A DNA stretch of 64,000 bases, taken from assembly GCF_004786015.1 (NCBI RefSeq), contig NZ_CP032096.1, forward strand, positions 1 to 64,000, given 5' to 3'. The stretch is from Hydrogenovibrio crunogenus. GTDB lineage: Bacteria > Pseudomonadota > Gammaproteobacteria > Thiomicrospirales > Thiomicrospiraceae. The notes below the pieces were generated by a model that saw only the letters and a list, made by a program, of their open reading frames with translations, searched no databases and had not been told where the DNA came from. How positions within the stretch are numbered: position 1 is the stretch's first letter; each line of letters starts with the position of its first letter. The position numbers and the translations under genes were made by a program. This document shows, piece after piece, positions 1 through 64,000 of this stretch.

Positions 1-1404
1 TTGACAACAACGCTTTGGCCACAAGTCCTTAAACAACTAGAAGCTGTTTTGAACGATCAGCAATTTTCTACCTGGATTCGTCCGTTAGAAGCTGTAGAAG
101 AAAATAACACTTTACGTCTTATCGCACCGTCTGGGTTTATCTTAGACTGGGTAAACAAAAAACTGCTTTCGCAAATCAAGCAGGCGGTTTACCTCGTCGC
201 ACCCGTAAACACGCCAGAAGTGACGCTAGAAGTGGGTGAATACGCCATCGAAAGCTTCAATGAACCTGAAAACACGTCGGTACCTCAGCCGTTAAGAGAA
301 ACCAAAGCTGAGAGAGAAGCCGCAGAAAAAGCCGCTTCAAGCGCGACGAAGAAAAAATCGGACAGCCCGTCTAAAAAAACCATTAAACACAATCTAAACA
401 CCAATTTCACTTTTGATACCTTTGTCGAAGGGAAGGCCAACCAGCTTGCAGCAGCGGCGGCACGACAAGTAGCAGATAACCCAGGTGGCAGTTATAACCC
501 ATTCTTTATTTATGGCGGCGTCGGGCTAGGTAAAACGCATTTAATGCATGCCATCGGGAACGAATTGATGCGTCGTGATCCAAATGCTCGCGTGGTGTAC
601 CTTCACTCAGAGCGCTTCGTCGCTGATATGGTCAATGCGCTCCGTCATAATAAAATTGATGAATTCAAACGCTTCTACCGCTCTTTAGATGCGCTATTAA
701 TCGATGACATTCAGTTCTTTGCCAAAAAAGAACAATCGCAGGAAGAGTTCTTCCACACTTTCAACACCTTATTGGAAGGCAACAAACAAGTTATCTTAAC
801 CAGTGATCGGTTTCCAAAGGAAGTGGATGGTCTGGAAGATCGGTTGAAGTCGCGTTTCGGTTGGGGATTAACCATTGCCGTTGAACCGCCTGAATTTGAA
901 ATGCGTGTGGCTATCTTAATGAAAAAAGCGGCTGAGTTCGGTTTCTTACTGCCGGATGAAGTCGCGTTTTTCATCGCCAAACGACTACGCGGTAATGTTC
1001 GTGATCTGGAAGGTGCCTTAAAACGTGTGGGCGCATTTGCGCAGTTTACCCAACAATTGGTCACGGTTGATTTGGCGAAAGATGCTTTAAAAGACTTACT
1101 GGCACTGCAACAAAAAATGGTCACCTTGGAAAATATCCAAAAAACCGTCGCCGATTATTACAAAATCCGAGTGGCTGACCTGCTTTCTAAGAGAAGAACT
1201 CGTAATATTGCTCGTCCAAGACAGATGTCGATGGCCATTTCTAAAGAGTTGACCAGTCATAGCTTACCTGAAATCGGCGATGCTTTTGGCGGTCGTGATC
1301 ACACCACAGTGTTGCATGCCGTGCGCAAAATAAACGAACTCAAAGAAACCGACCATCGTATTGAAGAAGACTTTAATAGTTTGATTAGAATTATTACGAA
1401 TTAA
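1..1404 (+). CDS. dnaA: Chromosomal replication initiator protein DnaA
   Basis: DnaA binds origin DnaA boxes as an ATP-loaded oligomer and opens the duplex. The 467-residue protein has family-normal length. Its N-terminal domain I begins [10 protein letters not shown], which lines up with the known DnaA start, so the TTG at base 1 is the real start although its ribosome binding site lies outside the window. Walker A GGVGLGKT is at residues 172-179 and the Walker B aspartates D235-D236 lie in LLIDDIQFF. The domain IV helix-turn-helix signature [10 protein letters not shown] is near residue 430. A variable linker rich in Lys, Ala and Ser (about 95-130) is domain II. It heads the dnaA-dnaN-recF cluster. 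The origin itself is presumably upstream, outside this window. Confidence 0.98.
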
Positions 1405-1514
1405 TTTGATTACGAGTCATGAAACTCTCGAAACAAAAGTTTTATGCAAACGTCATGTTGATGAACCGAATTTATTTTAAATTTTTCAAAGGTTTCTATA
1501 CATAATTGTCGGAA

Positions 1515-1539
1515 ATGTTGGCATAATTAAAGCCAACAT
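1515..1539. repeat. Inverted repeat between dnaA and dnaN
   Basis: ATGTTGGC (1515-1522) and GCCAACAT (1532-1539) form a perfect 8-bp inverted repeat with a 9-base AT loop, 40 bases before dnaN. There is no T tract good enough for a confident terminator. It could be a weak dnaA terminator or an operator in the dnaN promoter region. Confidence 0.45.
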
Positions 1540-1578
1540 AAAATTTCATAGCAAAAAAGAATATTTAAAGGTATTGAG

Positions 1579-2685
1579 ATGAAAATCAGTCTTTCTCGTG
1601 AGAATCTGTTAAAAGTGTTACAAACAGTCGGAGGGGTAGTCGAGAAACGTCAAACCATGCCGATTTTGGCCAATATACTGTTCCAAGTGAACCAAAACAC
1701 TTTAACGGTCACTGCTTCGGATTTGGAAATTGAAACACGAGCATCGACTGAGTTGGAAAGCAGCGATGGAGATTTCAGCGTCACCTTACCGGCGGTGAAA
1801 TTGATCAGTATTGTTCGTTCGTTACCGGATGGCCTGACCATTTTGCTGGAATTTGATGAAATGCGCTGCCAGTTATCTGCCGGGCGCTCTCGCTTTAAAC
1901 TCTCAACCCTGCCAGCAGATGACTTCCCAACCATTGATTTGACACAAACCGAACTGTCATTTTCAATGGCACAAAATCAGCTAAAACAAATCATTCACAA
2001 TACTGCTTTTGCGATGGCCAGCCAAGATGTACGTTTTTATCTGAACGGTATGTTGTTTGACATCAGCAACCAAACATTGCGAGTGGTCGCAACAGATGGA
2101 CACCGCCTTTCAACCTGTTCGACATTGCTTGAAACCGAAGGGCTGACATCCACTCAGGCTATTTTGCCTCGAAAAGGGGTCTTAGAGCTTCAAAAGTTGA
2201 TTGGCGATGATGACAATTTGATTGCTTTCTCGCTCGCTAAGAATTATCTGACCGTACAATTTGAAGAAACCGTATTCACCTGTAAGCTAGTGGATGGACG
2301 TTTTCCCGATTTCAACCGCGTCTTGCCACAACATAATGACCAACTGGTCCAAACAGATAGAGAATTACTTCGTAGTCTCTTGCAGCGTGCGGCGATTTTA
2401 TCGAATGATAAATTTAAAGGAATCCGTTTGGCCTTGAGCCAAAACCTATTGGCGGTGCACGCTCAAAACTCCGATCAGGATGAATCTCATGAAGACATGG
2501 CGATTGATTATAACGGCACGGAAATGGAAATCGGTTTTAACGTCAACTACCTGCTGGATGTATTGAACTCGATGCATGAAGAAGCGGTGACACTTTATAT
2601 GAAAGATGCCAACAGCAGTTGCATGGTCGATACCCAAAATGAAACCTGTCATTGCCAGCATGTCATCATGCCAATGCGTCTGTAG
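1579..2685 (+). CDS. dnaN: DNA polymerase III beta sliding clamp
   Basis: The beta clamp encircles DNA as a dimer and tethers polymerase III and other enzymes. The 368-residue product matches the three-domain family in length. It begins MKISLSRENLLKVLQTVGGV and ends with the typical VIMPMRL tail, where the MPMRL residues line the partner-binding pocket. The ATG start is preceded by an AAAGG-type ribosome binding site. It lies 174 bases after dnaA and is followed by a terminator-like repeat and then recF. Confidence 0.98.
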   Translation: MKISLSRENLLKVLQTVGGVVEKRQTMPILANILFQVNQNTLTVTASDLEIETRASTELESSDGDFSVTLPAVKLISIVRSLPDGLTILLEFDEMRCQLSAGRSRFKLSTLPADDFPTIDLTQTELSFSMAQNQLKQIIHNTAFAMASQDVRFYLNGMLFDISNQTLRVVATDGHRLSTCSTLLETEGLTSTQAILPRKGVLELQKLIGDDDNLIAFSLAKNYLTVQFEETVFTCKLVDGRFPDFNRVLPQHNDQLVQTDRELLRSLLQRAAILSNDKFKGIRLALSQNLLAVHAQNSDQDESHEDMAIDYNGTEMEIGFNVNYLLDVLNSMHEEAVTLYMKDANSSCMVDTQNETCHCQHVIMPMRL

Positions 2686-2695
2686 AAATCCATTC

Positions 2696-2734
2696 CACAC
2701 CCTTTATCACACATATAAAGGTGAAAAGGGTGTG
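2696..2734 (+). terminator. Terminator-like inverted repeat after dnaN
   Basis: CACACCCTTT (2696-2705) pairs perfectly with AAAGGGTGTG (2725-2734) over 10 bp, with a 19-base loop. It begins 10 bases after the dnaN stop. A T-rich stretch follows only after about 16 bases, so it may be an attenuator or mRNA end rather than a strict intrinsic terminator. Confidence 0.55.
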
Positions 2735-2785
2735 TCTTCAGTTTCGCTGTCTTTTTTAATTTAGTTCGCACTTCGAGCACCCGAT

Positions 2786-3874
2786 TTGTCTAAAATCCTT
2801 CAGTTCCAGCTACAACACTTTCGTAACATTGAACAGGCTTCCTTAACTTTCAGCGACGGCTTAAATTTGATTGTCGGTGACAATGCGGCTGGAAAAACGG
2901 CACTGATTGAAGCAATCTGGACACTGGCTTCCGGTCGCTCTTTCCGAACCGCAAAACCGCAACAGCTCATTCAACAAGGCCAAACCGAAATGGTCGTATT
3001 CTGTACGCTGACTGAAGCGGGTCGAACTCACAAAATTGGGTTGGCAAGAGCTACCGACAAAGTGACCATGAAAATTGATGGTGAACCGGCGAAAACACAA
3101 GCAGATATGTCAGCAAAACTACCGGTTCAGTTACTCACCCCCGAAAGCCATCGTTTACTGGAAGAAGGACCAAAAGCAAGGCGCCAGTTCATGGACTGGG
3201 GCTGTTTCCATCATCATGCCGATTTCATTCATGTATGGCGCCACTATCAAAGAGCCCTTAAACAACGAAATCACGCGCTGAAAAAAAGACTGCCTGCACC
3301 GCAAATTCAACTATGGGATGCTCAACTGGTTGAAGCCGCCGAAAAAATTGATGTTATTCGAGCCGACTATATCACTCGACTCACACCTTATCTTGTCGAG
3401 TTTTGCCAAGCATTAATGCCCGAAATCACCGTGAGCCCGGAATGCCATTATCGACCCGGTTGGCCAAAGACAGCAGAAAGCTATCGTCAACTTCTGGCAG
3501 ACAATTTTGCCAAAGACACTTTACAGGGCCATACCCAATATGGCAGTCATAGAGCTGATATCAAGTTCCGCTTCAACGGCCAAGAAGCGTTAATGACTTT
3601 ATCACGAGGGCAGCAAAAATTGTTTGTCTGTGCCTTGTTATTAGCGCAAGCCACCTTGTTCCAACAACACAGTCAACAACCCGTAATTATGCTCATTGAT
3701 GATTTACCTGCGGAGTTGGATGCAAAGCATCGTGAGACTTTATTGAAGCTACTTAACTTACTGGACATTCAACATATCTTGACCAGTACCGCACAAGATT
3801 TAATTCCGGTTCTAAACCCAGAAAATGCCAAAATCTGGCACATTCAAAAAGGCAAGCTCACTGAACAACACTGA
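2786..3874 (+). CDS. recF: DNA replication and repair protein RecF
   Basis: RecF is an SMC/ABC-type ATPase that works with RecO and RecR to load RecA at gaps. The 362-residue protein begins MSKILQFQLQHFRNIE, the conserved RecF N-terminus, which supports the TTG start even though no strong ribosome binding site precedes it. Walker A GDNAAGKT is at residues 31-38, the ABC signature is in TLSRGQQKLF, and Walker B is in IMLIDDLPAELD. Its stop codon overlaps the region of a CCAGGCCTGG hairpin. Gene order dnaA-dnaN-recF is the classical one, but gyrB is displaced by an efflux cluster. Confidence 0.96.
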   Translation: MSKILQFQLQHFRNIEQASLTFSDGLNLIVGDNAAGKTALIEAIWTLASGRSFRTAKPQQLIQQGQTEMVVFCTLTEAGRTHKIGLARATDKVTMKIDGEPAKTQADMSAKLPVQLLTPESHRLLEEGPKARRQFMDWGCFHHHADFIHVWRHYQRALKQRNHALKKRLPAPQIQLWDAQLVEAAEKIDVIRADYITRLTPYLVEFCQALMPEITVSPECHYRPGWPKTAESYRQLLADNFAKDTLQGHTQYGSHRADIKFRFNGQEALMTLSRGQQKLFVCALLLAQATLFQQHSQQPVIMLIDDLPAELDAKHRETLLKLLNLLDIQHILTSTAQDLIPVLNPENAKIWHIQKGKLTEQH

Positions 3875-3886
3875 GCCAGGCCTGGC
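3875..3886 (+). terminator. CCAGGCCTGG hairpin after recF
   Basis: A 12-bp perfect palindrome (GCCAGGCCTGGC) begins at the base after the recF stop codon and is followed by AATTTTTG. It is copy 1 of the dispersed core, here with a short stem and T tract, so a weak intrinsic terminator. Confidence 0.6.
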
Positions 3887-3915
3887 AATTTTTGAACGCT
3901 GTTTCTTAAGAAAGA

Positions 3916-3944
3916 TTGACGTCATGACTGATTTAAAATACGCT
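3916..3944 (+). promoter_or_regulatory. Candidate sigma-70 promoter of the two-component operon
   Basis: TTGACG (3916-3921) and TACGCT (3939-3944) are separated by 17 bases and lie about 30 bases before the response-regulator start. The -35 is good and the -10 is poor, so this is only a candidate. Confidence 0.35.
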
Positions 3945-3974
3945 TAACCTTTCTATTTGCCACCCAAAACGGTT

Positions 3975-4646
3975 ATGACTAAGATATTACTCGTTGAAGA
4001 TGAAGCCTTACTGGTCGAAAATCTCAAAAAAAATTTAAACCAACAAGATTACATCTTAGACACTGCGATGGATGGCGAAGAAGCACTTTATCTAACCAAT
4101 GAATATGAATACGACCTGATTATTCTAGATTTAGGGCTTCCCAAAAAATCTGGGCTTCAGGTCTTGGAAGAAATTCGAGCTGACCAGAACACAACTCCGG
4201 TTCTGATTTTAACAGCCCGAAACACTTGGCAAGAGCGTGTAGAAGGCTTAAAAAAAGGCGCTGATGACTATTTAGGGAAACCCTTTCACTTTGAAGAGTT
4301 GATTGCCCGCATTGAAGTACTGTTAAAACGACCTGCCCAATCTCAACCCCAGTGCTTACGATTTCAAGAGTATGAACTGGATCTGGACTCCCGAGAGCTC
4401 AAAGTAAAAGAACAGCATTTTTCTTTAACTAAAACTGAGTTTACGCTGGCCAAGCTGTTCTTATCAAACCCTAACCGAGTCTTCTCTAAAGAAATCTTAA
4501 TGCAGCGCTTAGGTGATCAGCACCACGAAAGAGACAGCAACTTAATTGAAGTCTATATTCGAAAACTGCGCCAATATATGGGGAAAACTGCCATTGAAAC
4601 CTTACGCGGCCAAGGCTATCGTTTGGTTGGAGAACCTTCTGCATGA
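3975..4646 (+). CDS. OmpR-family response regulator
   Basis: Two-component DNA-binding regulator with an N-terminal receiver domain (1-115) and a C-terminal OmpR/PhoB winged helix. Receiver residues are visible: acid pair E8-D9, phospho-acceptor D52 in IILDLGLP, T80 and K102 in GKPF. I chose the ATG at 3975 (MTKILLVEDE), because a TTG at 3957 would add six non-homologous residues. Its last four bases overlap the kinase start (ATGA), so the pair is translationally coupled. The cluster sits directly upstream of the RND efflux operon, which it probably controls. The inducing metal cannot be read from sequence. Confidence 0.93.
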   Translation: MTKILLVEDEALLVENLKKNLNQQDYILDTAMDGEEALYLTNEYEYDLIILDLGLPKKSGLQVLEEIRADQNTTPVLILTARNTWQERVEGLKKGADDYLGKPFHFEELIARIEVLLKRPAQSQPQCLRFQEYELDLDSRELKVKEQHFSLTKTEFTLAKLFLSNPNRVFSKEILMQRLGDQHHERDSNLIEVYIRKLRQYMGKTAIETLRGQGYRLVGEPSA

Positions 4647-5983
4647 AGTCGATAGAAAAACAACTTAACTGGTCACTTTCCATCAGTATTTTGCTGGTGT
4701 TTTTTGTGTTTTGGTGGATCTCGGTCTTTACCATTCATCACCTCACGGAAGACTATATTTTAACTCGCCTGCAACATGATACGGTGTCGATTGAAAAACA
4801 CCTCAACCGTGCGTCAACGGGACAAGATTTGCCAGACATTGATTATGACGCCATCAATCCGATATACGCTCAACCCCTTTCCGGGCATTATTTCGTCATT
4901 CAGTTAGGCCATCACACTTTAAAATCACATTCGTTACAAGATTACCCTTTATTCCTTAAAAACAGCACTGAGACAATCAGTCATTATGAGACCAAAGGGC
5001 CGGTTGAAGGAACAATCCTTGTTCGACGTTTTCAGACTACTTATCAGCAACAGCCCATAACATTATATGTGGCAGAAGACCATAGTCCGATCCAACGAAC
5101 GCTTCAAATATTCGATATATTGATTGGAATTTTTGCTCTCATGACACTGTTACTGCTTTACTGGGGACAAAAGACTTTATTGAGAAAAGGCTTTAAACAA
5201 CTGGACCCCATTCATCAAGCACTGAAAAACTTACACAAAGGGGATGCTTCTCAGTTGAAGGTGGAAGACTATCCCACCGAAGTCAGCGAATTGATTGAAA
5301 ATCTGAATCAAGCGATGCTCAGCGCCAGTCACCAATTGCAGCAATCACGCCAGTCGAATGCGAATTTAGCACACAGTCTGAAAACTCCACTGAATATGAT
5401 TTACCAGTTGCTGGATGATGTGGCTATGAAAGACCATCCAGAGCTACAAAAGACATTAAAACAACAAGCCCAAAAAATTCATAACCGTATTGAAAGTGAA
5501 CTCAAGAAAGCACGGCTAGCAGCCAGCAACCCCTCGGTAAAACCTTTCTCAATGCTAGATGACTTGCCAGACCTGACACAGTCAATTCAACAGTTGTACC
5601 CCGATAAAAAGCTTCATCTACAAAAATCGCCCGATACGCCCGATACCTTGCCAATTGAAAAAGAAGATGCTTATGAACTTCTAGGAAACTTGCTGGATAA
5701 TGCCGCCAAGTTTGGGCAAAGCCAGCTATTCCTGACTTTTACACGACTTTTAGATGAAGCAACCGGAAAAACAAAAACGGTCATTATTATTGAAGATGAC
5801 GGCTCAGGGGTGCCTTCCGAGAAAGTTGCCGAAATTCAAACACGCGGACACAGATTAGATGAATCAATTGCCGGGCATGGTATTGGGCTTTCCATTGTGC
5901 AGCAAACAGCTAAAGCCTATGCGATTGACTTACAATTTGGAAATTCCGAAAAAGGCGGTTTAAAAGTAACCTTAACCCTTTAA
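4643..5983 (+). CDS. Sensor histidine kinase, PhoQ-like
   Basis: Membrane sensor kinase of 446 residues, partner of the regulator it overlaps by 4 bases. It has a first membrane helix at about 10-32, a periplasmic sensor of about 130 residues and a second helix near 160-178. A HAMP-like linker and a dimerisation helix follow, with phospho-acceptor H244 in NLAHSLKTPL, which resembles PhoQ. ATP-binding motifs follow: the N-box ending in DNAAKFG (N353), G1 EDDGSGVP and G2 HGIGLSIV. The operon ends at a CCAGGCCTGG hairpin. The likely target is the efflux operon next door. Confidence 0.92.
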   Translation: MKSIEKQLNWSLSISILLVFFVFWWISVFTIHHLTEDYILTRLQHDTVSIEKHLNRASTGQDLPDIDYDAINPIYAQPLSGHYFVIQLGHHTLKSHSLQDYPLFLKNSTETISHYETKGPVEGTILVRRFQTTYQQQPITLYVAEDHSPIQRTLQIFDILIGIFALMTLLLLYWGQKTLLRKGFKQLDPIHQALKNLHKGDASQLKVEDYPTEVSELIENLNQAMLSASHQLQQSRQSNANLAHSLKTPLNMIYQLLDDVAMKDHPELQKTLKQQAQKIHNRIESELKKARLAASNPSVKPFSMLDDLPDLTQSIQQLYPDKKLHLQKSPDTPDTLPIEKEDAYELLGNLLDNAAKFGQSQLFLTFTRLLDEATGKTKTVIIIEDDGSGVPSEKVAEIQTRGHRLDESIAGHGIGLSIVQQTAKAYAIDLQFGNSEKGGLKVTLTL

Positions 5984-5997
5984 AAGGTTATTTTTGT

Positions 5998-6023
5998 AAA
6001 AATAACCAGGCCTGGCTATTTTT
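5998..6023 (+). terminator. CCAGGCCTGG terminator after the kinase
   Basis: The core is at 6006-6015. AAAAATA on the left and TATTTTT on the right extend the stem, with one A-C mismatch next to the core. The run of T makes it a convincing intrinsic terminator between the kinase and the efflux operon. Confidence 0.75.
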
Positions 6024-6034
6024 TTATGACTTTT

Positions 6035-6066
6035 TTCAGCTTCAATTCAGTTTCATCCTTTAAGAT
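6035..6066 (+). promoter_or_regulatory. Tandem repeat and -10 of the efflux operon
   Basis: TTCAGCTTCAA (6035-6045) is followed without a gap by TTCAGTTTCAT (6046-6056), 9 of 11 identical. A -10-like TAAGAT follows at 6061-6066. Direct half-sites with an 11-bp period overlapping the -35 position are the usual target layout for OmpR-family activators, so this is the probable site of the neighbouring response regulator. Confidence 0.55.
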
Positions 6067-6098
6067 ACCTTTATTCAATCAATCATAGGGTCTTTTAA

Positions 6099-7292
6099 AT
6101 GAAAGCTACTCTGGTCTTTTTAAGCGCATGCACCTTAAGTGCAAATGTTTGGGCGGTGACTTACAGTGACTTGCTGCCCAAGGTCATCAACCAATTGCCA
6201 CAAAAACAGGAATTGGTGGATTTCCAAGCATTGTCTAGCGCTAACCAATCCGCGGCCGACAGTTGGATTGCCGGTGACGTTGCACTGAATTTAAAGCATG
6301 AAAATGATTCCATAACGGGTAATCAAGGATTTGAATCCTGGGAAGGAGGCGCTCGCTTTCCAATTTGGTTACCCGGCCAATCAGGAAGCCGTCAACACAT
6401 CGGAGAGGCTTATCAATCCTTAAACCAAGTCGGTCGACAACAAATCCAACTCATGGCTTCCAAACAACTTCGTCAATTGGTCTGGCAAACGAAAAAAGCC
6501 GAAATTCGTCTTAAGTTTGCTCATAAAGATTTAAAACAAAGTCAAGCACTGGTGGCATTAGTCACGCAAAAAGTCGATGCCGGAGAAAGCCCAAAATTTG
6601 ATTTGCTTCTGGCGCAAAAAGCGTTATTTAAATCGCAAAAAAATGTGGCTCAAAAAGAAGCCGCTTATCAAGTCGCCTTGCAACACTATGCTCAATGGAC
6701 GCAACAGACCGAGCTACCCTCTCCTTTGGCTGAAACGTTAGAGTCGCAAACCATCACGCTGGAACAACACCCGGATTACAAAGTGCTACAAGCACAAGTT
6801 CAAGCCGAGCAAGCTAAGCTTGAATTGGCCAAAGCCAGTCAACGTGGCAACCCCAGTGTGTATGTGGGGGCGAAAAATGAACGGGATAAACAAACTGCGG
6901 ACAACAGCATTTTAATTGCAGAAGTCAGCTTTCCTATTGGCGTCGACCCAACAGCACCTTCACGTATTGCAGAGCAACGCCAAGCGGTGTCTCAACGTCA
7001 AATTGCCCAAAACCGAGCAAAACAACAATTGCAACTGAATCTAATTCAAGCGAAAGAAGCTTGGATTGCTGCCCAAAAATCAGAACGTTTATCAAAACAA
7101 CAAAACACCTTATCGGTGGAAGCCATGAAGTTAGCCAAAATGGCCTATCAGAAAGGAGAGACTTCTATTCAAAACCTGCTGTTGATGAAACAGCAATATT
7201 TTGAAGATAAGTTGAATTTTAAATTAGCCAAATTGAATCGCTTAGAGGCGATTTCTAACCTGAATCAAGCCTTAGGAGTGAGCCTAAAATGA
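6099..7292 (+). CDS. Outer-membrane efflux protein, TolC/CzcC family
   Basis: Outer-membrane channel of an RND metal-efflux pump. The 397-residue protein has a Sec signal peptide ending near NVWA (about residue 19). It then carries two TolC-type repeats of long Gln/Ala/Lys-rich coiled coils, with VTQKVDAGESPKFDLLLAQK in the first half and MAYQKGETSIQNLLLMKQQY in the second. First gene of the czcCBA-like operon, overlapping the next gene by 4 bases. The subfamily is called from context; substrate (Co/Zn/Cd or Cu/Ag) is not decided by sequence. Confidence 0.88.
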   Translation: MKATLVFLSACTLSANVWAVTYSDLLPKVINQLPQKQELVDFQALSSANQSAADSWIAGDVALNLKHENDSITGNQGFESWEGGARFPIWLPGQSGSRQHIGEAYQSLNQVGRQQIQLMASKQLRQLVWQTKKAEIRLKFAHKDLKQSQALVALVTQKVDAGESPKFDLLLAQKALFKSQKNVAQKEAAYQVALQHYAQWTQQTELPSPLAETLESQTITLEQHPDYKVLQAQVQAEQAKLELAKASQRGNPSVYVGAKNERDKQTADNSILIAEVSFPIGVDPTAPSRIAEQRQAVSQRQIAQNRAKQQLQLNLIQAKEAWIAAQKSERLSKQQNTLSVEAMKLAKMAYQKGETSIQNLLLMKQQYFEDKLNFKLAKLNRLEAISNLNQALGVSLK

Positions 7293-8425
7293 AGTTTTTA
7301 AATCTGTCCTCAACCACTTTTCTGCACACTTTATTGTGGGTGACCAGCTTGATGATGCCTTGGCAACTGCATGCTGCCGACTCCTTGACCTTGGCGCCAG
7401 AAAAACAGGCCTTCTTAGGCATTCAAACCGCCCCCGTAAAAGCCCTTTCTTCTTTTCCAGGAAGAAGCTACCCAGGGGAAACGATTCTGCCACCGAACCA
7501 AACGTTTCTGGTGACTTCGCCTTTATCTGGCATGGTGACTAAAGTCATTCGTATTCACGGCCCGGTTAAAAAAGGGGAAATCATCGCAGAACTCCAAAGC
7601 CCGGAATTACTCAACGCCCAAAAGAATTTTTTGAATACCTTATCGGATTTAAAAGCCGCGCAAGCTGATTTGAACCGAGCCAAAAAGCTGTCTCAAACCG
7701 GCGTGGTTTCTACCAAAAAATATCAACAAGCGGAAGCCAGCTTGAAAAAATATCAACAAATAAAATTCCAACAACGACAAGATCTTGCTTTGTTGGGCAT
7801 GGCCGACACGGCAATTACTCAGTTGGAAAAAACAAGCCGTCTTCAACCTGCCATCATTCAAATCCGTTCCCCTGTAGAAGGTGAACTCTACAATTTACAA
7901 ATTCGAAGCGGGCAACGTTTAAGCACGAACCAGCCTATTATTTCAGTGGCACAAATCACCCCCATTGTGGTTGAAGCAAAAATTCCATTACATACAGCGC
8001 AGCAGCTGATGATGGAGCAAACAGCACAATTGGTCACCCCTCAAGTGAAAGGTAAAATCGAATACATTCCAGGATTCGCTGATCCGATGACACAAACGGT
8101 GAACGTTCATATCGAATTCGCCAACCAGGATCACAGCTTGCGTCCTGGACAGATGGTTCAACTACATTTCATTTTCGAGCAGCAAGATGGCGATTATCTT
8201 TATCAGGTCAACCGTAATGCGATTAGTCAGTACGACAATCAGGATGTGATTTATATTCAGCAGGCGGAACAAATTCAAGTCATCCCAGTCGAGGTACTGA
8301 ATTTCACCCAGACACAGATGTTCTTCAAAACCGCTCAACCGTTACCACAAAATGCACAGGTCATTGTCAGCAGCACGTCTGCCGTCAAAGCCCTGTTAGA
8401 CGTTTCCTCGGAAGGGGGTGAATAG
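7289..8425 (+). CDS. RND efflux periplasmic adaptor (CzcB/CusB-like)
   Basis: Membrane-fusion protein linking the inner-membrane pump to the outer-membrane channel. 378 residues, with a signal peptide ending near WQLHAADS. Two lipoyl-type halves surround an alpha-hairpin (about 95-165, Lys/Gln-rich), followed by a beta-barrel domain with SLRPGQMVQLHF near 285. No His-rich or Met-rich metal-binding tail is evident. It begins inside the stop of the channel gene (ATGA) and runs into the pump gene start, so it is the middle of a tightly coupled operon. Confidence 0.9.
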   Translation: MKFLNLSSTTFLHTLLWVTSLMMPWQLHAADSLTLAPEKQAFLGIQTAPVKALSSFPGRSYPGETILPPNQTFLVTSPLSGMVTKVIRIHGPVKKGEIIAELQSPELLNAQKNFLNTLSDLKAAQADLNRAKKLSQTGVVSTKKYQQAEASLKKYQQIKFQQRQDLALLGMADTAITQLEKTSRLQPAIIQIRSPVEGELYNLQIRSGQRLSTNQPIISVAQITPIVVEAKIPLHTAQQLMMEQTAQLVTPQVKGKIEYIPGFADPMTQTVNVHIEFANQDHSLRPGQMVQLHFIFEQQDGDYLYQVNRNAISQYDNQDVIYIQQAEQIQVIPVEVLNFTQTQMFFKTAQPLPQNAQVIVSSTSAVKALLDVSSEGGE

Positions 8426-8426
8426 T

Positions 8427-11400
8427 ATGAGTCGAATGATTCAGTTTTTCTTAACGCAACGCATGCTAGTGGTGCTAGTAATTTTCGGCATTGTCTCCGG
8501 AGGGTGGATGGCGTTTCAAAAAACGCCGATTGATGCATTTCCAGATGTTTCACCCGTTCAGGTCAAAGTCATCTTTAAAGCTCCGGGGATGACCCCCAGT
8601 GAGGTGGAACAGCGTGTCATTAACCCGTTAGAGTTAGAATTACTCGGCATTCCGAATCAAGTCAGCCTGCGTTCATTAGGCAAATATGCCATTGCCATCG
8701 TTACGCTTGATTTTAAAGAAGGAACAGATGTCTATTGGGCTCGCCAACAGGTCTCAGAACGATTGGCGAATGTCGATTTACCCGCTGGGGTAATGGGAGG
8801 GCTCGCCCCTTTATCAACCCCTTTAAGTGACATTTTCATGTTCACCGTTGAAGGAGACACCCTAAACAATCAGGAAAAACGGGGGTTGTTGGATTGGGTG
8901 ATTCGCCCCGCATTACGCTCGGTTCCCGGGGTTGCGGACGTCAATGCGATGGGTGGGTTGGTTAAGGTATTCAGCGTTCAACCAGATTTTAACAAGTTAC
9001 AAAGCTACCAGATTTCAGTCAACACTCTTGCGGACGCGATTCGTCACAACAACCAAAATGATGGTGCAGGACGCCTTAATCAAGGTGAAGAGGTCTTACT
9101 GGTTCGAACAGAAGGCAACCTCACTTCCATCCAGGATATTGAACAAATTGTCGTCCGTTATCAAAACGACGTGCCGATAACGGTCAAAGACCTCGCGACC
9201 GTTAAAATTGACTCGCTATACCGTAATGGTGCCGTCACTCAAAACGGCGAAGCCGAAGCCGTGCAAGGCTTGGTGATCGGACTGCGCGGCGCCAATGCGA
9301 AAAAAGTGGTGGAAGACATTCAACAACGCCTGGATGGACTTAAATCAGCCCTGCCTGATGGCATCTCACTCAGCGTTTTCTACAATCGAAGCGAACTGGT
9401 CAATAAAGCCATTTATACGGTTTCCAAAGCTTTGATTGAAGCGGTGGTGTTGGTCATTTTGGTCTTACTGGTCTTTTTGGGGAACATTCGAGCGGCCGTC
9501 ACGGTGGCATTGATTCTGCCATTAGCCGCATTGATGACCTTTATTATCATGAATCTCTATGGGCTTTCTGCTAACTTGATGTCACTTGGGGGCTTGGCGA
9601 TAGCCGTCGGGATGCTGGTCGATGCCGCGGTCGTGGTGGTGGAAAACATCGTCACCACTCAAGAACGTGACAAAGCCAACTTGCCTAAACTGCATTTGAT
9701 TTACCGTGCCTTACAGGAAGTGACGGTTCCGGTAGTCTCGGGCATCCTCATTATCATGACGGTCTTCCTGCCATTACTGACCTTGGAAGGGCTGGAAGGG
9801 AAACTGTTTGTGCCTGTTGCCTTGACCATTATTTTTGCATTGGGTAGCTCACTCATTTTATCTTTAACGGTGATTCCGACCTTGTCTTCCTTTATTTTAG
9901 GCAAGCCGTCACATAAAGAACCCTGGTTGGTGAGAAAGCTGTCCAGTGCCTACCGTCCCGCTTTAAACTGGAGTTTAGCAAACGACAAGATTGTAATTGG
10001 TGGTGCCGTCATCGCCCTGACTTTTGCTGCCTTTGTTTATACTCAGGTCGGGAAAACCTTTATGCCACAAATGGATGAGGGGAATATCATCCTGCAGGTT
10101 GAAAAAATTCCATCCATCGGTTTAAAAGAAACGGTACGGATGGACATGCGTATTCAAAAACGCTTGCTCAAAGAAGTACCAGAAATCACTCGAATCGTTG
10201 CGCGCGTCGGCTCGGATGAGCTCGGACTAGACCCAATGAGCTTGAATGATACTGATACGTTCATGGTTCTGAAACCGAAATCGGAATGGCGAATGGAAAC
10301 CAAAGAAGAGCTTATTGCCGAAATCCGCCGTGTCATGGAGCAATTTTTCCCTGGCATCAACTTTGCCTTCACGCAACCGATTCAAATGCGTGTTGACGAA
10401 ATGTTGACCGGATCGCGTGGTGACATCGCCATTAAAATTTTTGGCGAATCGCAGGAAGAGCTAACAGCATTGGCGGATGACCTGGTCAAGCGAGTGGAAA
10501 AACTCCCCGGTGCGGTGGATGTTTACACCCCGAAAAACGAGGGATTGCGTTATTTGAAACTGAAAGTGAATCGTTTAATGGCAGGACGCCTCGGCCTATC
10601 GGTCTCTGAAGTGGAAGAGATCCTTCGCACACAAATTGACGGCTTACCGATCGGCACCATTTATGAAGGCATTCGCCAAACGCCTTTGATTATCCGCGGA
10701 CCGGAAGCAACAAAAACCTCTAAACTGGAAATGTTGCAACAGCCGGTCAGTTTGAAGAATGGTCGCAGTGTGTTATTAAGCCAGTTGGTTGAGGCCGAAG
10801 AAGTCTCAGGTCCGGTTTCAGTCAGCCGTGAACAAAGTAAGCGCTACTCAACCGTGCTTGCGAATGTCACCGGGCGCGACTTGGTCAGCTTTGTTGAAGA
10901 TGCTAAAAAGCAGGCCGCTGAGATGGATGCCCCTGCTGGCTATTATTTCGAGTGGGGCGGACAATTCGAAAACCAACAAAGAGCCGCGGCCAAACTGGCC
11001 GTGGTGGTTCCGATTGCGCTGATTTTGATTTTCATTATCTTGTTTAGCACCTTCCAGTCCATCGCTCAAGCGTTAATGGTATTGGTGAATATTCCATTTG
11101 CATTGATTGGCGGCATTATGGCGCTTTGGATTACAGGAGAATATTTATCGGTGCCCGCATCGGTCGGGTTTATCGCTCTATTGGGGATTGCCGTCTTGAA
11201 CGGTGTCGTGATGATCAGCTACTTCAACCAATTGGTTGCAAACGGGTTGACGGTTGCGGAAGCGGTTGTGGAAGGGGCTTTAAGACGACTCCGTCCAGTG
11301 TTAATGACGGCTTCAATTGCCGCACTCGGTTTGCTTCCTTTGGTGTTTGCAACAGGCGCTGGTTCTGAAATCCAACGTCCACTCGCCATTGTGGTCATTG

Positions 11401-11513
11401 GTGGACTGATTACATCCACCTTACTCACGCTGATGATTTTACCGATCATTTATCGACGCTTTGGGTTGAAATCCTTAGGCCTTCCTTCTGAATCACAGGA
11501 GTCAAAAACATGA
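8427..11513 (+). CDS. RND heavy-metal efflux pump (CzcA/CusA-like, HME family)
   Basis: Proton-driven inner-membrane pump of about 1,028 residues with the 12-helix RND plan and two large periplasmic loops. The N-terminus, with TPIDAFPDVSPVQVKV and DVYWARQQVSERL, is HME-type rather than drug-efflux type. TM4 carries the proton-relay motif VDAAVVVVEN with D399. The second half has the usual QMRVDEMLTGSRGDIAIKIF segment. I chose ATG 8427, 9 bases after a strong GGAAGGGGG site, over a GTG at 8418. Either start lies close to or overlaps the adaptor stop at 8425. Confidence 0.93.
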   Translation: MSRMIQFFLTQRMLVVLVIFGIVSGGWMAFQKTPIDAFPDVSPVQVKVIFKAPGMTPSEVEQRVINPLELELLGIPNQVSLRSLGKYAIAIVTLDFKEGTDVYWARQQVSERLANVDLPAGVMGGLAPLSTPLSDIFMFTVEGDTLNNQEKRGLLDWVIRPALRSVPGVADVNAMGGLVKVFSVQPDFNKLQSYQISVNTLADAIRHNNQNDGAGRLNQGEEVLLVRTEGNLTSIQDIEQIVVRYQNDVPITVKDLATVKIDSLYRNGAVTQNGEAEAVQGLVIGLRGANAKKVVEDIQQRLDGLKSALPDGISLSVFYNRSELVNKAIYTVSKALIEAVVLVILVLLVFLGNIRAAVTVALILPLAALMTFIIMNLYGLSANLMSLGGLAIAVGMLVDAAVVVVENIVTTQERDKANLPKLHLIYRALQEVTVPVVSGILIIMTVFLPLLTLEGLEGKLFVPVALTIIFALGSSLILSLTVIPTLSSFILGKPSHKEPWLVRKLSSAYRPALNWSLANDKIVIGGAVIALTFAAFVYTQVGKTFMPQMDEGNIILQVEKIPSIGLKETVRMDMRIQKRLLKEVPEITRIVARVGSDELGLDPMSLNDTDTFMVLKPKSEWRMETKEELIAEIRRVMEQFFPGINFAFTQPIQMRVDEMLTGSRGDIAIKIFGESQEELTALADDLVKRVEKLPGAVDVYTPKNEGLRYLKLKVNRLMAGRLGLSVSEVEEILRTQIDGLPIGTIYEGIRQTPLIIRGPEATKTSKLEMLQQPVSLKNGRSVLLSQLVEAEEVSGPVSVSREQSKRYSTVLANVTGRDLVSFVEDAKKQAAEMDAPAGYYFEWGGQFENQQRAAAKLAVVVPIALILIFIILFSTFQSIAQALMVLVNIPFALIGGIMALWITGEYLSVPASVGFIALLGIAVLNGVVMISYFNQLVANGLTVAEAVVEGALRRLRPVLMTASIAALGLLPLVFATGAGSEIQRPLAIVVIGGLITSTLLTLMILPIIYRRFGLKSLGLPSESQESKT

Positions 11514-11830
11514 GTGCTACTTCTGAATCTTCGGCTGCCGTCACCTTACAGCTATTAGTTGATTGCAAGCTACAGCATGACCTCACGGATCAACTGCTGG
11601 TGCTAAATCCAGCGGTGTCCTTTCAGCTGCATGAGGTCAAGTCTTATCATCAGCAACAGTCTTTGGAAACCACTTCAGAAAAGGTCTCTGGTTACCAGCC
11701 AAAGATCATTCTGAATATCCAAACGACAGAAACCTTTTACCCGGAAATATTGGCTCACCTCAAAAAGGCCGTGCCGCATACCCGGCTGTACTACCAAGTG
11801 TTTCCATGCCTCGCACAGGGCATTTATTAA
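11510..11830 (+). CDS. DUF3240 family protein of the efflux operon
   Basis: Small soluble protein of 106 residues without signal peptide or membrane helix. The layout is a beta-alpha-beta fold with a variable middle (about 40-65), ending TRLYYQVFPCLAQGIY, which matches the DUF3240 family tail pattern. DUF3240 genes are often found after CzcA/CusA-type pumps. Here it overlaps the pump stop by 4 bases and is the last gene before a strong terminator. Function unknown; a PII-like ferredoxin fold and a role in pump regulation or metal sensing are possible but unproven. Confidence 0.75.
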   Translation: MSATSESSAAVTLQLLVDCKLQHDLTDQLLVLNPAVSFQLHEVKSYHQQQSLETTSEKVSGYQPKIILNIQTTETFYPEILAHLKKAVPHTRLYYQVFPCLAQGIY

Positions 11831-11842
11831 TGTTCTGTTTCA

Positions 11843-11868
11843 AAAAATAGCCAGGCCTGGCTATTTTT
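11843..11868 (+). terminator. CCAGGCCTGG terminator of the efflux operon
   Basis: A 26-bp perfect palindrome: AAAAATAG, core 11851-11860, then CTATTTTT. The A/T arms give a T tract on both strands. It starts 12 bases after the DUF3240 stop. Confidence 0.85.
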
Positions 11869-11918
11869 AAGGCAGAATACGTCTTTTTCAATCAGACCTT
11901 GGGTTCCGTGAAAAGACC

Positions 11919-12824
11919 ATGTCCTTCATTAATCTATTTCGACTCATCCTGCTCTCTGTGCTTTGGAGCGTTTCCTTCTTGTTTTTAAAACTCGGCGCAT
12001 CGGTCTTTGGCGCAGGCATTTTAATTGAAATCCGAGTGTTCTCTGCTGCAATACTCTTGACGCTAATCGCGTGGTGGATGAAGCGCCGATTAAGCTTATC
12101 CGAACATAAAACCCACTATCTCATTATTGGTTTTTTTAATTTAGCCTTGCCGTTTACGCTCTTTGCTTATGCAGCACAATTTCTAGATGTCTCTTTAATG
12201 GCGGTACTGAATTCCTCTGCACCGATCTTTGGTGCCTTATTCAGTATACTTTGGCTGAAAACCAAACTCACACCGGGTATTTTCCTGGGGCTCTTATTAG
12301 GGGTTACTGGCGTCGTGGTGCTGTCTTGGGAAGGTTTGATAATTCAAGACAAAATTGATTGGATACCGTTACTAGCGAGCCTTGGGGGAGCAGCTTGCTA
12401 TGCCGTTGCCAGTGTTTACGCAAAGAAAACCAGTCAAGCCATTTCCCCTTTTGATAATGCACGAGGAACGCTTTGGGCGGCGAGTTTATTAGTGCTACCA
12501 GCTGCGTTGCTGATTCCAATACAACAGCCTCCCATCGCAATGGATTGGGTCTGGGCTCTGGCGCTTGGAATATTATCCACCGGTGTGGCATTTATGATTT
12601 ACTTTAAAATCATCGAAGAAGAAGGACCGATTAAAGCCTTGTCGGTCACTTTCATTATTCCGGTTTTCGGCGTGCTGTGGGGCTACGGGTTCATGGATGA
12701 AAAAATTGGTTGGAACCTTTTGATCGGTGGCGGGTTGATCTTGCTGGCGGTTGCCCTGACCAATGAGCTGCTTCGGTTTCCTTTTTTTCAAAAAAGTACC
12801 ATCAATAAATCTTTGGATTTATAA
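11919..12824 (+). CDS. DMT-superfamily (EamA) transporter
   Basis: Inner-membrane metabolite exporter of 301 residues with ten predicted helices arranged as two EamA repeats. The first repeat includes SVLWSVSFLFLKLGASVFG near the start, and the second includes LGILSTGVAFMIYFKIIEEEGPIKA. Substrate unknown. It is a single gene between the efflux terminator and the SYLF gene; no strong ribosome binding site precedes the chosen ATG. Confidence 0.88.
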   Translation: MSFINLFRLILLSVLWSVSFLFLKLGASVFGAGILIEIRVFSAAILLTLIAWWMKRRLSLSEHKTHYLIIGFFNLALPFTLFAYAAQFLDVSLMAVLNSSAPIFGALFSILWLKTKLTPGIFLGLLLGVTGVVVLSWEGLIIQDKIDWIPLLASLGGAACYAVASVYAKKTSQAISPFDNARGTLWAASLLVLPAALLIPIQQPPIAMDWVWALALGILSTGVAFMIYFKIIEEEGPIKALSVTFIIPVFGVLWGYGFMDEKIGWNLLIGGGLILLAVALTNELLRFPFFQKSTINKSLDL

Positions 12825-12922
12825 ACCCACTAAAAAATCCGAGGCTGGCTCTATACGGTTAACATACAACTTAAAAGGGCTTATAATGATTTTTTATTTA
12901 CCCATTTTTCATTGGAGCTTAC

Positions 12923-13483
12923 ATGCCTCGTTTATTATTGCCACTATTGTTAGTGCTTTCATTTTTCTCCTCCAGCACTTTGGCGGATGAATACCGTGAC
13001 ACGGTTAAAATGTTTCAAGATGCTGACGCGCCTAACGCCTTTTTTAAGTCCGCTTATGGCTATGCGGTGTTTCCAACCATTGGAAAAGCCGGGTTTTTCA
13101 TAGGGGGCGCTTATGGGGAAGGCCGAGTGTATCAACATAATAAATTTACTGGGACAACAACCATGACTCAAGCATCGGTTGGTTTCCAACTGGGGGGTCA
13201 AGCCTACAGCCAAATTATCTTCTTTGAAGATGCACGTGCTTATAATGAATTTACCAGCGGTAACTTTGAATTCAGTGCACAGGCAAGTGCAATCGCCATT
13301 ACGGCTGGCGCCTCTGCTGAAGCGGGTACAAAAGGCACGGGAACGTCTGCCAGTGGAGGGCAAAATAACGCGACTACCTCTGCGAATTACTACCGAGGTA
13401 TGGCGACCTTTGTCATTGCGAAAGGTGGATTAATGTATGAAGCTGCCATTGCCGGCCAAAAGTTTAGTTTCACCCCTAAATAA
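12923..13483 (+). CDS. SYLF/YSC84-type lipid-binding protein
   Basis: Secreted protein of 186 residues with a signal peptide ending near SSSTLA and a SYLF domain over the rest. Domain hallmarks are FFKSAYGYAVFPTIGKAGF, GGAYGEGRVY, and the Ala/Ser-rich FSAQASAIAITAGASAEAG. SYLF domains bind phosphoinositides in eukaryotes; the bacterial role is unclear, probably periplasmic or outer-membrane associated. The next gene begins 11 bases later, so the two may be cotranscribed. Confidence 0.85.
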   Translation: MPRLLLPLLLVLSFFSSSTLADEYRDTVKMFQDADAPNAFFKSAYGYAVFPTIGKAGFFIGGAYGEGRVYQHNKFTGTTTMTQASVGFQLGGQAYSQIIFFEDARAYNEFTSGNFEFSAQASAIAITAGASAEAGTKGTGTSASGGQNNATTSANYYRGMATFVIAKGGLMYEAAIAGQKFSFTPK

Positions 13484-13493
13484 GAGGCATTCC

Positions 13494-14528
13494 GTGTATG
13501 TACGGGGGGTTCTAACCGTCTTGAGCACCGCTCTGTTACTGATAGGCTGTGCTCATTCTCCCATGCAGGGCAGTCATGCTAATCATGAACAGGCCGAGCC
13601 TCCTTTATCAACGCTGGAAACTTTGTATGACTATCGCTTAATTGATACTCACTCCAATACACCCATCCATTTAAATCAACTGGTGCAGCAACTCAAAGAT
13701 AAAGATGTCATCTTTATTGGTGAGTTCCATGGTAATCAAGCCTCTCATCTTCTTGAGGCGCAATTACAGGCCGCACTTTATCAACAGCACCCAAACCAAA
13801 TTCTCTCACTGGAACAGTTTAATCGGGACCAACAACCGATTTTAAACCATTATCTGGAAGGAACCATTGGAGAAAAAACGCTGATTAAAGAAGCGCCAAC
13901 CTGGCCGAACTATGCTGGTAGTTATCGGCCGACGATTGAATTCGCTAAACAGCAATTTTTACCGGTGGTCGCCGCAAATGCACCGGCACAAACGGTTCGC
14001 TGTGTGGGCCGCCAAGGCACCGACTATCTGCAAAAATTATCTCATACAGAAAGAAGCTTAATCGCTCAAGACCCTTTTCACTCCACACCCGCTTATAACG
14101 AAAAATTTCAACAGTTTTTAGCCGATCAAATGGGCAGCGCTCACTCAAAAGATAACCATGACAAACCACCAAGCAATCGTTACATGGCACAGCTTTTACG
14201 CGACAACACCATGGCGGAAAGCATCAACCAAGTACTCAAACAATCACCTGAAGCTCAAGTACTTCACTTGAATGGTGCCTTTCACAGCAATGAATCTTTA
14301 GGCACGGTGGCTGCCCTAAAAAGACTCAACCCTTCTCTTAACATTGCTGTGATCAGTCCTGTCCGTGTCACCGACCCAGAGAAGCCCCGTTATCAATTAT
14401 CAGATTTAACACTGGGAGATTATCTCTATCTGATTCAACCGCAACCGGTTGATTACGTCCAGGCTTCAAAGCGTCAAGACGCTTTTAAAGCCATGTTTGA
14501 AAACGCCGCACAAAAGCCTTGCCGTTAA
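13494..14528 (+). CDS. ChaN-family lipoprotein
   Basis: Haem-regulated-transporter-associated lipoprotein family (ChaN, Pfam Cofac_haem_bdg). I chose GTG 13494: AGAGG lies 6 bases upstream and the product starts with a lipoprotein signal with lipobox LLIGC. A longer frame back to 13437 would lose the signal. 344 residues. Family motifs are DVIFIGEFHGNQASH, LSLEQFNRDQQP, and a late LHLNGAFHSNESLG. In Campylobacter ChaN binds haem between two monomers. No haem transport genes are adjacent here, so substrate is inference. Confidence 0.82.
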   Translation: MYVRGVLTVLSTALLLIGCAHSPMQGSHANHEQAEPPLSTLETLYDYRLIDTHSNTPIHLNQLVQQLKDKDVIFIGEFHGNQASHLLEAQLQAALYQQHPNQILSLEQFNRDQQPILNHYLEGTIGEKTLIKEAPTWPNYAGSYRPTIEFAKQQFLPVVAANAPAQTVRCVGRQGTDYLQKLSHTERSLIAQDPFHSTPAYNEKFQQFLADQMGSAHSKDNHDKPPSNRYMAQLLRDNTMAESINQVLKQSPEAQVLHLNGAFHSNESLGTVAALKRLNPSLNIAVISPVRVTDPEKPRYQLSDLTLGDYLYLIQPQPVDYVQASKRQDAFKAMFENAAQKPCR

Positions 14529-14583
14529 CTCACAGACTTTCTTTTACGTTTCATGTGAAACCTTTTATATCATGCTCGACATT

Positions 14584-14595
14584 GTCAGGCCTGGC
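14584..14595 (+). terminator. Variant CAGGCCTGG hairpin after the ChaN-like gene
   Basis: GTCAGGCCTGGC carries one change from the core (T for the first C). In RNA this still pairs as a U-G wobble. TAAATTTTA follows, so a weak terminator between the ChaN-like gene and gyrB. Confidence 0.5.
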
Positions 14596-14808
14596 TAAAT
14601 TTTAGGCAAATATACGTGGATTTAAAAAAGCGATATGACCCAGCCATCCACATTTCTCTCTAATTAAAGATGCATTTATTTTCATTTAAAATTCAACCAC
14701 TTAAAAACTCGACTCCCAGCATATTTTAACTACTACAAAAAAAGACAAATTATGGTAAAATTGTCTGGCTAATTTTGCACGCTAACCCCCTAAAAAATAA
14801 TACATTGA

Positions 14809-17262
<2,454 letters not shown>

Positions 17263-17362
17263 TCCACATCACTAGCTAAAATTTAATAAAAATAATCGAA
17301 AAATTTACTTTAAGAAATAAGTTAAATCGATTCTAATACCCCAAATTTATTTTTAAACTTTA

Positions 17363-17393
17363 AAACTTAGCACTCTTTAATGAGGCTAAGTTT
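17363..17393. repeat. Inverted repeat upstream of prkB
   Basis: AAACTTAGC (17363-17371) and GCTAAGTTT (17385-17393) pair over 9 bp with a 13-base spacer, 45 bases before prkB. It could be a gyrB terminator without a good T tract or an operator for prkB. LysR-type CbbR sites have a T-N11-A form, but I cannot assign it. Confidence 0.4.
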
Positions 17394-17438
17394 ATAGCTG
17401 AACCTGTTGGGAAGGCTATAAAACAATAGGAGACGGAT

Positions 17439-18380
17439 ATGTCAGTAGAACATCCAATTGTCACAGTAACAGGCTCTTCAGGAGCTGGAACATCATTTGT
17501 TAAGCGTGCGGTAGAAAAAATTTTCGATCGCGAAAACTTAAACGTTGCGATTGTTGAAGGGGATAGTTACCACAAATACAACCGTGCAGAAATGAAAGAA
17601 AAAGTTGCTGCATCCAAAGAAAGCGGCGGACCAGTATTAACGCACTTTTCTGAGCATGCAAATGAATTTGCCGAACTGGAAGCACTTTTTAAAGAATATA
17701 AAGAAAACGGAACGGGTAAGCAACGTTACTACATCCATAGTGATGAAGAAGCCGATGAACATAACGCTCGTCTAGGCACGAACTTCTCTTCAGGTGAATT
17801 CACGCCTTGGGAACCCATTCCAGAAGGGACAGATGTACTGTTCTATGAAGGTCTTCACGGTATGGTAAAACGTATGGATCACGGACCTAAGGAAGGGATG
17901 CATAATGTTGCTCAATACGTTGACCTAGGGATTGGGGTTGCACCATCAATCAATATCGAGTGGATGCAGAAAATCTATCGTGATACATCTGAACGTCCTT
18001 ATTCAGTTGAACAAGTTCGTGATGTCATCCTTGAGCGAATGCCTGACTATATTGAAACCATCGTACCTCAGTTCCACCGTACTCATATCAATTTCCACCG
18101 TGTGCCGTTGATTGATACGTCTGACCCATTCTCAACAATGTCTCCAGACGCGCCGATGGGACCTGCTCCAGAAGATTCATTAATCATCTGTCACGTCCGT
18201 CACCAAGACATTGACTTGGAAGCGGTTAAAGCCAAAATCCCTGGAGCTTTCCTTCAAAACGAAGAAACTCTAGTGTGTGGTGGTGAGCACATGGTTGAAG
18301 CAATGGACTTAATGATGACACCTATCATTCAAAACCTTATTGCTAAAAAGCGTGATGCGATGGCTAAGTTAAACGGCTAA
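17439..18380 (+). CDS. prkB: Phosphoribulokinase
   Basis: Converts ribulose 5-phosphate and ATP to ribulose 1,5-bisphosphate, the Rubisco substrate, so it marks a Calvin cycle. 313 residues, the proteobacterial class. Walker A is GSSGAGTS at 12-19. DSYHKYNRAEM supplies substrate-binding residues and VLFYEGLHGMV the catalytic-loop region. An AGGAGA site lies 8 bases before the ATG. It sits alone rather than in a cbb operon; Rubisco genes are not in the window. A strong terminator follows. Confidence 0.96.
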   Translation: MSVEHPIVTVTGSSGAGTSFVKRAVEKIFDRENLNVAIVEGDSYHKYNRAEMKEKVAASKESGGPVLTHFSEHANEFAELEALFKEYKENGTGKQRYYIHSDEEADEHNARLGTNFSSGEFTPWEPIPEGTDVLFYEGLHGMVKRMDHGPKEGMHNVAQYVDLGIGVAPSINIEWMQKIYRDTSERPYSVEQVRDVILERMPDYIETIVPQFHRTHINFHRVPLIDTSDPFSTMSPDAPMGPAPEDSLIICHVRHQDIDLEAVKAKIPGAFLQNEETLVCGGEHMVEAMDLMMTPIIQNLIAKKRDAMAKLNG

Positions 18381-18398
18381 TGTTTAACAGCCCGTTAT

Positions 18399-18426
18399 AA
18401 AAAACCCGCTTAAAGCGGGTTTTTTT
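18399..18426 (+). terminator. Intrinsic terminator of prkB
   Basis: AAAAAACCCGCT pairs with AGCGGGTTTTTT around a TAA loop, ending in seven T. Its A tract also lets it act from the other strand for the convergent DUF389 gene. Confidence 0.92.
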
Positions 18427-18450
18427 ATAGGTATCTTAAAAGACACAACC

Positions 18451-20334
18451 CTATTTCTTCAAAATCGCAGTGGTGGCTTCTAACTGAATCGACTCTCCTA
18501 ACCGAGTCTCTATTTGACTTTTCACCGCGTTGATTTGCTCGCTTTTCAATCCATGTTCCGATAATAGCTTAACCGACACATAAATCGGATCATCATTTCG
18601 AATACTCACGTCTTTCAAGACGACGCCTTCAATGGTCAGATCTTTCAAAGCCATGGCTGCTCGTTGTTCCGTCACCAAACTCTTAAACGCGAACCCTAAA
18701 GGAATACTGATGATCACCACAAACGTGAGTGATAAAACCAATCCTTTCTTAGCCAAATGAAATGGACTGAATCCCATCACTAAAAAAGTGGCTGATGCCG
18801 CCAACACAATACCAACCAAGTTCGTCATAAACAACAAAAAGGCACCAGAGAATACATTCCAATCCCACCAGCCAATTCCGATGGCGGAAACCCCGAGTGG
18901 AGGAACCAAAGCCACCGCAATAGCAACCCCCGCCAAACTCTTCGCGACTTCCGATCTCGCACTCGCATAGGCAGCGGCAATACCTGAAATAATAGCAACC
19001 CCCAAATCCAGTATGGTTGGGCTTAATCGAGCACTGATTTCAGAGTTCACCGTATATAACGGAGTTAACAGTGTCAGTAACGTGCCAAAAAATAACGACA
19101 AAACAATGCCGATGAAAAGGGTTTTCGCGCTGGTGGCGACCAGGTCCCCATTTTGCCTTAACACGCCCATTGAAAGGGAAACAATCGGAGACATTAAGGG
19201 CGCTAAAATCATCGCCCCAATGATCACGGGGGAAGAGTTGGCAAACAAACCGACGGTAGCCAGTAAAATCGCCAATACCATCAAAACCAAATAAGCTTCA
19301 GATGCTTGAGCATTTTCTCTCAAAGTCATGAAAACCTCTTTGACTTCTTCTTGGTCGGCATGGTGAATCAAGGGAAGATGCTGCGTTACCAACTCTTTGA
19401 CCACCTGGCCTTTCGGCAATCGATCCACCCGAACCGATTCTTTCTGATCCTGGCTACTGACCTTTTCAGGCATGGTTTTACTGAGTACTTGTAACGCATC
19501 ATTTTCTACCGAAACATTAACACTTTCAGCATGGTGAGCTACCCCATCAATGCTGAAATCCACCAAGTCATTCCCACTAACCTTCACGCTTTCTGTTTTG
19601 ATATGCCCTAAATAATTTGGCAAAGTACCTTTAGCGAATACTTTTTTCGGTAAAACGCGCGTTAACAAAAAATGCAGCACTTCTGAAATACTCCGAGGCG
19701 CTAAAATCACTGCATTCAAAGTCGCTTCATCTTTTTCGGTTTCCCCAACCACTCTTTTGGTAAATTCACTGTTACCGGGACGGTACACGATCGTGATGCC
19801 TAAAGCCGCCGTATTCACCTGGTTTTCTTTTTTGGTCAAAAATTGATATGGCAGCAAACAGGTCTTTTTCAAATTAAACGTTAACAACATCAGGTTCTTA
19901 AATTTGCACCATAAACTTTCATCAACCAACGCCGCCGGTTTCATAATATCCGGATTCCCAATCATGACCGTGCCGAGAACCACTTCATGGTTGCATAACA
20001 TTAAATCAGCTGGTGTTGCATCCGTTGCCGCCAAAATATCCTCTATCGCGTCGGACGGCTTTTGTGGAATAAAGAATGCACGATAAGCACGAACCATTTC
20101 CGGATGCGGAATGAATCCAATCTGCCATTTCTCAGCCGATGCAATCGGTAGTATTTGACATAAGTCTTCATCGCCCAACCAGGTTAGCACTGGACTTGAA
20201 GGAGATAACCCCTCTAATGATTGGCCTTGGTAAGCAACCCACTCACAAGCGTCCGGCAATAATGGTTTAATCTCTTGTTCAAACGCACTTGAATCGATTT
20301 TAGCGTCATATAAAACCAAGTATTTTTTTGTCAC
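18451..20334 (-). CDS. DUF389 membrane protein with lipid-kinase-like N-terminal half
   Basis: Protein of 627 residues. The C-terminal half (about 340-530) is the TIGR00341/DUF389 membrane domain, with SSPVIIGAMILAPLMSPIVS and the Ala/Gly-rich GIAAAYASARSEVAKSLAGV. The N-terminal 300 residues are soluble; part of them (near 170-300, with DFSIDGVAHHAESVNVSV) resembles the C-terminal domain of diacylglycerol-kinase-like lipid kinases, an inference from pattern only. The GTG start is supported by AGGAG 6 bases upstream. Function unknown. It diverges from the MipA gene across three palindromes. Confidence 0.8.
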   Translation of the reverse strand: MTKKYLVLYDAKIDSSAFEQEIKPLLPDACEWVAYQGQSLEGLSPSSPVLTWLGDEDLCQILPIASAEKWQIGFIPHPEMVRAYRAFFIPQKPSDAIEDILAATDATPADLMLCNHEVVLGTVMIGNPDIMKPAALVDESLWCKFKNLMLLTFNLKKTCLLPYQFLTKKENQVNTAALGITIVYRPGNSEFTKRVVGETEKDEATLNAVILAPRSISEVLHFLLTRVLPKKVFAKGTLPNYLGHIKTESVKVSGNDLVDFSIDGVAHHAESVNVSVENDALQVLSKTMPEKVSSQDQKESVRVDRLPKGQVVKELVTQHLPLIHHADQEEVKEVFMTLRENAQASEAYLVLMVLAILLATVGLFANSSPVIIGAMILAPLMSPIVSLSMGVLRQNGDLVATSAKTLFIGIVLSLFFGTLLTLLTPLYTVNSEISARLSPTILDLGVAIISGIAAAYASARSEVAKSLAGVAIAVALVPPLGVSAIGIGWWDWNVFSGAFLLFMTNLVGIVLAASATFLVMGFSPFHLAKKGLVLSLTFVVIISIPLGFAFKSLVTEQRAAMALKDLTIEGVVLKDVSIRNDDPIYVSVKLLSEHGLKSEQINAVKSQIETRLGESIQLEATTAILKK

Positions 20335-20361
20335 CTTTTACTCCTAGGCAATTCACTTCCG

Positions 20362-20412
20362 TTACTCTATTAGAGTAAGCATTCTTATGCATAAGACTTT
20401 AGCATAAAGTCT
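20362..20412. promoter_or_regulatory. Three stacked palindromes in a divergent promoter region
   Basis: TTACTCTA-T-TAGAGTAA (20362-20378), CTTATGCATAAG (20384-20395) and AGACTTTA-GCA-TAAAGTCT (20394-20412) are all perfect and lie within 51 bases. They occupy the interval between the divergent DUF389 and MipA/OmpV genes, so they are probable operators. Confidence 0.55.
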
Positions 20413-20499
20413 CTCTTTTAGGTTAGTGGAAACCCTTAAACCCCCGCTTCAAAAATTCTTTGCTTTTTTATTATGGCTTTTAAAGGCATAATTGACCCC

Positions 20500-21339
20500 A
20501 TGATGATCAAAGTGGCTTTTATCTGTTTTCTTTGGGCACTCTTGGCAACCATAGTGATGGCGAAAGAAGAGCAGACCTTACCTAAATGGGAGTTCGGCCT
20601 GGGTCCCTCTCTTTTGTCTTATCCCGATTACCCCGGCTCGAAAGAACAAAACAATTTAATCCTTCCTTTTCCCTATATCACTTACCGCAGCCCAAGCTTT
20701 ACAATTAATCAACGTGAAATTAAAAAACCGCTTTATACCTATCGAAACGTCGAATTAGATTTAAGCCTATCCGGCACGGTTCCGGTTTCGAGCAAGGATA
20801 ATGCAGCGCGAGAAGGCATGGAAGACTTAGATGCCTCAGCAGGAATTGGTCCTGTCATTAAAGTTGGTCTCTATCAAAATGAATTAAACCAAGTAAAATT
20901 AGAATGGCCGGTTCGATGGATTTTAGCAACGGACTTTCGTTCCGTTCATGAAGAAGGGTTTGTTACTTCACCCGGACTGTATTATTACTATCGCCAAAAC
21001 TTTACCCATAAACAGCGGATTAAAATCACCTTACAAATAAATGCTAATTTTGCCACGGCCAAAAAAAATAATTATTTTTATGGCGTCAAACCCAGTGAAG
21101 CCAATGCTACCCGACCGGCCTATCGACCAACAGGCGGATTTTCGGGAATGCTTTATGGAATGAGTTTGAATTGGCATATCGGGGATTATTGGGTGGGAGC
21201 TTTTTATCGGTTACGTGATTTGAGCAATACTGTTTTTGAAAACAGCCCTTTAATCGAAACAACCCAGTCCGAAACCTTTGGCATGACCGTGACATGGAAC
21301 TTCTATACGTCAAATGAAACCGTTCAAGGACTCGAGTAA
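20500..21339 (+). CDS. MipA/OmpV family outer-membrane protein
   Basis: Outer-membrane barrel family that includes MipA, a scaffold for murein-synthesising enzymes, and OmpV. About 279 residues from ATG 20500, with a signal peptide ending near VMAKEE. Family features are GLGPSLLSYPDYPGSKEQNN, IGPVIKVGLYQ in the middle, and alternating beta strands to a final aromatic strand MTVTWNFYTS. A longer frame back to 20473 is possible but would spoil the signal peptide. Divergent from DUF389 and convergent with hslR. Confidence 0.83.
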   Translation: MMIKVAFICFLWALLATIVMAKEEQTLPKWEFGLGPSLLSYPDYPGSKEQNNLILPFPYITYRSPSFTINQREIKKPLYTYRNVELDLSLSGTVPVSSKDNAAREGMEDLDASAGIGPVIKVGLYQNELNQVKLEWPVRWILATDFRSVHEEGFVTSPGLYYYYRQNFTHKQRIKITLQINANFATAKKNNYFYGVKPSEANATRPAYRPTGGFSGMLYGMSLNWHIGDYWVGAFYRLRDLSNTVFENSPLIETTQSETFGMTVTWNFYTSNETVQGLE

Positions 21340-21378
21340 AACGCTCGGTATCTTTGTGATACACACTTAAAACAGGGG

Positions 21379-21756
21379 TTACTCTTCACCAAAAGACAGT
21401 TGCTCAATCTTTCGACGATCTCGCTTGGTTGGGCGACCCGCTCCTTTTTCACGATAACCTGCTAAAGCTAATAACGGGGAGGGGACTTTTTGATTTAAAA
21501 GCTCAACATCCAATCGGTAAAGCATTTCAGCGACTTCCGCAGAACCGCGTTTGTCAGTAATGCCGATGACCGTCACTTCGACTTTGCGATGCGGTTGGGT
21601 AATTTTGAGTTTATCCCCCTCACAAACCTGTTTGCTGGGCTTTGGCTTGGACCCATTGAGCTCAACCTTTCCACCTTTCACGGCATCTAGCGCCACACCC
21701 CGGGTTTTAAAAAAGCGTGCGGCCCATAACCATTTATCGATACGCACTCTATCCAT
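21379..21756 (-). CDS. hslR: Ribosome-associated heat shock protein Hsp15
   Basis: Small S4-domain RNA-binding protein of 125 residues that recycles 50S subunits carrying stalled nascent chains. The S4 fold occupies the N-terminal part, with RIDKWLWAARFFKTRG and GGKVELNGSKPKPSKQVCEG. A basic tail follows (RPTKRDRRKIEQL). It lies 12 bases after hemF on the same strand, so the two are probably cotranscribed. Confidence 0.92.
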   Translation of the reverse strand: MDRVRIDKWLWAARFFKTRGVALDAVKGGKVELNGSKPKPSKQVCEGDKLKITQPHRKVEVTVIGITDKRGSAEVAEMLYRLDVELLNQKVPSPLLALAGYREKGAGRPTKRDRRKIEQLSFGEE

Positions 21757-21768
21757 AAACTGTCCTAT

Positions 21769-22758
<990 letters not shown>

Positions 22759-22829
22759 TTAGCTTGTATTTTATAGAAAAACCCTTATAACTTCTTTAAA
22801 ATATTCCGATCATATCTAAGAGAAATGCC

Positions 22830-23648
22830 ATGTCCTTTAAATCCTTTTTGTTTCCCGTTATCCTTTCCATCAGTGCTTTTGGACTGTTAAGTTGTAGCGG
22901 CGCCACGACGAAAAAAGGCACGGTTGGCGTCGAGCGCCAACAGATGCTTTTAATTTCCGAGGCTGAAATGCAGAAAGGCGCTGAACAAGCGTATGGCGAG
23001 ATTTTAGCGGAAGCAAAAAAGAATAAAACGCTTAATACCGATCCCATCATGGTAAAGCGGATTAGAACGGTGGCTGATCGGCTCATTCCTCAAACCAAAA
23101 TCTTCCGTGAAGATGCGCCCAGCTGGAACTGGGAAGTGAATTTATTAAAATCTGATCAATTGAATGCATGGTGTATGCCTGGCGGAAAAATTGCATTTTA
23201 TACGGGCATCATAACCGAGCTCAAGTTGACGGATGCAGAGATAGCCGCCATTATGGGACATGAAATTTCTCACGCCTTAAGGGAGCATGGTCGTGAACGT
23301 GCTTCTCAAGCCTTGGTGAGCCAAGTAGGTTTAACGGCTTTGAGTCTCATTACCGGAATGGAAGGCGCAGCGATGGATGCCAGTAGCATGGTGGTACAAA
23401 CCACGTTTTTACTGCCGAACAGTCGAACGCATGAAACCGAAGCCGATCGAATGGGCGTTGAACTTGCAGCAAGAGCAGGCTATAGCCCTTATGCCGCTGT
23501 CAGTGTCTGGCAGAAAATGGCTAAAATTTCAAAAGACGCTCCCCCTGAGTTCTTAAGCACACACCCTTCCAACGAAACCCGAATTGAAGATTTGAAACGA
23601 TACGCTAAAAAGGTAGAGCCTTTATATCAAAATGCTAAAAAACCTTAG
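22830..23648 (+). CDS. M48 family metalloprotease, lipoprotein
   Basis: Periplasmic zinc protease of 272 residues related to LoiP/YggG and BepA-like proteins. The signal peptide ends in a lipobox with C22 (GLLSC). The zinc motif HEISH is at residues 144-148 and the third ligand is in ETEADRMGVELAARAGY. The C-terminal FLSTHPSNETRIEDL is typical of the family. Its role is probably outer-membrane protein quality control. It converges with tsaC, and their 3' ends overlap by 4 bases. Confidence 0.9.
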   Translation: MSFKSFLFPVILSISAFGLLSCSGATTKKGTVGVERQQMLLISEAEMQKGAEQAYGEILAEAKKNKTLNTDPIMVKRIRTVADRLIPQTKIFREDAPSWNWEVNLLKSDQLNAWCMPGGKIAFYTGIITELKLTDAEIAAIMGHEISHALREHGRERASQALVSQVGLTALSLITGMEGAAMDASSMVVQTTFLLPNSRTHETEADRMGVELAARAGYSPYAAVSVWQKMAKISKDAPPEFLSTHPSNETRIEDLKRYAKKVEPLYQNAKKP

Positions 23649-24205
23649 CGCAGGCGAGTTTGTGATTGCGCATCCCATATTTGAGAAGGCGAAGCAATTC
23701 CCATCAAGCTTCCTTGCATAATAGATAACCCGGGAAAAGCGTGACAGCAGTCTGCGAGGGTTGTAACTGGATCCGTGCCACTCACATTGGCGCTGGTGGA
23801 CACAATGGGAAACCCCAACTGGTTACATAACGCCATCACATCTGGATGTTGGGTCACCCTAACCGCAACGGTGCTTCTACCGCCGGTAATCCATTCCGGT
23901 ACTTTGTCTGTCGCTGGCAACACCCAAGTAATGGGTTGGTTCACGACTTGCCAACTGGCTAACACCTTTTCTGTCCAAGCTTGATTGTGTAACTTCACAA
24001 ATGGTTCGACTTGCGAAACGCTCGAAGCAATCAAAATCACCCCTTTTTCCAACGGTCGCTGCTTCAACTGCAACAATTGTTGAAAAGCGTCTTTGTTTAA
24101 CGGGTCACATCCCAAACCATACACCGCTTCCGTCGGGTACGCCAGTACACCGCCTTCCGTAATCACACTGGCAGCTGCTTTAATCGTTAACAGGGGACAA
24201 TTCAC
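23645..24205 (-). CDS. tsaC: L-threonylcarbamoyladenylate synthase
   Basis: Makes threonylcarbamoyl-AMP for the t6A tRNA modification at position 37. 186 residues with a single YrdC fold: AYPTEAVYGLGCDPLN, the KQRPLEKGVILIAS nucleotide-binding loop, and PIVSTSANVSGTDPVT. No Sua5 extension is present. The GTG start is supported by AAGGA 8 bases upstream. It diverges from the deacetylase gene; a CCAGGCCTGG core lies in the intervening region. Confidence 0.93.
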   Translation of the reverse strand: MNCPLLTIKAAASVITEGGVLAYPTEAVYGLGCDPLNKDAFQQLLQLKQRPLEKGVILIASSVSQVEPFVKLHNQAWTEKVLASWQVVNQPITWVLPATDKVPEWITGGRSTVAVRVTQHPDVMALCNQLGFPIVSTSANVSGTDPVTTLADCCHAFPGLSIMQGSLMGIASPSQIWDAQSQTRLR

Positions 24206-24270
24206 ACCATCAATCCTTAAAAAATGAAACGGTATTTTAACAAAGTTGACGTAAACACAGTCAAAAATGA

Positions 24271-24280
24271 CCAGGCCTGG
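24271..24280. repeat. CCAGGCCTGG copy in the divergent tsaC/deacetylase interval
   Basis: Exact core, flanked by imperfectly complementary AAAATGA and CTATTTT. It lies 65 bases before tsaC and 84 bases before the likely deacetylase start, so it is upstream of both genes and cannot be a normal terminator of either. Confidence 0.8.
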
Positions 24281-24364
24281 CTATTTTGCGACAAGGATAG
24301 GTTTTCAATTAAAATCTTGTACAATCAACCATATGCAAAAAATAACGTTAAATGGATAAATTTT

Positions 24365-25516
24365 ATGTCGGCAGCACAAAAATTACATTCGATTGTGACC
24401 CGTAACCCCCTCTTGTTTTTAAGTGGCATCGGCACGTTGATTGTCTTCATTTCCACATTCGTCTTTTTGACTTCTAACGCGACACCTCCTCCAAAACAAG
24501 CCGTTTCAGACCAAGCACCATCGCCAGTTGAACATTCAAATAGCGCAGTGATTTTAATTTACCACCACTTTGGAAAGAACGAATACCCAAGCACCAATAT
24601 TCGCTTGGCACAATTTGATGCTCAACTGGACTACTTGGAGCAAAACCAGTTTAACGTCTGGTCCTTGTCTCAGCTGGTCACAGCGTTAAAAAATCAAACC
24701 CCTATTCCAGAGAAAACGGTGGTTTTTACCATTGATGATGCCTGGAAAAGCGTCTATACAGAAGCGTTTCCGCGTTTTAAAAAACGAGGATGGCCGATGA
24801 CGGTTTTTGTGAATACCGATGCCATCGATAAAGGGTATCAATCGAATATGACATGGGAACAAATGCGAGAAATGCAACAATATGGCGCAGAATTCGCCAA
24901 CCATGCTAAAACCCATCAGAAACTGGTTCAGCAACCTGATGAATCTTATGATACTTGGAAAACACGGGTGACACAGGAAATTAAGGTGGCGCAGCAACGC
25001 TTAAAATCCGAACTCGGCGAGCAGACGAATCAAACCAAGTTGTTTTCTTATCCTTATGGCGAATATTCTGAAGCGCTAGCCAACCTTGTTCAAAAAATGG
25101 GCTATGTTGGAATCGCTCAAAACTCGGGGGCTGTGGGGTATCAATCTGACTTAAGAGCACTCATGCGGTTTCCAATGAGTGAAGTTTATGCCGACATGGA
25201 TGCTTTCAAATTAAAGGTGAATACCCATGTGTTTCCGGTCAACAAAATCACCCCCTTTGATCCGGTCATCACTGAAAATCCTCCTAAAATGATTTTAGAA
25301 TTCGCCAACCCTCCCCAACGCAACATTCAGTGCTTTAACCAACATGGGGAGCCTTTATTGCTGAACTGGGCCAGCGAAACCCGCTTGGAGGTCACCAGTG
25401 ATGCACCACTCGACCCCCCTCGAAGCCGCTATGCCTGTACCCAAATGATGCCCAACGGTGATTGGCGTTGGATAAGTCATGGCTGGGTTATATCCCATAA
25501 AAATAACATGGATTAA
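24365..25516 (+). CDS. Polysaccharide deacetylase (CE4), membrane anchored
   Basis: Carbohydrate esterase 4 protein that removes N-acetyl groups from a periplasmic or exported glycan. From ATG 24365 it has 383 residues with an N-terminal membrane anchor (about 14-38). The catalytic motifs are VVFTIDDAW (metal and base Asp) and the metal ligands of FANHAKTHQ (H-x3-H). The layout resembles IcaB/PgaB-type deacetylases. A frame back to 24224 exists, but it covers the CCAGGCCTGG site and gives an unusual N-terminus. The last about 100 residues, Pro-rich with three Cys, are not recognised. Confidence 0.82.
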   Translation: MSAAQKLHSIVTRNPLLFLSGIGTLIVFISTFVFLTSNATPPPKQAVSDQAPSPVEHSNSAVILIYHHFGKNEYPSTNIRLAQFDAQLDYLEQNQFNVWSLSQLVTALKNQTPIPEKTVVFTIDDAWKSVYTEAFPRFKKRGWPMTVFVNTDAIDKGYQSNMTWEQMREMQQYGAEFANHAKTHQKLVQQPDESYDTWKTRVTQEIKVAQQRLKSELGEQTNQTKLFSYPYGEYSEALANLVQKMGYVGIAQNSGAVGYQSDLRALMRFPMSEVYADMDAFKLKVNTHVFPVNKITPFDPVITENPPKMILEFANPPQRNIQCFNQHGEPLLLNWASETRLEVTSDAPLDPPRSRYACTQMMPNGDWRWISHGWVISHKNNMD

Positions 25517-25966
25517 ATTCATAATCGTTTCACATTTGATATCAGAGTCCATGCTCAAATAACAGTAAGTTATTTATTTAATTAAAAAATTCGGAAATCT
25601 CGGTAAACGTCATCCTGATATTGGGCGGAGAGAAATGTCAGCATACTCGCGCCCTACTTTGATTGGATTGAAAACAAGTGGCTTTTCTGACAAATATCCT
25701 TGTAGGGTATGAAAAATATTAAGATTGAACTTAACCAACAATCACCAACATAAAGCAATCTAAGTTAAACACATTAAGGCCTTTAAGACCTTTCTGAATC
25801 AGGGTTTCCTTTAATTTTTCAATAAGTTAGAGAGAAAAATAGTCGAAAAAACTTTACTTGCCTAAGTATATTTATGTACAATTAAATTTTATGAATAACC
25901 GAAATTTTATAGAAAAATTAAGCTCTTACCGATGAATGATAAATGCTGATAAATGACCCTTAAAAA
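25517..25966. other. 450-base non-coding interval
   Basis: No supported gene. It holds the 3' flank of the deacetylase gene and an AT-rich leader of the GGDEF gene. A GGGC/GCCC pair around 25623-25655 could form a weak hairpin. I see no riboswitch that I can name; a GEMM-type c-di-GMP element was looked for because of the gene downstream but not found. Confidence 0.5.
25853..25882 (+). promoter_or_regulatory. Candidate sigma-70 promoter of the GGDEF gene
   Basis: TTTACT (25853-25858) and TACAAT (25877-25882) have an 18-base spacer and lie about 85 bases before the GGDEF start. Confidence 0.4.
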
Positions 25967-27238
25967 ATGATCAAACCAATTCTTTTCAATACAAATAACC
26001 TTCTCACAATCAGTGCATTTATATTAGTATTGTTTTTGGTTTCAATTCTCGTTTTCAGTGCCAAGCAATTAACCAACAATAGCCTGGAACATACCTCCCA
26101 AATTATCGTTTCTCAATACCAAAAACTCCATAATTTACTCAACTTACATATCCACGGTCAAAAGCGGACCATTCAACTGGAACGTATTTACTTACAGGAA
26201 GACCCCTTTGAAAAAGATGCCGCTTTAATGGATTTCTACCGGGATGGCGGAAACTATATGATCTACCGTAACCAGTTAGCGCTTTTAGTCAGTGGCAATC
26301 CTGCTGAAACGAAGTGGTTAGAAGAAATGAACGCTCTTGCTCGCGTGACTTCCCCGATACAAAAGCGCGTGGCCCAATTGGGCATGAATGGCGAAGCATC
26401 AAAAGGCAAAGAAATACTCATGACCCAGGCCCTTCCTCGTTTAGAGCAGTTTAGCCAAAGAGTCAATGAGTTTTCTTTATTTCAGGCTCAAGAAATGAAA
26501 AATCTCATTGCGGACTCTAAAGTACGTGTGGATCAATTGATGCACAACATTCTCACCGTGGCTGGCTTATTAATTTTAGTAAGTTTGGCTTTTGCCATGA
26601 TGATTACGCGTAAATTCAACCACATCAACCAACAACTGAAAATCAGTAATGGAACACTTGAGCAGGAAGTCCGTTCCCGCACCCAAAAGCTCAGCAAAGC
26701 AAGAGAAGACCTTCTGCATAAAAACAAAATATTGGAACAACTCTCCACTACGGACCCTTTAACTCAGCTTTGTAATCGTTTAAAAATCGAACGTGTTTTG
26801 GAAGATTTACACCAAAAATATGAAGACGAACACCAAATATACAGCTTATTGCTGATTGATATTGATTGCTTTAAAAAGATCAATGATACACATGGGCATA
26901 CGATAGGCGATGAAGTCTTGAAAGAGCTTTCAGAACAGCTTAAACAATCTTTTGCCCAACATAGCCACATTGGACGATGGGGCGGAGAAGAATTCATTGT
27001 TATTTTAGAAAATGAAGACTTACAACAAGCCGTTTCTGCAGCCGAAGCGTTCCGCCAACATATAGAAAACACTTCTTTCATTGAAGTGGGTAACCTCACT
27101 GTTAGTATCGGAGTAGCCACTGTGAAAGCAAACCAAACCATTTCTGAACTCATTCATTCAGCCGATTTAGGACTATACGAATCCAAACATGCCGGTCGTA
27201 ATCGTGTGACGGTTTATTCTAATGACGATTCCACATAA
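25967..27238 (+). CDS. Membrane-bound diguanylate cyclase (GGDEF)
   Basis: Makes c-di-GMP from two GTP. 423 residues: membrane helix at about 13-32, a helical periplasmic sensor domain to about 190, a second helix near 195-215, a coiled coil, and a GGDEF domain (about 255-420). The active-site motif is GGEEF at 339-343, preceded by LLLIDIDCFKKINDTHGH. The residues five before the motif do not form RxxD, so no product-inhibition I-site is seen. The ligand of the sensor part is unknown. An EAL enzyme lies 8 kb away and could oppose it. Confidence 0.92.
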   Translation: MIKPILFNTNNLLTISAFILVLFLVSILVFSAKQLTNNSLEHTSQIIVSQYQKLHNLLNLHIHGQKRTIQLERIYLQEDPFEKDAALMDFYRDGGNYMIYRNQLALLVSGNPAETKWLEEMNALARVTSPIQKRVAQLGMNGEASKGKEILMTQALPRLEQFSQRVNEFSLFQAQEMKNLIADSKVRVDQLMHNILTVAGLLILVSLAFAMMITRKFNHINQQLKISNGTLEQEVRSRTQKLSKAREDLLHKNKILEQLSTTDPLTQLCNRLKIERVLEDLHQKYEDEHQIYSLLLIDIDCFKKINDTHGHTIGDEVLKELSEQLKQSFAQHSHIGRWGGEEFIVILENEDLQQAVSAAEAFRQHIENTSFIEVGNLTVSIGVATVKANQTISELIHSADLGLYESKHAGRNRVTVYSNDDST

Positions 27239-27303
27239 TCACATCTGTAATATCAGTCAAACCAGACAAGAGACGCTTTGTTTAGTTTAGCAATGAAAAC
27301 TCT

Positions 27304-27702
27304 ATGAAAATTTATATCAAAGCCGCAATCATATGGTGTTTGATTGTATTAATGGCCATTTTAAATGGCGCATTCAGAGAATCGATTCTAAACCCAGTAT
27401 TCGGTGACAAAATAGCCTTACCGCTCAGTGGTCTTATCTTATCAGTCATCATTATTGTCATCAGTTATCTGCTTATTAACTGGTTAAAAGCGACGGATCC
27501 ACAAACTTATCTCAAGGTTGGTCTTTTTTGGGGGAGCCTCACCATTGGGTTTGAATATGGATTGGGCTATTTTGTCTTACACCAACCACTTGACGACATT
27601 CACCAAGTATTTAACCTACAACAAGGTAATTTATTTGCATTGGCTCTATTAACCTCTACCATCTCTCCTTGGCTGGTGGCCAAAATAAAACACTTGATTT
27701 GA
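27304..27702 (+). CDS. Small four-helix membrane protein, unknown
   Basis: Not recognised beyond a small integral membrane protein of 132 residues with four predicted helices (about 7-24, 38-60, 70-90 and 105-125). Hydrophilic residues LNGAFRESILNP follow helix 1 and HQPLDDIHQVFN lies between helices 3 and 4. The frame is open with gene-like composition and ends 7 bases before the LysE gene, so the two are probably cotranscribed. Function unknown. Confidence 0.65.
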   Translation: MKIYIKAAIIWCLIVLMAILNGAFRESILNPVFGDKIALPLSGLILSVIIIVISYLLINWLKATDPQTYLKVGLFWGSLTIGFEYGLGYFVLHQPLDDIHQVFNLQQGNLFALALLTSTISPWLVAKIKHLI

Positions 27703-27709
27703 CGACAAA

Positions 27710-28351
27710 ATGCCATTCGATACCTTTGTTTCTTTTACTTTAGTCATGTTCTTACTGGCCCTCTCTCCAGGACCCGATAATCTTTATGTATTAATGCAAT
27801 CTGCACTTTATACACGTATAGCGGGCATCTGGGTAACTCTCGGCTTATGTACGGGGTTAATTGTTCATACCCTAGCTGCGGCTTTGGGTATTACGATGAT
27901 CTTCCAGACGTCTGAGATCGCTTTCACATTGTTAAAAATACTGGGCGCAGGCTATCTGTTCTTCCTAGCCTGGAAAAGCTATCAATCAGGCGCGTTTCAT
28001 CTAAAAAACAATTCAGTCAGCACATTATCTGCCATTCAATTGTATCAACGTGGCATTTGGATGAATCTCACCAACCCGAAAGTCTCCATTTTCTTCCTCG
28101 CCTTGTTGCCACAGTTCATAGATACCAGTGCGCGTTCGGTCTCTCAACAAATGCTCATGCTTGGCAGTATCACGATTATGGTGACACTGATGGTTTTCAG
28201 CAGCATTGCAATGTTGGCTGGATTTGCAAAAAACTGGATTCAATCTGAAAAAATACAACGTAGCTTACATAAAATTGCCGCTCTGATCTTACTAACCATC
28301 GCATTGAAACTCCTCATCAGCCTGCCATATGATCTGTTGGAGACCTATTGA
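27710..28351 (+). CDS. LysE/RhtB family amino-acid exporter
   Basis: Inner-membrane translocator of 213 residues with six helices. The family signature is near the start: LALSPGPDNLYVLMQS. A Gly/Leu-rich second helix follows, and the conserved WMNLTNPKVSIFFLALLPQF lies in the middle. Members export amino acids such as homoserine, threonine or lysine; the substrate here is unknown. It follows the small membrane protein by 7 bases. Confidence 0.9.
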   Translation: MPFDTFVSFTLVMFLLALSPGPDNLYVLMQSALYTRIAGIWVTLGLCTGLIVHTLAAALGITMIFQTSEIAFTLLKILGAGYLFFLAWKSYQSGAFHLKNNSVSTLSAIQLYQRGIWMNLTNPKVSIFFLALLPQFIDTSARSVSQQMLMLGSITIMVTLMVFSSIAMLAGFAKNWIQSEKIQRSLHKIAALILLTIALKLLISLPYDLLETY

Positions 28352-28453
28352 TTTCACACAACTTTAACCACCCCATTTTGTCATTTTAGGTAAAATAAAT
28401 AAAAATGCTTATTTATAATCAGGTTCGGGAATATACCGATTGAGGATAGCACT

Positions 28454-29851
28454 ATGACACCGATTCAATCCTTTGGAGCAGCAGAAACCGTGACGGGCTC
28501 CTGTCACCTTTTACAACTCAAACAAGGACCTCAAATCCTAATCGATTGTGGCATGTTTCAAGGATATGCTGAAAAACGTGCTTATGAAGACTTTGGGTTT
28601 GATCCTAAAAAAATCGATGTTTTGCTAATTACACATGCCCATCTGGACCATGTTGGGCGCATTCCAAAACTGGTTAAGGAAGGCTTTAAAGGCCGTATTA
28701 TCAGTTTAAGAGCCACCATTGATATCATGGAAGTGATTCTATTGGACAGTGCAAAGATTATGCACGAAGATTACAAAACGGCGTTCAAAAAAGCGCAGCG
28801 TCGTGGAGAGGAAGACAAAGTCACCCTACCACTGTATACCCTTGAAGATGTTCAATCAGTCTTTGACTTAGACATTCAGTATGCCGAGTATGACCAACCG
28901 ATTGTCATCAATAAAGACGTGAAAGCCACTTTTAGAAATGCTGGACATATTTTAGGCTCCTCAACCATTCAAGTTGATTTTAAAGAAGAACAACAAAGCA
29001 AAACCATCGTTTTTTCAGGCGACTTAGGCAATGACGAAGATGTCATCATGCCGCCACCAGAATCGGTTCAAAATGCGGATGCGCTTTACATTGAATCCAC
29101 GTATGGAGATCGAAATCACCGTGCTTTAGAAGGCAGTATCCAAGAGTTTAAAGAAGCCGTCATCAACACCTTAATGAATCAGGGGAATGTTTTAATCCCT
29201 TCTTTTGCGGTAGAACGTTCACAGGAAATTTTACTGTTGCTCAAACAGATGTATTACGATGATGAGCTTCCGCCTTGTAAAATCTTTTTAGACTCTCCCA
29301 TGGCCATCCGAGCCACCGATATCTATAACCAATACCATGAAGAGCTGAATGAAACTGCGAATGACTTCATCAAAAAGGATGGATCCGTTTTCGATTTTCC
29401 GCCTTTGGAATATACTCTAAAAGGGTCAGATTCGATGAAAATCAACGATGAAGAATCCGGCTGCATCATCATTGCAGGCAGCGGTATGTGTAGTGGCGGT
29501 CGCATTCTGCACCACTTCAAACACCGGTTATGGAATGCTCGCAACAGTGTTATTTTTGTTGGCTATCAAGCCCAAGGAACTCTCGGCCGTTTAATGGTGG
29601 ATGGCGCTGAAGAAATCCGAATTTATCGAGAAACCATCAAAGTGCGGGCAAAAATGTACATGATTAATGGCTTTTCTGCCCATGCGGATCAAGGCGAGCT
29701 TTTGAATTGGATTGGAAACTTTAAAAAACTCGATAAGGTGTTCTTGATTCATGGTGAACGAGACAAACAAGAAATTTTTAAAACCGCCATTGAAGAACGG
29801 TTCCATAAAACCGTTCATATTGTTGAATATGCAGAAGAAGTCTGGATTTAA
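28454..29851 (+). CDS. Beta-CASP metallo-beta-lactamase-fold hydrolase
   Basis: 465-residue member of the MBL-fold family with the RNA specificity (beta-CASP and RMMBL) domains. These are usually nucleases related to CPSF73. Zinc ligands are in THAHLDHVGR (near residue 60) and the second site lies in NAGHILGSS and SGDLGND. The beta-CASP part holds IPSFAVERSQEILL and IIAGSGMCSGGRILHH, and the C-terminal motif is GFSAHADQGEL. A GAGGA site precedes the ATG. Bacterial substrates of this subgroup are not well known. A LapA-like gene follows closely. Confidence 0.88.
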   Translation: MTPIQSFGAAETVTGSCHLLQLKQGPQILIDCGMFQGYAEKRAYEDFGFDPKKIDVLLITHAHLDHVGRIPKLVKEGFKGRIISLRATIDIMEVILLDSAKIMHEDYKTAFKKAQRRGEEDKVTLPLYTLEDVQSVFDLDIQYAEYDQPIVINKDVKATFRNAGHILGSSTIQVDFKEEQQSKTIVFSGDLGNDEDVIMPPPESVQNADALYIESTYGDRNHRALEGSIQEFKEAVINTLMNQGNVLIPSFAVERSQEILLLLKQMYYDDELPPCKIFLDSPMAIRATDIYNQYHEELNETANDFIKKDGSVFDFPPLEYTLKGSDSMKINDEESGCIIIAGSGMCSGGRILHHFKHRLWNARNSVIFVGYQAQGTLGRLMVDGAEEIRIYRETIKVRAKMYMINGFSAHADQGELLNWIGNFKKLDKVFLIHGERDKQEIFKTAIEERFHKTVHIVEYAEEVWI

Positions 29852-29877
29852 TCAAATCATTACAAAGAAGAGCGCAC

Positions 29878-30105
29878 ATGAACAAAGCAAAATCGATTCT
29901 TTCTATCATTCTAGTGACGGTATCTGTCATTTTTTTATTGCAGAATATGGTCACCGTGAAAATTGAATTTTTAATCTGGAGTTTAACGGTTCCTAGAGCC
30001 TTGCTAGTGGTTATCTTAATTGGAATCGGCTTTATTATTGGCTTACTGTTTTCTAATTATTCTAACCATCATAAATTACCGAACCCTCCTGCGGATAATT
30101 CATAA
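29878..30105 (+). CDS. LapA-domain (DUF1049) small membrane protein
   Basis: 75-residue protein with two membrane helices (about 7-22 and 40-60) separated by VTVKIEFLIWSLTVPRALLV. This strand-like element and its position match the LapA/DUF1049 family, some members of which take part in lipopolysaccharide assembly. It lacks the longer cytoplasmic coiled coil of E. coli LapA and lies 26 bases after the beta-CASP gene, probably in one operon. Confidence 0.75.
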   Translation: MNKAKSILSIILVTVSVIFLLQNMVTVKIEFLIWSLTVPRALLVVILIGIGFIIGLLFSNYSNHHKLPNPPADNS

Positions 30106-30129
30106 AAATACTTTCAAGGAAAAATACTC

Positions 30130-30849
30130 ATGGCGCACTTTACTGAAGAAATGCTGGATACTCACTTAACCGAAGAGCATTTCAGCCACCGAATGGGCTG
30201 GTTGAGAGCCGCTGTATTAGGCGCTAATGATGGTATCATCTCCGTCGTCAGTTTATTGGTAGGGGTCATTGCTTCCGGAGCTGAAAAGGATGCCATTCTG
30301 CTGGTAGCCGTGGCGGCTCTTGTAGCAGGCGCGCTTTCGATGGCTGCTGGGGAATATGTCTCCGTGAGTTCACAATCCGATACGGAAAAAGCCGACCTTG
30401 AAAAAGAAAAAATTGCTCTGGAAGAAGACTGGGAAACCGAACATGCCGAACTGGCTTTGATTTATCGTCAACGCGGCGTCAGCGAAGCAACAGCCAACCA
30501 AGTCGCTACCGAGCTCATGGAACATGATGCACTCGGCGCACATGCCAGGGATGAGTTGGGCTTGTCTGAAATCCATACCGCTCGCCCTTTGCAAGCCGCC
30601 TTTGCCTCTGCCGCCTCGTTTGTATCAGGGGCAGCGGTACCTGTCATTCTGGTCGCCATCCTACCGATGGAAAATTTGGGGATTATTATTGCGTCCAGCT
30701 CTCTGGCACTCCTGGCTATTTTAGGAGCAATCGCAGCCAAAACCGGCGGCGCAGATATGTTAAAAGGCGCTCTGAGAATGTCTATCTGGGGGTTTTTAGC
30801 CATGGCATTAACGACCTATGTAGGCCTAGTCTTCGGCGCAATGGGCTAG
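30130..30849 (+). CDS. VIT1/CCC1 family iron or manganese transporter
   Basis: 239-residue membrane protein of the VIT family. Helix 1 carries the conserved AAVLGANDGIISVVSLLVGV and helix 2 has LSMAAGEYVSVSSQSDTEKA. A Glu-rich cytoplasmic metal-binding segment (about 82-135) follows, then three more helices. VIT proteins export Fe2+ or Mn2+ from the cytosol. No fused ferritin-like domain is present. It is the last gene of the beta-CASP-LapA-VIT row and converges with the DUF3095 gene, only 16 bases away. Confidence 0.88.
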   Translation: MAHFTEEMLDTHLTEEHFSHRMGWLRAAVLGANDGIISVVSLLVGVIASGAEKDAILLVAVAALVAGALSMAAGEYVSVSSQSDTEKADLEKEKIALEEDWETEHAELALIYRQRGVSEATANQVATELMEHDALGAHARDELGLSEIHTARPLQAAFASAASFVSGAAVPVILVAILPMENLGIIIASSSLALLAILGAIAAKTGGADMLKGALRMSIWGFLAMALTTYVGLVFGAMG

Positions 30850-30865
30850 TCAGGTTTTAAATTGA

Positions 30866-32041
30866 TTACAGCGTAGAATTGAGATAGAACTGTTGTATTT
30901 GTTTCTTTAATTGTTTGGCAGCCATCGCATAACCGCCTTCCGCACTGTCCACGAAATGAATATGTTCAATGCCGGTTTTGGCAACCAGGCACGTTACCAC
31001 AGCTGAATGCGTTTGATGAACCCCATAAAACAACTGGCCTTTCTGGTATTCTGATTCCAACCAAGAAATCAATGAGGCGACCGTTTCATGGGTACCACTC
31101 ATCACAGTACGATAAGTATCATCCAGTTTTAAATAATCCGAATTCATCAGCAAATCCGATTTATAACGCCCCCAGTCAGCCCCCATTTCGTGTTTTTTAA
31201 ACCGCATCCAATATCGTCCTACAAGATTCTGAAACAACAACTTACCTATCATCAGCCATTGGGAAAAAACCGAGCCCGTTTGAATGCTGCTAAAGCTTTT
31301 TACGACCGCTTCTCCTTTCAATTTTCCGGGTTGAAAAGATAAAGACAAACCCTGTTCACTTAGAGGGTGATGACGATTAACCTCACCCAATAAATTCGTG
31401 AGACGCTGAGTCAAGTCTTGATATAGGGCCAGAGCCTCTTGTTGATTTTCCGTTCGGGCTTTTACCAGCAAACTGAATGTCACGTCTTGTGCACTGGGCA
31501 CCTCATTCCAACGACATTCAAACCCACTAAAGTCAGCATCCGCCTCAACGGCGTCTGACAAATGATACGTCGTATCACTTTTCACTAAGTCATCCGCCTC
31601 TTCCATGCCTCCCCCCATAAAAAAATATTGGGTCAAACTGGGCGTGCTTTGATAACGACACAGAAGGATTGGATTTTTCAACTCAGAATAAGGCACGATG
31701 CCGACACGTAAATCTAGATTAAGCCCACTTAAAGCCAACTCCTGGCAACCTTTTAAGGCTTTTTTGACAGGTTCAATGGCCTCAGAAGGTACACAGAAAG
31801 AAGCGCCGTCCCCCCCGAACACATAAGGAATTTTTAACGGCTTAACCGCATTAAGCACGGCTGCAATGGTACTGCCACCAGCCGTATTAATATCTCGGTA
31901 TCGACCTTCTTTAATGGCTTGAGTAGAGTTCTGTACATCAGCAACCACAATCAACCAATCAGGAAGAAGTTCAATGTAGGCATCCGGCTGAAGTGTCTCA
32001 TTTAAATGATGAACCGCTGGGATTTGTTCGTGAAAAATCAG
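30866..32041 (-). CDS. DUF3095 protein with non-canonical start
   Basis: Cytoplasmic protein of the DUF3095 family, which has a class III adenylate-cyclase-like first part. The motif LIVVADVQNSTQAIKEGRYR and the following FGGDGASFCVP are clear. Homology-like sequence continues upstream of a TTG at 31954 (FHEQIPAVHHLNETLQ, PDAYIELLPDW) to about 32041. There is no ATG, GTG or TTG between 31955 and the in-frame stop at 32108-32110. A CTG at 32041 with AAAGGA 8 bases upstream is the best start, giving 391 residues. Catalytic activity is unknown; a 5'-end frameshift is the alternative. Confidence 0.72.
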   Translation of the reverse strand: MIFHEQIPAVHHLNETLQPDAYIELLPDWLIVVADVQNSTQAIKEGRYRDINTAGGSTIAAVLNAVKPLKIPYVFGGDGASFCVPSEAIEPVKKALKGCQELALSGLNLDLRVGIVPYSELKNPILLCRYQSTPSLTQYFFMGGGMEEADDLVKSDTTYHLSDAVEADADFSGFECRWNEVPSAQDVTFSLLVKARTENQQEALALYQDLTQRLTNLLGEVNRHHPLSEQGLSLSFQPGKLKGEAVVKSFSSIQTGSVFSQWLMIGKLLFQNLVGRYWMRFKKHEMGADWGRYKSDLLMNSDYLKLDDTYRTVMSGTHETVASLISWLESEYQKGQLFYGVHQTHSAVVTCLVAKTGIEHIHFVDSAEGGYAMAAKQLKKQIQQFYLNSTL

Positions 32042-32097
32042 CGCTCTTTTCCTTTCATATAGAGGTTGATAAAAACACCCTTCCCCGTCAAAATCGG

Positions 32098-32107
32098 CCA
32101 GGCCTGG
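32098..32107 (-). terminator. CCAGGCCTGG copy after the chemoreceptor gene
   Basis: Exact core lying 7 bases beyond the stop of the chemoreceptor gene, read on the - strand, followed there by CCGATTTTG. Stem extension is one G-C pair and a G-T wobble. It also lies just upstream of the DUF3095 gene. Confidence 0.5.
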
Positions 32108-32113
32108 CTATAA

Positions 32114-34993
32114 TTACTTTATTTTAAAAGCATTAATGGCATCCATCAGCTCTTCAGCAGAACGATTCATGGATTCAGTTGTCGCCGTTGTCTCTTCGAC
32201 TAAGGCCGCATTTTGCTGTGTGACTCCATCAATCGTTGTAATCGCTTTGTTTATCTCATCAATACCATGAGACTGCTCTTTAGACGCGCGGGTCACATTT
32301 TCTACCAATTCTCTCACTTTAAGCGTTTCATTGGTAATATTGTTAAGTGATTGTGCCACTTCTTCTACCTGATTCGCACCAACGGCAATAGCTTCTGAAG
32401 TGTTCTCTACCAGTTTACCAATTTGCTTGGCGGCATCTGCCGATTTTCCAGCCAAATTTCTGACCTCACCTGCCACCACAGCGAAACCACGTCCATGGTC
32501 ACCTGCTCGTGCCGCTTCCACTGCCGCATTTAATGCCAACAAGTTAGTTTGGAAAGCAATGGAATCAATTAACGTGGTGATTTCTTTAATCTGGTTAGAG
32601 GCTTGCTCAATACTGCCCATGGAGTGTTGAGTCTCCACCATCACTTTATTCGCATCCGTGAGTAACCCACTTTGGTTTTCCGTAATTCGGTTCACTTCTT
32701 GGGTATGATCCAGGTTGCTTCTCGTCTGGGCGGCTGTCTGTTCCATTGCGGACGACGTTTCTTCTAAAGAAGCTGCCTGCTCTTGTGTTCGGCTATTCAA
32801 GCTTTGTGTGCCTTCATTCACCGTGCTCACATCCAAAGACAACTGATGGGTGATATCGAGTATTTTTGATAAAGCGACACCCAGTCCAGACATCGATTCA
32901 TTGATCGCCTGTTTGGCCTCTCCGATTTTATACTCATAATCTGCCTCAATCGGCTGGGTCAAATCCCCTTTTGCTAGACGTTGTGCCGCACTGATGACAT
33001 CTCCAAAACCGGCATCCAACTGTTTTAAAGTTGAATTTAAGGTGTCTATCAAACGCTTCACATCACCATCAGCAGCAACCAGAATTAGCTCATCAAATTT
33101 TCCTTTTGCCGCCAACGCCATGACTCGCGAAATATCAGAAAAGATGACATTCAAGTCATGCATCGCACTTAAACAATCTTCGACCACTTCTGCATAAGCA
33201 CCTTCTAAAGAAGCATTACTTTCGGCATCAAAATGACCTGTTTTCAAATCATTCATGACATCTGCAATCGCGGCGAAGGTGCTTTTCAAACTCTGCGATG
33301 TTTCGTTCATCCGACCTTTTAATAACCCATAATCCGATTCAAACGGAAAAGTCACTTGATGATTTAAACGACCTGCCACGATTTGTTCCATGGCGGTGTT
33401 CATTTCGGAAATTGCAACTTGAGATAACATCGCCTGTTGGTTATAAGCGTATCCCAATTTTGCAATTTCATCCTCGCCGTAATTAGACAAACGGGCAAAC
33501 AAGTCTGAATTCTTAACGGCTGTCTGCATCGTTCTCTCTGCCTTACGCAGTGGGCGAATGACAACATATTGCAAAATAATCATTAACAGAATTGTGACGA
33601 TGATGAACGTAATCAAAATCGCCGTTGTTGTGTCTTCTGCGGCTTGATAACGGTTATTTAATGTCTTAATGAATTTGTTAATCGTTTGAGAAGCAATGAT
33701 ATACCCCATGACCTGCTGTTGTTCATCCTTCAAAGGCAAGGCTATATGAAGATACTTGTCATCCAGAATATACCCTTTTTCCAATAAGGTTTGGCTGGAC
33801 ATGGCATGCAAATCTTTTACAAGCTGACGTCCTCTTTCCGTCTCATAATGCTTTTTAGACGATAAAACTAACTTATCATCATTGAACACCGCAGGAAATT
33901 TCGCCACCTCTTGATTTCTTTTCGTCAAGTAAGATTTCTTAACAGCGGTGATAAACACGATATTTTTAGGCAGTAATGATTTATGAACAGAGCCTAACCC
34001 TTGTATTAAGACGGCCGACCCTAAATACTGACCCTTATCGCCATAAATTGGGATATGGTTTTTAAGGGTTAAAGCCATTTTTCCAATCGAATACGTACGA
34101 TGTAACCCTGGTTTTTTATTCTGATATGCCACATCTTTGCGCCAAGAAACGTCAAACTGCTTATGCTTTTTAACCCAGCTCCGATAAAATGACATACCCT
34201 CCTTATCGACCAGCTGTAGCTTAACGCCTTTGTTATTGCTGTTTTTGGCAAAATAAGCGTCTAAGCCTCCTAGCATCACATCCAAACTTGCCATATCTTT
34301 TTGTGCAAAAGCATCGGCAAAACCGGGCATTTTGGCAATCCCCGCTAACGCGGCCTCGCCAATATCCAGCTTGTTATTAAAATAGGTATCCACCATATCC
34401 TGGATATTGCCAGATTGATCACCGATCACTTCATTAAAGATGAAGTCTTTTTGCTCATTTTCATAGATATACGCCAACGATAGCAGCACGATTGCCGTCA
34501 AAGTCACGGCGGCCAATACTTTTTGAACAATGTTTAACTTATTTAAACGAAACCATTTATTCAACCGGTGGTTATGGCAATGAACCACTTCACCTTTAAT
34601 CAGTGTTTTTTTGCCCTTTGCAATGTCGCGGTAAACTTTTTCCAACTTTGCAACACGATCTTCTTGTAAGATCAATCGCTTGATTACGGTATAGCCTTGG
34701 TATTCACCGGCTTCCATAACGGGCTGAACCCGAATATCAACCCAGAAGGTTTCACCGTTTTTCTTTTTTTCTTTAATGGCTAAGCTTACCGCTCTTCCAT
34801 GATGAACTTCATCATCGATACTCTTTTGAATAACATCCGGAGTTTCATTTACGAAAAAGACACTGGTAGAATTTTCGAGTAATTCATCAGGCTGATAGCC
34901 TAACCAATCAGCATATTCGTTATTGATAAAATTAATTCGATTCTGCTTGTCAACTTTGACAATGAATCTTAGGTTGACTTGATTATCTACCAT
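32114..34993 (-). CDS. Methyl-accepting chemotaxis protein with PAS and Cache domains
   Basis: Chemoreceptor of 959 residues. The order is: N-terminal PAS domain (about 5-125, with NEYADWLGYQPDELL); membrane helix near 165-185; a periplasmic double-Cache-like domain (about 190-430); a second helix near 450-475; HAMP and HAMP-like repeats (about 475-690); and the signalling domain. Its hairpin tip includes NAAVEAARAGDHGRGFAVVA at about 820-840. Signals go to CheA/CheW. An N-terminal cytoplasmic PAS plus a periplasmic Cache domain suggests two inputs, possibly redox or energy state and a small ligand. No che genes are nearby. Confidence 0.92.
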   Translation of the reverse strand: MVDNQVNLRFIVKVDKQNRINFINNEYADWLGYQPDELLENSTSVFFVNETPDVIQKSIDDEVHHGRAVSLAIKEKKKNGETFWVDIRVQPVMEAGEYQGYTVIKRLILQEDRVAKLEKVYRDIAKGKKTLIKGEVVHCHNHRLNKWFRLNKLNIVQKVLAAVTLTAIVLLSLAYIYENEQKDFIFNEVIGDQSGNIQDMVDTYFNNKLDIGEAALAGIAKMPGFADAFAQKDMASLDVMLGGLDAYFAKNSNNKGVKLQLVDKEGMSFYRSWVKKHKQFDVSWRKDVAYQNKKPGLHRTYSIGKMALTLKNHIPIYGDKGQYLGSAVLIQGLGSVHKSLLPKNIVFITAVKKSYLTKRNQEVAKFPAVFNDDKLVLSSKKHYETERGRQLVKDLHAMSSQTLLEKGYILDDKYLHIALPLKDEQQQVMGYIIASQTINKFIKTLNNRYQAAEDTTTAILITFIIVTILLMIILQYVVIRPLRKAERTMQTAVKNSDLFARLSNYGEDEIAKLGYAYNQQAMLSQVAISEMNTAMEQIVAGRLNHQVTFPFESDYGLLKGRMNETSQSLKSTFAAIADVMNDLKTGHFDAESNASLEGAYAEVVEDCLSAMHDLNVIFSDISRVMALAAKGKFDELILVAADGDVKRLIDTLNSTLKQLDAGFGDVISAAQRLAKGDLTQPIEADYEYKIGEAKQAINESMSGLGVALSKILDITHQLSLDVSTVNEGTQSLNSRTQEQAASLEETSSAMEQTAAQTRSNLDHTQEVNRITENQSGLLTDANKVMVETQHSMGSIEQASNQIKEITTLIDSIAFQTNLLALNAAVEAARAGDHGRGFAVVAGEVRNLAGKSADAAKQIGKLVENTSEAIAVGANQVEEVAQSLNNITNETLKVRELVENVTRASKEQSHGIDEINKAITTIDGVTQQNAALVEETTATTESMNRSAEELMDAINAFKIK

Positions 34994-35157
34994 CGGGTTT
35001 GTTCCTTAAAATTTCTTCGTTGAATGTTCAATGAAACAGCATGTTGTTGATTGAAAATACAAGACTCACTTGCATCAAACCTTGTACTTAGAGGCGGTTT
35101 TCGGGGAACTATAATGGTATAAATACTTAAAAGCAATTACTTTAAAAGTTACTACTA

Positions 35158-35174
35158 TACTAATAGAATTAGTA
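35158..35174. repeat. AT-rich palindrome upstream of the chemoreceptor
   Basis: TACTAAT-AGA-ATTAGTA, a perfect 7-bp inverted repeat in the 284-base interval between the EAL and chemoreceptor genes. Possible operator about 165 bases upstream of the chemoreceptor start; the rest of the interval shows nothing I can assign. Confidence 0.35.
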
Positions 35175-35277
35175 AATTGATTGGAATAAGAAAAAAAGTA
35201 TGAAGGTTATCTATATATAAAAATAGAAACTGATTGAAGTGATAAAAACATGGTTTTGTATAAAAGGATATAAGGTA

Positions 35278-36045
35278 TTAACTTAAAAAGGAAAAATCGA
35301 CTTTAGGTAACGTCTCAAACCCTGGCTTAGCGAAAAAATAGCCTTGCATTAAAGGCACACCGAGATCTTTAAAGTATTGTACTTCTTCGATACGTTCTAT
35401 CCCTTCTGCCAATACGGTAACATTGAGATCATTACACATCTGAATTAGATTTTTTGTAATGGCTTGCTTAATCGGACTTTGATCAACGTTCTTTATTAGT
35501 TCCATATCAATTTTTAAAATATTCGGTATAAAGCTGGCCAACATATTCAAGCCCGCGTGGCCTTCTCCAAAATCATCCAACGCAGTGGTAAAACCCTGAG
35601 ATTGATAATATTCAAAAATTTTCGTTAGATGAGCTCGATCCACAACCTGTTCTGATTCGGTGATTTCAAACATGATTTTTTCTAATGGAAATTGATGTTC
35701 TTCGGCCGCCTTTAACGTACTTTGAATACAATGTTTCGGTTCATAAACCGCATTCGGTAAAAAGTTGATACTCAACATTTTGTCTAACTTTAATCGGCTG
35801 GCGAGTGCAATGGCCTTGGTTCGGCAAGCTTGATCAAAAGCATAACGGTTATCATCGTTTACACGCTTTAAAACACTCCAAGCGGTTTTTTCTTCCAGGC
35901 CGCGCACCAAAGCTTCATACCCCCATACTTCCTTATCAAAAACATGAACGATCGGTTGAAACGCAAAGGTAAATTCAAACCCTAACGGTGCATGACACTG
36001 AGAACAGCCTGATTTATTGGTTTCTATTGGAAAATGGGTCGCCAT
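35278..36045 (-). CDS. EAL-domain c-di-GMP phosphodiesterase
   Basis: Stand-alone EAL protein of 255 residues that linearises c-di-GMP. The motif EAL is at 44-46 (YEALVRG). Other metal and catalytic residues are visible: N in SINFLPNAV, E in FEITESE, DD in ALDDFGEG, K in LKIDMELI, E in LAEGIE, and QGYFFAKP. All key positions seem intact. An N-terminal extension carries C14-x-x-C17-H18 (GCSQCHAPLG), which looks like a metal or haem site but there is no signal peptide. Single gene, divergent from the DASS transporter gene. Confidence 0.92.
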   Translation of the reverse strand: MATHFPIETNKSGCSQCHAPLGFEFTFAFQPIVHVFDKEVWGYEALVRGLEEKTAWSVLKRVNDDNRYAFDQACRTKAIALASRLKLDKMLSINFLPNAVYEPKHCIQSTLKAAEEHQFPLEKIMFEITESEQVVDRAHLTKIFEYYQSQGFTTALDDFGEGHAGLNMLASFIPNILKIDMELIKNVDQSPIKQAITKNLIQMCNDLNVTVLAEGIERIEEVQYFKDLGVPLMQGYFFAKPGFETLPKVDFSFLS

Positions 36046-36158
36046 AAAAATAAACTCTATTGATAATTAAAATCATTATAGGGAAAGATAAAATCAATTG
36101 CATAAAAGCTGTGTAATTTGATTAAAATCTTACAATAAAACCGCTGAAAGGAATGACC

Positions 36159-37516
36159 ATGTCAAACACCAAACAGACCACAATAGGCTTATTCACGGCT
36201 CTTTCGACGGGATTGATAGTGTTGGTGCTTCTAAATATGTTATTACCTTTTCAGCAGGCGGCTCTACTAGGGCTAGTCACCTTCATGGTCATTTTATGGA
36301 GTAATGAAACACTGCCTCTAGGTTGGGTCGCACTATTTCCAATTGTCGCCTTTCCCATGTTCGGTATTGCGGATACCAATAGCGTGGCGCCCAATTATGC
36401 CAAGTCAATTATCTTCTTGTTTTTGGGTGGGTTTATGCTGGCCATTGCCGTTGAGAAAACCGGATTACATAAAGTCATTTCCAACAAAATGCTGGCCATT
36501 TTTCCCAGCACAGCACGCGGCATGATTTTCGCCTTGGCCATCACCTCGGGGACCTTAAGCGCTTTTTTATCCAACACTACCACCACCTTATTGCTTATTC
36601 CATTGGCACTCTTCTTATCGGAGGATTTAAAGCTCAAGGTTCGGTTCGGTTTGCCTTGGCCATTGCTTATGGTGCCAGTATCGGCGGTATTATCACTCCC
36701 ATCGGCACGCCCCCAAACCTAATTTTATTCGGGATTCTTGAAGAACATCACATCGCCAGCATTCCATTTGTGCAATGGATTACTTTAGTCTTACCATTAG
36801 CACTCATGATGTTTTTGGTCGTGGGCTGGATACTGTCACTTGGCACAGATAATACGCTCATTCCAGCAAAGGAAGGCACCAAAAAGTTGTCTTCCAACCA
36901 GAAAAAAGTCAGTGTTGCTTTAATCGCTTTAATCAGTCTACTGCTGATTAATTCTCCAATTGAGCCCTATTACAGCGGGCTGGGGTTAAATGAAAAAGGG
37001 ATTTTATTGGGGTTTGGACTAATGATGTTTTTACCTCCGTTTAATATCTTAAACTGGGATGATTCCCATAAAATCCCTTATGAAATCATCTTCTTATTCG
37101 GGGCAGGATTCGCCATTGCCAATGCGTTTACCGATACAGGGTTAGCGGATCAATTGGCGGCTTGGTTACAGACCGCAACGAACCTGCCTCCGCTAATGCT
37201 GTTAGTCTTGATTGCGGCCATCGTCACCTTTTCAACCGAAATCACCAGTAACACTGCTCTAATTTCTATGGTGCTCCCAGTGATTTATGCTGTTACCGAA
37301 CAAAATGGACTGGATAGCCGACTCTTTATGATGGTAGCCACTATCTGTGCGAGTTATGCTTTTATGTTACCTATTGCCACACCACCCAATGCCATCGCCA
37401 TGAGTAGTGGGGCTGTCACCGTTAAAATCATGGCACGCTATGGCATTATCTTTAACGTTATAGGCATTTTATTGATAACGCTGACAGCCACTGTCTATTG
37501 GCAAGCTTTTTTATAA
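36159..37516 (+). pseudogene. DASS/SLC13-family anion transporter, frameshifted
   Basis: Two overlapping frames together make one divalent-anion:Na+ symporter of about 450 residues. The first (to 36722) has FPMFGIADTNSVAPNYAKS and LSNTTTTLLLIPLAL. The second continues with AIAYGASIGGIITPIGTPPN and ends with the second repeat ITSNTALISMVLPVI and ATPPNAIAMSSGAV. Homology switches frame near 36636-36650; one base appears to be missing. I chose ATG 36159, 6 bases after AAAGGA. No slippery heptamer is obvious. Both halves keep their motifs, so a recent mutation, a sequencing error or recoding are all possible. Confidence 0.82.
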
Positions 37517-37519
37517 CCG

Positions 37520-38734
37520 TTAAGGCTTGGAATCAAAATCCAATTCCGTTTGTCTGGTCGACTCACCCGATCTGATTAACAGCCAGCGTGTCGCGATGGG
37601 ACCAACCAATTCAAAGACAATCGTGGCACTTAAAATCACTGCCAAGATAGGGGCCTTTAAATGCGGGAATTGCTGAATAGCCAATAATGCCATCCCGATC
37701 GGAACCCCTGCATGAGGCAGCATGGCAAATCCCATCCAGGCATATTGTTTTTGATCACACCTCGCCCATTTGGCACCAATGTAAGATCCAAAAATCCGTC
37801 CCAAAACGCGGAAAACGATATAGCCTGCTCCCATATAACCTACTGTATATAAAGCCGATAAATTCAATGACGCGCCTGCGAGCAAGAAAAATAAAATTAA
37901 CAGCGGCCACTCAAACATTTCCAGTTCATCAAAAGGACGATGGCGATGCCGGGTTGAGAAATTTGCCACCACGGTGCCCATCATCATCGCAGATAAAATA
38001 TAAGACACTTCAAGCATTTCAGCCAGGCCTGCACACAATAACACCAACCCCAATACTTCTGCTTGAGACGATTTTCCAGGATAAAGATGGCTGTTCAAAA
38101 AAGCCATTGGAAATCCGAGTAACCCGCCCAAAAGCAATGCACCGAAGACTTCCCACAGACCATTATTCAATGCATCCAGACTATGACCGTTCCCGCCGAC
38201 AATCGTTGCCACCACCAGCAAGAAACTGAACAGCAACATACCCCAGGCATCATCAATCGCGACCACCCCCAATAATGTATCGGTAAAGGGCCCTTTTGCA
38301 TCAATTTCTCGAGTCACGTCAATGACGGGGGCTGGGGCTGTTGCAGGAGCAATCCCTGCTAAGATTAACGCCATTTCAATCGGAACACCTAACAGCCATA
38401 ACCCAAAGAACATCAATGTGGCCGTCATCATCATCACACTGATGGAAATGCCGATGATTGGCCGCCCCATGGTGGTGAGCTTTTCACGCGTTAAATTCTG
38501 CCCAAGCAAAAACCCAATCATCGCCAAAGCGATATCGGTCAGGATCGGAAACCAATCATAAGCAAATGTTGGCAACCAGTTCAAAGTGCTGGGACCAATC
38601 AAAAACCCGGTAAAAATTAATAAGGTCACTCGAGGGAGAGGCGTGTGTCGACCTAATAAATCAGCGGTTAACCCAATCAGAAACAGGCCACCGAAGGTAA
38701 GTAAAATGCTGGCTATAAGATCGGGATGTGTCAT
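37520..38734 (-). CDS. CPA2-type cation:proton antiporter
   Basis: Membrane antiporter of 404 residues with 12 or 13 predicted helices and the Na/H exchanger fold. The segment IAPATAPAPVIDVTREIDAKG corresponds to the unwound helix 4, and GVVAIDDAWGMLLFSF carries the acidic pair D-D of the ion-binding helix 5. Members exchange Na+ or K+ for protons. It lacks a C-terminal TrkA-N domain. A CCAGGCCTGC near-copy of the dispersed motif lies inside the gene at 38023-38032. It converges with the DASS gene, only 3 bases away. Confidence 0.87.
   Translation of the reverse strand: MTHPDLIASILLTFGGLFLIGLTADLLGRHTPLPRVTLLIFTGFLIGPSTLNWLPTFAYDWFPILTDIALAMIGFLLGQNLTREKLTTMGRPIIGISISVMMMTATLMFFGLWLLGVPIEMALILAGIAPATAPAPVIDVTREIDAKGPFTDTLLGVVAIDDAWGMLLFSFLLVVATIVGGNGHSLDALNNGLWEVFGALLLGGLLGFPMAFLNSHLYPGKSSQAEVLGLVLLCAGLAEMLEVSYILSAMMMGTVVANFSTRHRHRPFDELEMFEWPLLILFFLLAGASLNLSALYTVGYMGAGYIVFRVLGRIFGSYIGAKWARCDQKQYAWMGFAMLPHAGVPIGMALLAIQQFPHLKAPILAVILSATIVFELVGPIATRWLLIRSGESTRQTELDFDSKP
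38023..38032. repeat. CCAGGCCTGC near-copy inside the CPA2 gene
   Basis: Nine of ten bases of the dispersed core, in coding sequence with no paired flanks. It may be chance. Confidence 0.4.
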
Positions 38735-38826
38735 AAAACTTATTCTATCGCCTTATGAAAAGAATGCGAGTTTATCTGCACCATTATTTTCATAATCATT
38801 TGTTTTGTATTTTTAAAGTAGATGCA

Positions 38827-38855
38827 CCAAAACATAACACTGTTTTGCACATTTA
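38827..38855. promoter_or_regulatory. Candidate enhancer site upstream of cynS
   Basis: AAAACA and TGTTTT form an inverted repeat flanked by TGCACC on the left and GCACA on the right, about 60-85 bases upstream of the sigma-54 promoter. The TGCACC half resembles an NtrC half-site; the right half does not match GGTGCA well. Confidence 0.3.
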
Positions 38856-38913
38856 AATAACCAAACACACAAAAAAAAACAATATATATAATAAAATCAA
38901 CAACATAATAAAG

Positions 38914-38929
38914 TGGCACAAGCCTTGCA
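38914..38929 (+). promoter_or_regulatory. Sigma-54 promoter of cynS
   Basis: TGGCAC (38914-38919) and TTGCA (38925-38929) are separated by 5 bases, an exact match to the -24/-12 consensus TGGCAC-N5-TTGCW. Transcription would start about 38940, just before the cynS ribosome binding site. This indicates RpoN-dependent, probably nitrogen-controlled, expression. Confidence 0.82.
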
Positions 38930-38947
38930 ATATCACCAATGATATTG
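38928..38947. repeat. Palindrome over the cynS transcription start
   Basis: CAATATCA-CCAA-TGATATTG, a perfect 8-bp inverted repeat that begins in the -12 element and covers the expected start. It could be an operator or a 5' hairpin in the cynS mRNA. Confidence 0.55.
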
Positions 38948-38972
38948 ATTAACTTCATTGGAGATAAAGACT

Positions 38973-39416
38973 ATGATGTCAAAAGTAGAAATGACGGAAG
39001 CGATTATTTTGGCAAAGGCTGAAAAGTCGGTTGGATGGTGTGATATTGCTGCAGCCGCAGGATTAAGTGAAGTCTATACCACTTCTGCCTGTCTCGGCAT
39101 GAACCACCTGGATGCCGGGCCTGCAGCAAAAGTATGTACACTGTTAGGTTTGGGGGCTGAAGTAGAAACGGCTTTACAAGACTTTCCGCATAAATCCTGG
39201 GACAAATTGGTGCCAACGGATCCTTTGATTTATCGATTGTATGAAATTGTCGGTGTGTATGGTCCGACTATGAAAGAATTGATTCACGAAAAATTCGGCG
39301 ATGGCATCATGAGCGCCATTGATTTTTCTATGGACATTGATAAAGAAGAAAATCCAGCAGGTGACCGCGTCGTGATCACAATGAACGGAAAATTCTTACC
39401 CTACAAGGCTTGGTAA
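38973..39416 (+). CDS. cynS: Cyanate hydratase (cyanase)
   Basis: Converts cyanate and bicarbonate to carbamate and CO2, releasing ammonia, so it supplies nitrogen and detoxifies cyanate. 147 residues with the helical N-terminal domain and the decamer-forming C-terminal domain. Catalytic residues align as R88 and E91 in YRLYEIVGVYG and S114 in GIMSAIDF. I chose ATG 38973, 9 bases after GGAG; a TTG upstream would add five residues. Single gene with its own sigma-54 promoter and terminator, no cynT or transporter adjacent. Confidence 0.96.
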   Translation: MMSKVEMTEAIILAKAEKSVGWCDIAAAAGLSEVYTTSACLGMNHLDAGPAAKVCTLLGLGAEVETALQDFPHKSWDKLVPTDPLIYRLYEIVGVYGPTMKELIHEKFGDGIMSAIDFSMDIDKEENPAGDRVVITMNGKFLPYKAW

Positions 39417-39436
39417 CCTTTCTTTTGATAAGAGAG

Positions 39437-39477
39437 AGGTGCTGGGAACCAACACAATCTACGCCCAGTACCTTTTT
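39437..39477 (+). terminator. Terminator of cynS
   Basis: AGGTGCTGGG (39437-39446) pairs with CCCAGTACCT (39464-39473) with one G-T wobble, followed by TTTT. Confidence 0.65.
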
Positions 39478-39567
39478 CCAACACATAATCCTTTGCCCAC
39501 TCCATAATTTTGATTGCCAAAAGAATCACTTAAGCGCATAATTCGCTTCTTTATATGAGGTGTAATG

Positions 39568-40212
39568 ATGGCACTTAAGTTAACCGATTCAATCATGGAT
39601 CAACTGTTAGATGCATTGGTTGAAAAAGGCTGGTTTGAATGGCCGCATGCCGTAACGGATGAACTTTGTCAACAATTGCTGACTGAAGCCGAACAGCATG
39701 ATGATCAAGGTAATCTGCAGCGCGCCGGCATCGGTCGTGGAGACGTGCACCAACTCAACACCGATATTCGCCGTGATCAAATTAAGTGGTTGGACGGCGC
39801 TTCAACCGCGCAGCAAACGTATTTCAAACAAATGGCTGAACTGCAATATCAGCTGAACCGTGCCTTATTTCTAGGATTGTTTGAATATGAATGTCATTTT
39901 GCGGTGTACAAAGCCGGCGCTTTCTATAAAAAACATCTGGATAGCTTTCGTGGACGCGCCAACCGAATGGTTACCACCGTGCTTTATCTGAACCCTGACT
40001 GGCAGACGGGTTGGGGAGGGGAACTGGTGATTTATAATGAAGACTCATCTAAAAAACTGGCCACCGTAACGCCCGAAATAGGCAAGCTGGTGGTGTTCAT
40101 GAGCGAACAAATTCCACACGAAGTACTTCCAACCCAGCAACCACGTATTAGCATTGCTGGCTGGTTCCGCTGTAATAATAGTATTGCCGGACAGATTGAT
40201 CCCGCGAAATAA
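39568..40212 (+). CDS. 2-oxoglutarate/Fe(II)-dependent oxygenase
   Basis: Prolyl-4-hydroxylase/SM-20-like dioxygenase of 214 residues. The iron ligands are H and D of KKHLDSF and the distal H of IPHEVLP; the 2-oxoglutarate Arg is in RISIAGWFR. Between them is the conserved VTTVLYLNPDWQTGWGGELV. I chose ATG 39568, 6 bases after GAGGT, over the ATG three bases earlier. The substrate, a protein residue or small molecule, is unknown. Single gene closed by a CCAGGCCTGG terminator. Confidence 0.88.
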   Translation: MALKLTDSIMDQLLDALVEKGWFEWPHAVTDELCQQLLTEAEQHDDQGNLQRAGIGRGDVHQLNTDIRRDQIKWLDGASTAQQTYFKQMAELQYQLNRALFLGLFEYECHFAVYKAGAFYKKHLDSFRGRANRMVTTVLYLNPDWQTGWGGELVIYNEDSSKKLATVTPEIGKLVVFMSEQIPHEVLPTQQPRISIAGWFRCNNSIAGQIDPAK

Positions 40213-40242
40213 CCTTTTATTAAAATAAATCAGTAGATATAA

Positions 40243-40268
40243 AAAAACCGCCAGGCCTGGCGGTTTTT
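40243..40268. terminator. Bidirectional CCAGGCCTGG terminator
   Basis: A 26-bp perfect palindrome: AAAAACCG, core 40251-40260, then CGGTTTTT. It lies between two convergent genes and has a T tract on both strands. Confidence 0.9.
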
Positions 40269-40291
40269 AACGAGAATACAAAGCCTCGTAC

Positions 40292-41041
40292 TTAGGACTT
40301 ATTTTCAGCCGCTTCTTTGGCTTTGCGTTCTTCATTACGGCGGGCGATTTCTTCCCAATCGATATTGTTACACTCCAAACATTCTTCCTTGAAAATGCCC
40401 AGCTTTACCATCAACGCATGCACTTGGCAGCCCACGCAGAAGCCTAAAATCGCTTCCAGCCACATAAAGCCTAAACAAATCCATACCAACACTAATGGAA
40501 TCCAGTCCGGCATATAATTTTCAGTCGTTGGAAGCAACTTGCTGCCAAACAAGGTGTTGACCCAGTTCGCAAACACGTCCGGGTTAAAGAAAATCAGGCA
40601 CACCGTAATAAAGGTGGCGCCAATGGTCCAAGCAAATCGCTTGGGAACCAATGGTTTCCAATTTGGTTTGTCTTTTTTAGCCAATAATGTCGCAAGGTAG
40701 ATAGTCGGAGACAAACGAGAAGTGGTCACAAACATACCGGCAATCATCTCAAACAGCCCGTAAAACAATACCCAGGTCTGAATAGTATAATCATAAGCGC
40801 GTTGAGTCGCTTGTACCTGATAAATGGTATGCCAGTTCCAATCGGTTTCCAATGTATCGATCATAGTGGTGTTTTCCAGCACATTCCAAGTCGGCCCAAA
40901 CACCACATCAATCAAGGTAAACGTCATATAAATCGGAATAATCAATAAAATACCGGCACGGATTTTCACAGCATTATCATTGATAAAAGTTGTTTCTTCT
41001 TTGGGATCACGAAACCAAAGATTCCTCAGTAAGTTCTGCAT
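40292..41041 (-). CDS. DUF4395-like membrane protein
   Basis: 249-residue membrane protein with four or five helices. The second half carries the DUF4395 pattern: VPKRFAWTIGATFIT and EAILGFCVGCQVHALMVKLG with its C-x-x-C pair. A further C-x-x-C follows (EECLECNN), then a charged tail. The N-terminal half has an inserted loop (about 50-95) not typical of the short family members. Function unknown; four Cys near the membrane face suggest a redox or metal role. The promoter-side gap of 157 bases separates it from thrB. Confidence 0.7.
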   Translation of the reverse strand: MQNLLRNLWFRDPKEETTFINDNAVKIRAGILLIIPIYMTFTLIDVVFGPTWNVLENTTMIDTLETDWNWHTIYQVQATQRAYDYTIQTWVLFYGLFEMIAGMFVTTSRLSPTIYLATLLAKKDKPNWKPLVPKRFAWTIGATFITVCLIFFNPDVFANWVNTLFGSKLLPTTENYMPDWIPLVLVWICLGFMWLEAILGFCVGCQVHALMVKLGIFKEECLECNNIDWEEIARRNEERKAKEAAENKS

Positions 41042-41198
41042 AGAACCCCCTTTTTTCTTATCGTCATTGGGAAGTTAAGCGATGATATTATTAAGTGCTT
41101 ATATTTTTGTTACATCAATATAACAATACAGACCGATAAATACTAAAAAACTTGCTGTTTTTTCTATAGAATTTTTTGATTACGAGATTAGTTTTGTC

Positions 41199-42119
41199 TT
41201 AATTTCGGTGGGAAATCAATAGGTTTTTGAAGACATTCGGATCTTTGATTTGCGTCATTTCGCCTTCTCTTGGCATGTGCTTATCTTTCAAACGAGAAAG
41301 GAAAAAACGTAAAGCTCCCATTCTGAGAGCCGCTTGCCAGGACTGATGCTCTTGCTCTGTTAACTGGCGCACTGCCTGATACGCTTGTAATACTGCTTGG
41401 ATCTTTTCTTGACTCAAGCTTAAATCCGGTAAACGACACCAATCATTCACCATCACCGCCAAATCATAAAGCATGGTGGAGTTACAGGCATAATATAGGT
41501 CGATAATACCGGACAACTCATCCCCATTAAATAAGGCGTTATCACAGAATAAGTCGGCATGAATGACGCTGCTCGGAAGTTGTGACCAATCAATATTATT
41601 TTGATAATGGATCTCCGATTCGATTAACGCCGTTTCATCTTCAGGCAAAAAGGTTTTAATTTCTTGAAAGGTGTTTTTCATCCAATGCAAATCACGGTCG
41701 TTGGCACGAAACTGGTCGTACTCTTGACCGGCCAAATGAAATTTAGCCAAATTTTCTGCCATGACTTCACACTGCGTTTGTGTCGGGTGGTCGACACCAG
41801 AACCGGTTAAACGCTCAACCAATGCCGCAGGTTTCCCTTTCAGTTCTTTAAGATAAGAGCCGTTTAAAGTCGGTTTTGGGTGAGCCGTCGGAATTTTATG
41901 TTCAGCCATAAACGCCATAATATCGAGAAAATAAGGTAACTCATCAAAATCATGGTGTTCAAAGATTGTCAGCACAAATCGACCCGTGGTGGTGTCGACA
42001 AAATAATTGGTGTTTTCAATGCCTGCGCTAATACCTTCAAATGCGACCAGCGAGCCTTGATCAAAATCCGCTAAAAAGGCCTCTAACTCCGCTTGATTCA
42101 CAACAGTATAAACAGACAT
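41199..42119 (-). CDS. thrB: Homoserine kinase, type II
   Basis: Phosphorylates homoserine in threonine synthesis. It belongs to the aminoglycoside-phosphotransferase fold class found in many proteobacteria. From the ATG at 42119 it has 306 residues beginning MSVYTVVNQAELEAFLADF. The motif ISAGIENTNYFVDT is in the N-lobe; SSVIHADLFCDNALF holds the catalytic Asp and GIIDLYYAC the metal site. An upstream in-frame ATG at 42179 would add 20 basic residues that do not fit the family. It diverges from polA. Confidence 0.93.
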   Translation of the reverse strand: MSVYTVVNQAELEAFLADFDQGSLVAFEGISAGIENTNYFVDTTTGRFVLTIFEHHDFDELPYFLDIMAFMAEHKIPTAHPKPTLNGSYLKELKGKPAALVERLTGSGVDHPTQTQCEVMAENLAKFHLAGQEYDQFRANDRDLHWMKNTFQEIKTFLPEDETALIESEIHYQNNIDWSQLPSSVIHADLFCDNALFNGDELSGIIDLYYACNSTMLYDLAVMVNDWCRLPDLSLSQEKIQAVLQAYQAVRQLTEQEHQSWQAALRMGALRFFLSRLKDKHMPREGEMTQIKDPNVFKNLLISHRN

Positions 42120-42203
42120 CCCAAACCGTCCTAAGAAAAGGTTAAAATTACGACTTAATAAACGGCGATATTTTAGCATAATCCTTTAGAGGCAAAGCAT
42201 TCA

Positions 42204-45026
42204 ATGACTCAAATCCTTCCTGAATTCAATCCAGACAGTCCTTTTATCTTAGTTGACGGTTCGTCTTATCTGTTCCGGGCGTTTCATGCCATGCCGCCGC
42301 TTACCAATTCAAAAGGACATGCCACTGGGGCCATTTTTGGCGTCATCAACATGATTGGAAAACTATTGGAACAATACCAGCCCGAGCGTATTGCGGTGGT
42401 GTTTGATGCCAAAGGGAAAAATTTTCGCCATGAAATGTATGAGGACTATAAAGCACATCGCCCACCAATGCCGGATGAGCTCCGCATTCAAATTGAGCCG
42501 ATACATGACATCATCAAGGCCTTAGGCATTCCTTTGTTGGTGATTGATGGCGTGGAAGCGGATGACGTCATGGGCACGCTGGCACACCAGGCCACCCAAG
42601 CCAAAATGGATGCCTTGCTGTCCACCGGTGATAAGGATATGGCGCAATTGGTGAATGAACACATCACTCTTGTTAACACGATGAATGATACGTTGATGAC
42701 ACCCGACAGTGTGTTTGAAAAGTTCCACGTGAAACCAGAACAGATTATTGATTACCTCGCTTTGATGGGTGATAGCAGTGATAACATTCCTGGCATCCCG
42801 AAGTGTGGCCCTAAAACAGCGGCAAAATGGATTGCGGAATATGGCTCTATTGAGAATTTGATTGAGCATGCGGATGAGATTAAAGGCAAAATTGGTGAAA
42901 ACTTGCGTGCCAATCTGGAGCAATTGAAACTGTCTCAACAGTTAACCACCATTCGTTTGGATTGTGACTTACCAATCGCACTCAATGACATCAAACGCCA
43001 TGAAGCGGATATGGAGGCACTGGAAGCACTATTTTCTGAATATGACTTACGCAACTGGTTGACCCGCGTATTAAAAGGCGAATTGCCTTTTAGTAAAAGC
43101 AGTGGCCGTAAAGCGCACTCTGAAACCGTCACCAACGGTCAATCTAAAAAAGCACCCAACCCTGCTTCAACTACTGACACACTTGAAATCACCTCCGAGC
43201 CTTATGAAACCATTCTCGACTGGACAACTTTCGATGCCTGGCTCAAAAAATTGGAAGCCGCAGACGTTTTTGCCATTGATACCGAAACCACTTCTTTAAA
43301 TGCGATGGAGGCGAAAATTGTCGGTGTCAGTTTCGCCTATGCAGAAAAAAACGACCAGGCCTGGCAGAATTTCGCGGCCTATGTCCCTTTAACCCATGAT
43401 TATGATGATGCGCCGGAACAGTTACCATTGCAGGAAGTCTTAGCCAAACTGAAACCGCTTCTGGAAAATCCGGCCATCAAGAAGGTCGGCCAGAACTTCA
43501 AGTATGACTGGCACATATTCAAAAATGTGGACATTGAAGTCCAAGGCATGGCGTATGACACCATGCTGGAATCCTATTGTTTTAACAGTGTCGCTACCCG
43601 CCACAATATGGATGACTTGGCACTGACTTATTTAAACCACAGTACGATTCAATTTAAAGACATTGCCGGTACGGGGAAAAAACAAAAAACCTTCAATCAG
43701 ATTGAACTGGAAACGGCGTCACCTTATGCCGCGGAAGATGCGGACATCACGATGCAATTGCATCAAACCCTATTACCGAAGTTACAAGCAGAGCCGACGC
43801 TGAACAAAGTCTTTGAAGAAATTGAAATGCCGTTAATGCCCGTGTTGGCAAAAATGGAACGTAATGGTGTGTTGATTGATCGTCAAATGCTGGCAGACCA
43901 GTCTTATGAACTGGGACAAAAACTCACTGAGTTGGAGCAAAAAGCGCATTTAATCGCCGGCACCCCATTCAATTTGAATTCCTCCAAACAATTACAAGAA
44001 GTATTGTTTGAACGTCTAGAACTCCCAATTGTGAAAAAAACGCCAAAAGGACAACCTTCTACTGCAGAACCGGTGTTAGTGCAATTGGCTGAAGACGGCC
44101 ATGAAATGCCAAACCTGATTCTGGAATATCGCAGTTTGGCCAAACTGAAGTCCACCTACACCGATTCTTTACCGAAACAAATCAATGAGCACACCGGTCG
44201 AGTTCATACCTCTTACCAACAAGCGATAGCCTCAACCGGGCGTTTATCTTCAACAGAACCCAATCTACAAAATATTCCGATTCGAAGCGCCGAAGGCCGA
44301 CGTATCCGCCAGGCATTTATCGCTCAACCCGGTTATCGTTTGATGGCTGCCGATTACTCGCAAATTGAATTGCGTATCATGGCACACCTATCAGGCGATG
44401 CGAGTTTATTAAAAGCGTTTGCCGAAGGCAAAGATATCCATCAGGCAACCGCGGCTGAAATTTTTAACATGCCTTTAGAAGAAGTCACTTCTGAACAACG
44501 CCGCAGCGCCAAAGCGGTGAACTTCGGATTGATTTATGGCATGTCGGCCTTTGGGTTGGCAAAACAACTTAATATCAGCCGAGGGTTGGCACAGGAATAT
44601 ATCAATCTCTACTTCGCACGTTATCCCGGCGTCGCAGATTATATGGAATCGACCAAGGACAATGCCAAGCAAACCGGTTATGTAGAAACTTTGATGGGAC
44701 GTCGACTATATTTACCGGATATTAATGCCAAAAATGGTCAGTTAAGACAGTATGCAGAAAGAACGGCCATCAATGCCCCGATGCAAGGCACTGCCGCCGA
44801 CATCATCAAAACCGCCATGGTAAAAATGCAGCAATGGCTCGATCAGACCGATTGTGACATTAAAATGTTGATGCAAGTGCATGATGAATTGGTATTTGAA
44901 GTGGCTGAAGCGGATATGAACCAAGCCAGAAAAGAAATCAAAACCATTATGGAAGCGGCTTTAAAGCTCGATGTGCCCTTGATTGTTGAAATTGGTGATG
45001 GTCTGAATTGGGATGAAGCACATTAA
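42204..45026 (+). CDS. polA: DNA polymerase I
   Basis: Repair and Okazaki-fragment polymerase of 940 residues. It has three parts: the 5'-3' exonuclease (about 1-300), the 3'-5' exonuclease (about 330-520, with D359 in AIDTETTSL), and the family A polymerase. Polymerase motif A has D717 in ADYSQIELR, motif B is RRSAKAVNFGLIYGMSAFG, and motif C has D894 in VHDELVFEV. All catalytic residues seem present. One exact CCAGGCCTGG copy lies in frame at 43355-43364 and encodes part of NDQAWQN. Confidence 0.98.
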   Translation: MTQILPEFNPDSPFILVDGSSYLFRAFHAMPPLTNSKGHATGAIFGVINMIGKLLEQYQPERIAVVFDAKGKNFRHEMYEDYKAHRPPMPDELRIQIEPIHDIIKALGIPLLVIDGVEADDVMGTLAHQATQAKMDALLSTGDKDMAQLVNEHITLVNTMNDTLMTPDSVFEKFHVKPEQIIDYLALMGDSSDNIPGIPKCGPKTAAKWIAEYGSIENLIEHADEIKGKIGENLRANLEQLKLSQQLTTIRLDCDLPIALNDIKRHEADMEALEALFSEYDLRNWLTRVLKGELPFSKSSGRKAHSETVTNGQSKKAPNPASTTDTLEITSEPYETILDWTTFDAWLKKLEAADVFAIDTETTSLNAMEAKIVGVSFAYAEKNDQAWQNFAAYVPLTHDYDDAPEQLPLQEVLAKLKPLLENPAIKKVGQNFKYDWHIFKNVDIEVQGMAYDTMLESYCFNSVATRHNMDDLALTYLNHSTIQFKDIAGTGKKQKTFNQIELETASPYAAEDADITMQLHQTLLPKLQAEPTLNKVFEEIEMPLMPVLAKMERNGVLIDRQMLADQSYELGQKLTELEQKAHLIAGTPFNLNSSKQLQEVLFERLELPIVKKTPKGQPSTAEPVLVQLAEDGHEMPNLILEYRSLAKLKSTYTDSLPKQINEHTGRVHTSYQQAIASTGRLSSTEPNLQNIPIRSAEGRRIRQAFIAQPGYRLMAADYSQIELRIMAHLSGDASLLKAFAEGKDIHQATAAEIFNMPLEEVTSEQRRSAKAVNFGLIYGMSAFGLAKQLNISRGLAQEYINLYFARYPGVADYMESTKDNAKQTGYVETLMGRRLYLPDINAKNGQLRQYAERTAINAPMQGTAADIIKTAMVKMQQWLDQTDCDIKMLMQVHDELVFEVAEADMNQARKEIKTIMEAALKLDVPLIVEIGDGLNWDEAH
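43355..43364. repeat. CCAGGCCTGG copy inside polA
   Basis: Exact core within coding sequence, with no complementary flanks, so it is not a terminator. It encodes Gln-Ala-Trp in the exonuclease domain. Confidence 0.85.
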
Positions 45027-45124
45027 AGTTGAATTATCTTATTTTATATCTGTTATTTAACCGATTATTTGATAGAATTTTTTTAACCAACCCCTTATTT
45101 ATACGTAATACAATGGAGATTCCC

Positions 45125-46393
45125 ATGAACCGATTAAAACTTATCAGTGCGTTATGTTTATTGGGCGCCACTTCTGCTCAGGCGGCACCTTCTTCTTCTG
45201 GTCCTATTGGGCCCAATATTGGGTATGGCGATGCTTCCAACGCCAACACCATTTATGATCCCTTAGCGAACCCGGCAAACAATGCTTTAAATGCCGCAGA
45301 TACGGAAGGCTATCGTGTCGGTTTGGGAATCAATGCACAAACGCGTATTGAAATTCAAGATCTAGAAGGGGCTTCGGATTATTACGATAATCAAATCGAC
45401 CCACTGTTGAATGATGTAGCAAATGCAGCACAACTTGAAACCAACCTTGAAACTTTCATAGCCAACTATGATCAAGGGAATATCAGCACCATCAGTGGTG
45501 TGACCGTTCCATTGCTGATTAAAACCGATTCCATGGCCGGAGGTCTGAGCTTAGATTACACTCGTCAAGTTGGCGCTGCTGGTATCATTATCAAAGGAAC
45601 AGGAAACGTTACGCCTGCGGCAGACGGAACGAACTTGACTATTAATAGAGGATCCGCTGCTTTGGGTGTTACTTACAAGCAGCTAGATGAGTTTGCATTA
45701 GGATATGGTTTTAAAGCCGTCACATCAGGCAACAGCGCTTTAACCATTGGGGTCACGGCTCGCTATTTAACGTTATTGTCTAACCAGAATAATGTCGATT
45801 TGAAGCAATTCATTGACGATAACGCAACGGGTTCTGCCAATTTCAGCGACTATGTCGATGGCATGGATACAGGCTCCAGCGATTCGAACTTAACCGCGGA
45901 TATCGGGATTAACTGGATGGCCGATAATTATATGATCGGTTTAACCGGGATGAACTTGACAGAACCCACTTTCAAAGTCAACAACATGACCAGCACACAA
46001 ACAAAATATGATTATTTTTCATCGTTAGTGCCGTCAGACTACAAAATGAAAGCGCAATACCGTGTCAGTGCGCAAGTCTACTCTGAAAACCGTGAATGGA
46101 CACTGGCAGGAAGTTATGACTTAGCAGAATCGAATGACTTGAACAATAACGACACGCAATGGTGGTCTGTTGGGGCAAGTTATGCAACCAACTCCGCTTG
46201 GTATATTCCTGATGTGCGCTTTGGTTTGAGAGGTAACTTGATTGGTACTGAAAAAACCTACACTAATGTCGGGTTAACGCTTGGTTTCTTAAACTTGGAT
46301 GTGGCAACTACAACAACCGATTTCAGCGGTGTTGAAGACAAACAAAAAGATGCAGGGATCATGGCCTCTGCAGGTGTCGAGTTTGATTTTTAA
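45125..46393 (+). CDS. Outer-membrane beta-barrel protein, TraF_2-like
   Basis: 422-residue exported protein, probably a barrel. I chose ATG 45125 with GGAG upstream; it gives a signal peptide ending TSAQAA. The N-terminal segment TIYDPLANPANNALNAADTE and the following GVGINAQ-like strand resemble the plasmid-transfer TraF_2 family (PF13729), which is also common on chromosomes. The rest is alternating beta strands with a terminal ASAGVEFDF. No conjugation genes are nearby, so a transfer role is unlikely. Function unknown. Followed by its own terminator and a second barrel gene. Confidence 0.65.
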   Translation: MNRLKLISALCLLGATSAQAAPSSSGPIGPNIGYGDASNANTIYDPLANPANNALNAADTEGYRVGLGINAQTRIEIQDLEGASDYYDNQIDPLLNDVANAAQLETNLETFIANYDQGNISTISGVTVPLLIKTDSMAGGLSLDYTRQVGAAGIIIKGTGNVTPAADGTNLTINRGSAALGVTYKQLDEFALGYGFKAVTSGNSALTIGVTARYLTLLSNQNNVDLKQFIDDNATGSANFSDYVDGMDTGSSDSNLTADIGINWMADNYMIGLTGMNLTEPTFKVNNMTSTQTKYDYFSSLVPSDYKMKAQYRVSAQVYSENREWTLAGSYDLAESNDLNNNDTQWWSVGASYATNSAWYIPDVRFGLRGNLIGTEKTYTNVGLTLGFLNLDVATTTTDFSGVEDKQKDAGIMASAGVEFDF

Positions 46394-46422
46394 TCAAGCC
46401 TGATAATCTTTTTAAACCCATT

Positions 46423-46454
46423 AAACCCCCTGTAATTTTTTAGGGGGTTTTTTG
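46423..46454 (+). terminator. Intrinsic terminator after the TraF_2-like gene
   Basis: AAACCCCCT (46423-46431) pairs with AGGGGGTTT (46442-46450) and is followed by more T. Confidence 0.9.
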
Positions 46455-46485
46455 TCTCATTCGTTATTATTTAAAGGAAAATATC

Positions 46486-47214
46486 ATGCTGAAAAAACTT
46501 TGTTTCATAGGATTTATTTTTCCTGCCTTGGTTTCAGCAGGGACAAATAATATTGATTATTTAAACTTTGAGAGCCAATCTCAATTCAAAGAATTTGCAA
46601 AAGACCTGACGGGCGCTTTATCTGTAAAAACACTGGAACCTGCTGAACCTCTAGGGGTTTCAGGGTTTGATATTGGAATATCCTATAATTTATCGCAATT
46701 TAAATACGATCATATGGATCGTGTTTCCAATAACGGTAAATCGTCTTTAGATACCTTTACCATTCACGCTGTCAAAGGCCTGCCTTTTGGGGTCGATTTT
46801 GGCATCAATTACACTAAATCTCCTGGCAGTAATATTGAAACCTGGGGCGGTAAACTCAGTTATGCTTTAATTGAAGGAGGGGCTTTATACCCAGCGATTG
46901 GCATCAGTGGTAATTATGCTCAAACCAGTGGGATCGATGCTTTGAAGTTTAATAGTTTTGGTGCAGAAGTCGGTGTTTCAAAAGGCTTTGCAAATTTCAC
47001 GCCTTATGCCGCTGTTGGAATGGTCAATGGGGAAACCCAACCTGAAGAGCTAAATTTAGGCCTGGCAGGTTCAAACCTTAAGAACGAATCGGTTTCAATG
47101 GCGAAGTTTGCTGTTGGGGTCAACATTAACTTATTGCTAATGGATGTTCTGGTTGGTTATAACCAAATTGGGGAAGTTGGAACCTATTCCTTAAAAGCCG
47201 GTTACCGTTTTTAA
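46486..47214 (+). CDS. Outer-membrane beta-barrel protein, unknown
   Basis: 242-residue exported protein with a signal peptide ending near ALVSAG. An acidic N-terminal segment (about 20-55) precedes a series of amphipathic strands such as GFDIGISYNLSQF, GVDFGINYTK, and the terminal SLKAGYRF with a final Phe, the usual barrel sorting signal. I do not recognise the family. It follows the TraF_2-like gene past a terminator. A near-copy of the dispersed palindrome (TTAGGCCTGG) lies inside at 47056-47065. Confidence 0.62.
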   Translation: MLKKLCFIGFIFPALVSAGTNNIDYLNFESQSQFKEFAKDLTGALSVKTLEPAEPLGVSGFDIGISYNLSQFKYDHMDRVSNNGKSSLDTFTIHAVKGLPFGVDFGINYTKSPGSNIETWGGKLSYALIEGGALYPAIGISGNYAQTSGIDALKFNSFGAEVGVSKGFANFTPYAAVGMVNGETQPEELNLGLAGSNLKNESVSMAKFAVGVNINLLLMDVLVGYNQIGEVGTYSLKAGYRF

Positions 47215-47236
47215 TCAAAACCGATCCTTTTTATAG

Positions 47237-47258
47237 AAACGCCCAGGCCTGGGCGTTT
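47237..47258. terminator. Bidirectional CCAGGCCTGG terminator
   Basis: A 22-bp perfect palindrome: AAACGC, core 47243-47252, then GCGTTT, followed by more T. It lies between the convergent barrel and engB genes. Confidence 0.88.
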
Positions 47259-47259
47259 T

Positions 47260-47898
47260 TTATGACTTTTTTGTCTCCGGCTGATTCTTAACAGGCCGTT
47301 CGTATTCCATCCACTCATCCAGCTTAGCCCAGACTTCATCCAACCCTTGTCGTTTTAAAGAAGAAAACAACTGCACCGTTGCATGCGGGTACTTTTCACT
47401 CAACAATTGTCGCATCTTTAACAAACTGTTTTGCGCCGGCCCTTTTTTCAATTTATCAGACTTCGTCAATAAAATATGTACGGGTAAATTCAGTGTCAGC
47501 GTCCAATCCAGCATCATCAAATCAATTTCAGTCGGAGGCATTCTTGAATCCACCATCATCACCAACCCTTTCAAAGACGCTCTAACTTCAATGTATTCCG
47601 ACAAACTTCTTTCCCAGGCACGTTTTGTATTCACATTGACTTTGGCATACCCATAACCAGGCAAATCCACTAATTTACGTTGTTCATCACATTCAAAAAA
47701 ATTAATTAGCTGTGTTCTTCCCGGTGTTTTACTGGTTTTAGCCAACCCTCTTTGTGAGGTAATCACATTTAAAGCGCTGGACTTACCGGCATTGGAACGC
47801 CCGGCAAAAGCGACTTCATAGCCGAAATCTTCTGGACAATGTGACAAATCGGGAGCCGATTTTAAATAAGTTGCTTGTTGGTAAAGTGGATGTTGCAT
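47260..47898 (-). CDS. engB: Ribosome biogenesis GTPase EngB (YihA/YsxC)
   Basis: Essential-type GTPase that acts in 50S assembly. 212 residues with G1 GRSNAGKS at 33-40, the G2 region KTPGRTQLINFF, G3 DLPGYGYA, and G4 TKSDKLKKG. The engB gene lies two genes from polA, as in other gammaproteobacteria where the two are often neighbours. The Spot 42 RNA found between them in enterics was looked for and not seen. Confidence 0.96.
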   Translation of the reverse strand: MQHPLYQQATYLKSAPDLSHCPEDFGYEVAFAGRSNAGKSSALNVITSQRGLAKTSKTPGRTQLINFFECDEQRKLVDLPGYGYAKVNVNTKRAWERSLSEYIEVRASLKGLVMMVDSRMPPTEIDLMMLDWTLTLNLPVHILLTKSDKLKKGPAQNSLLKMRQLLSEKYPHATVQLFSSLKRQGLDEVWAKLDEWMEYERPVKNQPETKKS

Positions 47899-48001
47899 AA
47901 GGTGGGTTGCCTGTTGGTTAGGTTTTCATTCTTTATCAATAGTGTGAATCGGTATATACTTTACAATCTTTTTAAATGACTATTAAGAATATTTAATTTA
48001 T

Positions 48002-49996
48002 ATGACCGAATTATCCAACACTTCAAGCCCATTACCAAAGCGTAAGCCTGGCATTTTTATCCAATTTTTAGGCTCCATGAATTTGGCGGTTACCTTATTG
48101 GTGATGTTGGCTATTGCGTCAGTTATCGGGACAGTTCTACAGCAAAATCAAGTTTTCCAAGATTATATTATAAAATTTGGACCTTTCTGGACTCAAGTTT
48201 TCAACGAACTGGGACTATTCCATGTTTATGGCGCAGCTTGGTTTATTTTGGTTCTATTGTTCTTATTAATCTCCACCAGTGTATGCGTCAGTCGAAATGG
48301 CCCCACTTTTTTAAAAGAGATCAAACAATACAGTGAAAAACTGTCATTAAATGCTTATAAACATCAACCGCATTCGTTAACCTACACTCCAGAATCTTTC
48401 GATACGGAAACTGCTCAAGCCATCTTAAAACAGCAAGGCTATAAAACGAAAATTCATCAACGAGAAGATGGGGTGACCGTTGCTGGTTTGAAAGGTCGTT
48501 GGAATCGTTTAGGGTATATTTTCACTCATATTTCGATTATCGTAATCTGTATCGGTGCTTTATTTGACAGTAATTTATTATTGAAATACCGCGAATTGAC
48601 AGGCAACTTAGCACCTGAAACTCGATCTGTCAGCTTGGATAAAATTCCTCAAAAATCATGGTTAGGTCCTGAAAACTTTTCATTCCGTGGATCGGTCAAT
48701 ATTGCGGAAGGTCAAAAATCGGATGTGTTGTTTTTACCTTATGAACGTGGTTTTTTAGTCCAGAAATTGCCTTTTACCATTGATGTTAAAGACTTCCGTA
48801 TTGAGTATTACGATACAGGGATGCCAAAATCTTTTGAATCCGATATCGTTTTAAGTGCGCCTGATTTAGACAAACCGATTGAAAAAACCATTGCGGTCAA
48901 TCACCCATTGTTTTATAAAAATTACGCCATTTATCAATCTTCTTTCGGCGACGGGGGGAGTTTGATGAAATTGAAAGTGCACCCGCTTCTGTCTCCTACC
49001 AACAACCCGCTCACATTAAATACGGCGGTCGATAAGGTGGAACCGCTGAAAACCCCAATGGGCACTTATCGTTTAGAGTTAAACGATTTTAAAATGTTCA
49101 ACATTGTGCCGGCCAGTGACGAAGAAAAAGCCAAAACCGGTAAAAAAATGCATAACAATGGCCCGACCATTATCTTTAAAGTTCGTAATGAACAAGGGAA
49201 GGCATGGGAATATGAAAACTATATGCAACCGAGCTTACAGGATGGTCGTTGGTTCTTTATGACAGGTATGAGAACCTCTCAAGCCGAACCTTTCCGCTAT
49301 TTATTTATTCCAGCCGACGCACAACGTCAAAAAACACGTTTCTTTAACTTTTTAGCGTTAATCAATAACAAGAATAAAGCACAAGAGGTATTACAAGACG
49401 CTTTCCCGAAAGCCAATAATATTGATGATCGTACTTATCAGCTCCAAATGCGTTTGTTAAACCAATTGATGGTGCTGTTCCGTCAAAAAGGGTTCAGTGG
49501 CATCAGCCAATTTGTGCAGAAAAATGTGCCGGAAAAAGATCGCTCTAAAGTAAAAGATTACTATATGGGTCAAACAAGTTTGGCGCTGCAAACGCTTTAT
49601 TTAGAGATTTTAAAGCAGGAAAAAGTGAAAGAGCTGGACGATATTTCTGACTTTAATAAACAATGGTTTGAAGATGCCCTAACGGTCATTAACAGCTTGC
49701 CGAACTATGGTCCGCCAATGTATTTTGAATTGGATTCCTTTAAACAAATCGAATCCACAGGGTTACAAATTACGAAATCCCCTGGAAAAGATATCGTTTA
49801 TTTTGGGAGCGCTTTACTTATAATTGGGGTCTTCTTCTTATTCTATGTACGTCAAAAACGCATTTGGTTAGCTTATTCTGAAAAAGAAGGGACTTTAACC
49901 ATTGCAGGAAAGGATAATAAAGAACTGCCTGAAGTGGCAAAAGAATTTCAACAAATTGTACAAGCGGTACAATCTAAAATGCAGGTGAAGTCATGA
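48002..49996 (+). CDS. resB: Cytochrome c biogenesis protein ResB (CcsB/Ccs1)
   Basis: Half of the system II cytochrome c synthase that moves haem out and attaches it to apocytochromes. 664 residues. Three helices lie in the first third (GSMNLAVTLLVMLAIASVIG at about 25-44, then near 80-100 and 170-190). A large periplasmic domain follows, and a last helix (about 600-618) precedes a short cytoplasmic tail. Overlaps ccsA by 4 bases; dsbA follows. Use of system II rather than Ccm is notable for a gammaproteobacterium. Confidence 0.93.
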   Translation: MTELSNTSSPLPKRKPGIFIQFLGSMNLAVTLLVMLAIASVIGTVLQQNQVFQDYIIKFGPFWTQVFNELGLFHVYGAAWFILVLLFLLISTSVCVSRNGPTFLKEIKQYSEKLSLNAYKHQPHSLTYTPESFDTETAQAILKQQGYKTKIHQREDGVTVAGLKGRWNRLGYIFTHISIIVICIGALFDSNLLLKYRELTGNLAPETRSVSLDKIPQKSWLGPENFSFRGSVNIAEGQKSDVLFLPYERGFLVQKLPFTIDVKDFRIEYYDTGMPKSFESDIVLSAPDLDKPIEKTIAVNHPLFYKNYAIYQSSFGDGGSLMKLKVHPLLSPTNNPLTLNTAVDKVEPLKTPMGTYRLELNDFKMFNIVPASDEEKAKTGKKMHNNGPTIIFKVRNEQGKAWEYENYMQPSLQDGRWFFMTGMRTSQAEPFRYLFIPADAQRQKTRFFNFLALINNKNKAQEVLQDAFPKANNIDDRTYQLQMRLLNQLMVLFRQKGFSGISQFVQKNVPEKDRSKVKDYYMGQTSLALQTLYLEILKQEKVKELDDISDFNKQWFEDALTVINSLPNYGPPMYFELDSFKQIESTGLQITKSPGKDIVYFGSALLIIGVFFLFYVRQKRIWLAYSEKEGTLTIAGKDNKELPEVAKEFQQIVQAVQSKMQVKS

Positions 49997-51168
49997 GTAC
50001 AATGAATTCTTCTATGGAAATGGATCAATTAAAAAAACCTTTTTCCATTAGCGATATGATCTGGGCAGTCTTAGTCATTGCCGGTGCAGCTTATGCTTGG
50101 CAAAGCTTTGGCCAATTAATGGATGTTTACGAAGTGGGCATTTTAGCCGGTACTGCCGTGGGTCTGATTGCATTAGGTAAAATCTGGCCAAGTATTAAAA
50201 CACTGTCTTATGCGGTGGCTGCTTTAAGTTTATTGGCTCTATGGACTTACAGTCATCATGGCAATCAAATTTCTGCCAATGAACAAGCGTTCTTTTTAAA
50301 GTTCTTGATTTCAAGCCAATCCGCTTTCATGTGGATGAGTGCTCTATTCGTATTGGCGACCGTTGCTTACTTTCTAGCACTATTTTCTAAATCCAATTAT
50401 GTCGGTAAAGTAGCCAGTGCCATTGCTTGGTCAGGCGTTGCTTTTGGGTTGGTTGGTATGATGGTTCGCTGGCGTGAATCTTATCTTATCAATCCGGATT
50501 ATGGCCATATTCCAGTCAGCAGTTTATATGAAGTCTTTATCTTATTTGCAGTACTGACAACTTTAATTTATTTGTACTACGAGCAAAAGATGCGTACCCG
50601 TTCAATGGGTGGATTTGTCATGCTGATTGTCAGTGCCTCCATTGCTTTTTTACTTTGGTATACCTTTAACCGTGAAGCTCATGTGATCCAACCTTTAGTG
50701 CCGGCTTTAAAAAGTTATTGGATGAAAATACATGTGCCCGCCAATTTCGTTGGGTATGGCGCTTTTTCAATTGCAGCCATGGTCGGTCTTGCTTATTTAG
50801 TTACTGAAAAATTTCAAACCAAAAACCCAGATTCACAATTTGTAAAATCTATGCCTAGCTTGGAAAGCATGGATGATCTAATGTACAAAACCGTTGCATT
50901 AGGCTTTGCTTTTTTCACCATTGCAACTGTATTGGGTGCCATGTGGGCAGCCGAAGCCTGGGGCGGTTATTGGTCTTGGGATCCTAAAGAAACCTGGGCA
51001 TTGATTGTTTGGTTAAACTATGCCGCTTGGTTACATATCCGTATGTCAAAAGGCTGGCGTGGTCGTCCAATGGCATTATGGGCGCTAGTTGGCTTATTAG
51101 TGACCACATTCGCTTTCCTAGGCGTTAATATGTTCCTATCCGGTCTGCATTCTTACGGTGAACTTTAA
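49993..51168 (+). CDS. ccsA: Cytochrome c biogenesis protein CcsA/ResC
   Basis: Haem-handling partner of ResB in system II, 391 residues with about ten helices. The tryptophan-rich haem-binding signature WGGYWSWDPKETWAL starts at W323. The flanking helices carry conserved His, as in VPANFVGYGAF upstream and HSYGEL at the end. Starts inside the resB stop (ATGA), so the pair is translationally coupled. The dsbA gene follows 22 bases later, which would supply oxidised thiols for periplasmic cysteines. Confidence 0.95.
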   Translation: MSTMNSSMEMDQLKKPFSISDMIWAVLVIAGAAYAWQSFGQLMDVYEVGILAGTAVGLIALGKIWPSIKTLSYAVAALSLLALWTYSHHGNQISANEQAFFLKFLISSQSAFMWMSALFVLATVAYFLALFSKSNYVGKVASAIAWSGVAFGLVGMMVRWRESYLINPDYGHIPVSSLYEVFILFAVLTTLIYLYYEQKMRTRSMGGFVMLIVSASIAFLLWYTFNREAHVIQPLVPALKSYWMKIHVPANFVGYGAFSIAAMVGLAYLVTEKFQTKNPDSQFVKSMPSLESMDDLMYKTVALGFAFFTIATVLGAMWAAEAWGGYWSWDPKETWALIVWLNYAAWLHIRMSKGWRGRPMALWALVGLLVTTFAFLGVNMFLSGLHSYGEL

Positions 51169-51190
51169 TTTTTAAAACTTAGGAAATTCG

Positions 51191-51814
51191 ATGTTAAGAA
51201 AATTTTTCATTACCAGTCTACTTATTTTAAGTTTTGGCATTCAACCTGCACTGGCAAATGAGGCATTTGGTATTGCAGAGGGTGAAGAATATAAAAAAAT
51301 TCCAACCCCTCAATCTATTGCTCCAAATGAAAAAAAGGTTGTTGAAGTATTTTATTATGGCTGTCCTCACTGTTACGAATTAGAAAGCAGTGTGCACCAA
51401 TGGCTTAAAAATAAACCGAAAGAAGTGCATTTTGAACGTATGCCCGCTGTATTGAATAACCCGAATTGGGTGTTTATGGCCCGTGTATTCTATACGGCTA
51501 AATTTTTAGGCATTGAACAGCCTTTCCATACAAAATATTTTGATGCGATTCAACGAGATCGTAAGCCTATTTTCAATGTCGATGCATTGGCAAAATTTGT
51601 TGAACCAATGGGCATCAAACCGGATGCTTACAAACAAATGTTCAACAGCTTCCAAGTGACCAGTGCGGTTTCTCGTGCAAAACAAATGACTCAAAACTAC
51701 GGTATTGACGGTGTTCCTGCAGTCATTATCAATGGAAAATATTTGACTGATGTGCCTATGGCATCATCTCGTCAAGCGCTTTGGAAGGTGGTTAACCAAC
51801 TTCTCAATAAATAA
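51191..51814 (+). CDS. dsbA: Thiol:disulfide interchange protein DsbA
   Basis: Periplasmic oxidase that introduces disulfides. 207 residues with a signal peptide ending near PALANE, a thioredoxin fold with active site C58-P-H-C61 (FYYGCPHCYE), and the cis-Pro loop GVPAVIINGKY. An AGGAAA site precedes the ATG. Linked to the resB-ccsA genes, which depend on the thiol state of apocytochromes. Confidence 0.96.
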   Translation: MLRKFFITSLLILSFGIQPALANEAFGIAEGEEYKKIPTPQSIAPNEKKVVEVFYYGCPHCYELESSVHQWLKNKPKEVHFERMPAVLNNPNWVFMARVFYTAKFLGIEQPFHTKYFDAIQRDRKPIFNVDALAKFVEPMGIKPDAYKQMFNSFQVTSAVSRAKQMTQNYGIDGVPAVIINGKYLTDVPMASSRQALWKVVNQLLNK

Positions 51815-51828
51815 CGATTTAAATTTAA

Positions 51829-51854
51829 GAATACCCTTTTCCTCTAGGGTATTC
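51829..51854 (+). terminator. Terminator-like hairpin after dsbA
   Basis: GAATACCC (51829-51836) pairs with GGGTATTC (51847-51854) over 8 bp with a 10-base loop. The following sequence is C/T-rich rather than a T tract. Confidence 0.6.
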
Positions 51855-51936
51855 CTCCCCTTTCTCCAACGCTAATTTTGCGCTCCAACACTTTTTAAGT
51901 TTATAATCGGCCTAACGCAAAATACATTAAAACTTA

Positions 51937-51946
51937 CCAGGCCTGG
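51937..51946. repeat. CCAGGCCTGG copy upstream of the acetolactate synthase gene
   Basis: Exact core, 33 bases before the next start codon and 123 bases after dsbA, beyond the dsbA hairpin. Flanks do not pair, so it is not a good terminator. Confidence 0.8.
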
Positions 51947-51978
51947 CTGTTTTATCACTTAAACGGAATAATGAAATA

Positions 51979-53622
51979 ATGAAAGCATCTAATCTCTTCG
52001 TACAATGTTTGGAAAACGAACAAGTCGAATACGTCTTTGGCATTCCCGGCGAAGAAAATATGGATATGATGGATGCGTTATTAGACTCGGATATTGAATT
52101 CATTACCTGTCGTCATGAACAAGGTGCCGCATTCATGGCGGATGTTTATGGCCGTTTAACAGGTAAAGCCGGTGTATGCTTATCCACTTTAGGGCCAGGC
52201 GCCACGAACCTAGTGACCGGGGTAGCAGACGCCAATATGGATAATTCTCCTGTCGTGGCAATTGCCGGACAAGCCGCCACCACCCGTTTACATAAGGAGT
52301 CGCATCAAGTAGTCGATTTGGTGAATTTATTTAAGCCTATTTCTAAATATGCCACCCAAATATTGGAACCGGAAACCATCCCGGAAGTGATTCGAAAAGC
52401 TTTCAAACTAGCGCAAGCGGAAAAACCCGGCGCGGCTTTTATTGATTTTCCAGAAAATGTCAGTGAAATGCTGACGCCTGAAAAGCCTTTGCCAGTCATT
52501 CAGTCACGTTTGTCATTAGCCGATCATAAGTTAATTGAAAAAGCCGCATTGATTATCCAACAAGCTAAAAAGCCCCTTATTCTGGTTGGAAACGGCGCGG
52601 TTAGAGCGAATGCCAGCCGTCAATTGGAAGCCTTTTCAAAACATTATCAGATTCCCCTAGTGAATACTTTCATGGCGAAAGGCGCAGTTCCCCATTATAA
52701 AAACCCTTTGTCAGTGGGCACCACAGGATTACAAAAAGGCGATTATGAAAACGGTGGCTTTGCCGAATCGGATTTGGTGATTTGTATTGGCTTCGATATG
52801 GTGGAATATCACCCACATTTATGGAATCCAAACCGGGAACATACCATTATTCACATCGATACTTGCCCGGCTGAAGTCGATTACAGTTATATCCCTGATG
52901 TGGAACTCATTGGCAATATTGGTCGTAATCTAAGTGCTTTAATGGAAAAATTGCCGCATAAAGAATATGAACCCATTCCATTTCCACTTAGAGAAGCCAT
53001 GATTCAAGAAATGGAACGCTGTTCTGACAGTGATGCCTGGCCAATGAAACCACAAAAAATTATTTGGGATCTTAGAACCGCAATGAATCGAGAAGACATT
53101 GCGATTTGTGATGTCGGTGCCCATAAAATGTGGATGGCGCGTTTTTTCCGATCAGAGCTTCCCAACACGTGCATTATCTCCAATGGTTTTGCCAGTATGG
53201 GCATTGCGGTTCCTGGCGCGATTGGGGCAAAACTCGCTTTCCCAGAAAAAGCCATTGTTGCAGTCACAGGGGATGCCGGCTTTATGATGAACTCTCAAGA
53301 GATTGAAACAGCATTACGTTGTAACACCCCTATCGTGATTTTGATTTGGAATGACAATCAATATGGATTGATCAATTGGAAGCAAAAACGTCGTTATGGA
53401 CGATCTGCTTATATCGACTTCCAAAACCCTGATTTCGTGAAATACGCTGAATCATTTGGTGCCACCGGTGTTCATATCAATTCGGCCAATGAATTGCTTC
53501 CTGCCTTAAAAACCGCTTTAAAAGCCAATACGGTTACCATTATTGATTGTCCTGTCGATTATTCGGAAAATGATCGTTTAACCGAATTATTAGGGAATGT
53601 ACTTTCAGAAATTGAATCCTAA
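51979..53622 (+). CDS. Acetolactate synthase large-subunit family enzyme
   Basis: Thiamine-diphosphate enzyme of 547 residues. The N-terminal domain has FGIPGEENMDMMDAL with the catalytic Glu in CRHEQGAAFMADVYGR. A central domain and the C-terminal ThDP motif GDAGFMMNSQEIETAL, ending NDNQYG, follow. PGEEN rather than PGGA, and no regulatory ilvN next to it, suggest the catabolic AlsS-like group, which forms acetolactate from pyruvate; an alpha-acetolactate decarboxylase gene is not present here. Exact substrate remains inference. Confidence 0.85.
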   Translation: MKASNLFVQCLENEQVEYVFGIPGEENMDMMDALLDSDIEFITCRHEQGAAFMADVYGRLTGKAGVCLSTLGPGATNLVTGVADANMDNSPVVAIAGQAATTRLHKESHQVVDLVNLFKPISKYATQILEPETIPEVIRKAFKLAQAEKPGAAFIDFPENVSEMLTPEKPLPVIQSRLSLADHKLIEKAALIIQQAKKPLILVGNGAVRANASRQLEAFSKHYQIPLVNTFMAKGAVPHYKNPLSVGTTGLQKGDYENGGFAESDLVICIGFDMVEYHPHLWNPNREHTIIHIDTCPAEVDYSYIPDVELIGNIGRNLSALMEKLPHKEYEPIPFPLREAMIQEMERCSDSDAWPMKPQKIIWDLRTAMNREDIAICDVGAHKMWMARFFRSELPNTCIISNGFASMGIAVPGAIGAKLAFPEKAIVAVTGDAGFMMNSQEIETALRCNTPIVILIWNDNQYGLINWKQKRRYGRSAYIDFQNPDFVKYAESFGATGVHINSANELLPALKTALKANTVTIIDCPVDYSENDRLTELLGNVLSEIES

Positions 53623-53677
53623 TTTTTATAATTCGGTAATATAGGTAAAATTAAACCTACTAATATAGTGTGAAATT

Positions 53678-54016
53678 ATGATTTATATAAAACGTAATGC
53701 CAACAATGAAATTGAAGATCTCCAGTTTTCAAGTCAACCAGGGTACACGCAATCCAGCCTCTATGAACCCGAAATAAAAGCCTTTCTTGAAAATACCCAA
53801 AATAATGAATTAATTAAAAAAGTTTTAACCAATTTAGATTTGGAAATGGTTCGAGTCATTGAAGACATGGTCAATCTTATGATTGAAAAAGGGCTTATCC
53901 TTTTTACTGATTTACCGGAACCAGTACAAAATAAACTCTTATTCAAACGCTCTTTACGACAATCGTTAAATCCTGAACATAGCTTAATTGATGAAGAAGA
54001 AACCCTCAATTTTTAA
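53678..54016 (+). CDS. Conserved small acidic protein, unknown
   Basis: 112-residue soluble protein. A short N-terminal strand (MIYIKRNANNEIEDLQFSSQ) is followed by a helical middle (LDLEMVRVIEDMVNLMIEKG) and the segment LFTDLPEPVQNKLLFKRSLR. Similar small proteins occur in many gammaproteobacteria, some labelled 'tryptophan synthase beta-like' without biochemical support; this label should not be copied. It follows the acetolactate synthase gene by 55 bases and converges with the nitroreductase gene 4 bases away. Confidence 0.68.
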   Translation: MIYIKRNANNEIEDLQFSSQPGYTQSSLYEPEIKAFLENTQNNELIKKVLTNLDLEMVRVIEDMVNLMIEKGLILFTDLPEPVQNKLLFKRSLRQSLNPEHSLIDEEETLNF

Positions 54017-54020
54017 TCCA

Positions 54021-54587
54021 TTAGGCTAAATAAGAAGTCACCTTTTCAATTGGTTGACGTGTTGATTTTCCTACACAATTTGGATACCCCATATACAAAG
54101 CCCCTATTAATTTTAAATCTATAGACTCCATTTTTAAAATCTCATAAGTACGTTTGTCTTCAATAATAGGTCCCGTACTCCATTGAACCCCTATTTCAAT
54201 CTCCCAGGCCGCTAATTGAAAATTTTGAATGGCACAACTACAAGCTGCGTAATCTTCTTGAATGGTAACCTTGTCTTTTGCTAACAATTGCCCTACTAAA
54301 ATGACTTGTGGAATTGCTAAAAACTTGCTTAGCGCTTTTTGATAAATATCATCATAATTATCAGATCCCTTTTCAGCTCTTTTTAATGCCCTATTTTCCG
54401 CATATATAACCGCTAATTCTGATTGTGTTTCTTTACCAATCACCCAAAACCGCCATGGTTCTGTCATTTTATGATTGGGTGCCCAAATTGCTGCTTCAAG
54501 ACATAGATTCAGAGAATCAAGGGGAATTAATTTTGGTATAAATTGATAAATTGTCCGACGGGATTTAATAATTTCTAAAATCGACAT
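54021..54587 (-). CDS. Nitroreductase family protein
   Basis: FMN-dependent NAD(P)H oxidoreductase of 188 residues, YdjA-like single-domain form. The N-terminal MSILEIIKSRRTIYQF gives the FMN-phosphate Arg pair. APNHKMTEPWRFWVIG lies at the flavin and the C-terminal LIGALYMGYPN is typical. The substrate is unknown. It diverges from an OxyR-like regulator across a 280-base AT-rich interval, so it may be part of an oxidative-stress response. Confidence 0.87.
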   Translation of the reverse strand: MSILEIIKSRRTIYQFIPKLIPLDSLNLCLEAAIWAPNHKMTEPWRFWVIGKETQSELAVIYAENRALKRAEKGSDNYDDIYQKALSKFLAIPQVILVGQLLAKDKVTIQEDYAACSCAIQNFQLAAWEIEIGVQWSTGPIIEDKRTYEILKMESIDLKLIGALYMGYPNCVGKSTRQPIEKVTSYLA

Positions 54588-54619
54588 AGAATAACTCTTG
54601 AATAACTGTTAGTAATTGC

Positions 54620-54862
54620 TTTGGATAAACTGTAACAAAATGTGGATAAAAAATAGAATAAATAAATACCCTATACTTATGCACAATCCATTCACAGTTC
54701 ATACAAACAAACTAACAGGTGTTAACACACCAGTTATAAACAAGTTAACTATTTGAAAATACTAATTAAAGTAAACTTATCCTTATTAAAAGCGTTGCCT
54801 AATAAGAACAAAAACAAAAAAAGAATATATATATACATATATATCTTTCTAACTGTGAATAG
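54620..54862. other. AT-rich interval with a cluster of DnaA-box-like sites
   Basis: TGTGGATAA (54641-54649, a perfect box on the - strand) and TTATGCACA (54677-54685, fits TTATNCACA) are accompanied by one-mismatch sites TTTGGATAA (54620), TTATAAACA (54734) and TGTGAATAG (54854). A run of alternating AT lies at about 54824-54844. It lies between the divergent nitroreductase and OxyR-like genes. Either an extra DnaA-binding locus or a promoter region with chance matches. Confidence 0.45.
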
Positions 54863-54867
54863 ACTTT

Positions 54868-55782
54868 ATGACTTTAAATGAATTGAAATACTGCGTTGAA
54901 CTAGCCAATGAAAAACATTTTAGGAAAGCATCTGAAAAATGTTTTGTCAGTCAACCGACATTAAGTATTGCGATTAAAAAACTAGAAGAAGAACTCAACG
55001 TTACCTTATTTGAAAGACGTAAGAACGAAGTCATTGTCACCCCGATTGGAAAGCAAGTCGTTGAACTGGCCAAAAGTATTCTTCAGAAGACACAAACCAT
55101 TAAAGACATTTCAAAAGATGAACAGTCACAAACTACGGAATTGAAAATTGGCGTAATTTATACCATTGGACCTTATTTATTACCTACTTTAATTACAAAA
55201 TTTCATCAAAAAGCCAACAATATACGATTATCAATTGAAGAAAATTACACCCACATTCTCTCTAAGAAATTGCAAACGGGTGAATTGGATATCATTATTG
55301 TTTCTCTGCCTTTTGAAGAACCTAATATTGAAACGTTTCCCGTTTACGATGAAGAATTTGTTGCTGCAATTCCAAAAAGTAATTCCTTATCAAAATTAGA
55401 AGAAATTGCTCTGGATGAAGTGAAAAATGAAACCGTTTTATTATTAGGGGCAGGCCATTGTTTTAGAGATCAGGTATTGGAAGCCTATCCGAATTTGATT
55501 CACTTACATGCCAAAGATAATCCTTTACAGAAAACGCTAGAAGGTAGCTCTCTTGAGACAATTCGATATATGGTAGCCTCAGGGGCAGGAATCACCGTAT
55601 TGCCTTGTAGCGCCTGTCAGAATGCCGAGGATTTACTTGTTTATCGACCTTTAAAAGATCCTAAACCTAAAAGAACCGTTGTGATGGCTTGCCGTAAAAG
55701 CTTTCCACGTCAAAAAGTGCTTCAAGTCTTTAAAGATACCCTACAATCGATTCAGTTACCTTGTACAATCAGCTCATCTTAA
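54868..55782 (+). CDS. LysR-family regulator, OxyR-like with one redox cysteine
   Basis: 304-residue LysR-type regulator. The N-terminal helix-turn-helix (KHFRKASEKCFVSQPTLSIA) is followed by an OxyR-type sensor domain. The segment LLLGAGHCFRDQVLEAYPNL places C198 at the peroxidatic Cys199 of E. coli OxyR, but Y207 stands where the resolving Cys208 belongs. LETIRYMVASGAGITVLP is also OxyR-like. It probably senses peroxide or another electrophile by a different chemistry, for example sulfenic or mixed disulfide forms. The divergent nitroreductase is a plausible target. An MlaA gene follows 20 bases downstream. Confidence 0.85.
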   Translation: MTLNELKYCVELANEKHFRKASEKCFVSQPTLSIAIKKLEEELNVTLFERRKNEVIVTPIGKQVVELAKSILQKTQTIKDISKDEQSQTTELKIGVIYTIGPYLLPTLITKFHQKANNIRLSIEENYTHILSKKLQTGELDIIIVSLPFEEPNIETFPVYDEEFVAAIPKSNSLSKLEEIALDEVKNETVLLLGAGHCFRDQVLEAYPNLIHLHAKDNPLQKTLEGSSLETIRYMVASGAGITVLPCSACQNAEDLLVYRPLKDPKPKRTVVMACRKSFPRQKVLQVFKDTLQSIQLPCTISSS

Positions 55783-55802
55783 AAAAGAGTTTTTATTTAA
55801 AA

Positions 55803-56552
55803 ATGTATGTTCGATTTTTAACTTTCGTATTCTTATTTTTGCCTACACTGAGTCTTGCTGAGGATGCGTTTACTCAAAATGTCGCTGATAGACCAGCAAT
55901 GAACAGTCATGATCCTTATGAAGACTATAATCGAGCCATCTATGACTTTAATATGGCCTTCAGCGATGCGATTGGGGAACCCGTAGCCGATGCTTATAAC
56001 ACTGTTTTACCTTCTCCTGTTAAAAAAGGCATTAGCAATTTCTTTAATAATTTAAAAGAACCGATTAATACGATCAATGCTTTGTTTCAAGGAAATGTAG
56101 AAGGGGGCTTAACCAGTTTTATGCGATTAAGTTTAAACAGCACCTTAGGGTTATTTGGTTTGATTGATATTGCCACCCCGGCTGGATTGGATTATCAAAA
56201 AGAAGATTTAGGTCAAACGCTGTATAAGTGGGGCATGTGGTCTGAATCTTCTTTTATTATGATGCCGATTATAGGGCCTTATACCACTCGAGAATTGGTG
56301 GGGAGTAGTATTGATTCTCTTTATAATCCAACTTATCCGCACTTGATTCAAACCGATTTACAAGGTCGTATCATGCTGTTTTTAGGTGAAAAATTTGTCG
56401 ACTATACTCAGATTGTGTATTTGGCTAGACAAGTCAGACAGCAACCGGATCCTTATGTTTTCATGCGAGAGAGCTACTTACAGCATCGTTTGAATTTAAT
56501 CTATAACGGCAATCCCCCTGCGCCAAATCTGGATGATTTTAATTTTGAGTAA
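55803..56552 (+). CDS. mlaA: MlaA (VacJ) family protein without lipobox
   Basis: Outer-membrane component of the Mla phospholipid-retrieval system. From ATG 55803 it has 249 residues: signal peptide ending near TLSLAEDAF and the MlaA domain (YEDYNRAIYDFNMAFSDAIG, FMRLSLNSTLGLFGLIDIA, GPYTTRELVGSSID, DPYVFMRESYLQH). Most family members are lipoproteins, but there is no Cys in the signal region here, from this start or from an upstream TTG at 55761. It would then be a soluble or barrel-associated form. The MlaBCDEF genes are not in the window. Confidence 0.88.
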   Translation: MYVRFLTFVFLFLPTLSLAEDAFTQNVADRPAMNSHDPYEDYNRAIYDFNMAFSDAIGEPVADAYNTVLPSPVKKGISNFFNNLKEPINTINALFQGNVEGGLTSFMRLSLNSTLGLFGLIDIATPAGLDYQKEDLGQTLYKWGMWSESSFIMMPIIGPYTTRELVGSSIDSLYNPTYPHLIQTDLQGRIMLFLGEKFVDYTQIVYLARQVRQQPDPYVFMRESYLQHRLNLIYNGNPPAPNLDDFNFE

Positions 56553-56570
56553 GGAACTTATTGTTTAGAT

Positions 56571-56596
56571 AAAAATACCCAGGCCTGGGTATTTTT
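56571..56596. terminator. Bidirectional CCAGGCCTGG terminator
   Basis: A 26-bp perfect palindrome: AAAAATAC, core 56579-56588, then GTATTTTT. It serves the convergent mlaA gene and the Mrp operon end. Confidence 0.9.
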
Positions 56597-56600
56597 GTAA

Positions 56601-56924
56601 TCATTCAATTCGATTTTGCGTCTTTTTGAGTTGTTTTACTTTGATATGAATGGCGGCTTTAGCCATTAAATGTGCACTAACAGGAGCGGTAATAAACAAA
56701 AATAATGTGATGAGGATTTCATGCAGACTCAAGGTGTCTTTTTCAAAACTGAAATAGAGTGCTGAGGCGATTAAGATCGCGCCAACACCTAAAGTTGTCG
56801 CTTTAGTCGGTCCATGTAGGCGCATAAAAAAATCGGGAAGCTTAAACAAACCGAAAGATCCGATGAGGGTGAATGCGGCGCCGATAATAATCAGCAATGA
56901 CAATAGAATTTCAAACATATTCAA
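56601..56924 (-). CDS. mnhG: Mrp antiporter subunit G
   Basis: Small subunit of the Mrp/Mnh/Pha multisubunit Na+(K+)/H+ antiporter, 107 residues with three helices. The family segment FKLPDFFMRLHGPTKATTLG is intact. Last gene of the seven-function operon, 9 bases after mnhF, followed by the shared palindromic terminator. Confidence 0.93.
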   Translation of the reverse strand: MNMFEILLSLLIIIGAAFTLIGSFGLFKLPDFFMRLHGPTKATTLGVGAILIASALYFSFEKDTLSLHEILITLFLFITAPVSAHLMAKAAIHIKVKQLKKTQNRIE

Positions 56925-56933
56925 AACCTTCCT

Positions 56934-57203
56934 TTATTCCATGATATCGCCGCGCAATAAGTATTTACTTAAAGCCACCGTTCCAACAAAGCCCATCAAC
57001 GCAATTAACAATGCCGCTTCGAAATACAAAGCGCTGCCCAGATACAAGCCAAATAAAATCAATAAAGCAATGGTATTAATATACAACGTATCTAATGCCA
57101 AAATTCGATCAGGAATGGAAGGCCCTTTTACCAAACGGTAAAAGCTTAAAATCAAAGCCAGTGCAACCATAACAAATGCTAGTTCTAAAGCTATCTCTAA
57201 CAT
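56934..57203 (-). CDS. mnhF: Mrp antiporter subunit F
   Basis: 89-residue subunit with three helices; KGPSIPDRILALDTLYINTI is the signature. It overlaps mnhE by 7 bases, indicating translational coupling. Confidence 0.93.
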   Translation of the reverse strand: MLEIALELAFVMVALALILSFYRLVKGPSIPDRILALDTLYINTIALLILFGLYLGSALYFEAALLIALMGFVGTVALSKYLLRGDIME

Positions 57204-57694
57204 GATGGAAATACCTCCATTAGTGGACGCTCATAGCGTTGTTTTATTTCTTCTATGGTTTCGGTCGCATCTTCAATATGCAAAGCGTGAACAAGCAAAT
57301 GCTGTCGATCTTCTGATAAATCACATGAAACAGTGCCTGGTGTCAATGAAATGGTGTTGGCCAAAAAACTGATTCCTAAAGGGTGTTTAATGTCTAATTC
57401 AATGGTTAAAAAACCAGGTTGAAGATGAGCCGTTTTTCCTAAAATCAATTTAGCGACTGTCACATTCGCTATCAAAATATCCCATAACACGATGCCAAGA
57501 AATTTAAGCAAAGTCACTGGGTGTTTCAAACAGACTTTTTCCGGCCAAAAACTGGAAGTAAACATAGGAATTATCAGTGCCAGAATAAACCCAAGCACGA
57601 TATGACCTGCACCGAAATTATTGTTCAGTAATAACCAGATGCCCCATAAAAATAAACTTAAGACGGGATGAGGTAAGATTTTTTTAATGTTCAT
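57197..57694 (-). CDS. mnhE: Mrp antiporter subunit E
   Basis: 165-residue subunit with two N-terminal helices and a cytoplasmic domain. The conserved segment LANTISLTPGTVSCDL is followed by LLVHALHIED. It overlaps the D gene by 4 bases upstream and the F gene downstream. Confidence 0.93.
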   Translation of the reverse strand: MNIKKILPHPVLSLFLWGIWLLLNNNFGAGHIVLGFILALIIPMFTSSFWPEKVCLKHPVTLLKFLGIVLWDILIANVTVAKLILGKTAHLQPGFLTIELDIKHPLGISFLANTISLTPGTVSCDLSEDRQHLLVHALHIEDATETIEEIKQRYERPLMEVFPSC

Positions 57695-59217
57695 GGTGTC
57701 ACCTTCCCAACAGCAGGAGTATTAAGAACCGAATGAATGTAAAGATTCGAATTAAATAATTGTTGTGCGATGTTATCGGTCATTGCAGTAATTGGTTGAG
57801 CAAACACCACTAATATCACGCTGCTTGAAAATAATAAAATAACGGCTAAATAAGCCAATTTATTCAAGGATTCTCCCGTTGACTTTGTATTGGGTTGAAT
57901 ATGATAAAACAAAACCGAACCGGAACGGGCCATGGCAATGATCATAATCAAACTCGACACTAGAACCAACGTTAAAATCCAACCAACATAATCGTGATCC
58001 AAAGCGGCTGAAAGAATAAGAACTTTTCCAAAGAAGCCAGATAAAGGCGGCATTCCCACCATAGCGATGGCCGCAAAAATAAAGGTTGAACCTATTAGAA
58101 TAGCCTGTGGTACGGCTGGACCCGATTTAAAATGATCTTCTAAAGTACCTTTGCCTCGGGCAATGATATCTGCCAATAAGAAAAAACCACCTGCAATTAG
58201 GGTAGAGTGGATTAAATAATACAAACTGGCGGACAAGGCTGCTGGCGTGTTGAGTCCGATACCAATCAATAACGTGGCAATGGAAGCCAATACTAAATAA
58301 GCCACTTGTTCTCTGAGTCCTCGTGAGGCCATGACACCTAATGCTGCCAGAATAATGGTTATCAGCCCCAATCCTAGTAACCAAGGCGTATAGAAAAAAG
58401 CCAATGCTTGTGCATTTTCACCGAATACGGTGCCATGGACACGAATAATGGCATACAGCCCAACTTTAGTCATAATGGCAAACAATGCAGCTACGGGTGC
58501 AGCCGCATTTGAATACGCTTGAGGCAACCATAAATACAATGGAAACATCGCAGCTTTGATGCCAAAGACTAATAACAGTAATAAACCAGCGGCTGCAACG
58601 ACGCCTTGATCTTCTGTTGACAGAACAGCCACTTTATTGGCCATATCGGCAATGTTCAATGTGCCTAACACACCATAAAGTGCCCCTACTGCAAATAAGA
58701 ATAGCGTAGAACCAATTAAGTTAATGACCACATATTGTAAGCCGGCTTTGGTTCTTAAACGTCCACCGCCATGAAGCATTAAACCGTAAGATGCCAGTAA
58801 TAAAACTTCAAAGAAAACAAACAGGTTAAAGACATCCCCTGTCATAAAGGCACCGTTTAAGCCAAACAGTTGTATTTGAAACAAGACATGGAAATGGGAT
58901 CCCTGTTCATCCATTCTTGTCGAAATGGCATACCATAAAGCGCCTACTGCTAAAATCGCGGTGATGAAGATCATTAAAGCGGACAATTGGTCTAACACTA
59001 AAACGATGCCATATGGCGCCACCCAATTGCCTAACGCATAGACTTGGGGAGAACCTTGGCTAGCAACATGCATCAGTTCCACACTGACAGCAAGCAGTAC
59101 CAAAACCAATAAAAAACTGAGTAAACGTTGTAAATTCAGCCCGGCCTGACGTACCAATAAAACCAGGACACCACCAATTAAAGGGATTAAAACGGGTAAA
59201 AAGGGTAATGACATCAT
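57691..59217 (-). CDS. mnhD: Mrp antiporter subunit D
   Basis: 508-residue proton-conducting subunit homologous to complex I NuoM/NuoN, with about 14 helices. Signature residues are the Glu in FNLFVFFEVLLLASYGL (helix 5) and the Lys in GIKAAMFPLYLWLPQAYSNA (helix 7), both part of the proton path. PPLSGFFGKVLI is also typical. Overlaps C and E genes by 4 bases each. Confidence 0.95.
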   Translation of the reverse strand: MMSLPFLPVLIPLIGGVLVLLVRQAGLNLQRLLSFLLVLVLLAVSVELMHVASQGSPQVYALGNWVAPYGIVLVLDQLSALMIFITAILAVGALWYAISTRMDEQGSHFHVLFQIQLFGLNGAFMTGDVFNLFVFFEVLLLASYGLMLHGGGRLRTKAGLQYVVINLIGSTLFLFAVGALYGVLGTLNIADMANKVAVLSTEDQGVVAAAGLLLLLVFGIKAAMFPLYLWLPQAYSNAAAPVAALFAIMTKVGLYAIIRVHGTVFGENAQALAFFYTPWLLGLGLITIILAALGVMASRGLREQVAYLVLASIATLLIGIGLNTPAALSASLYYLIHSTLIAGGFFLLADIIARGKGTLEDHFKSGPAVPQAILIGSTFIFAAIAMVGMPPLSGFFGKVLILSAALDHDYVGWILTLVLVSSLIMIIAMARSGSVLFYHIQPNTKSTGESLNKLAYLAVILLFSSSVILVVFAQPITAMTDNIAQQLFNSNLYIHSVLNTPAVGKVTP

Positions 59218-59615
59218 CCGTGTGTGACCTCTTTATTGGATTGCTGTGATTTCGAAGTCGATTTTTTATCATAAGGAACTTCATCGGCTGCCAAATGTAA
59301 GCCGTCGACATGATCATTGCCCAGTTCCGAACGAGATTTCAACGCCAACACAATTAAAAAAGCGGTCATCCCAAACGCAATCACAATCGCTGTCAATACC
59401 AAAGCTTGAGGTAATGGATCGGTATAACCATTTTGAGCTGGGTTAATCACGGCCGGTAAGCCGATGGTTAATCGACCCATAGCGAATAAAAAGACATTAA
59501 CGGCATAAGCCAATAACGTTAAGCCTAATACCACTGGAAAAGTTCGTGCTCTTAAAGTCAAAAATACACCACTGGCAGTTAAAACGCCGATGACGATGGC
59601 AATCAGTAGTTCCAT
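59214..59615 (-). CDS. mnhC: Mrp antiporter subunit C
   Basis: 133-residue subunit homologous to NuoK with three helices (about 3-20, 27-47 and 68-92). The central segment DPLPQALVLTAIVIAFGMTA is the family mark. The cytoplasmic tail is charged. Its start is immediately at the stop of the fused AB gene. Confidence 0.94.
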   Translation of the reverse strand: MELLIAIVIGVLTASGVFLTLRARTFPVVLGLTLLAYAVNVFLFAMGRLTIGLPAVINPAQNGYTDPLPQALVLTAIVIAFGMTAFLIVLALKSRSELGNDHVDGLHLAADEVPYDKKSTSKSQQSNKEVTHG

Positions 59616-62458
59616 TATTTAACCTCCGAGGTTGTGGCATCTTGAAGGGGAGCTTGGTCAGGATGATGAGAGGCATAACTTAAACGGCCCAGTTGAACCA
59701 GACTCATGACAGTGGCACCCACGACAACTAAAAAGACGCCTAAATCAAAGGCAATTGCACTGGCGACTTCAAATTCACCAACGACCGGCCAATGTAGATG
59801 AGTAAAGGTTGACGTTAAAAACGGATACCCAATTCCCATAGCGACTAAGCCCGTTGAAATAGCAATTAATAATCCCACACCAATGGACCAATGCATGTCC
59901 ACTTTAATACGGTTGCCAGTCCATTCAATCCCATTGGCCAAATATTGCACAATTAAGGCGATGGAAGCGATTAAGCCGGCAATGAATCCGCCGCCGGGTA
60001 GATTGTGACCACGCAAGAAAATAAAGACCGCCACCAATAGCATCATAGGTAATAATAGACGCGTTAAGGTTTGCATGATTAATGGATGTTTATCCGTATT
60101 CCAGATTCTACCTTTTTCATCGTGTTTGGGGGCGGTCAGTTTCATCCCTTGTAACATGGCAAAAACACCCAGGCCTGCCAAGGCTAATACTACGATTTCA
60201 CCTAAGGTATCAAAGCCACGGAAATCGACCAGAATCACATTGACCACATTGGTGCCACCACCGCCTGGCAAACTGTTTTCCAAGAAATACTGAGCGATGG
60301 TGTCATAATCACGTGTCAAAACGGATAAGGTCAGTAAGGTGACACCGATTCCTGAAAATACGGCCAGCAAGCCATCTCGCCATAACCGTATTTTGCCGAT
60401 TTCACGAGGGGTTTTTTGAGGTAAGTAGTACAAAGCCAACAGCAATAAAACGATGGTTACGACTTCCACAGATAGCTGGGTTAAAGCTAAATCCGGTGCT
60501 GAAAATTTAATAAAGCCGACCGAGATTACCAGTCCGACGACGCCAATCACCACTAAGACCAATAAACGTTTTCGATGGAAAACAATGGTGAGCAAACTGG
60601 CAAGCATTAACCCGATTGCCACAATGAGGGTGACGGCATCAACCGGCAGCATCTCGCGTGTGCCTAAAAGCGGAGAGGATTGTGATAAAAATCCGTAGCC
60701 TCCGAAAATCAGTGAAGCAAAAATAATCCATGCGGACGCATTTTGTAGGGAGCCTTTGTCAAATTTAGCCCGGACATGAATGGCGGCACTGAATAATCTT
60801 TGTAATCCGATATTAAAATAGCGGCGCGCATCAATATGCTGAATATAACGCTCATAAAAGGCGAAGAAACGATGACGCATAAAATACACTCCAACCCCAA
60901 GGGATAGGGCAATCGCACTCATCATCAGAGCGTATGTAAATCCATGCCAAATGGCTAAGCTATATGCTGGTGCTGCTGTTTGTAATGTGCCAACCACCGC
61001 TACATTTAATAGAGGTGCGACGGTATAAGCCGGGAAAATCCCGACGGCAAGACAGACAATCACCAGTAAATCGACAGGAATTTTCATGAAGCGGGGTGGT
61101 TCATGAGGCGTTTTAGGTAAATCAACCGGTTCACCATTAAAAAAGACGTCATGAATAAAACGTAAAGAATAGGCAACCGATAAAATACCCCCAATGGTCA
61201 CCAATACAGGAATCATCCAGGCAAAACTTGAAATGTGCGATGCATGCACGGCTTGTTCAAAGAACATTTCTTTACTTAAGAAACCGTTCAATAACGGCAC
61301 ACCCGCCATTGCAGCCGAAGCGATGATCGCCAATGCCGCTGTATGAGGCATATATTTAATCAATCCATTCAGTTTTCGCATATCACGCGTGCCTGTTTCA
61401 TGGTCAATAATACCGGCTACCATGAATAAAGATGCTTTGAAGGTTGCATGGTTAATGATATGAAAGATAGCGGCAACCGCTGCTAGTTGGGTTCCAAACC
61501 CAAAAAGCAATGTAATCAAACCCAAATGGCTGATGGTGGAGTAGGCCAATAAGCCCTTTAAATCGTTTTTAAAGAACGCGGTATAAGCCCCAATCAATAA
61601 CGTAATCATCCCGGCGCCACCCACTAACCAAGACCATTCTTCTGTGCCGGAGAGTACTGGGAAAAAGCGTGCCAATAAGAAAATTCCGGCTTTAACCATG
61701 GTCGCTGAATGCAAATAAGCTGAAACAGGCGTGGGTGCCGCCATTGCATGGGGTAACCAGAAATGAAATGGAAATTGAGCCGATTTGGTAAAGACACCTA
61801 ATAAAATAAGCACCAAAATAGGCAGATATAATGGGTGAGATCGAACAGTATCGCCCGCTAAGAGCACGTCGCTGAGTTGGTAACTGCCAACCACATGCCC
61901 CAGTAACAAAACCCCCCCTAATAATGCCAAGCCGCCTGCACCGGTAATGGCCAATGCCATACGAGCGCCTTGTCTGGCATCTTTGCGTTGCTGCCAATAA
62001 CTAATCAATAAGAATGAGGTGATGGATGTCAATTCCCAGAAAATCACCAGTTGTATCAGGTTTTCAGATAATACAATCCCTAACATTGATCCCATGAACA
62101 TCAATAAGTAGGCGAAGAAACGCCCCATACAATCTTTTGATGCTAAATAATAACGGGCATAGAAAATGACCAAAAGCCCTATGACCAGAATTAATAAGGC
62201 AAAGAGAAGGGCCAGTCCATCTAATCGGAAAGCGAACTGTAAGCCAATGGAATCAACCCATGACCAACTTTGAATTAAGGTTTCCCCTCCAAAGACCTGA
62301 GGCATTGAAGGGACTAGAAATGCTAAAGATAATAAAGCAATTCCACCACTGGCCCACGCTGCCGCTAAACGATTTAATTTCGAAGACCAGGCCACTAAGA
62401 TGGCGCCAAAAAACGGCAAAAGCACCACAATAGGAAGGTTAAAAGCCAATAAATTCAT
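59615..62458 (-). CDS. mnhA: Fused Mrp antiporter subunits A and B
   Basis: 947-residue membrane protein that starts the Mrp operon. The first about 770 residues are subunit A, a NuoL-like proton channel, with [16 protein letters not shown], Lys in [19 protein letters not shown], and [14 protein letters not shown]. From about 780 on is the MnhB domain (with [20 protein letters not shown] near 810-825). Such AB fusions mark the seven-subunit-equivalent group with six genes. The complex exports Na+ or K+ in exchange for protons and supports pH and salt tolerance. An AGGA site precedes the ATG. A CCAGGCCTGC near-copy is at 60169-60178. Confidence 0.95.
60169..60178. repeat. CCAGGCCTGC near-copy inside mnhAB
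   Basis: Nine of ten bases of the dispersed core, in coding sequence; same single change as at 38023. It may be chance or a decayed copy. Confidence 0.4.
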
Positions 62459-62473
62459 AGCAATCCTAGTTAA

Positions 62474-62492
62474 TTATAAATGTAGTTTATAA
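62474..62492. repeat. AT palindrome upstream of the Mrp operon
   Basis: TTATAAA-TGTAG-TTTATAA, perfect 7-bp arms, 16 bases before the mnhAB start. It could be an operator or a 5' hairpin. The rest of the 297-base divergent interval shows no element I can name. Confidence 0.35.
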
Positions 62493-62755
62493 CTAAAGAA
62501 GATTACCACAAACCAGTGCAGAGTCAATGTTTTAGCGGGTTATATCTAGTTCAAAGTCACTTTTTTTAGCCTGAAATTATGTTAAAAATGTGTGGCAGAA
62601 TAAGTGGTTAGGAAAAAGTTTTAATTAAGAAACTTTAATGCGCTTTATAAGTTAGTTTACTTTGTCAAAATTTAAGATAGGATAAACGCTATAAAGTGCG
62701 ATTAACCTGATTAAAAAGAGCATTGCGAATCTTAGAATAGGGCATGGCTTAAGTG

Positions 62756-64000
62756 ATGACGAATTTAAAAACCATTTTTTTGGCGGCATTGACACTGATG
62801 TTGATAGCTGGATGGGGCTTTGCCGCGGATGATTTTAACTATAAGTTAGATTGGCCCAAAATGATTATGGAATTATTGGGAGGGCTGGCTTTATTCCTAT
62901 TCGGGTTGGATTTATTGATCAAAAGTTTGCTGGCGGTTGCAGGTGAAAAAATGAAGCACCTGTTGGAAAAACTGACTGTGAATCGGGTAACAGGAGCGAT
63001 TTCCGGAACTTTGGTCACGGCTGTAATCCAGTCTTCTTCTGTCACCACCGTATTGGTGGTCGGCTTTGTTTCAGCAGGCTTAATGACGGTAGCTCAAGCA
63101 GCCAGTGTCATTATGGGCGCCAATTTAGGGACGACCATTACGGCGCAAATCGTTGCCTTTAAGATTACCAATTTGGCCTTACTCATGATTGCGATTGGGT
63201 TTGTCATGCAGTTTGTTGGCCAACGCAGTCGAACCCGTAGTTTTGGGGAATTGATTCTTGGATTAGGGTTAATCTTTTTCGGCATGAATGTCATGAGCGA
63301 GGGGATGGCGCCATTAAAAAGTTATGAGCCTTTTCTCAATTTAATGGTGGAAATGCAAAACCCTTTTTATGGCATTTTAGTGGGGTTAATTTTTACCGCT
63401 TTGGTTCAATCTTCTTCCGCCACGATCGGGATTGTCATTGTGATGGCAAGTAATGGGTTTTTGACTTTACCCGCCGGGATTGCTCTTTCAATGGGAGCGG
63501 ATATTGGCACCTGCATCACGGCTGTGTTGGCCTCAATTGGTAAATCTCGAGATGCTATCCGATCGGCAATGATTCATGTCGGTTTCAATATTTTGGGCGT
63601 TTTGATCTGGTTGCCGTTTATTTCAGTATTGGCCTATTTATCGGTGTCTATTTCACCATCGGTTATGCCGGATATTATGACGATGGAAACTTTGGCAGAA
63701 AACACTCCTCGAGAAATCGCCAACGCCAACACCATTTTTAAGTTGTCTGCGTTGTTGCTCTTTTTGCCAATGATTCCTTTGTTCGTGTGGGCGGTTTACA
63801 AACTTTATCCGGTAATTGAAGACGAAAATAATCAGCGTGATATCAAACCTAAGTTTTTAGACAACAGTTTATTATCGGCTCCTTCAATGGCATTGGATGC
63901 CGTAGAAATGGAATTGGAAGCATTCCATCAAAAGTTCAGTACTTTTTTTAATCACGCCGTACAGAATGCCGATGCGATTACCCTAGATAAATTGACTTAT
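62756..64000 (+). CDS. Na/Pi cotransporter family protein (partial)
   Basis: Runs off the window end; 415 codons are visible from ATG 62756 in one open frame. N-terminal helix or signal (residues 1-23), then the two inverted PNaS repeats. Each repeat has its QSSS motif: Q92 in AVIQSSSVTTVLVVG and Q218 in ALVQSSSATIGIVIV. The Gly-rich GANLGTTITA and GADIGTCITAVLA are also present. The last visible residues (FHQKFSTFFNHAVQNADAIT) begin the cytoplasmic PhoU-like domain. Takes up or exports phosphate with Na+. Divergent from the Mrp operon, which would help maintain the Na+ gradient. Confidence 0.9.
   Translation, partial: MTNLKTIFLAALTLMLIAGWGFAADDFNYKLDWPKMIMELLGGLALFLFGLDLLIKSLLAVAGEKMKHLLEKLTVNRVTGAISGTLVTAVIQSSSVTTVLVVGFVSAGLMTVAQAASVIMGANLGTTITAQIVAFKITNLALLMIAIGFVMQFVGQRSRTRSFGELILGLGLIFFGMNVMSEGMAPLKSYEPFLNLMVEMQNPFYGILVGLIFTALVQSSSATIGIVIVMASNGFLTLPAGIALSMGADIGTCITAVLASIGKSRDAIRSAMIHVGFNILGVLIWLPFISVLAYLSVSISPSVMPDIMTMETLAENTPREIANANTIFKLSALLLFLPMIPLFVWAVYKLYPVIEDENNQRDIKPKFLDNSLLSAPSMALDAVEMELEAFHQKFSTFFNHAVQNADAITLDKLTY

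Follow-up and report, generated by a model that had tools for sequence, protein, structure and literature searches.

A ten-base palindrome, CCAGGCCTGG, recurs in the 64,000-nucleotide stretch of Hydrogenovibrio crunogenus DNA analysed here (the window), and at three places it stands where a terminator can hardly explain it. This raises the question of what the word does. The first-pass annotation had listed copies at 24271-24280, 43355-43364 and 51937-51946, had described their flanks as weakly paired or unpaired, and had favoured a role at the DNA level.

The three sites and the other copies in the window

All three exact copies are real (like all copies below, they are listed without strand). 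RNA folding at the three sites gave z scores of -0.68, -0.13 and -0.20, no better than shuffles, in agreement with the weak pairing described for them. In contrast, the hairpin-type copies at 40251 and 11851 gave -3.92 and -3.13. The copy at 43355-43364 lies inside polA (42204-45026, + strand), in the frame K-N-D-Q-A-W of a variable-length loop, and does encode Gln-Ala-Trp, as had been read from the sequence. It is kept in the relatives G003, G007, G002 and G009, where the surrounding codons have changed; in the other 11 of 15 relatives the word is absent at that place. At 51937-51946 the word follows a DsbA-like gene (51191-51814, +) and precedes a TPP-enzyme gene (51979-53622, +), both named from Pfam, and 32 bases separate position 51946 from the ATG at 51979. 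The orthologous intergenic region contains the palindrome in G002, CCAGGTTGGG in G010 and CCAGGCTGGG in G004, so that each of the four species has its own word there.

The placement of the copy at 24271-24280 (flanks AAAAATGA...CTATTTT) depends on a start codon. A Sua5/YrdC-family gene (23645-24205, -) lies on one side of it; on the other is a polysaccharide-deacetylase gene (+) that probably starts at 24365. Under the mechanical open reading frame 24224-25516 the copy would be inside the latter gene (KNDQAWLF), and our own gene caller agreed. However, the G010 and G004 orthologues have no counterpart of the N terminus of that frame. Therefore, a start at the downstream in-frame ATG, 24365, with the copy lying between two divergent genes and upstream of both, as originally proposed, is likelier than a copy inside a gene. 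No alignment spans 24271.

The annotation had allowed that its reading would fall if these were the only non-terminator copies and were not conserved, and neither is the case. The copies at 3876-3885 and 32098-32107, both between tandem genes, also have just one paired flanking base, and the polA copy and the 51937 region are kept or re-spelled in relatives. Another tandem intergenic copy, at 6006-6015, has A/T tracts and a mismatch adjoining the word. Terminator-type hairpins are formed by the tandem intergenic copy at 11851-11860 (8 extra pairs) and by the convergent copies at 40251-40260 (8 extra pairs), 47243-47252 (6 extra pairs) and 56579-56588 (8 extra pairs). Those at 40251 and 47243 are kept in G002, and the one at 56579 has the one-mismatch form CCAGGCTTGG in G003. 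The G003 region orthologous to 47243 has the word, though away from the aligned position.

Abundance, selection and placement of the word

In the window 10 copies are exact and 3 have one mismatch, compared with a mean of 1.24 in all over 100 shuffles. Across the whole 2.45-Mb genome (labelled G000; G001 onward are relatives) the word occurs 367 times and the reversed word, a control, not at all. Like known uptake sequences, it is thus present in hundreds of copies, far above chance. We sampled stretches of 864 kb and 32 kb, about 37% of the genome, plus small loci from searches. The 864 kb contained 120 exact copies against 0.84 expected under an order-4 Markov model. One-mismatch forms numbered 54 against 19.1 expected, with the outermost base changed in 38 of the 54 (these figures, and those for tracts and spacing below, come from samples or from among the first 100 copies listed). 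The palindrome is the centre of a longer unit, AAAAAYRR-CCAGGCCTGG-YYRTTTTT.

About 54 of the 120 copies are coding and 66 non-coding, with 24271 taken as non-coding; these classes come from our own scoring of reading frames rather than from annotation and carry its errors, of which 24271 is one known case. In 53 coding copies, A at positions -8 to -4 was found, frame by frame, in 106/140, 52/85 and 33/40 cases (against 41.5, 25.1 and 11.4 expected), and the T tract was likewise conserved in each. The presence of the A/T tracts in all three reading frames argues that selection acts on the DNA. When coding copies of G000 were compared with G002, all 4 testable ones were kept, whereas only 476 of 9523 control 10-mers (5%) were identical; in the reverse direction, 4 of 7 were kept. 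In orthologous intergenic regions the word was in both genomes in 5 cases, in G000 only in 0, in G002 only in 1 and in neither in 20 (p = 9e-5; in our own set, loci L249 and L141 have 8 kb in common). The DNA-level role thus gains support well beyond the three copies, from the tracts, the kept polA copy, the re-spelling at 51937 and the many copies without a hairpin described next. By sequence comparison the word is a genome-wide DNA-level signal, present in genes and at gene ends and kept at orthologous sites, and uptake sequences are likewise found both in genes and between them under selection at the DNA level.

At least four contiguous extra pairs adjoin the word in 39 of the 120 copies; the other 81 are without them, even with G-T pairs allowed. 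Some of those 81 could still form imperfect hairpins. Convergent gaps hold 31 of 65 classified intergenic copies but only 14% of intergenic bases (p = 1e-10). Divergent gaps are avoided, with 2 of 65 copies against 24% of bases (p = 4e-6, with 24271 taken as divergent). By form and position, many gene-end copies are terminator-like, as are the inverted pairs or hairpins of uptake sequences at gene ends. The suggestion that the copies at 24271 and 51937 affect transcription of their neighbours found no support: besides the avoidance of divergent gaps, promoter scans at both sites stayed near shuffle level. Copies per genome quarter were even (22/31/28/29), with no focus at ori or ter. Gaps shorter than 1 kb were rare in our own genome (2 versus 13.3 at random), and this deficit was absent in the G002, G010, G004 and G001 samples.

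Dialects in the family and the competence machinery

Among 34 family genomes examined, 15 had 263-747 copies of the palindrome and 19 had 0-37. The distribution is patchy: most of the g2, g3 and g7 genomes examined have 0-8 copies. Three congeners with 0-1 copies (G001, G004 and G010), which form one clade (99/99), have another word, CCCCA(A/G)CCTGGYAGATTTT. Allowing at most one mismatch, CCCARCCTGGCAGATT occurs 373 times in G001, 347 in G004 and 337 in G010, and 0-1 times in each of the other 52 genomes. The dialect word, CCCCARCCTGGYAGATTTT, is asymmetric and not a palindrome; it is about 18 bases long, including a T-rich tract 3-4 bases past the core. Neither strand is much favoured (196/177, 195/152 and 186/151 copies in G001, G004 and G010). 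Both dialects contain the half-site CCTGG-Y-N-R-W-TTTT. By sequence comparison a sister clade thus spells the signal differently, throughout its genomes and in a way specific to the clade; dialects that follow clades and have a core in common are a feature of uptake sequences.

Within the asymmetric dialect, intergenic regions of G010 and G004 had the word in both genomes, the first only, the second only and neither in 4, 1, 0 and 16 cases. Co-location across dialects was weak: the same counts were 2, 2, 1 and 23 for G000/G010 (p = 0.045), 1, 1, 2 and 11 for G000/G004 (p = 0.37) and 0, 1, 0 and 4 for G000/G001. No coding copies were common to both dialects in these comparisons (0/9, 0/4 and 0/5). 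In the asymmetric clade 6 of 49 sampled intergenic copies were divergent, a weaker avoidance than in our own genome. Close inverted pairs of the second word numbered 4 in the G010 sample, 1 in G001 and none in the G004 sample, all of them intergenic, between tandem or convergent genes. The T tracts pointed outward in 3 of the 5 pairs and inward in 2, which therefore have no T tail. Word lists drawn from samples of G008 (60 kb), G018 (180 kb) and G012 (73.8 kb) yielded nothing on a par with the palindrome, and the G016 sample (60 kb) was examined for two words only. The top-listed repeats in G005, G016, G018 and our own locus L136 proved to be local arrays. One word in G012, TTTCACGTG, resembles parS.

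ComEC was found in 54 of 58 family genomes, so that carriers and non-carriers cannot be told apart by it. A ComEA-type match was present in 12 of 12 chosen genomes, wordless ones included. Its score was discarded as a carrier marker: it was 80-93 bits in 8 carriers and 48-59 in the wordless G008, G012 and G018, but 48 in the carrier G033. The evidence from pili is mixed. Matches to a retraction-type (PilT-size) ATPase were missing in the word-rich G002 and G015. The shared pilus locus is MSHA-like, and our own genome has prepilin genes at 528-533 kb. A search of the prepilin genes for a receptor pilin, such as those of the ComP or ComN/PpdA type, gave no candidate tied to the word; one 187-aa pilin had matches in 12 of 12 genomes searched, and its sequence looked too acidic for a DNA receptor.

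A probable uptake sequence, its alternatives and its counterparts

Uptake sequences have been described for Neisseriaceae (PMC3630211) and Pasteurellaceae (PMC12616744, PMC1852404, in the text available), and among the open-licence papers searched none joins Hydrogenovibrio or Thiomicrospira with "uptake sequence". We consider it probable that CCAGGCCTGG, together with its two flanking A/T tracts, serves this Hydrogenovibrio lineage as its DNA uptake sequence, a lineage-specific "self" tag for natural transformation with dialects. Against this reading weigh the weak co-location across dialects, the ComEC and ComEA-type genes of wordless genomes, the missing PilT-size matches and the MSHA-like pilus locus, the two pairs with inward T tracts, the absence of the spacing deficit in four relatives, and a copy number and palindromic form that differ from those of known uptake sequences. 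The palindrome, the commonest form of the uptake-type word, is probably ancestral. The transformation machinery would read it through a DNA receptor, probably a surface protein of pilin type. Incoming DNA with the word would be preferred, and the words would thus spread by biased uptake and homologous recombination. A change in receptor specificity would move all sites together and so give rise to dialects. The palindrome consists of two of the shared half-sites, overlapping head to head, which would allow the receptor to read DNA in either orientation or as a dimer.

It is unlikely that the word is instead bound all over the chromosome by a cytoplasmic protein that associates with the nucleoid, organises the chromosome or takes part in recombination. 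The palindrome and symmetric A/T tracts would suit a dimer, and the regular spacing in our own genome and the DNA-level conservation fit as well. However, the word is even over the chromosome and has no focus at ori or ter, in which it differs from parS, matS and SlmA sites. Chi and KOPS are strand-biased, and we rejected an oriented chromosome signal of this type because the strand counts of the asymmetric dialect differ so little. The change of spelling to an asymmetric 18-mer within one genus and the patchiness of the palindrome over the family also speak against a cytoplasmic reader. We give very little credence to a HIP-like palindrome that owes its origin and upkeep to a DNA methyltransferase with mismatch repair linked to it. 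Like HIP1, the word is highly iterated and deviates mostly at the outermost base, and some species have other palindromes in place of HIP1 (PMC4390886, available parts). Our own genome also has two C5 methyltransferase matches at 420-422.5 kb. We nevertheless rejected the methylation reading, because the C5 methyltransferase family PF00145 is absent in the palindrome-rich G005, G013 and G015 and the word that replaces the palindrome is asymmetric.

The enrichment in convergent gaps and the 39 copies with added pairs would suit a favoured terminator hairpin and nothing else. Such a word should consist of paired stems with T tracts at gene ends; instead, 81 copies have no such stem, about 54 are genic and spread over all three frames, and coding copies are conserved, which rules out the hairpin as sole function and leaves that reading hardly credible. 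Equally implausible is a transcription-factor operator acting on the genes beside 24271 and 51937. Its palindromic shape and two copies upstream of genes are outweighed by the avoidance of divergent gaps and by a copy number in the hundreds, with many copies inside genes or at their ends, and we rejected it on these grounds.

If the word is an uptake sequence, a wider picture can be drawn, which we regard as possible rather than probable. The family may have its own DNA-uptake code, independent of those of Neisseriaceae and Pasteurellaceae, with an ancestral palindrome that is read symmetrically; a dimeric receptor carried by an MSHA-type pilus may be what reads it. One Hydrogenovibrio clade would then have switched to an asymmetric dialect sharing one half-site, and would thereby be sexually isolated from its sister species. 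The two known cases would be joined by a third of separate origin, among free-living sulfur-oxidising chemolithoautotrophs, and one could ask which traits such codes have in common (short core and T tract, gene-end hairpins, dialects). The switch from palindromic to asymmetric within one genus would offer a natural test of a receptor and hundreds of sites changing together, and of dialects as species barriers.

To our knowledge, the DUS words of Neisseriaceae are not palindromic. The Hydrogenovibrio word is a different one, palindromic as a whole in most carriers and flanked by A/T tracts, and we found no ComP. As far as the available text of PMC3630211 goes, the DUS is likewise an over-represented short word, genic and intergenic, with clade-specific dialects that are congruent with phylogeny and have a core in common. 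It reaches about 900-6000 copies (about 1900 in 2.2-2.3 Mb) compared with 263-747 here. Close inverted DUS pairs associated with terminators are reported, and the second word of G010 and G001 also forms intergenic inverted pairs. In Simonsiella, overlapping DUS pairs are in dyad symmetry, with 1294 occurrences of simDUS and kingDUS (PMC3630211). HIP1 of cyanobacteria is also a palindrome iterated genome-wide, with outer-base deviations and another word in some relatives. Its alternatives, in the parts of PMC4390886 available, are palindromes, each accompanied by a methyltransferase that matches it; the word that replaces ours is no palindrome and has about 18 bases with a T tract, and C5 methyltransferases, the type searched for, do not co-occur with the word. 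The USS of Pasteurellaceae has an unrelated core and is stated not to be palindromic (PMC12616744, PMC1852404), whereas the palindromic form here has an A/T tract on both sides. In the same sources, as far as available, the USS resembles our word in having a core, a few bases and then a T-rich tract (eHin-USS AAAGTGCGGTCAATTTT; PMC12616744), two dialects divided by subclade, and an association with terminators.

Abundance and placement of the palindrome

The three copies of the ten-letter palindrome CCAGGCCTGG that the first-pass annotation had placed at 24271, 43355 and 51937 are exact. The window holds 10 exact and 3 one-mismatch copies, and shuffles of the window gave a mean of 1.24 in all. 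The Hydrogenovibrio crunogenus genome (G000; 2,453,259 bp, a single contig that begins with the window) has 367 copies of the word and 0 of the reversed control word. Position classes and densities were taken from an 864-kb sample of this genome, including the window. The sample contains 120 exact copies, where an order-4 Markov model predicts 0.84, and 54 one-mismatch forms, where it predicts 19.1. The outermost base deviates in 38 of these 54.

Gene classes come from our own open reading frame calls, under which 55 of the 120 copies lie in genes (54 if site 24271, whose placement is ambiguous, is intergenic), 31 in convergent gaps, 32 in tandem gaps, 1 in a divergent gap, and 1 at a stretch end. 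Intergenic DNA has 0.82 copies per kb, and genes have 0.069 per kb. Convergent gaps, which make up 14% of intergenic bases, are enriched, with 31 of the 65 intergenic copies. Divergent gaps, at 24% of these bases, are avoided, with 2 of the 65 (24271 included). At least four contiguous extra base pairs adjoin the word in 39 of the 120 copies. They are absent from the other 81, some of which may still form imperfect hairpins. Because these 81 are the majority, the three sites, singled out earlier as copies that cannot be terminators, are ordinary members of that class.

The copies are spread evenly over the chromosome, with 22, 31, 28, and 29 in its quarters (40 stretches of the genome). The first 100 are spaced more regularly than random (coefficient of variation, 0.78 versus 0.98; 1% of simulations were that low). 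Gaps shorter than 1 kb number 2 versus 13.3 expected in our sample of G000 and 1 versus 4.7 in the relative G005; this deficit was not seen in the samples of G002, G010, G004, and G001. The one stretch of the 40 without a copy (20 kb, at 340 to 360 kb) covers the ribosomal-protein operon region; judged by eye from their N termini, its genes encode ribosomal proteins, elongation factors, and RNA polymerase. The widest interval between any neighbors of the first 100 copies (39 kb) includes this stretch.

Other repeats were also seen in the sampled stretches. From position 5663 of stretch L136 (about 105.7 kb in G000) runs a tandem array with a 306-base period and 18 marker copies, of which the 8 listed are all 306 apart; it looks like a long repeat-protein gene. 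Stretch L188 of G005 has, from 1103, an array whose units recur every 60 bases and are separated by sequences that differ; this may be a CRISPR array. Stretch L221 of G018 has an 11-base unit in a tandem array from 9889.

A longer DNA signal and its retention in relatives

Non-coding copies in G000 share the consensus AAAAAC.G-CCAGGCCTGG-C.GTTTTT, and the same A/T tracts, weaker, flank the coding copies. Among 53 coding copies, A occupies positions -8 to -4 in 106/140, 52/85, and 33/40 cases in the three reading frames, where codon-position composition predicts 41.5, 25.1, and 11.4. The DNA-level role proposed for the word is supported. Because the A tract is independent of reading frame, the signal is not a protein motif; it is DNA, and is longer than the word itself.

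The nearest polA matches are a CG07 metagenome-assembled genome (91%) and Hydrogenovibrio sp. SC-1 (89%), followed by further Hydrogenovibrio and Thiomicrospira strains. On the question of whether relatives keep the polA copy (43355), G003 and G007 do so, both encoding KNDQAW. G002 (NSQAW) and G009 (NGQAW) also have it, within a loop of different length. It is missing at this place from the other 11 of 15 relatives, three of which (G005, G006, and G013) have a copy elsewhere in polA. In sampled orthologues, G002 retains 4/4 coding copies of G000 (control 10-mers, 476/9523 identical), and G000 retains 4/7 of those of G002. The corresponding counts with G005 are 2/5 and 2/7 (controls, 148/6830). 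Between genes, the orthologous regions of G000 and G002 comprise 5 with the word in both, 0 with it in G000 alone, 1 with it in G002 alone, and 20 with it in neither (p 9e-5); the samples of G003, G007, G005, G013, G015, and G033 were too small for this comparison.

Two dialects in one family

Fifteen of the 34 family genomes examined have 263 to 747 copies of the palindrome, and 19 have 0 to 37. The 21 genomes outside the family have at most 35, and the one with 35 has 10 of the reversed control word. Four genomes of the same genus as G000 have 0 or 1 copies. In three of these (G001, G004, and G010) a different, asymmetric word is over-represented, CCCCA(A/G)CCTGGYAGATTTT. Its 16-base core with at most 1 mismatch has 373, 347, and 337 matches in them, respectively, and no more than 1 in any of the 52 remaining genomes. 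The polA tree groups these three (support 99/99), with G008, which lacks both words, as their sister (97/98). The palindrome is probably the ancestral form, because its carriers are spread over several other branches of this midpoint-rooted tree, which has three open forks and some long branches.

Common to both dialects is CCTGG-Y-N-R-W-TTTT. The strict half-site CCTGGYNGWTTTT has 49 to 370 matches in G013 and the carriers of genus g1, and 4 to 19 in genus g6. Palindrome flanks differ in G015, the sole g6 genome profiled, and vary by lineage, being roughly ttT.ACCAGGCCTGGT.Aaa in the G005 sample and TTACCAGGCCTGGTAA in that of G033. The lineage-specific flanks in the G005, G013, G015, and G033 samples suggest sub-dialects.

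The gap of site 51937 carries CCAGGCCTGG in G000 and G002, AAAATCTGCCAGGTTGGG in G010, and AAAATCTGCCAGGCTGGG in G004. G010 and G004 share the word in 4 intergenic regions (1 and 0 unshared, 16 empty), in each of which either genome keeps its own A or G spelling. Sharing across dialects is weaker: 2 regions for G000/G010 (2 and 1 unshared, 23 empty; p 0.045), 1 for G000/G004 (1 and 2 unshared, 11 empty), and 0 for G000/G001 (1 and 0 unshared, 4 empty). No coding copy was common to both dialects in sampled orthologues (0/9, 0/4, and 0/5). Copies of the asymmetric word also occur in opposite orientation 20 to 30 bases apart, forming hairpins, four times in the G010 sample and once in that of G001; the G004 sample had no such close pairs. 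All five pairs sit between tandem or convergent genes, with the T tract outward, terminator-like, in 3 and inward in 2. The literature describes inverted pairs at terminators for the uptake sequences of Neisseriaceae (DUS; PMC3630211) and Pasteurellaceae (USS; PMC1852404).

Competence machinery and known uptake sequences

Of 58 family genomes, 54 encode ComEC (PF03772). A ComEA-type domain was matched in all 12 genomes chosen, 10 of them above the cut-off. G000 has what we take to be a T2SS, an MSHA-like pilus locus, and a Tad-type locus, as well as a PilT-size ATPase. The PilT-size match was not found in G002 and G015, and one ATPase match in G015 has an internal stop. Among the ATPase/secretin locus types seen, the MSHA-like locus is the only one common to the nine word carriers examined (the G015 match is weaker), and is also present in the wordless G008, G012, and G018. 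No receptor for the word could be named from this search of competence and pilus machinery. Separate from the MSHA-like locus (about 719 to 731 kb), stretch L199 (7393-12985; 527 to 533 kb in G000) encodes three prepilin-signature proteins, a response regulator, a histidine kinase, and a 335-aa pilin-like protein without a Pfam match. It is a possible home of a DNA receptor. Two C5 DNA methyltransferase matches lie at 420028-422498 in G000, in opposite orientation with about 470 bases between them; a search of 12 genomes did not find this family in 7.

The open-licence literature contained nothing pairing Hydrogenovibrio or Thiomicrospira with an uptake sequence, and papers mentioning both Hydrogenovibrio and natural transformation concerned, by title, carbonic anhydrases and synthetic biology in cyanobacteria and algae. 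Among the matches listed, no open-licence paper with CCAGGCCTGG was on bacterial uptake, judged by title and abstract start, and a broader open-licence search likewise gave no report of the word among the matches listed.

We consider it quite likely, from sequence comparison, that the palindrome and its dialects are the DNA uptake sequence of the Hydrogenovibrio lineage, and do not claim this membership as proven. They resemble DUS and USS in most points: a genome-wide DNA word is re-spelled by clade but keeps one half-site, T tracts accompany it, hairpins occur where genes end, and divergent gaps are avoided. We know of no other class that combines these features. According to Frye et al. (PMC3630211), Simonsiella has 1294 occurrences of simDUS and kingDUS as overlapping dyad-symmetric pairs, which may indicate dimer-based recognition. 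The fully palindromic Hydrogenovibrio word would be an extreme case of such pairs.
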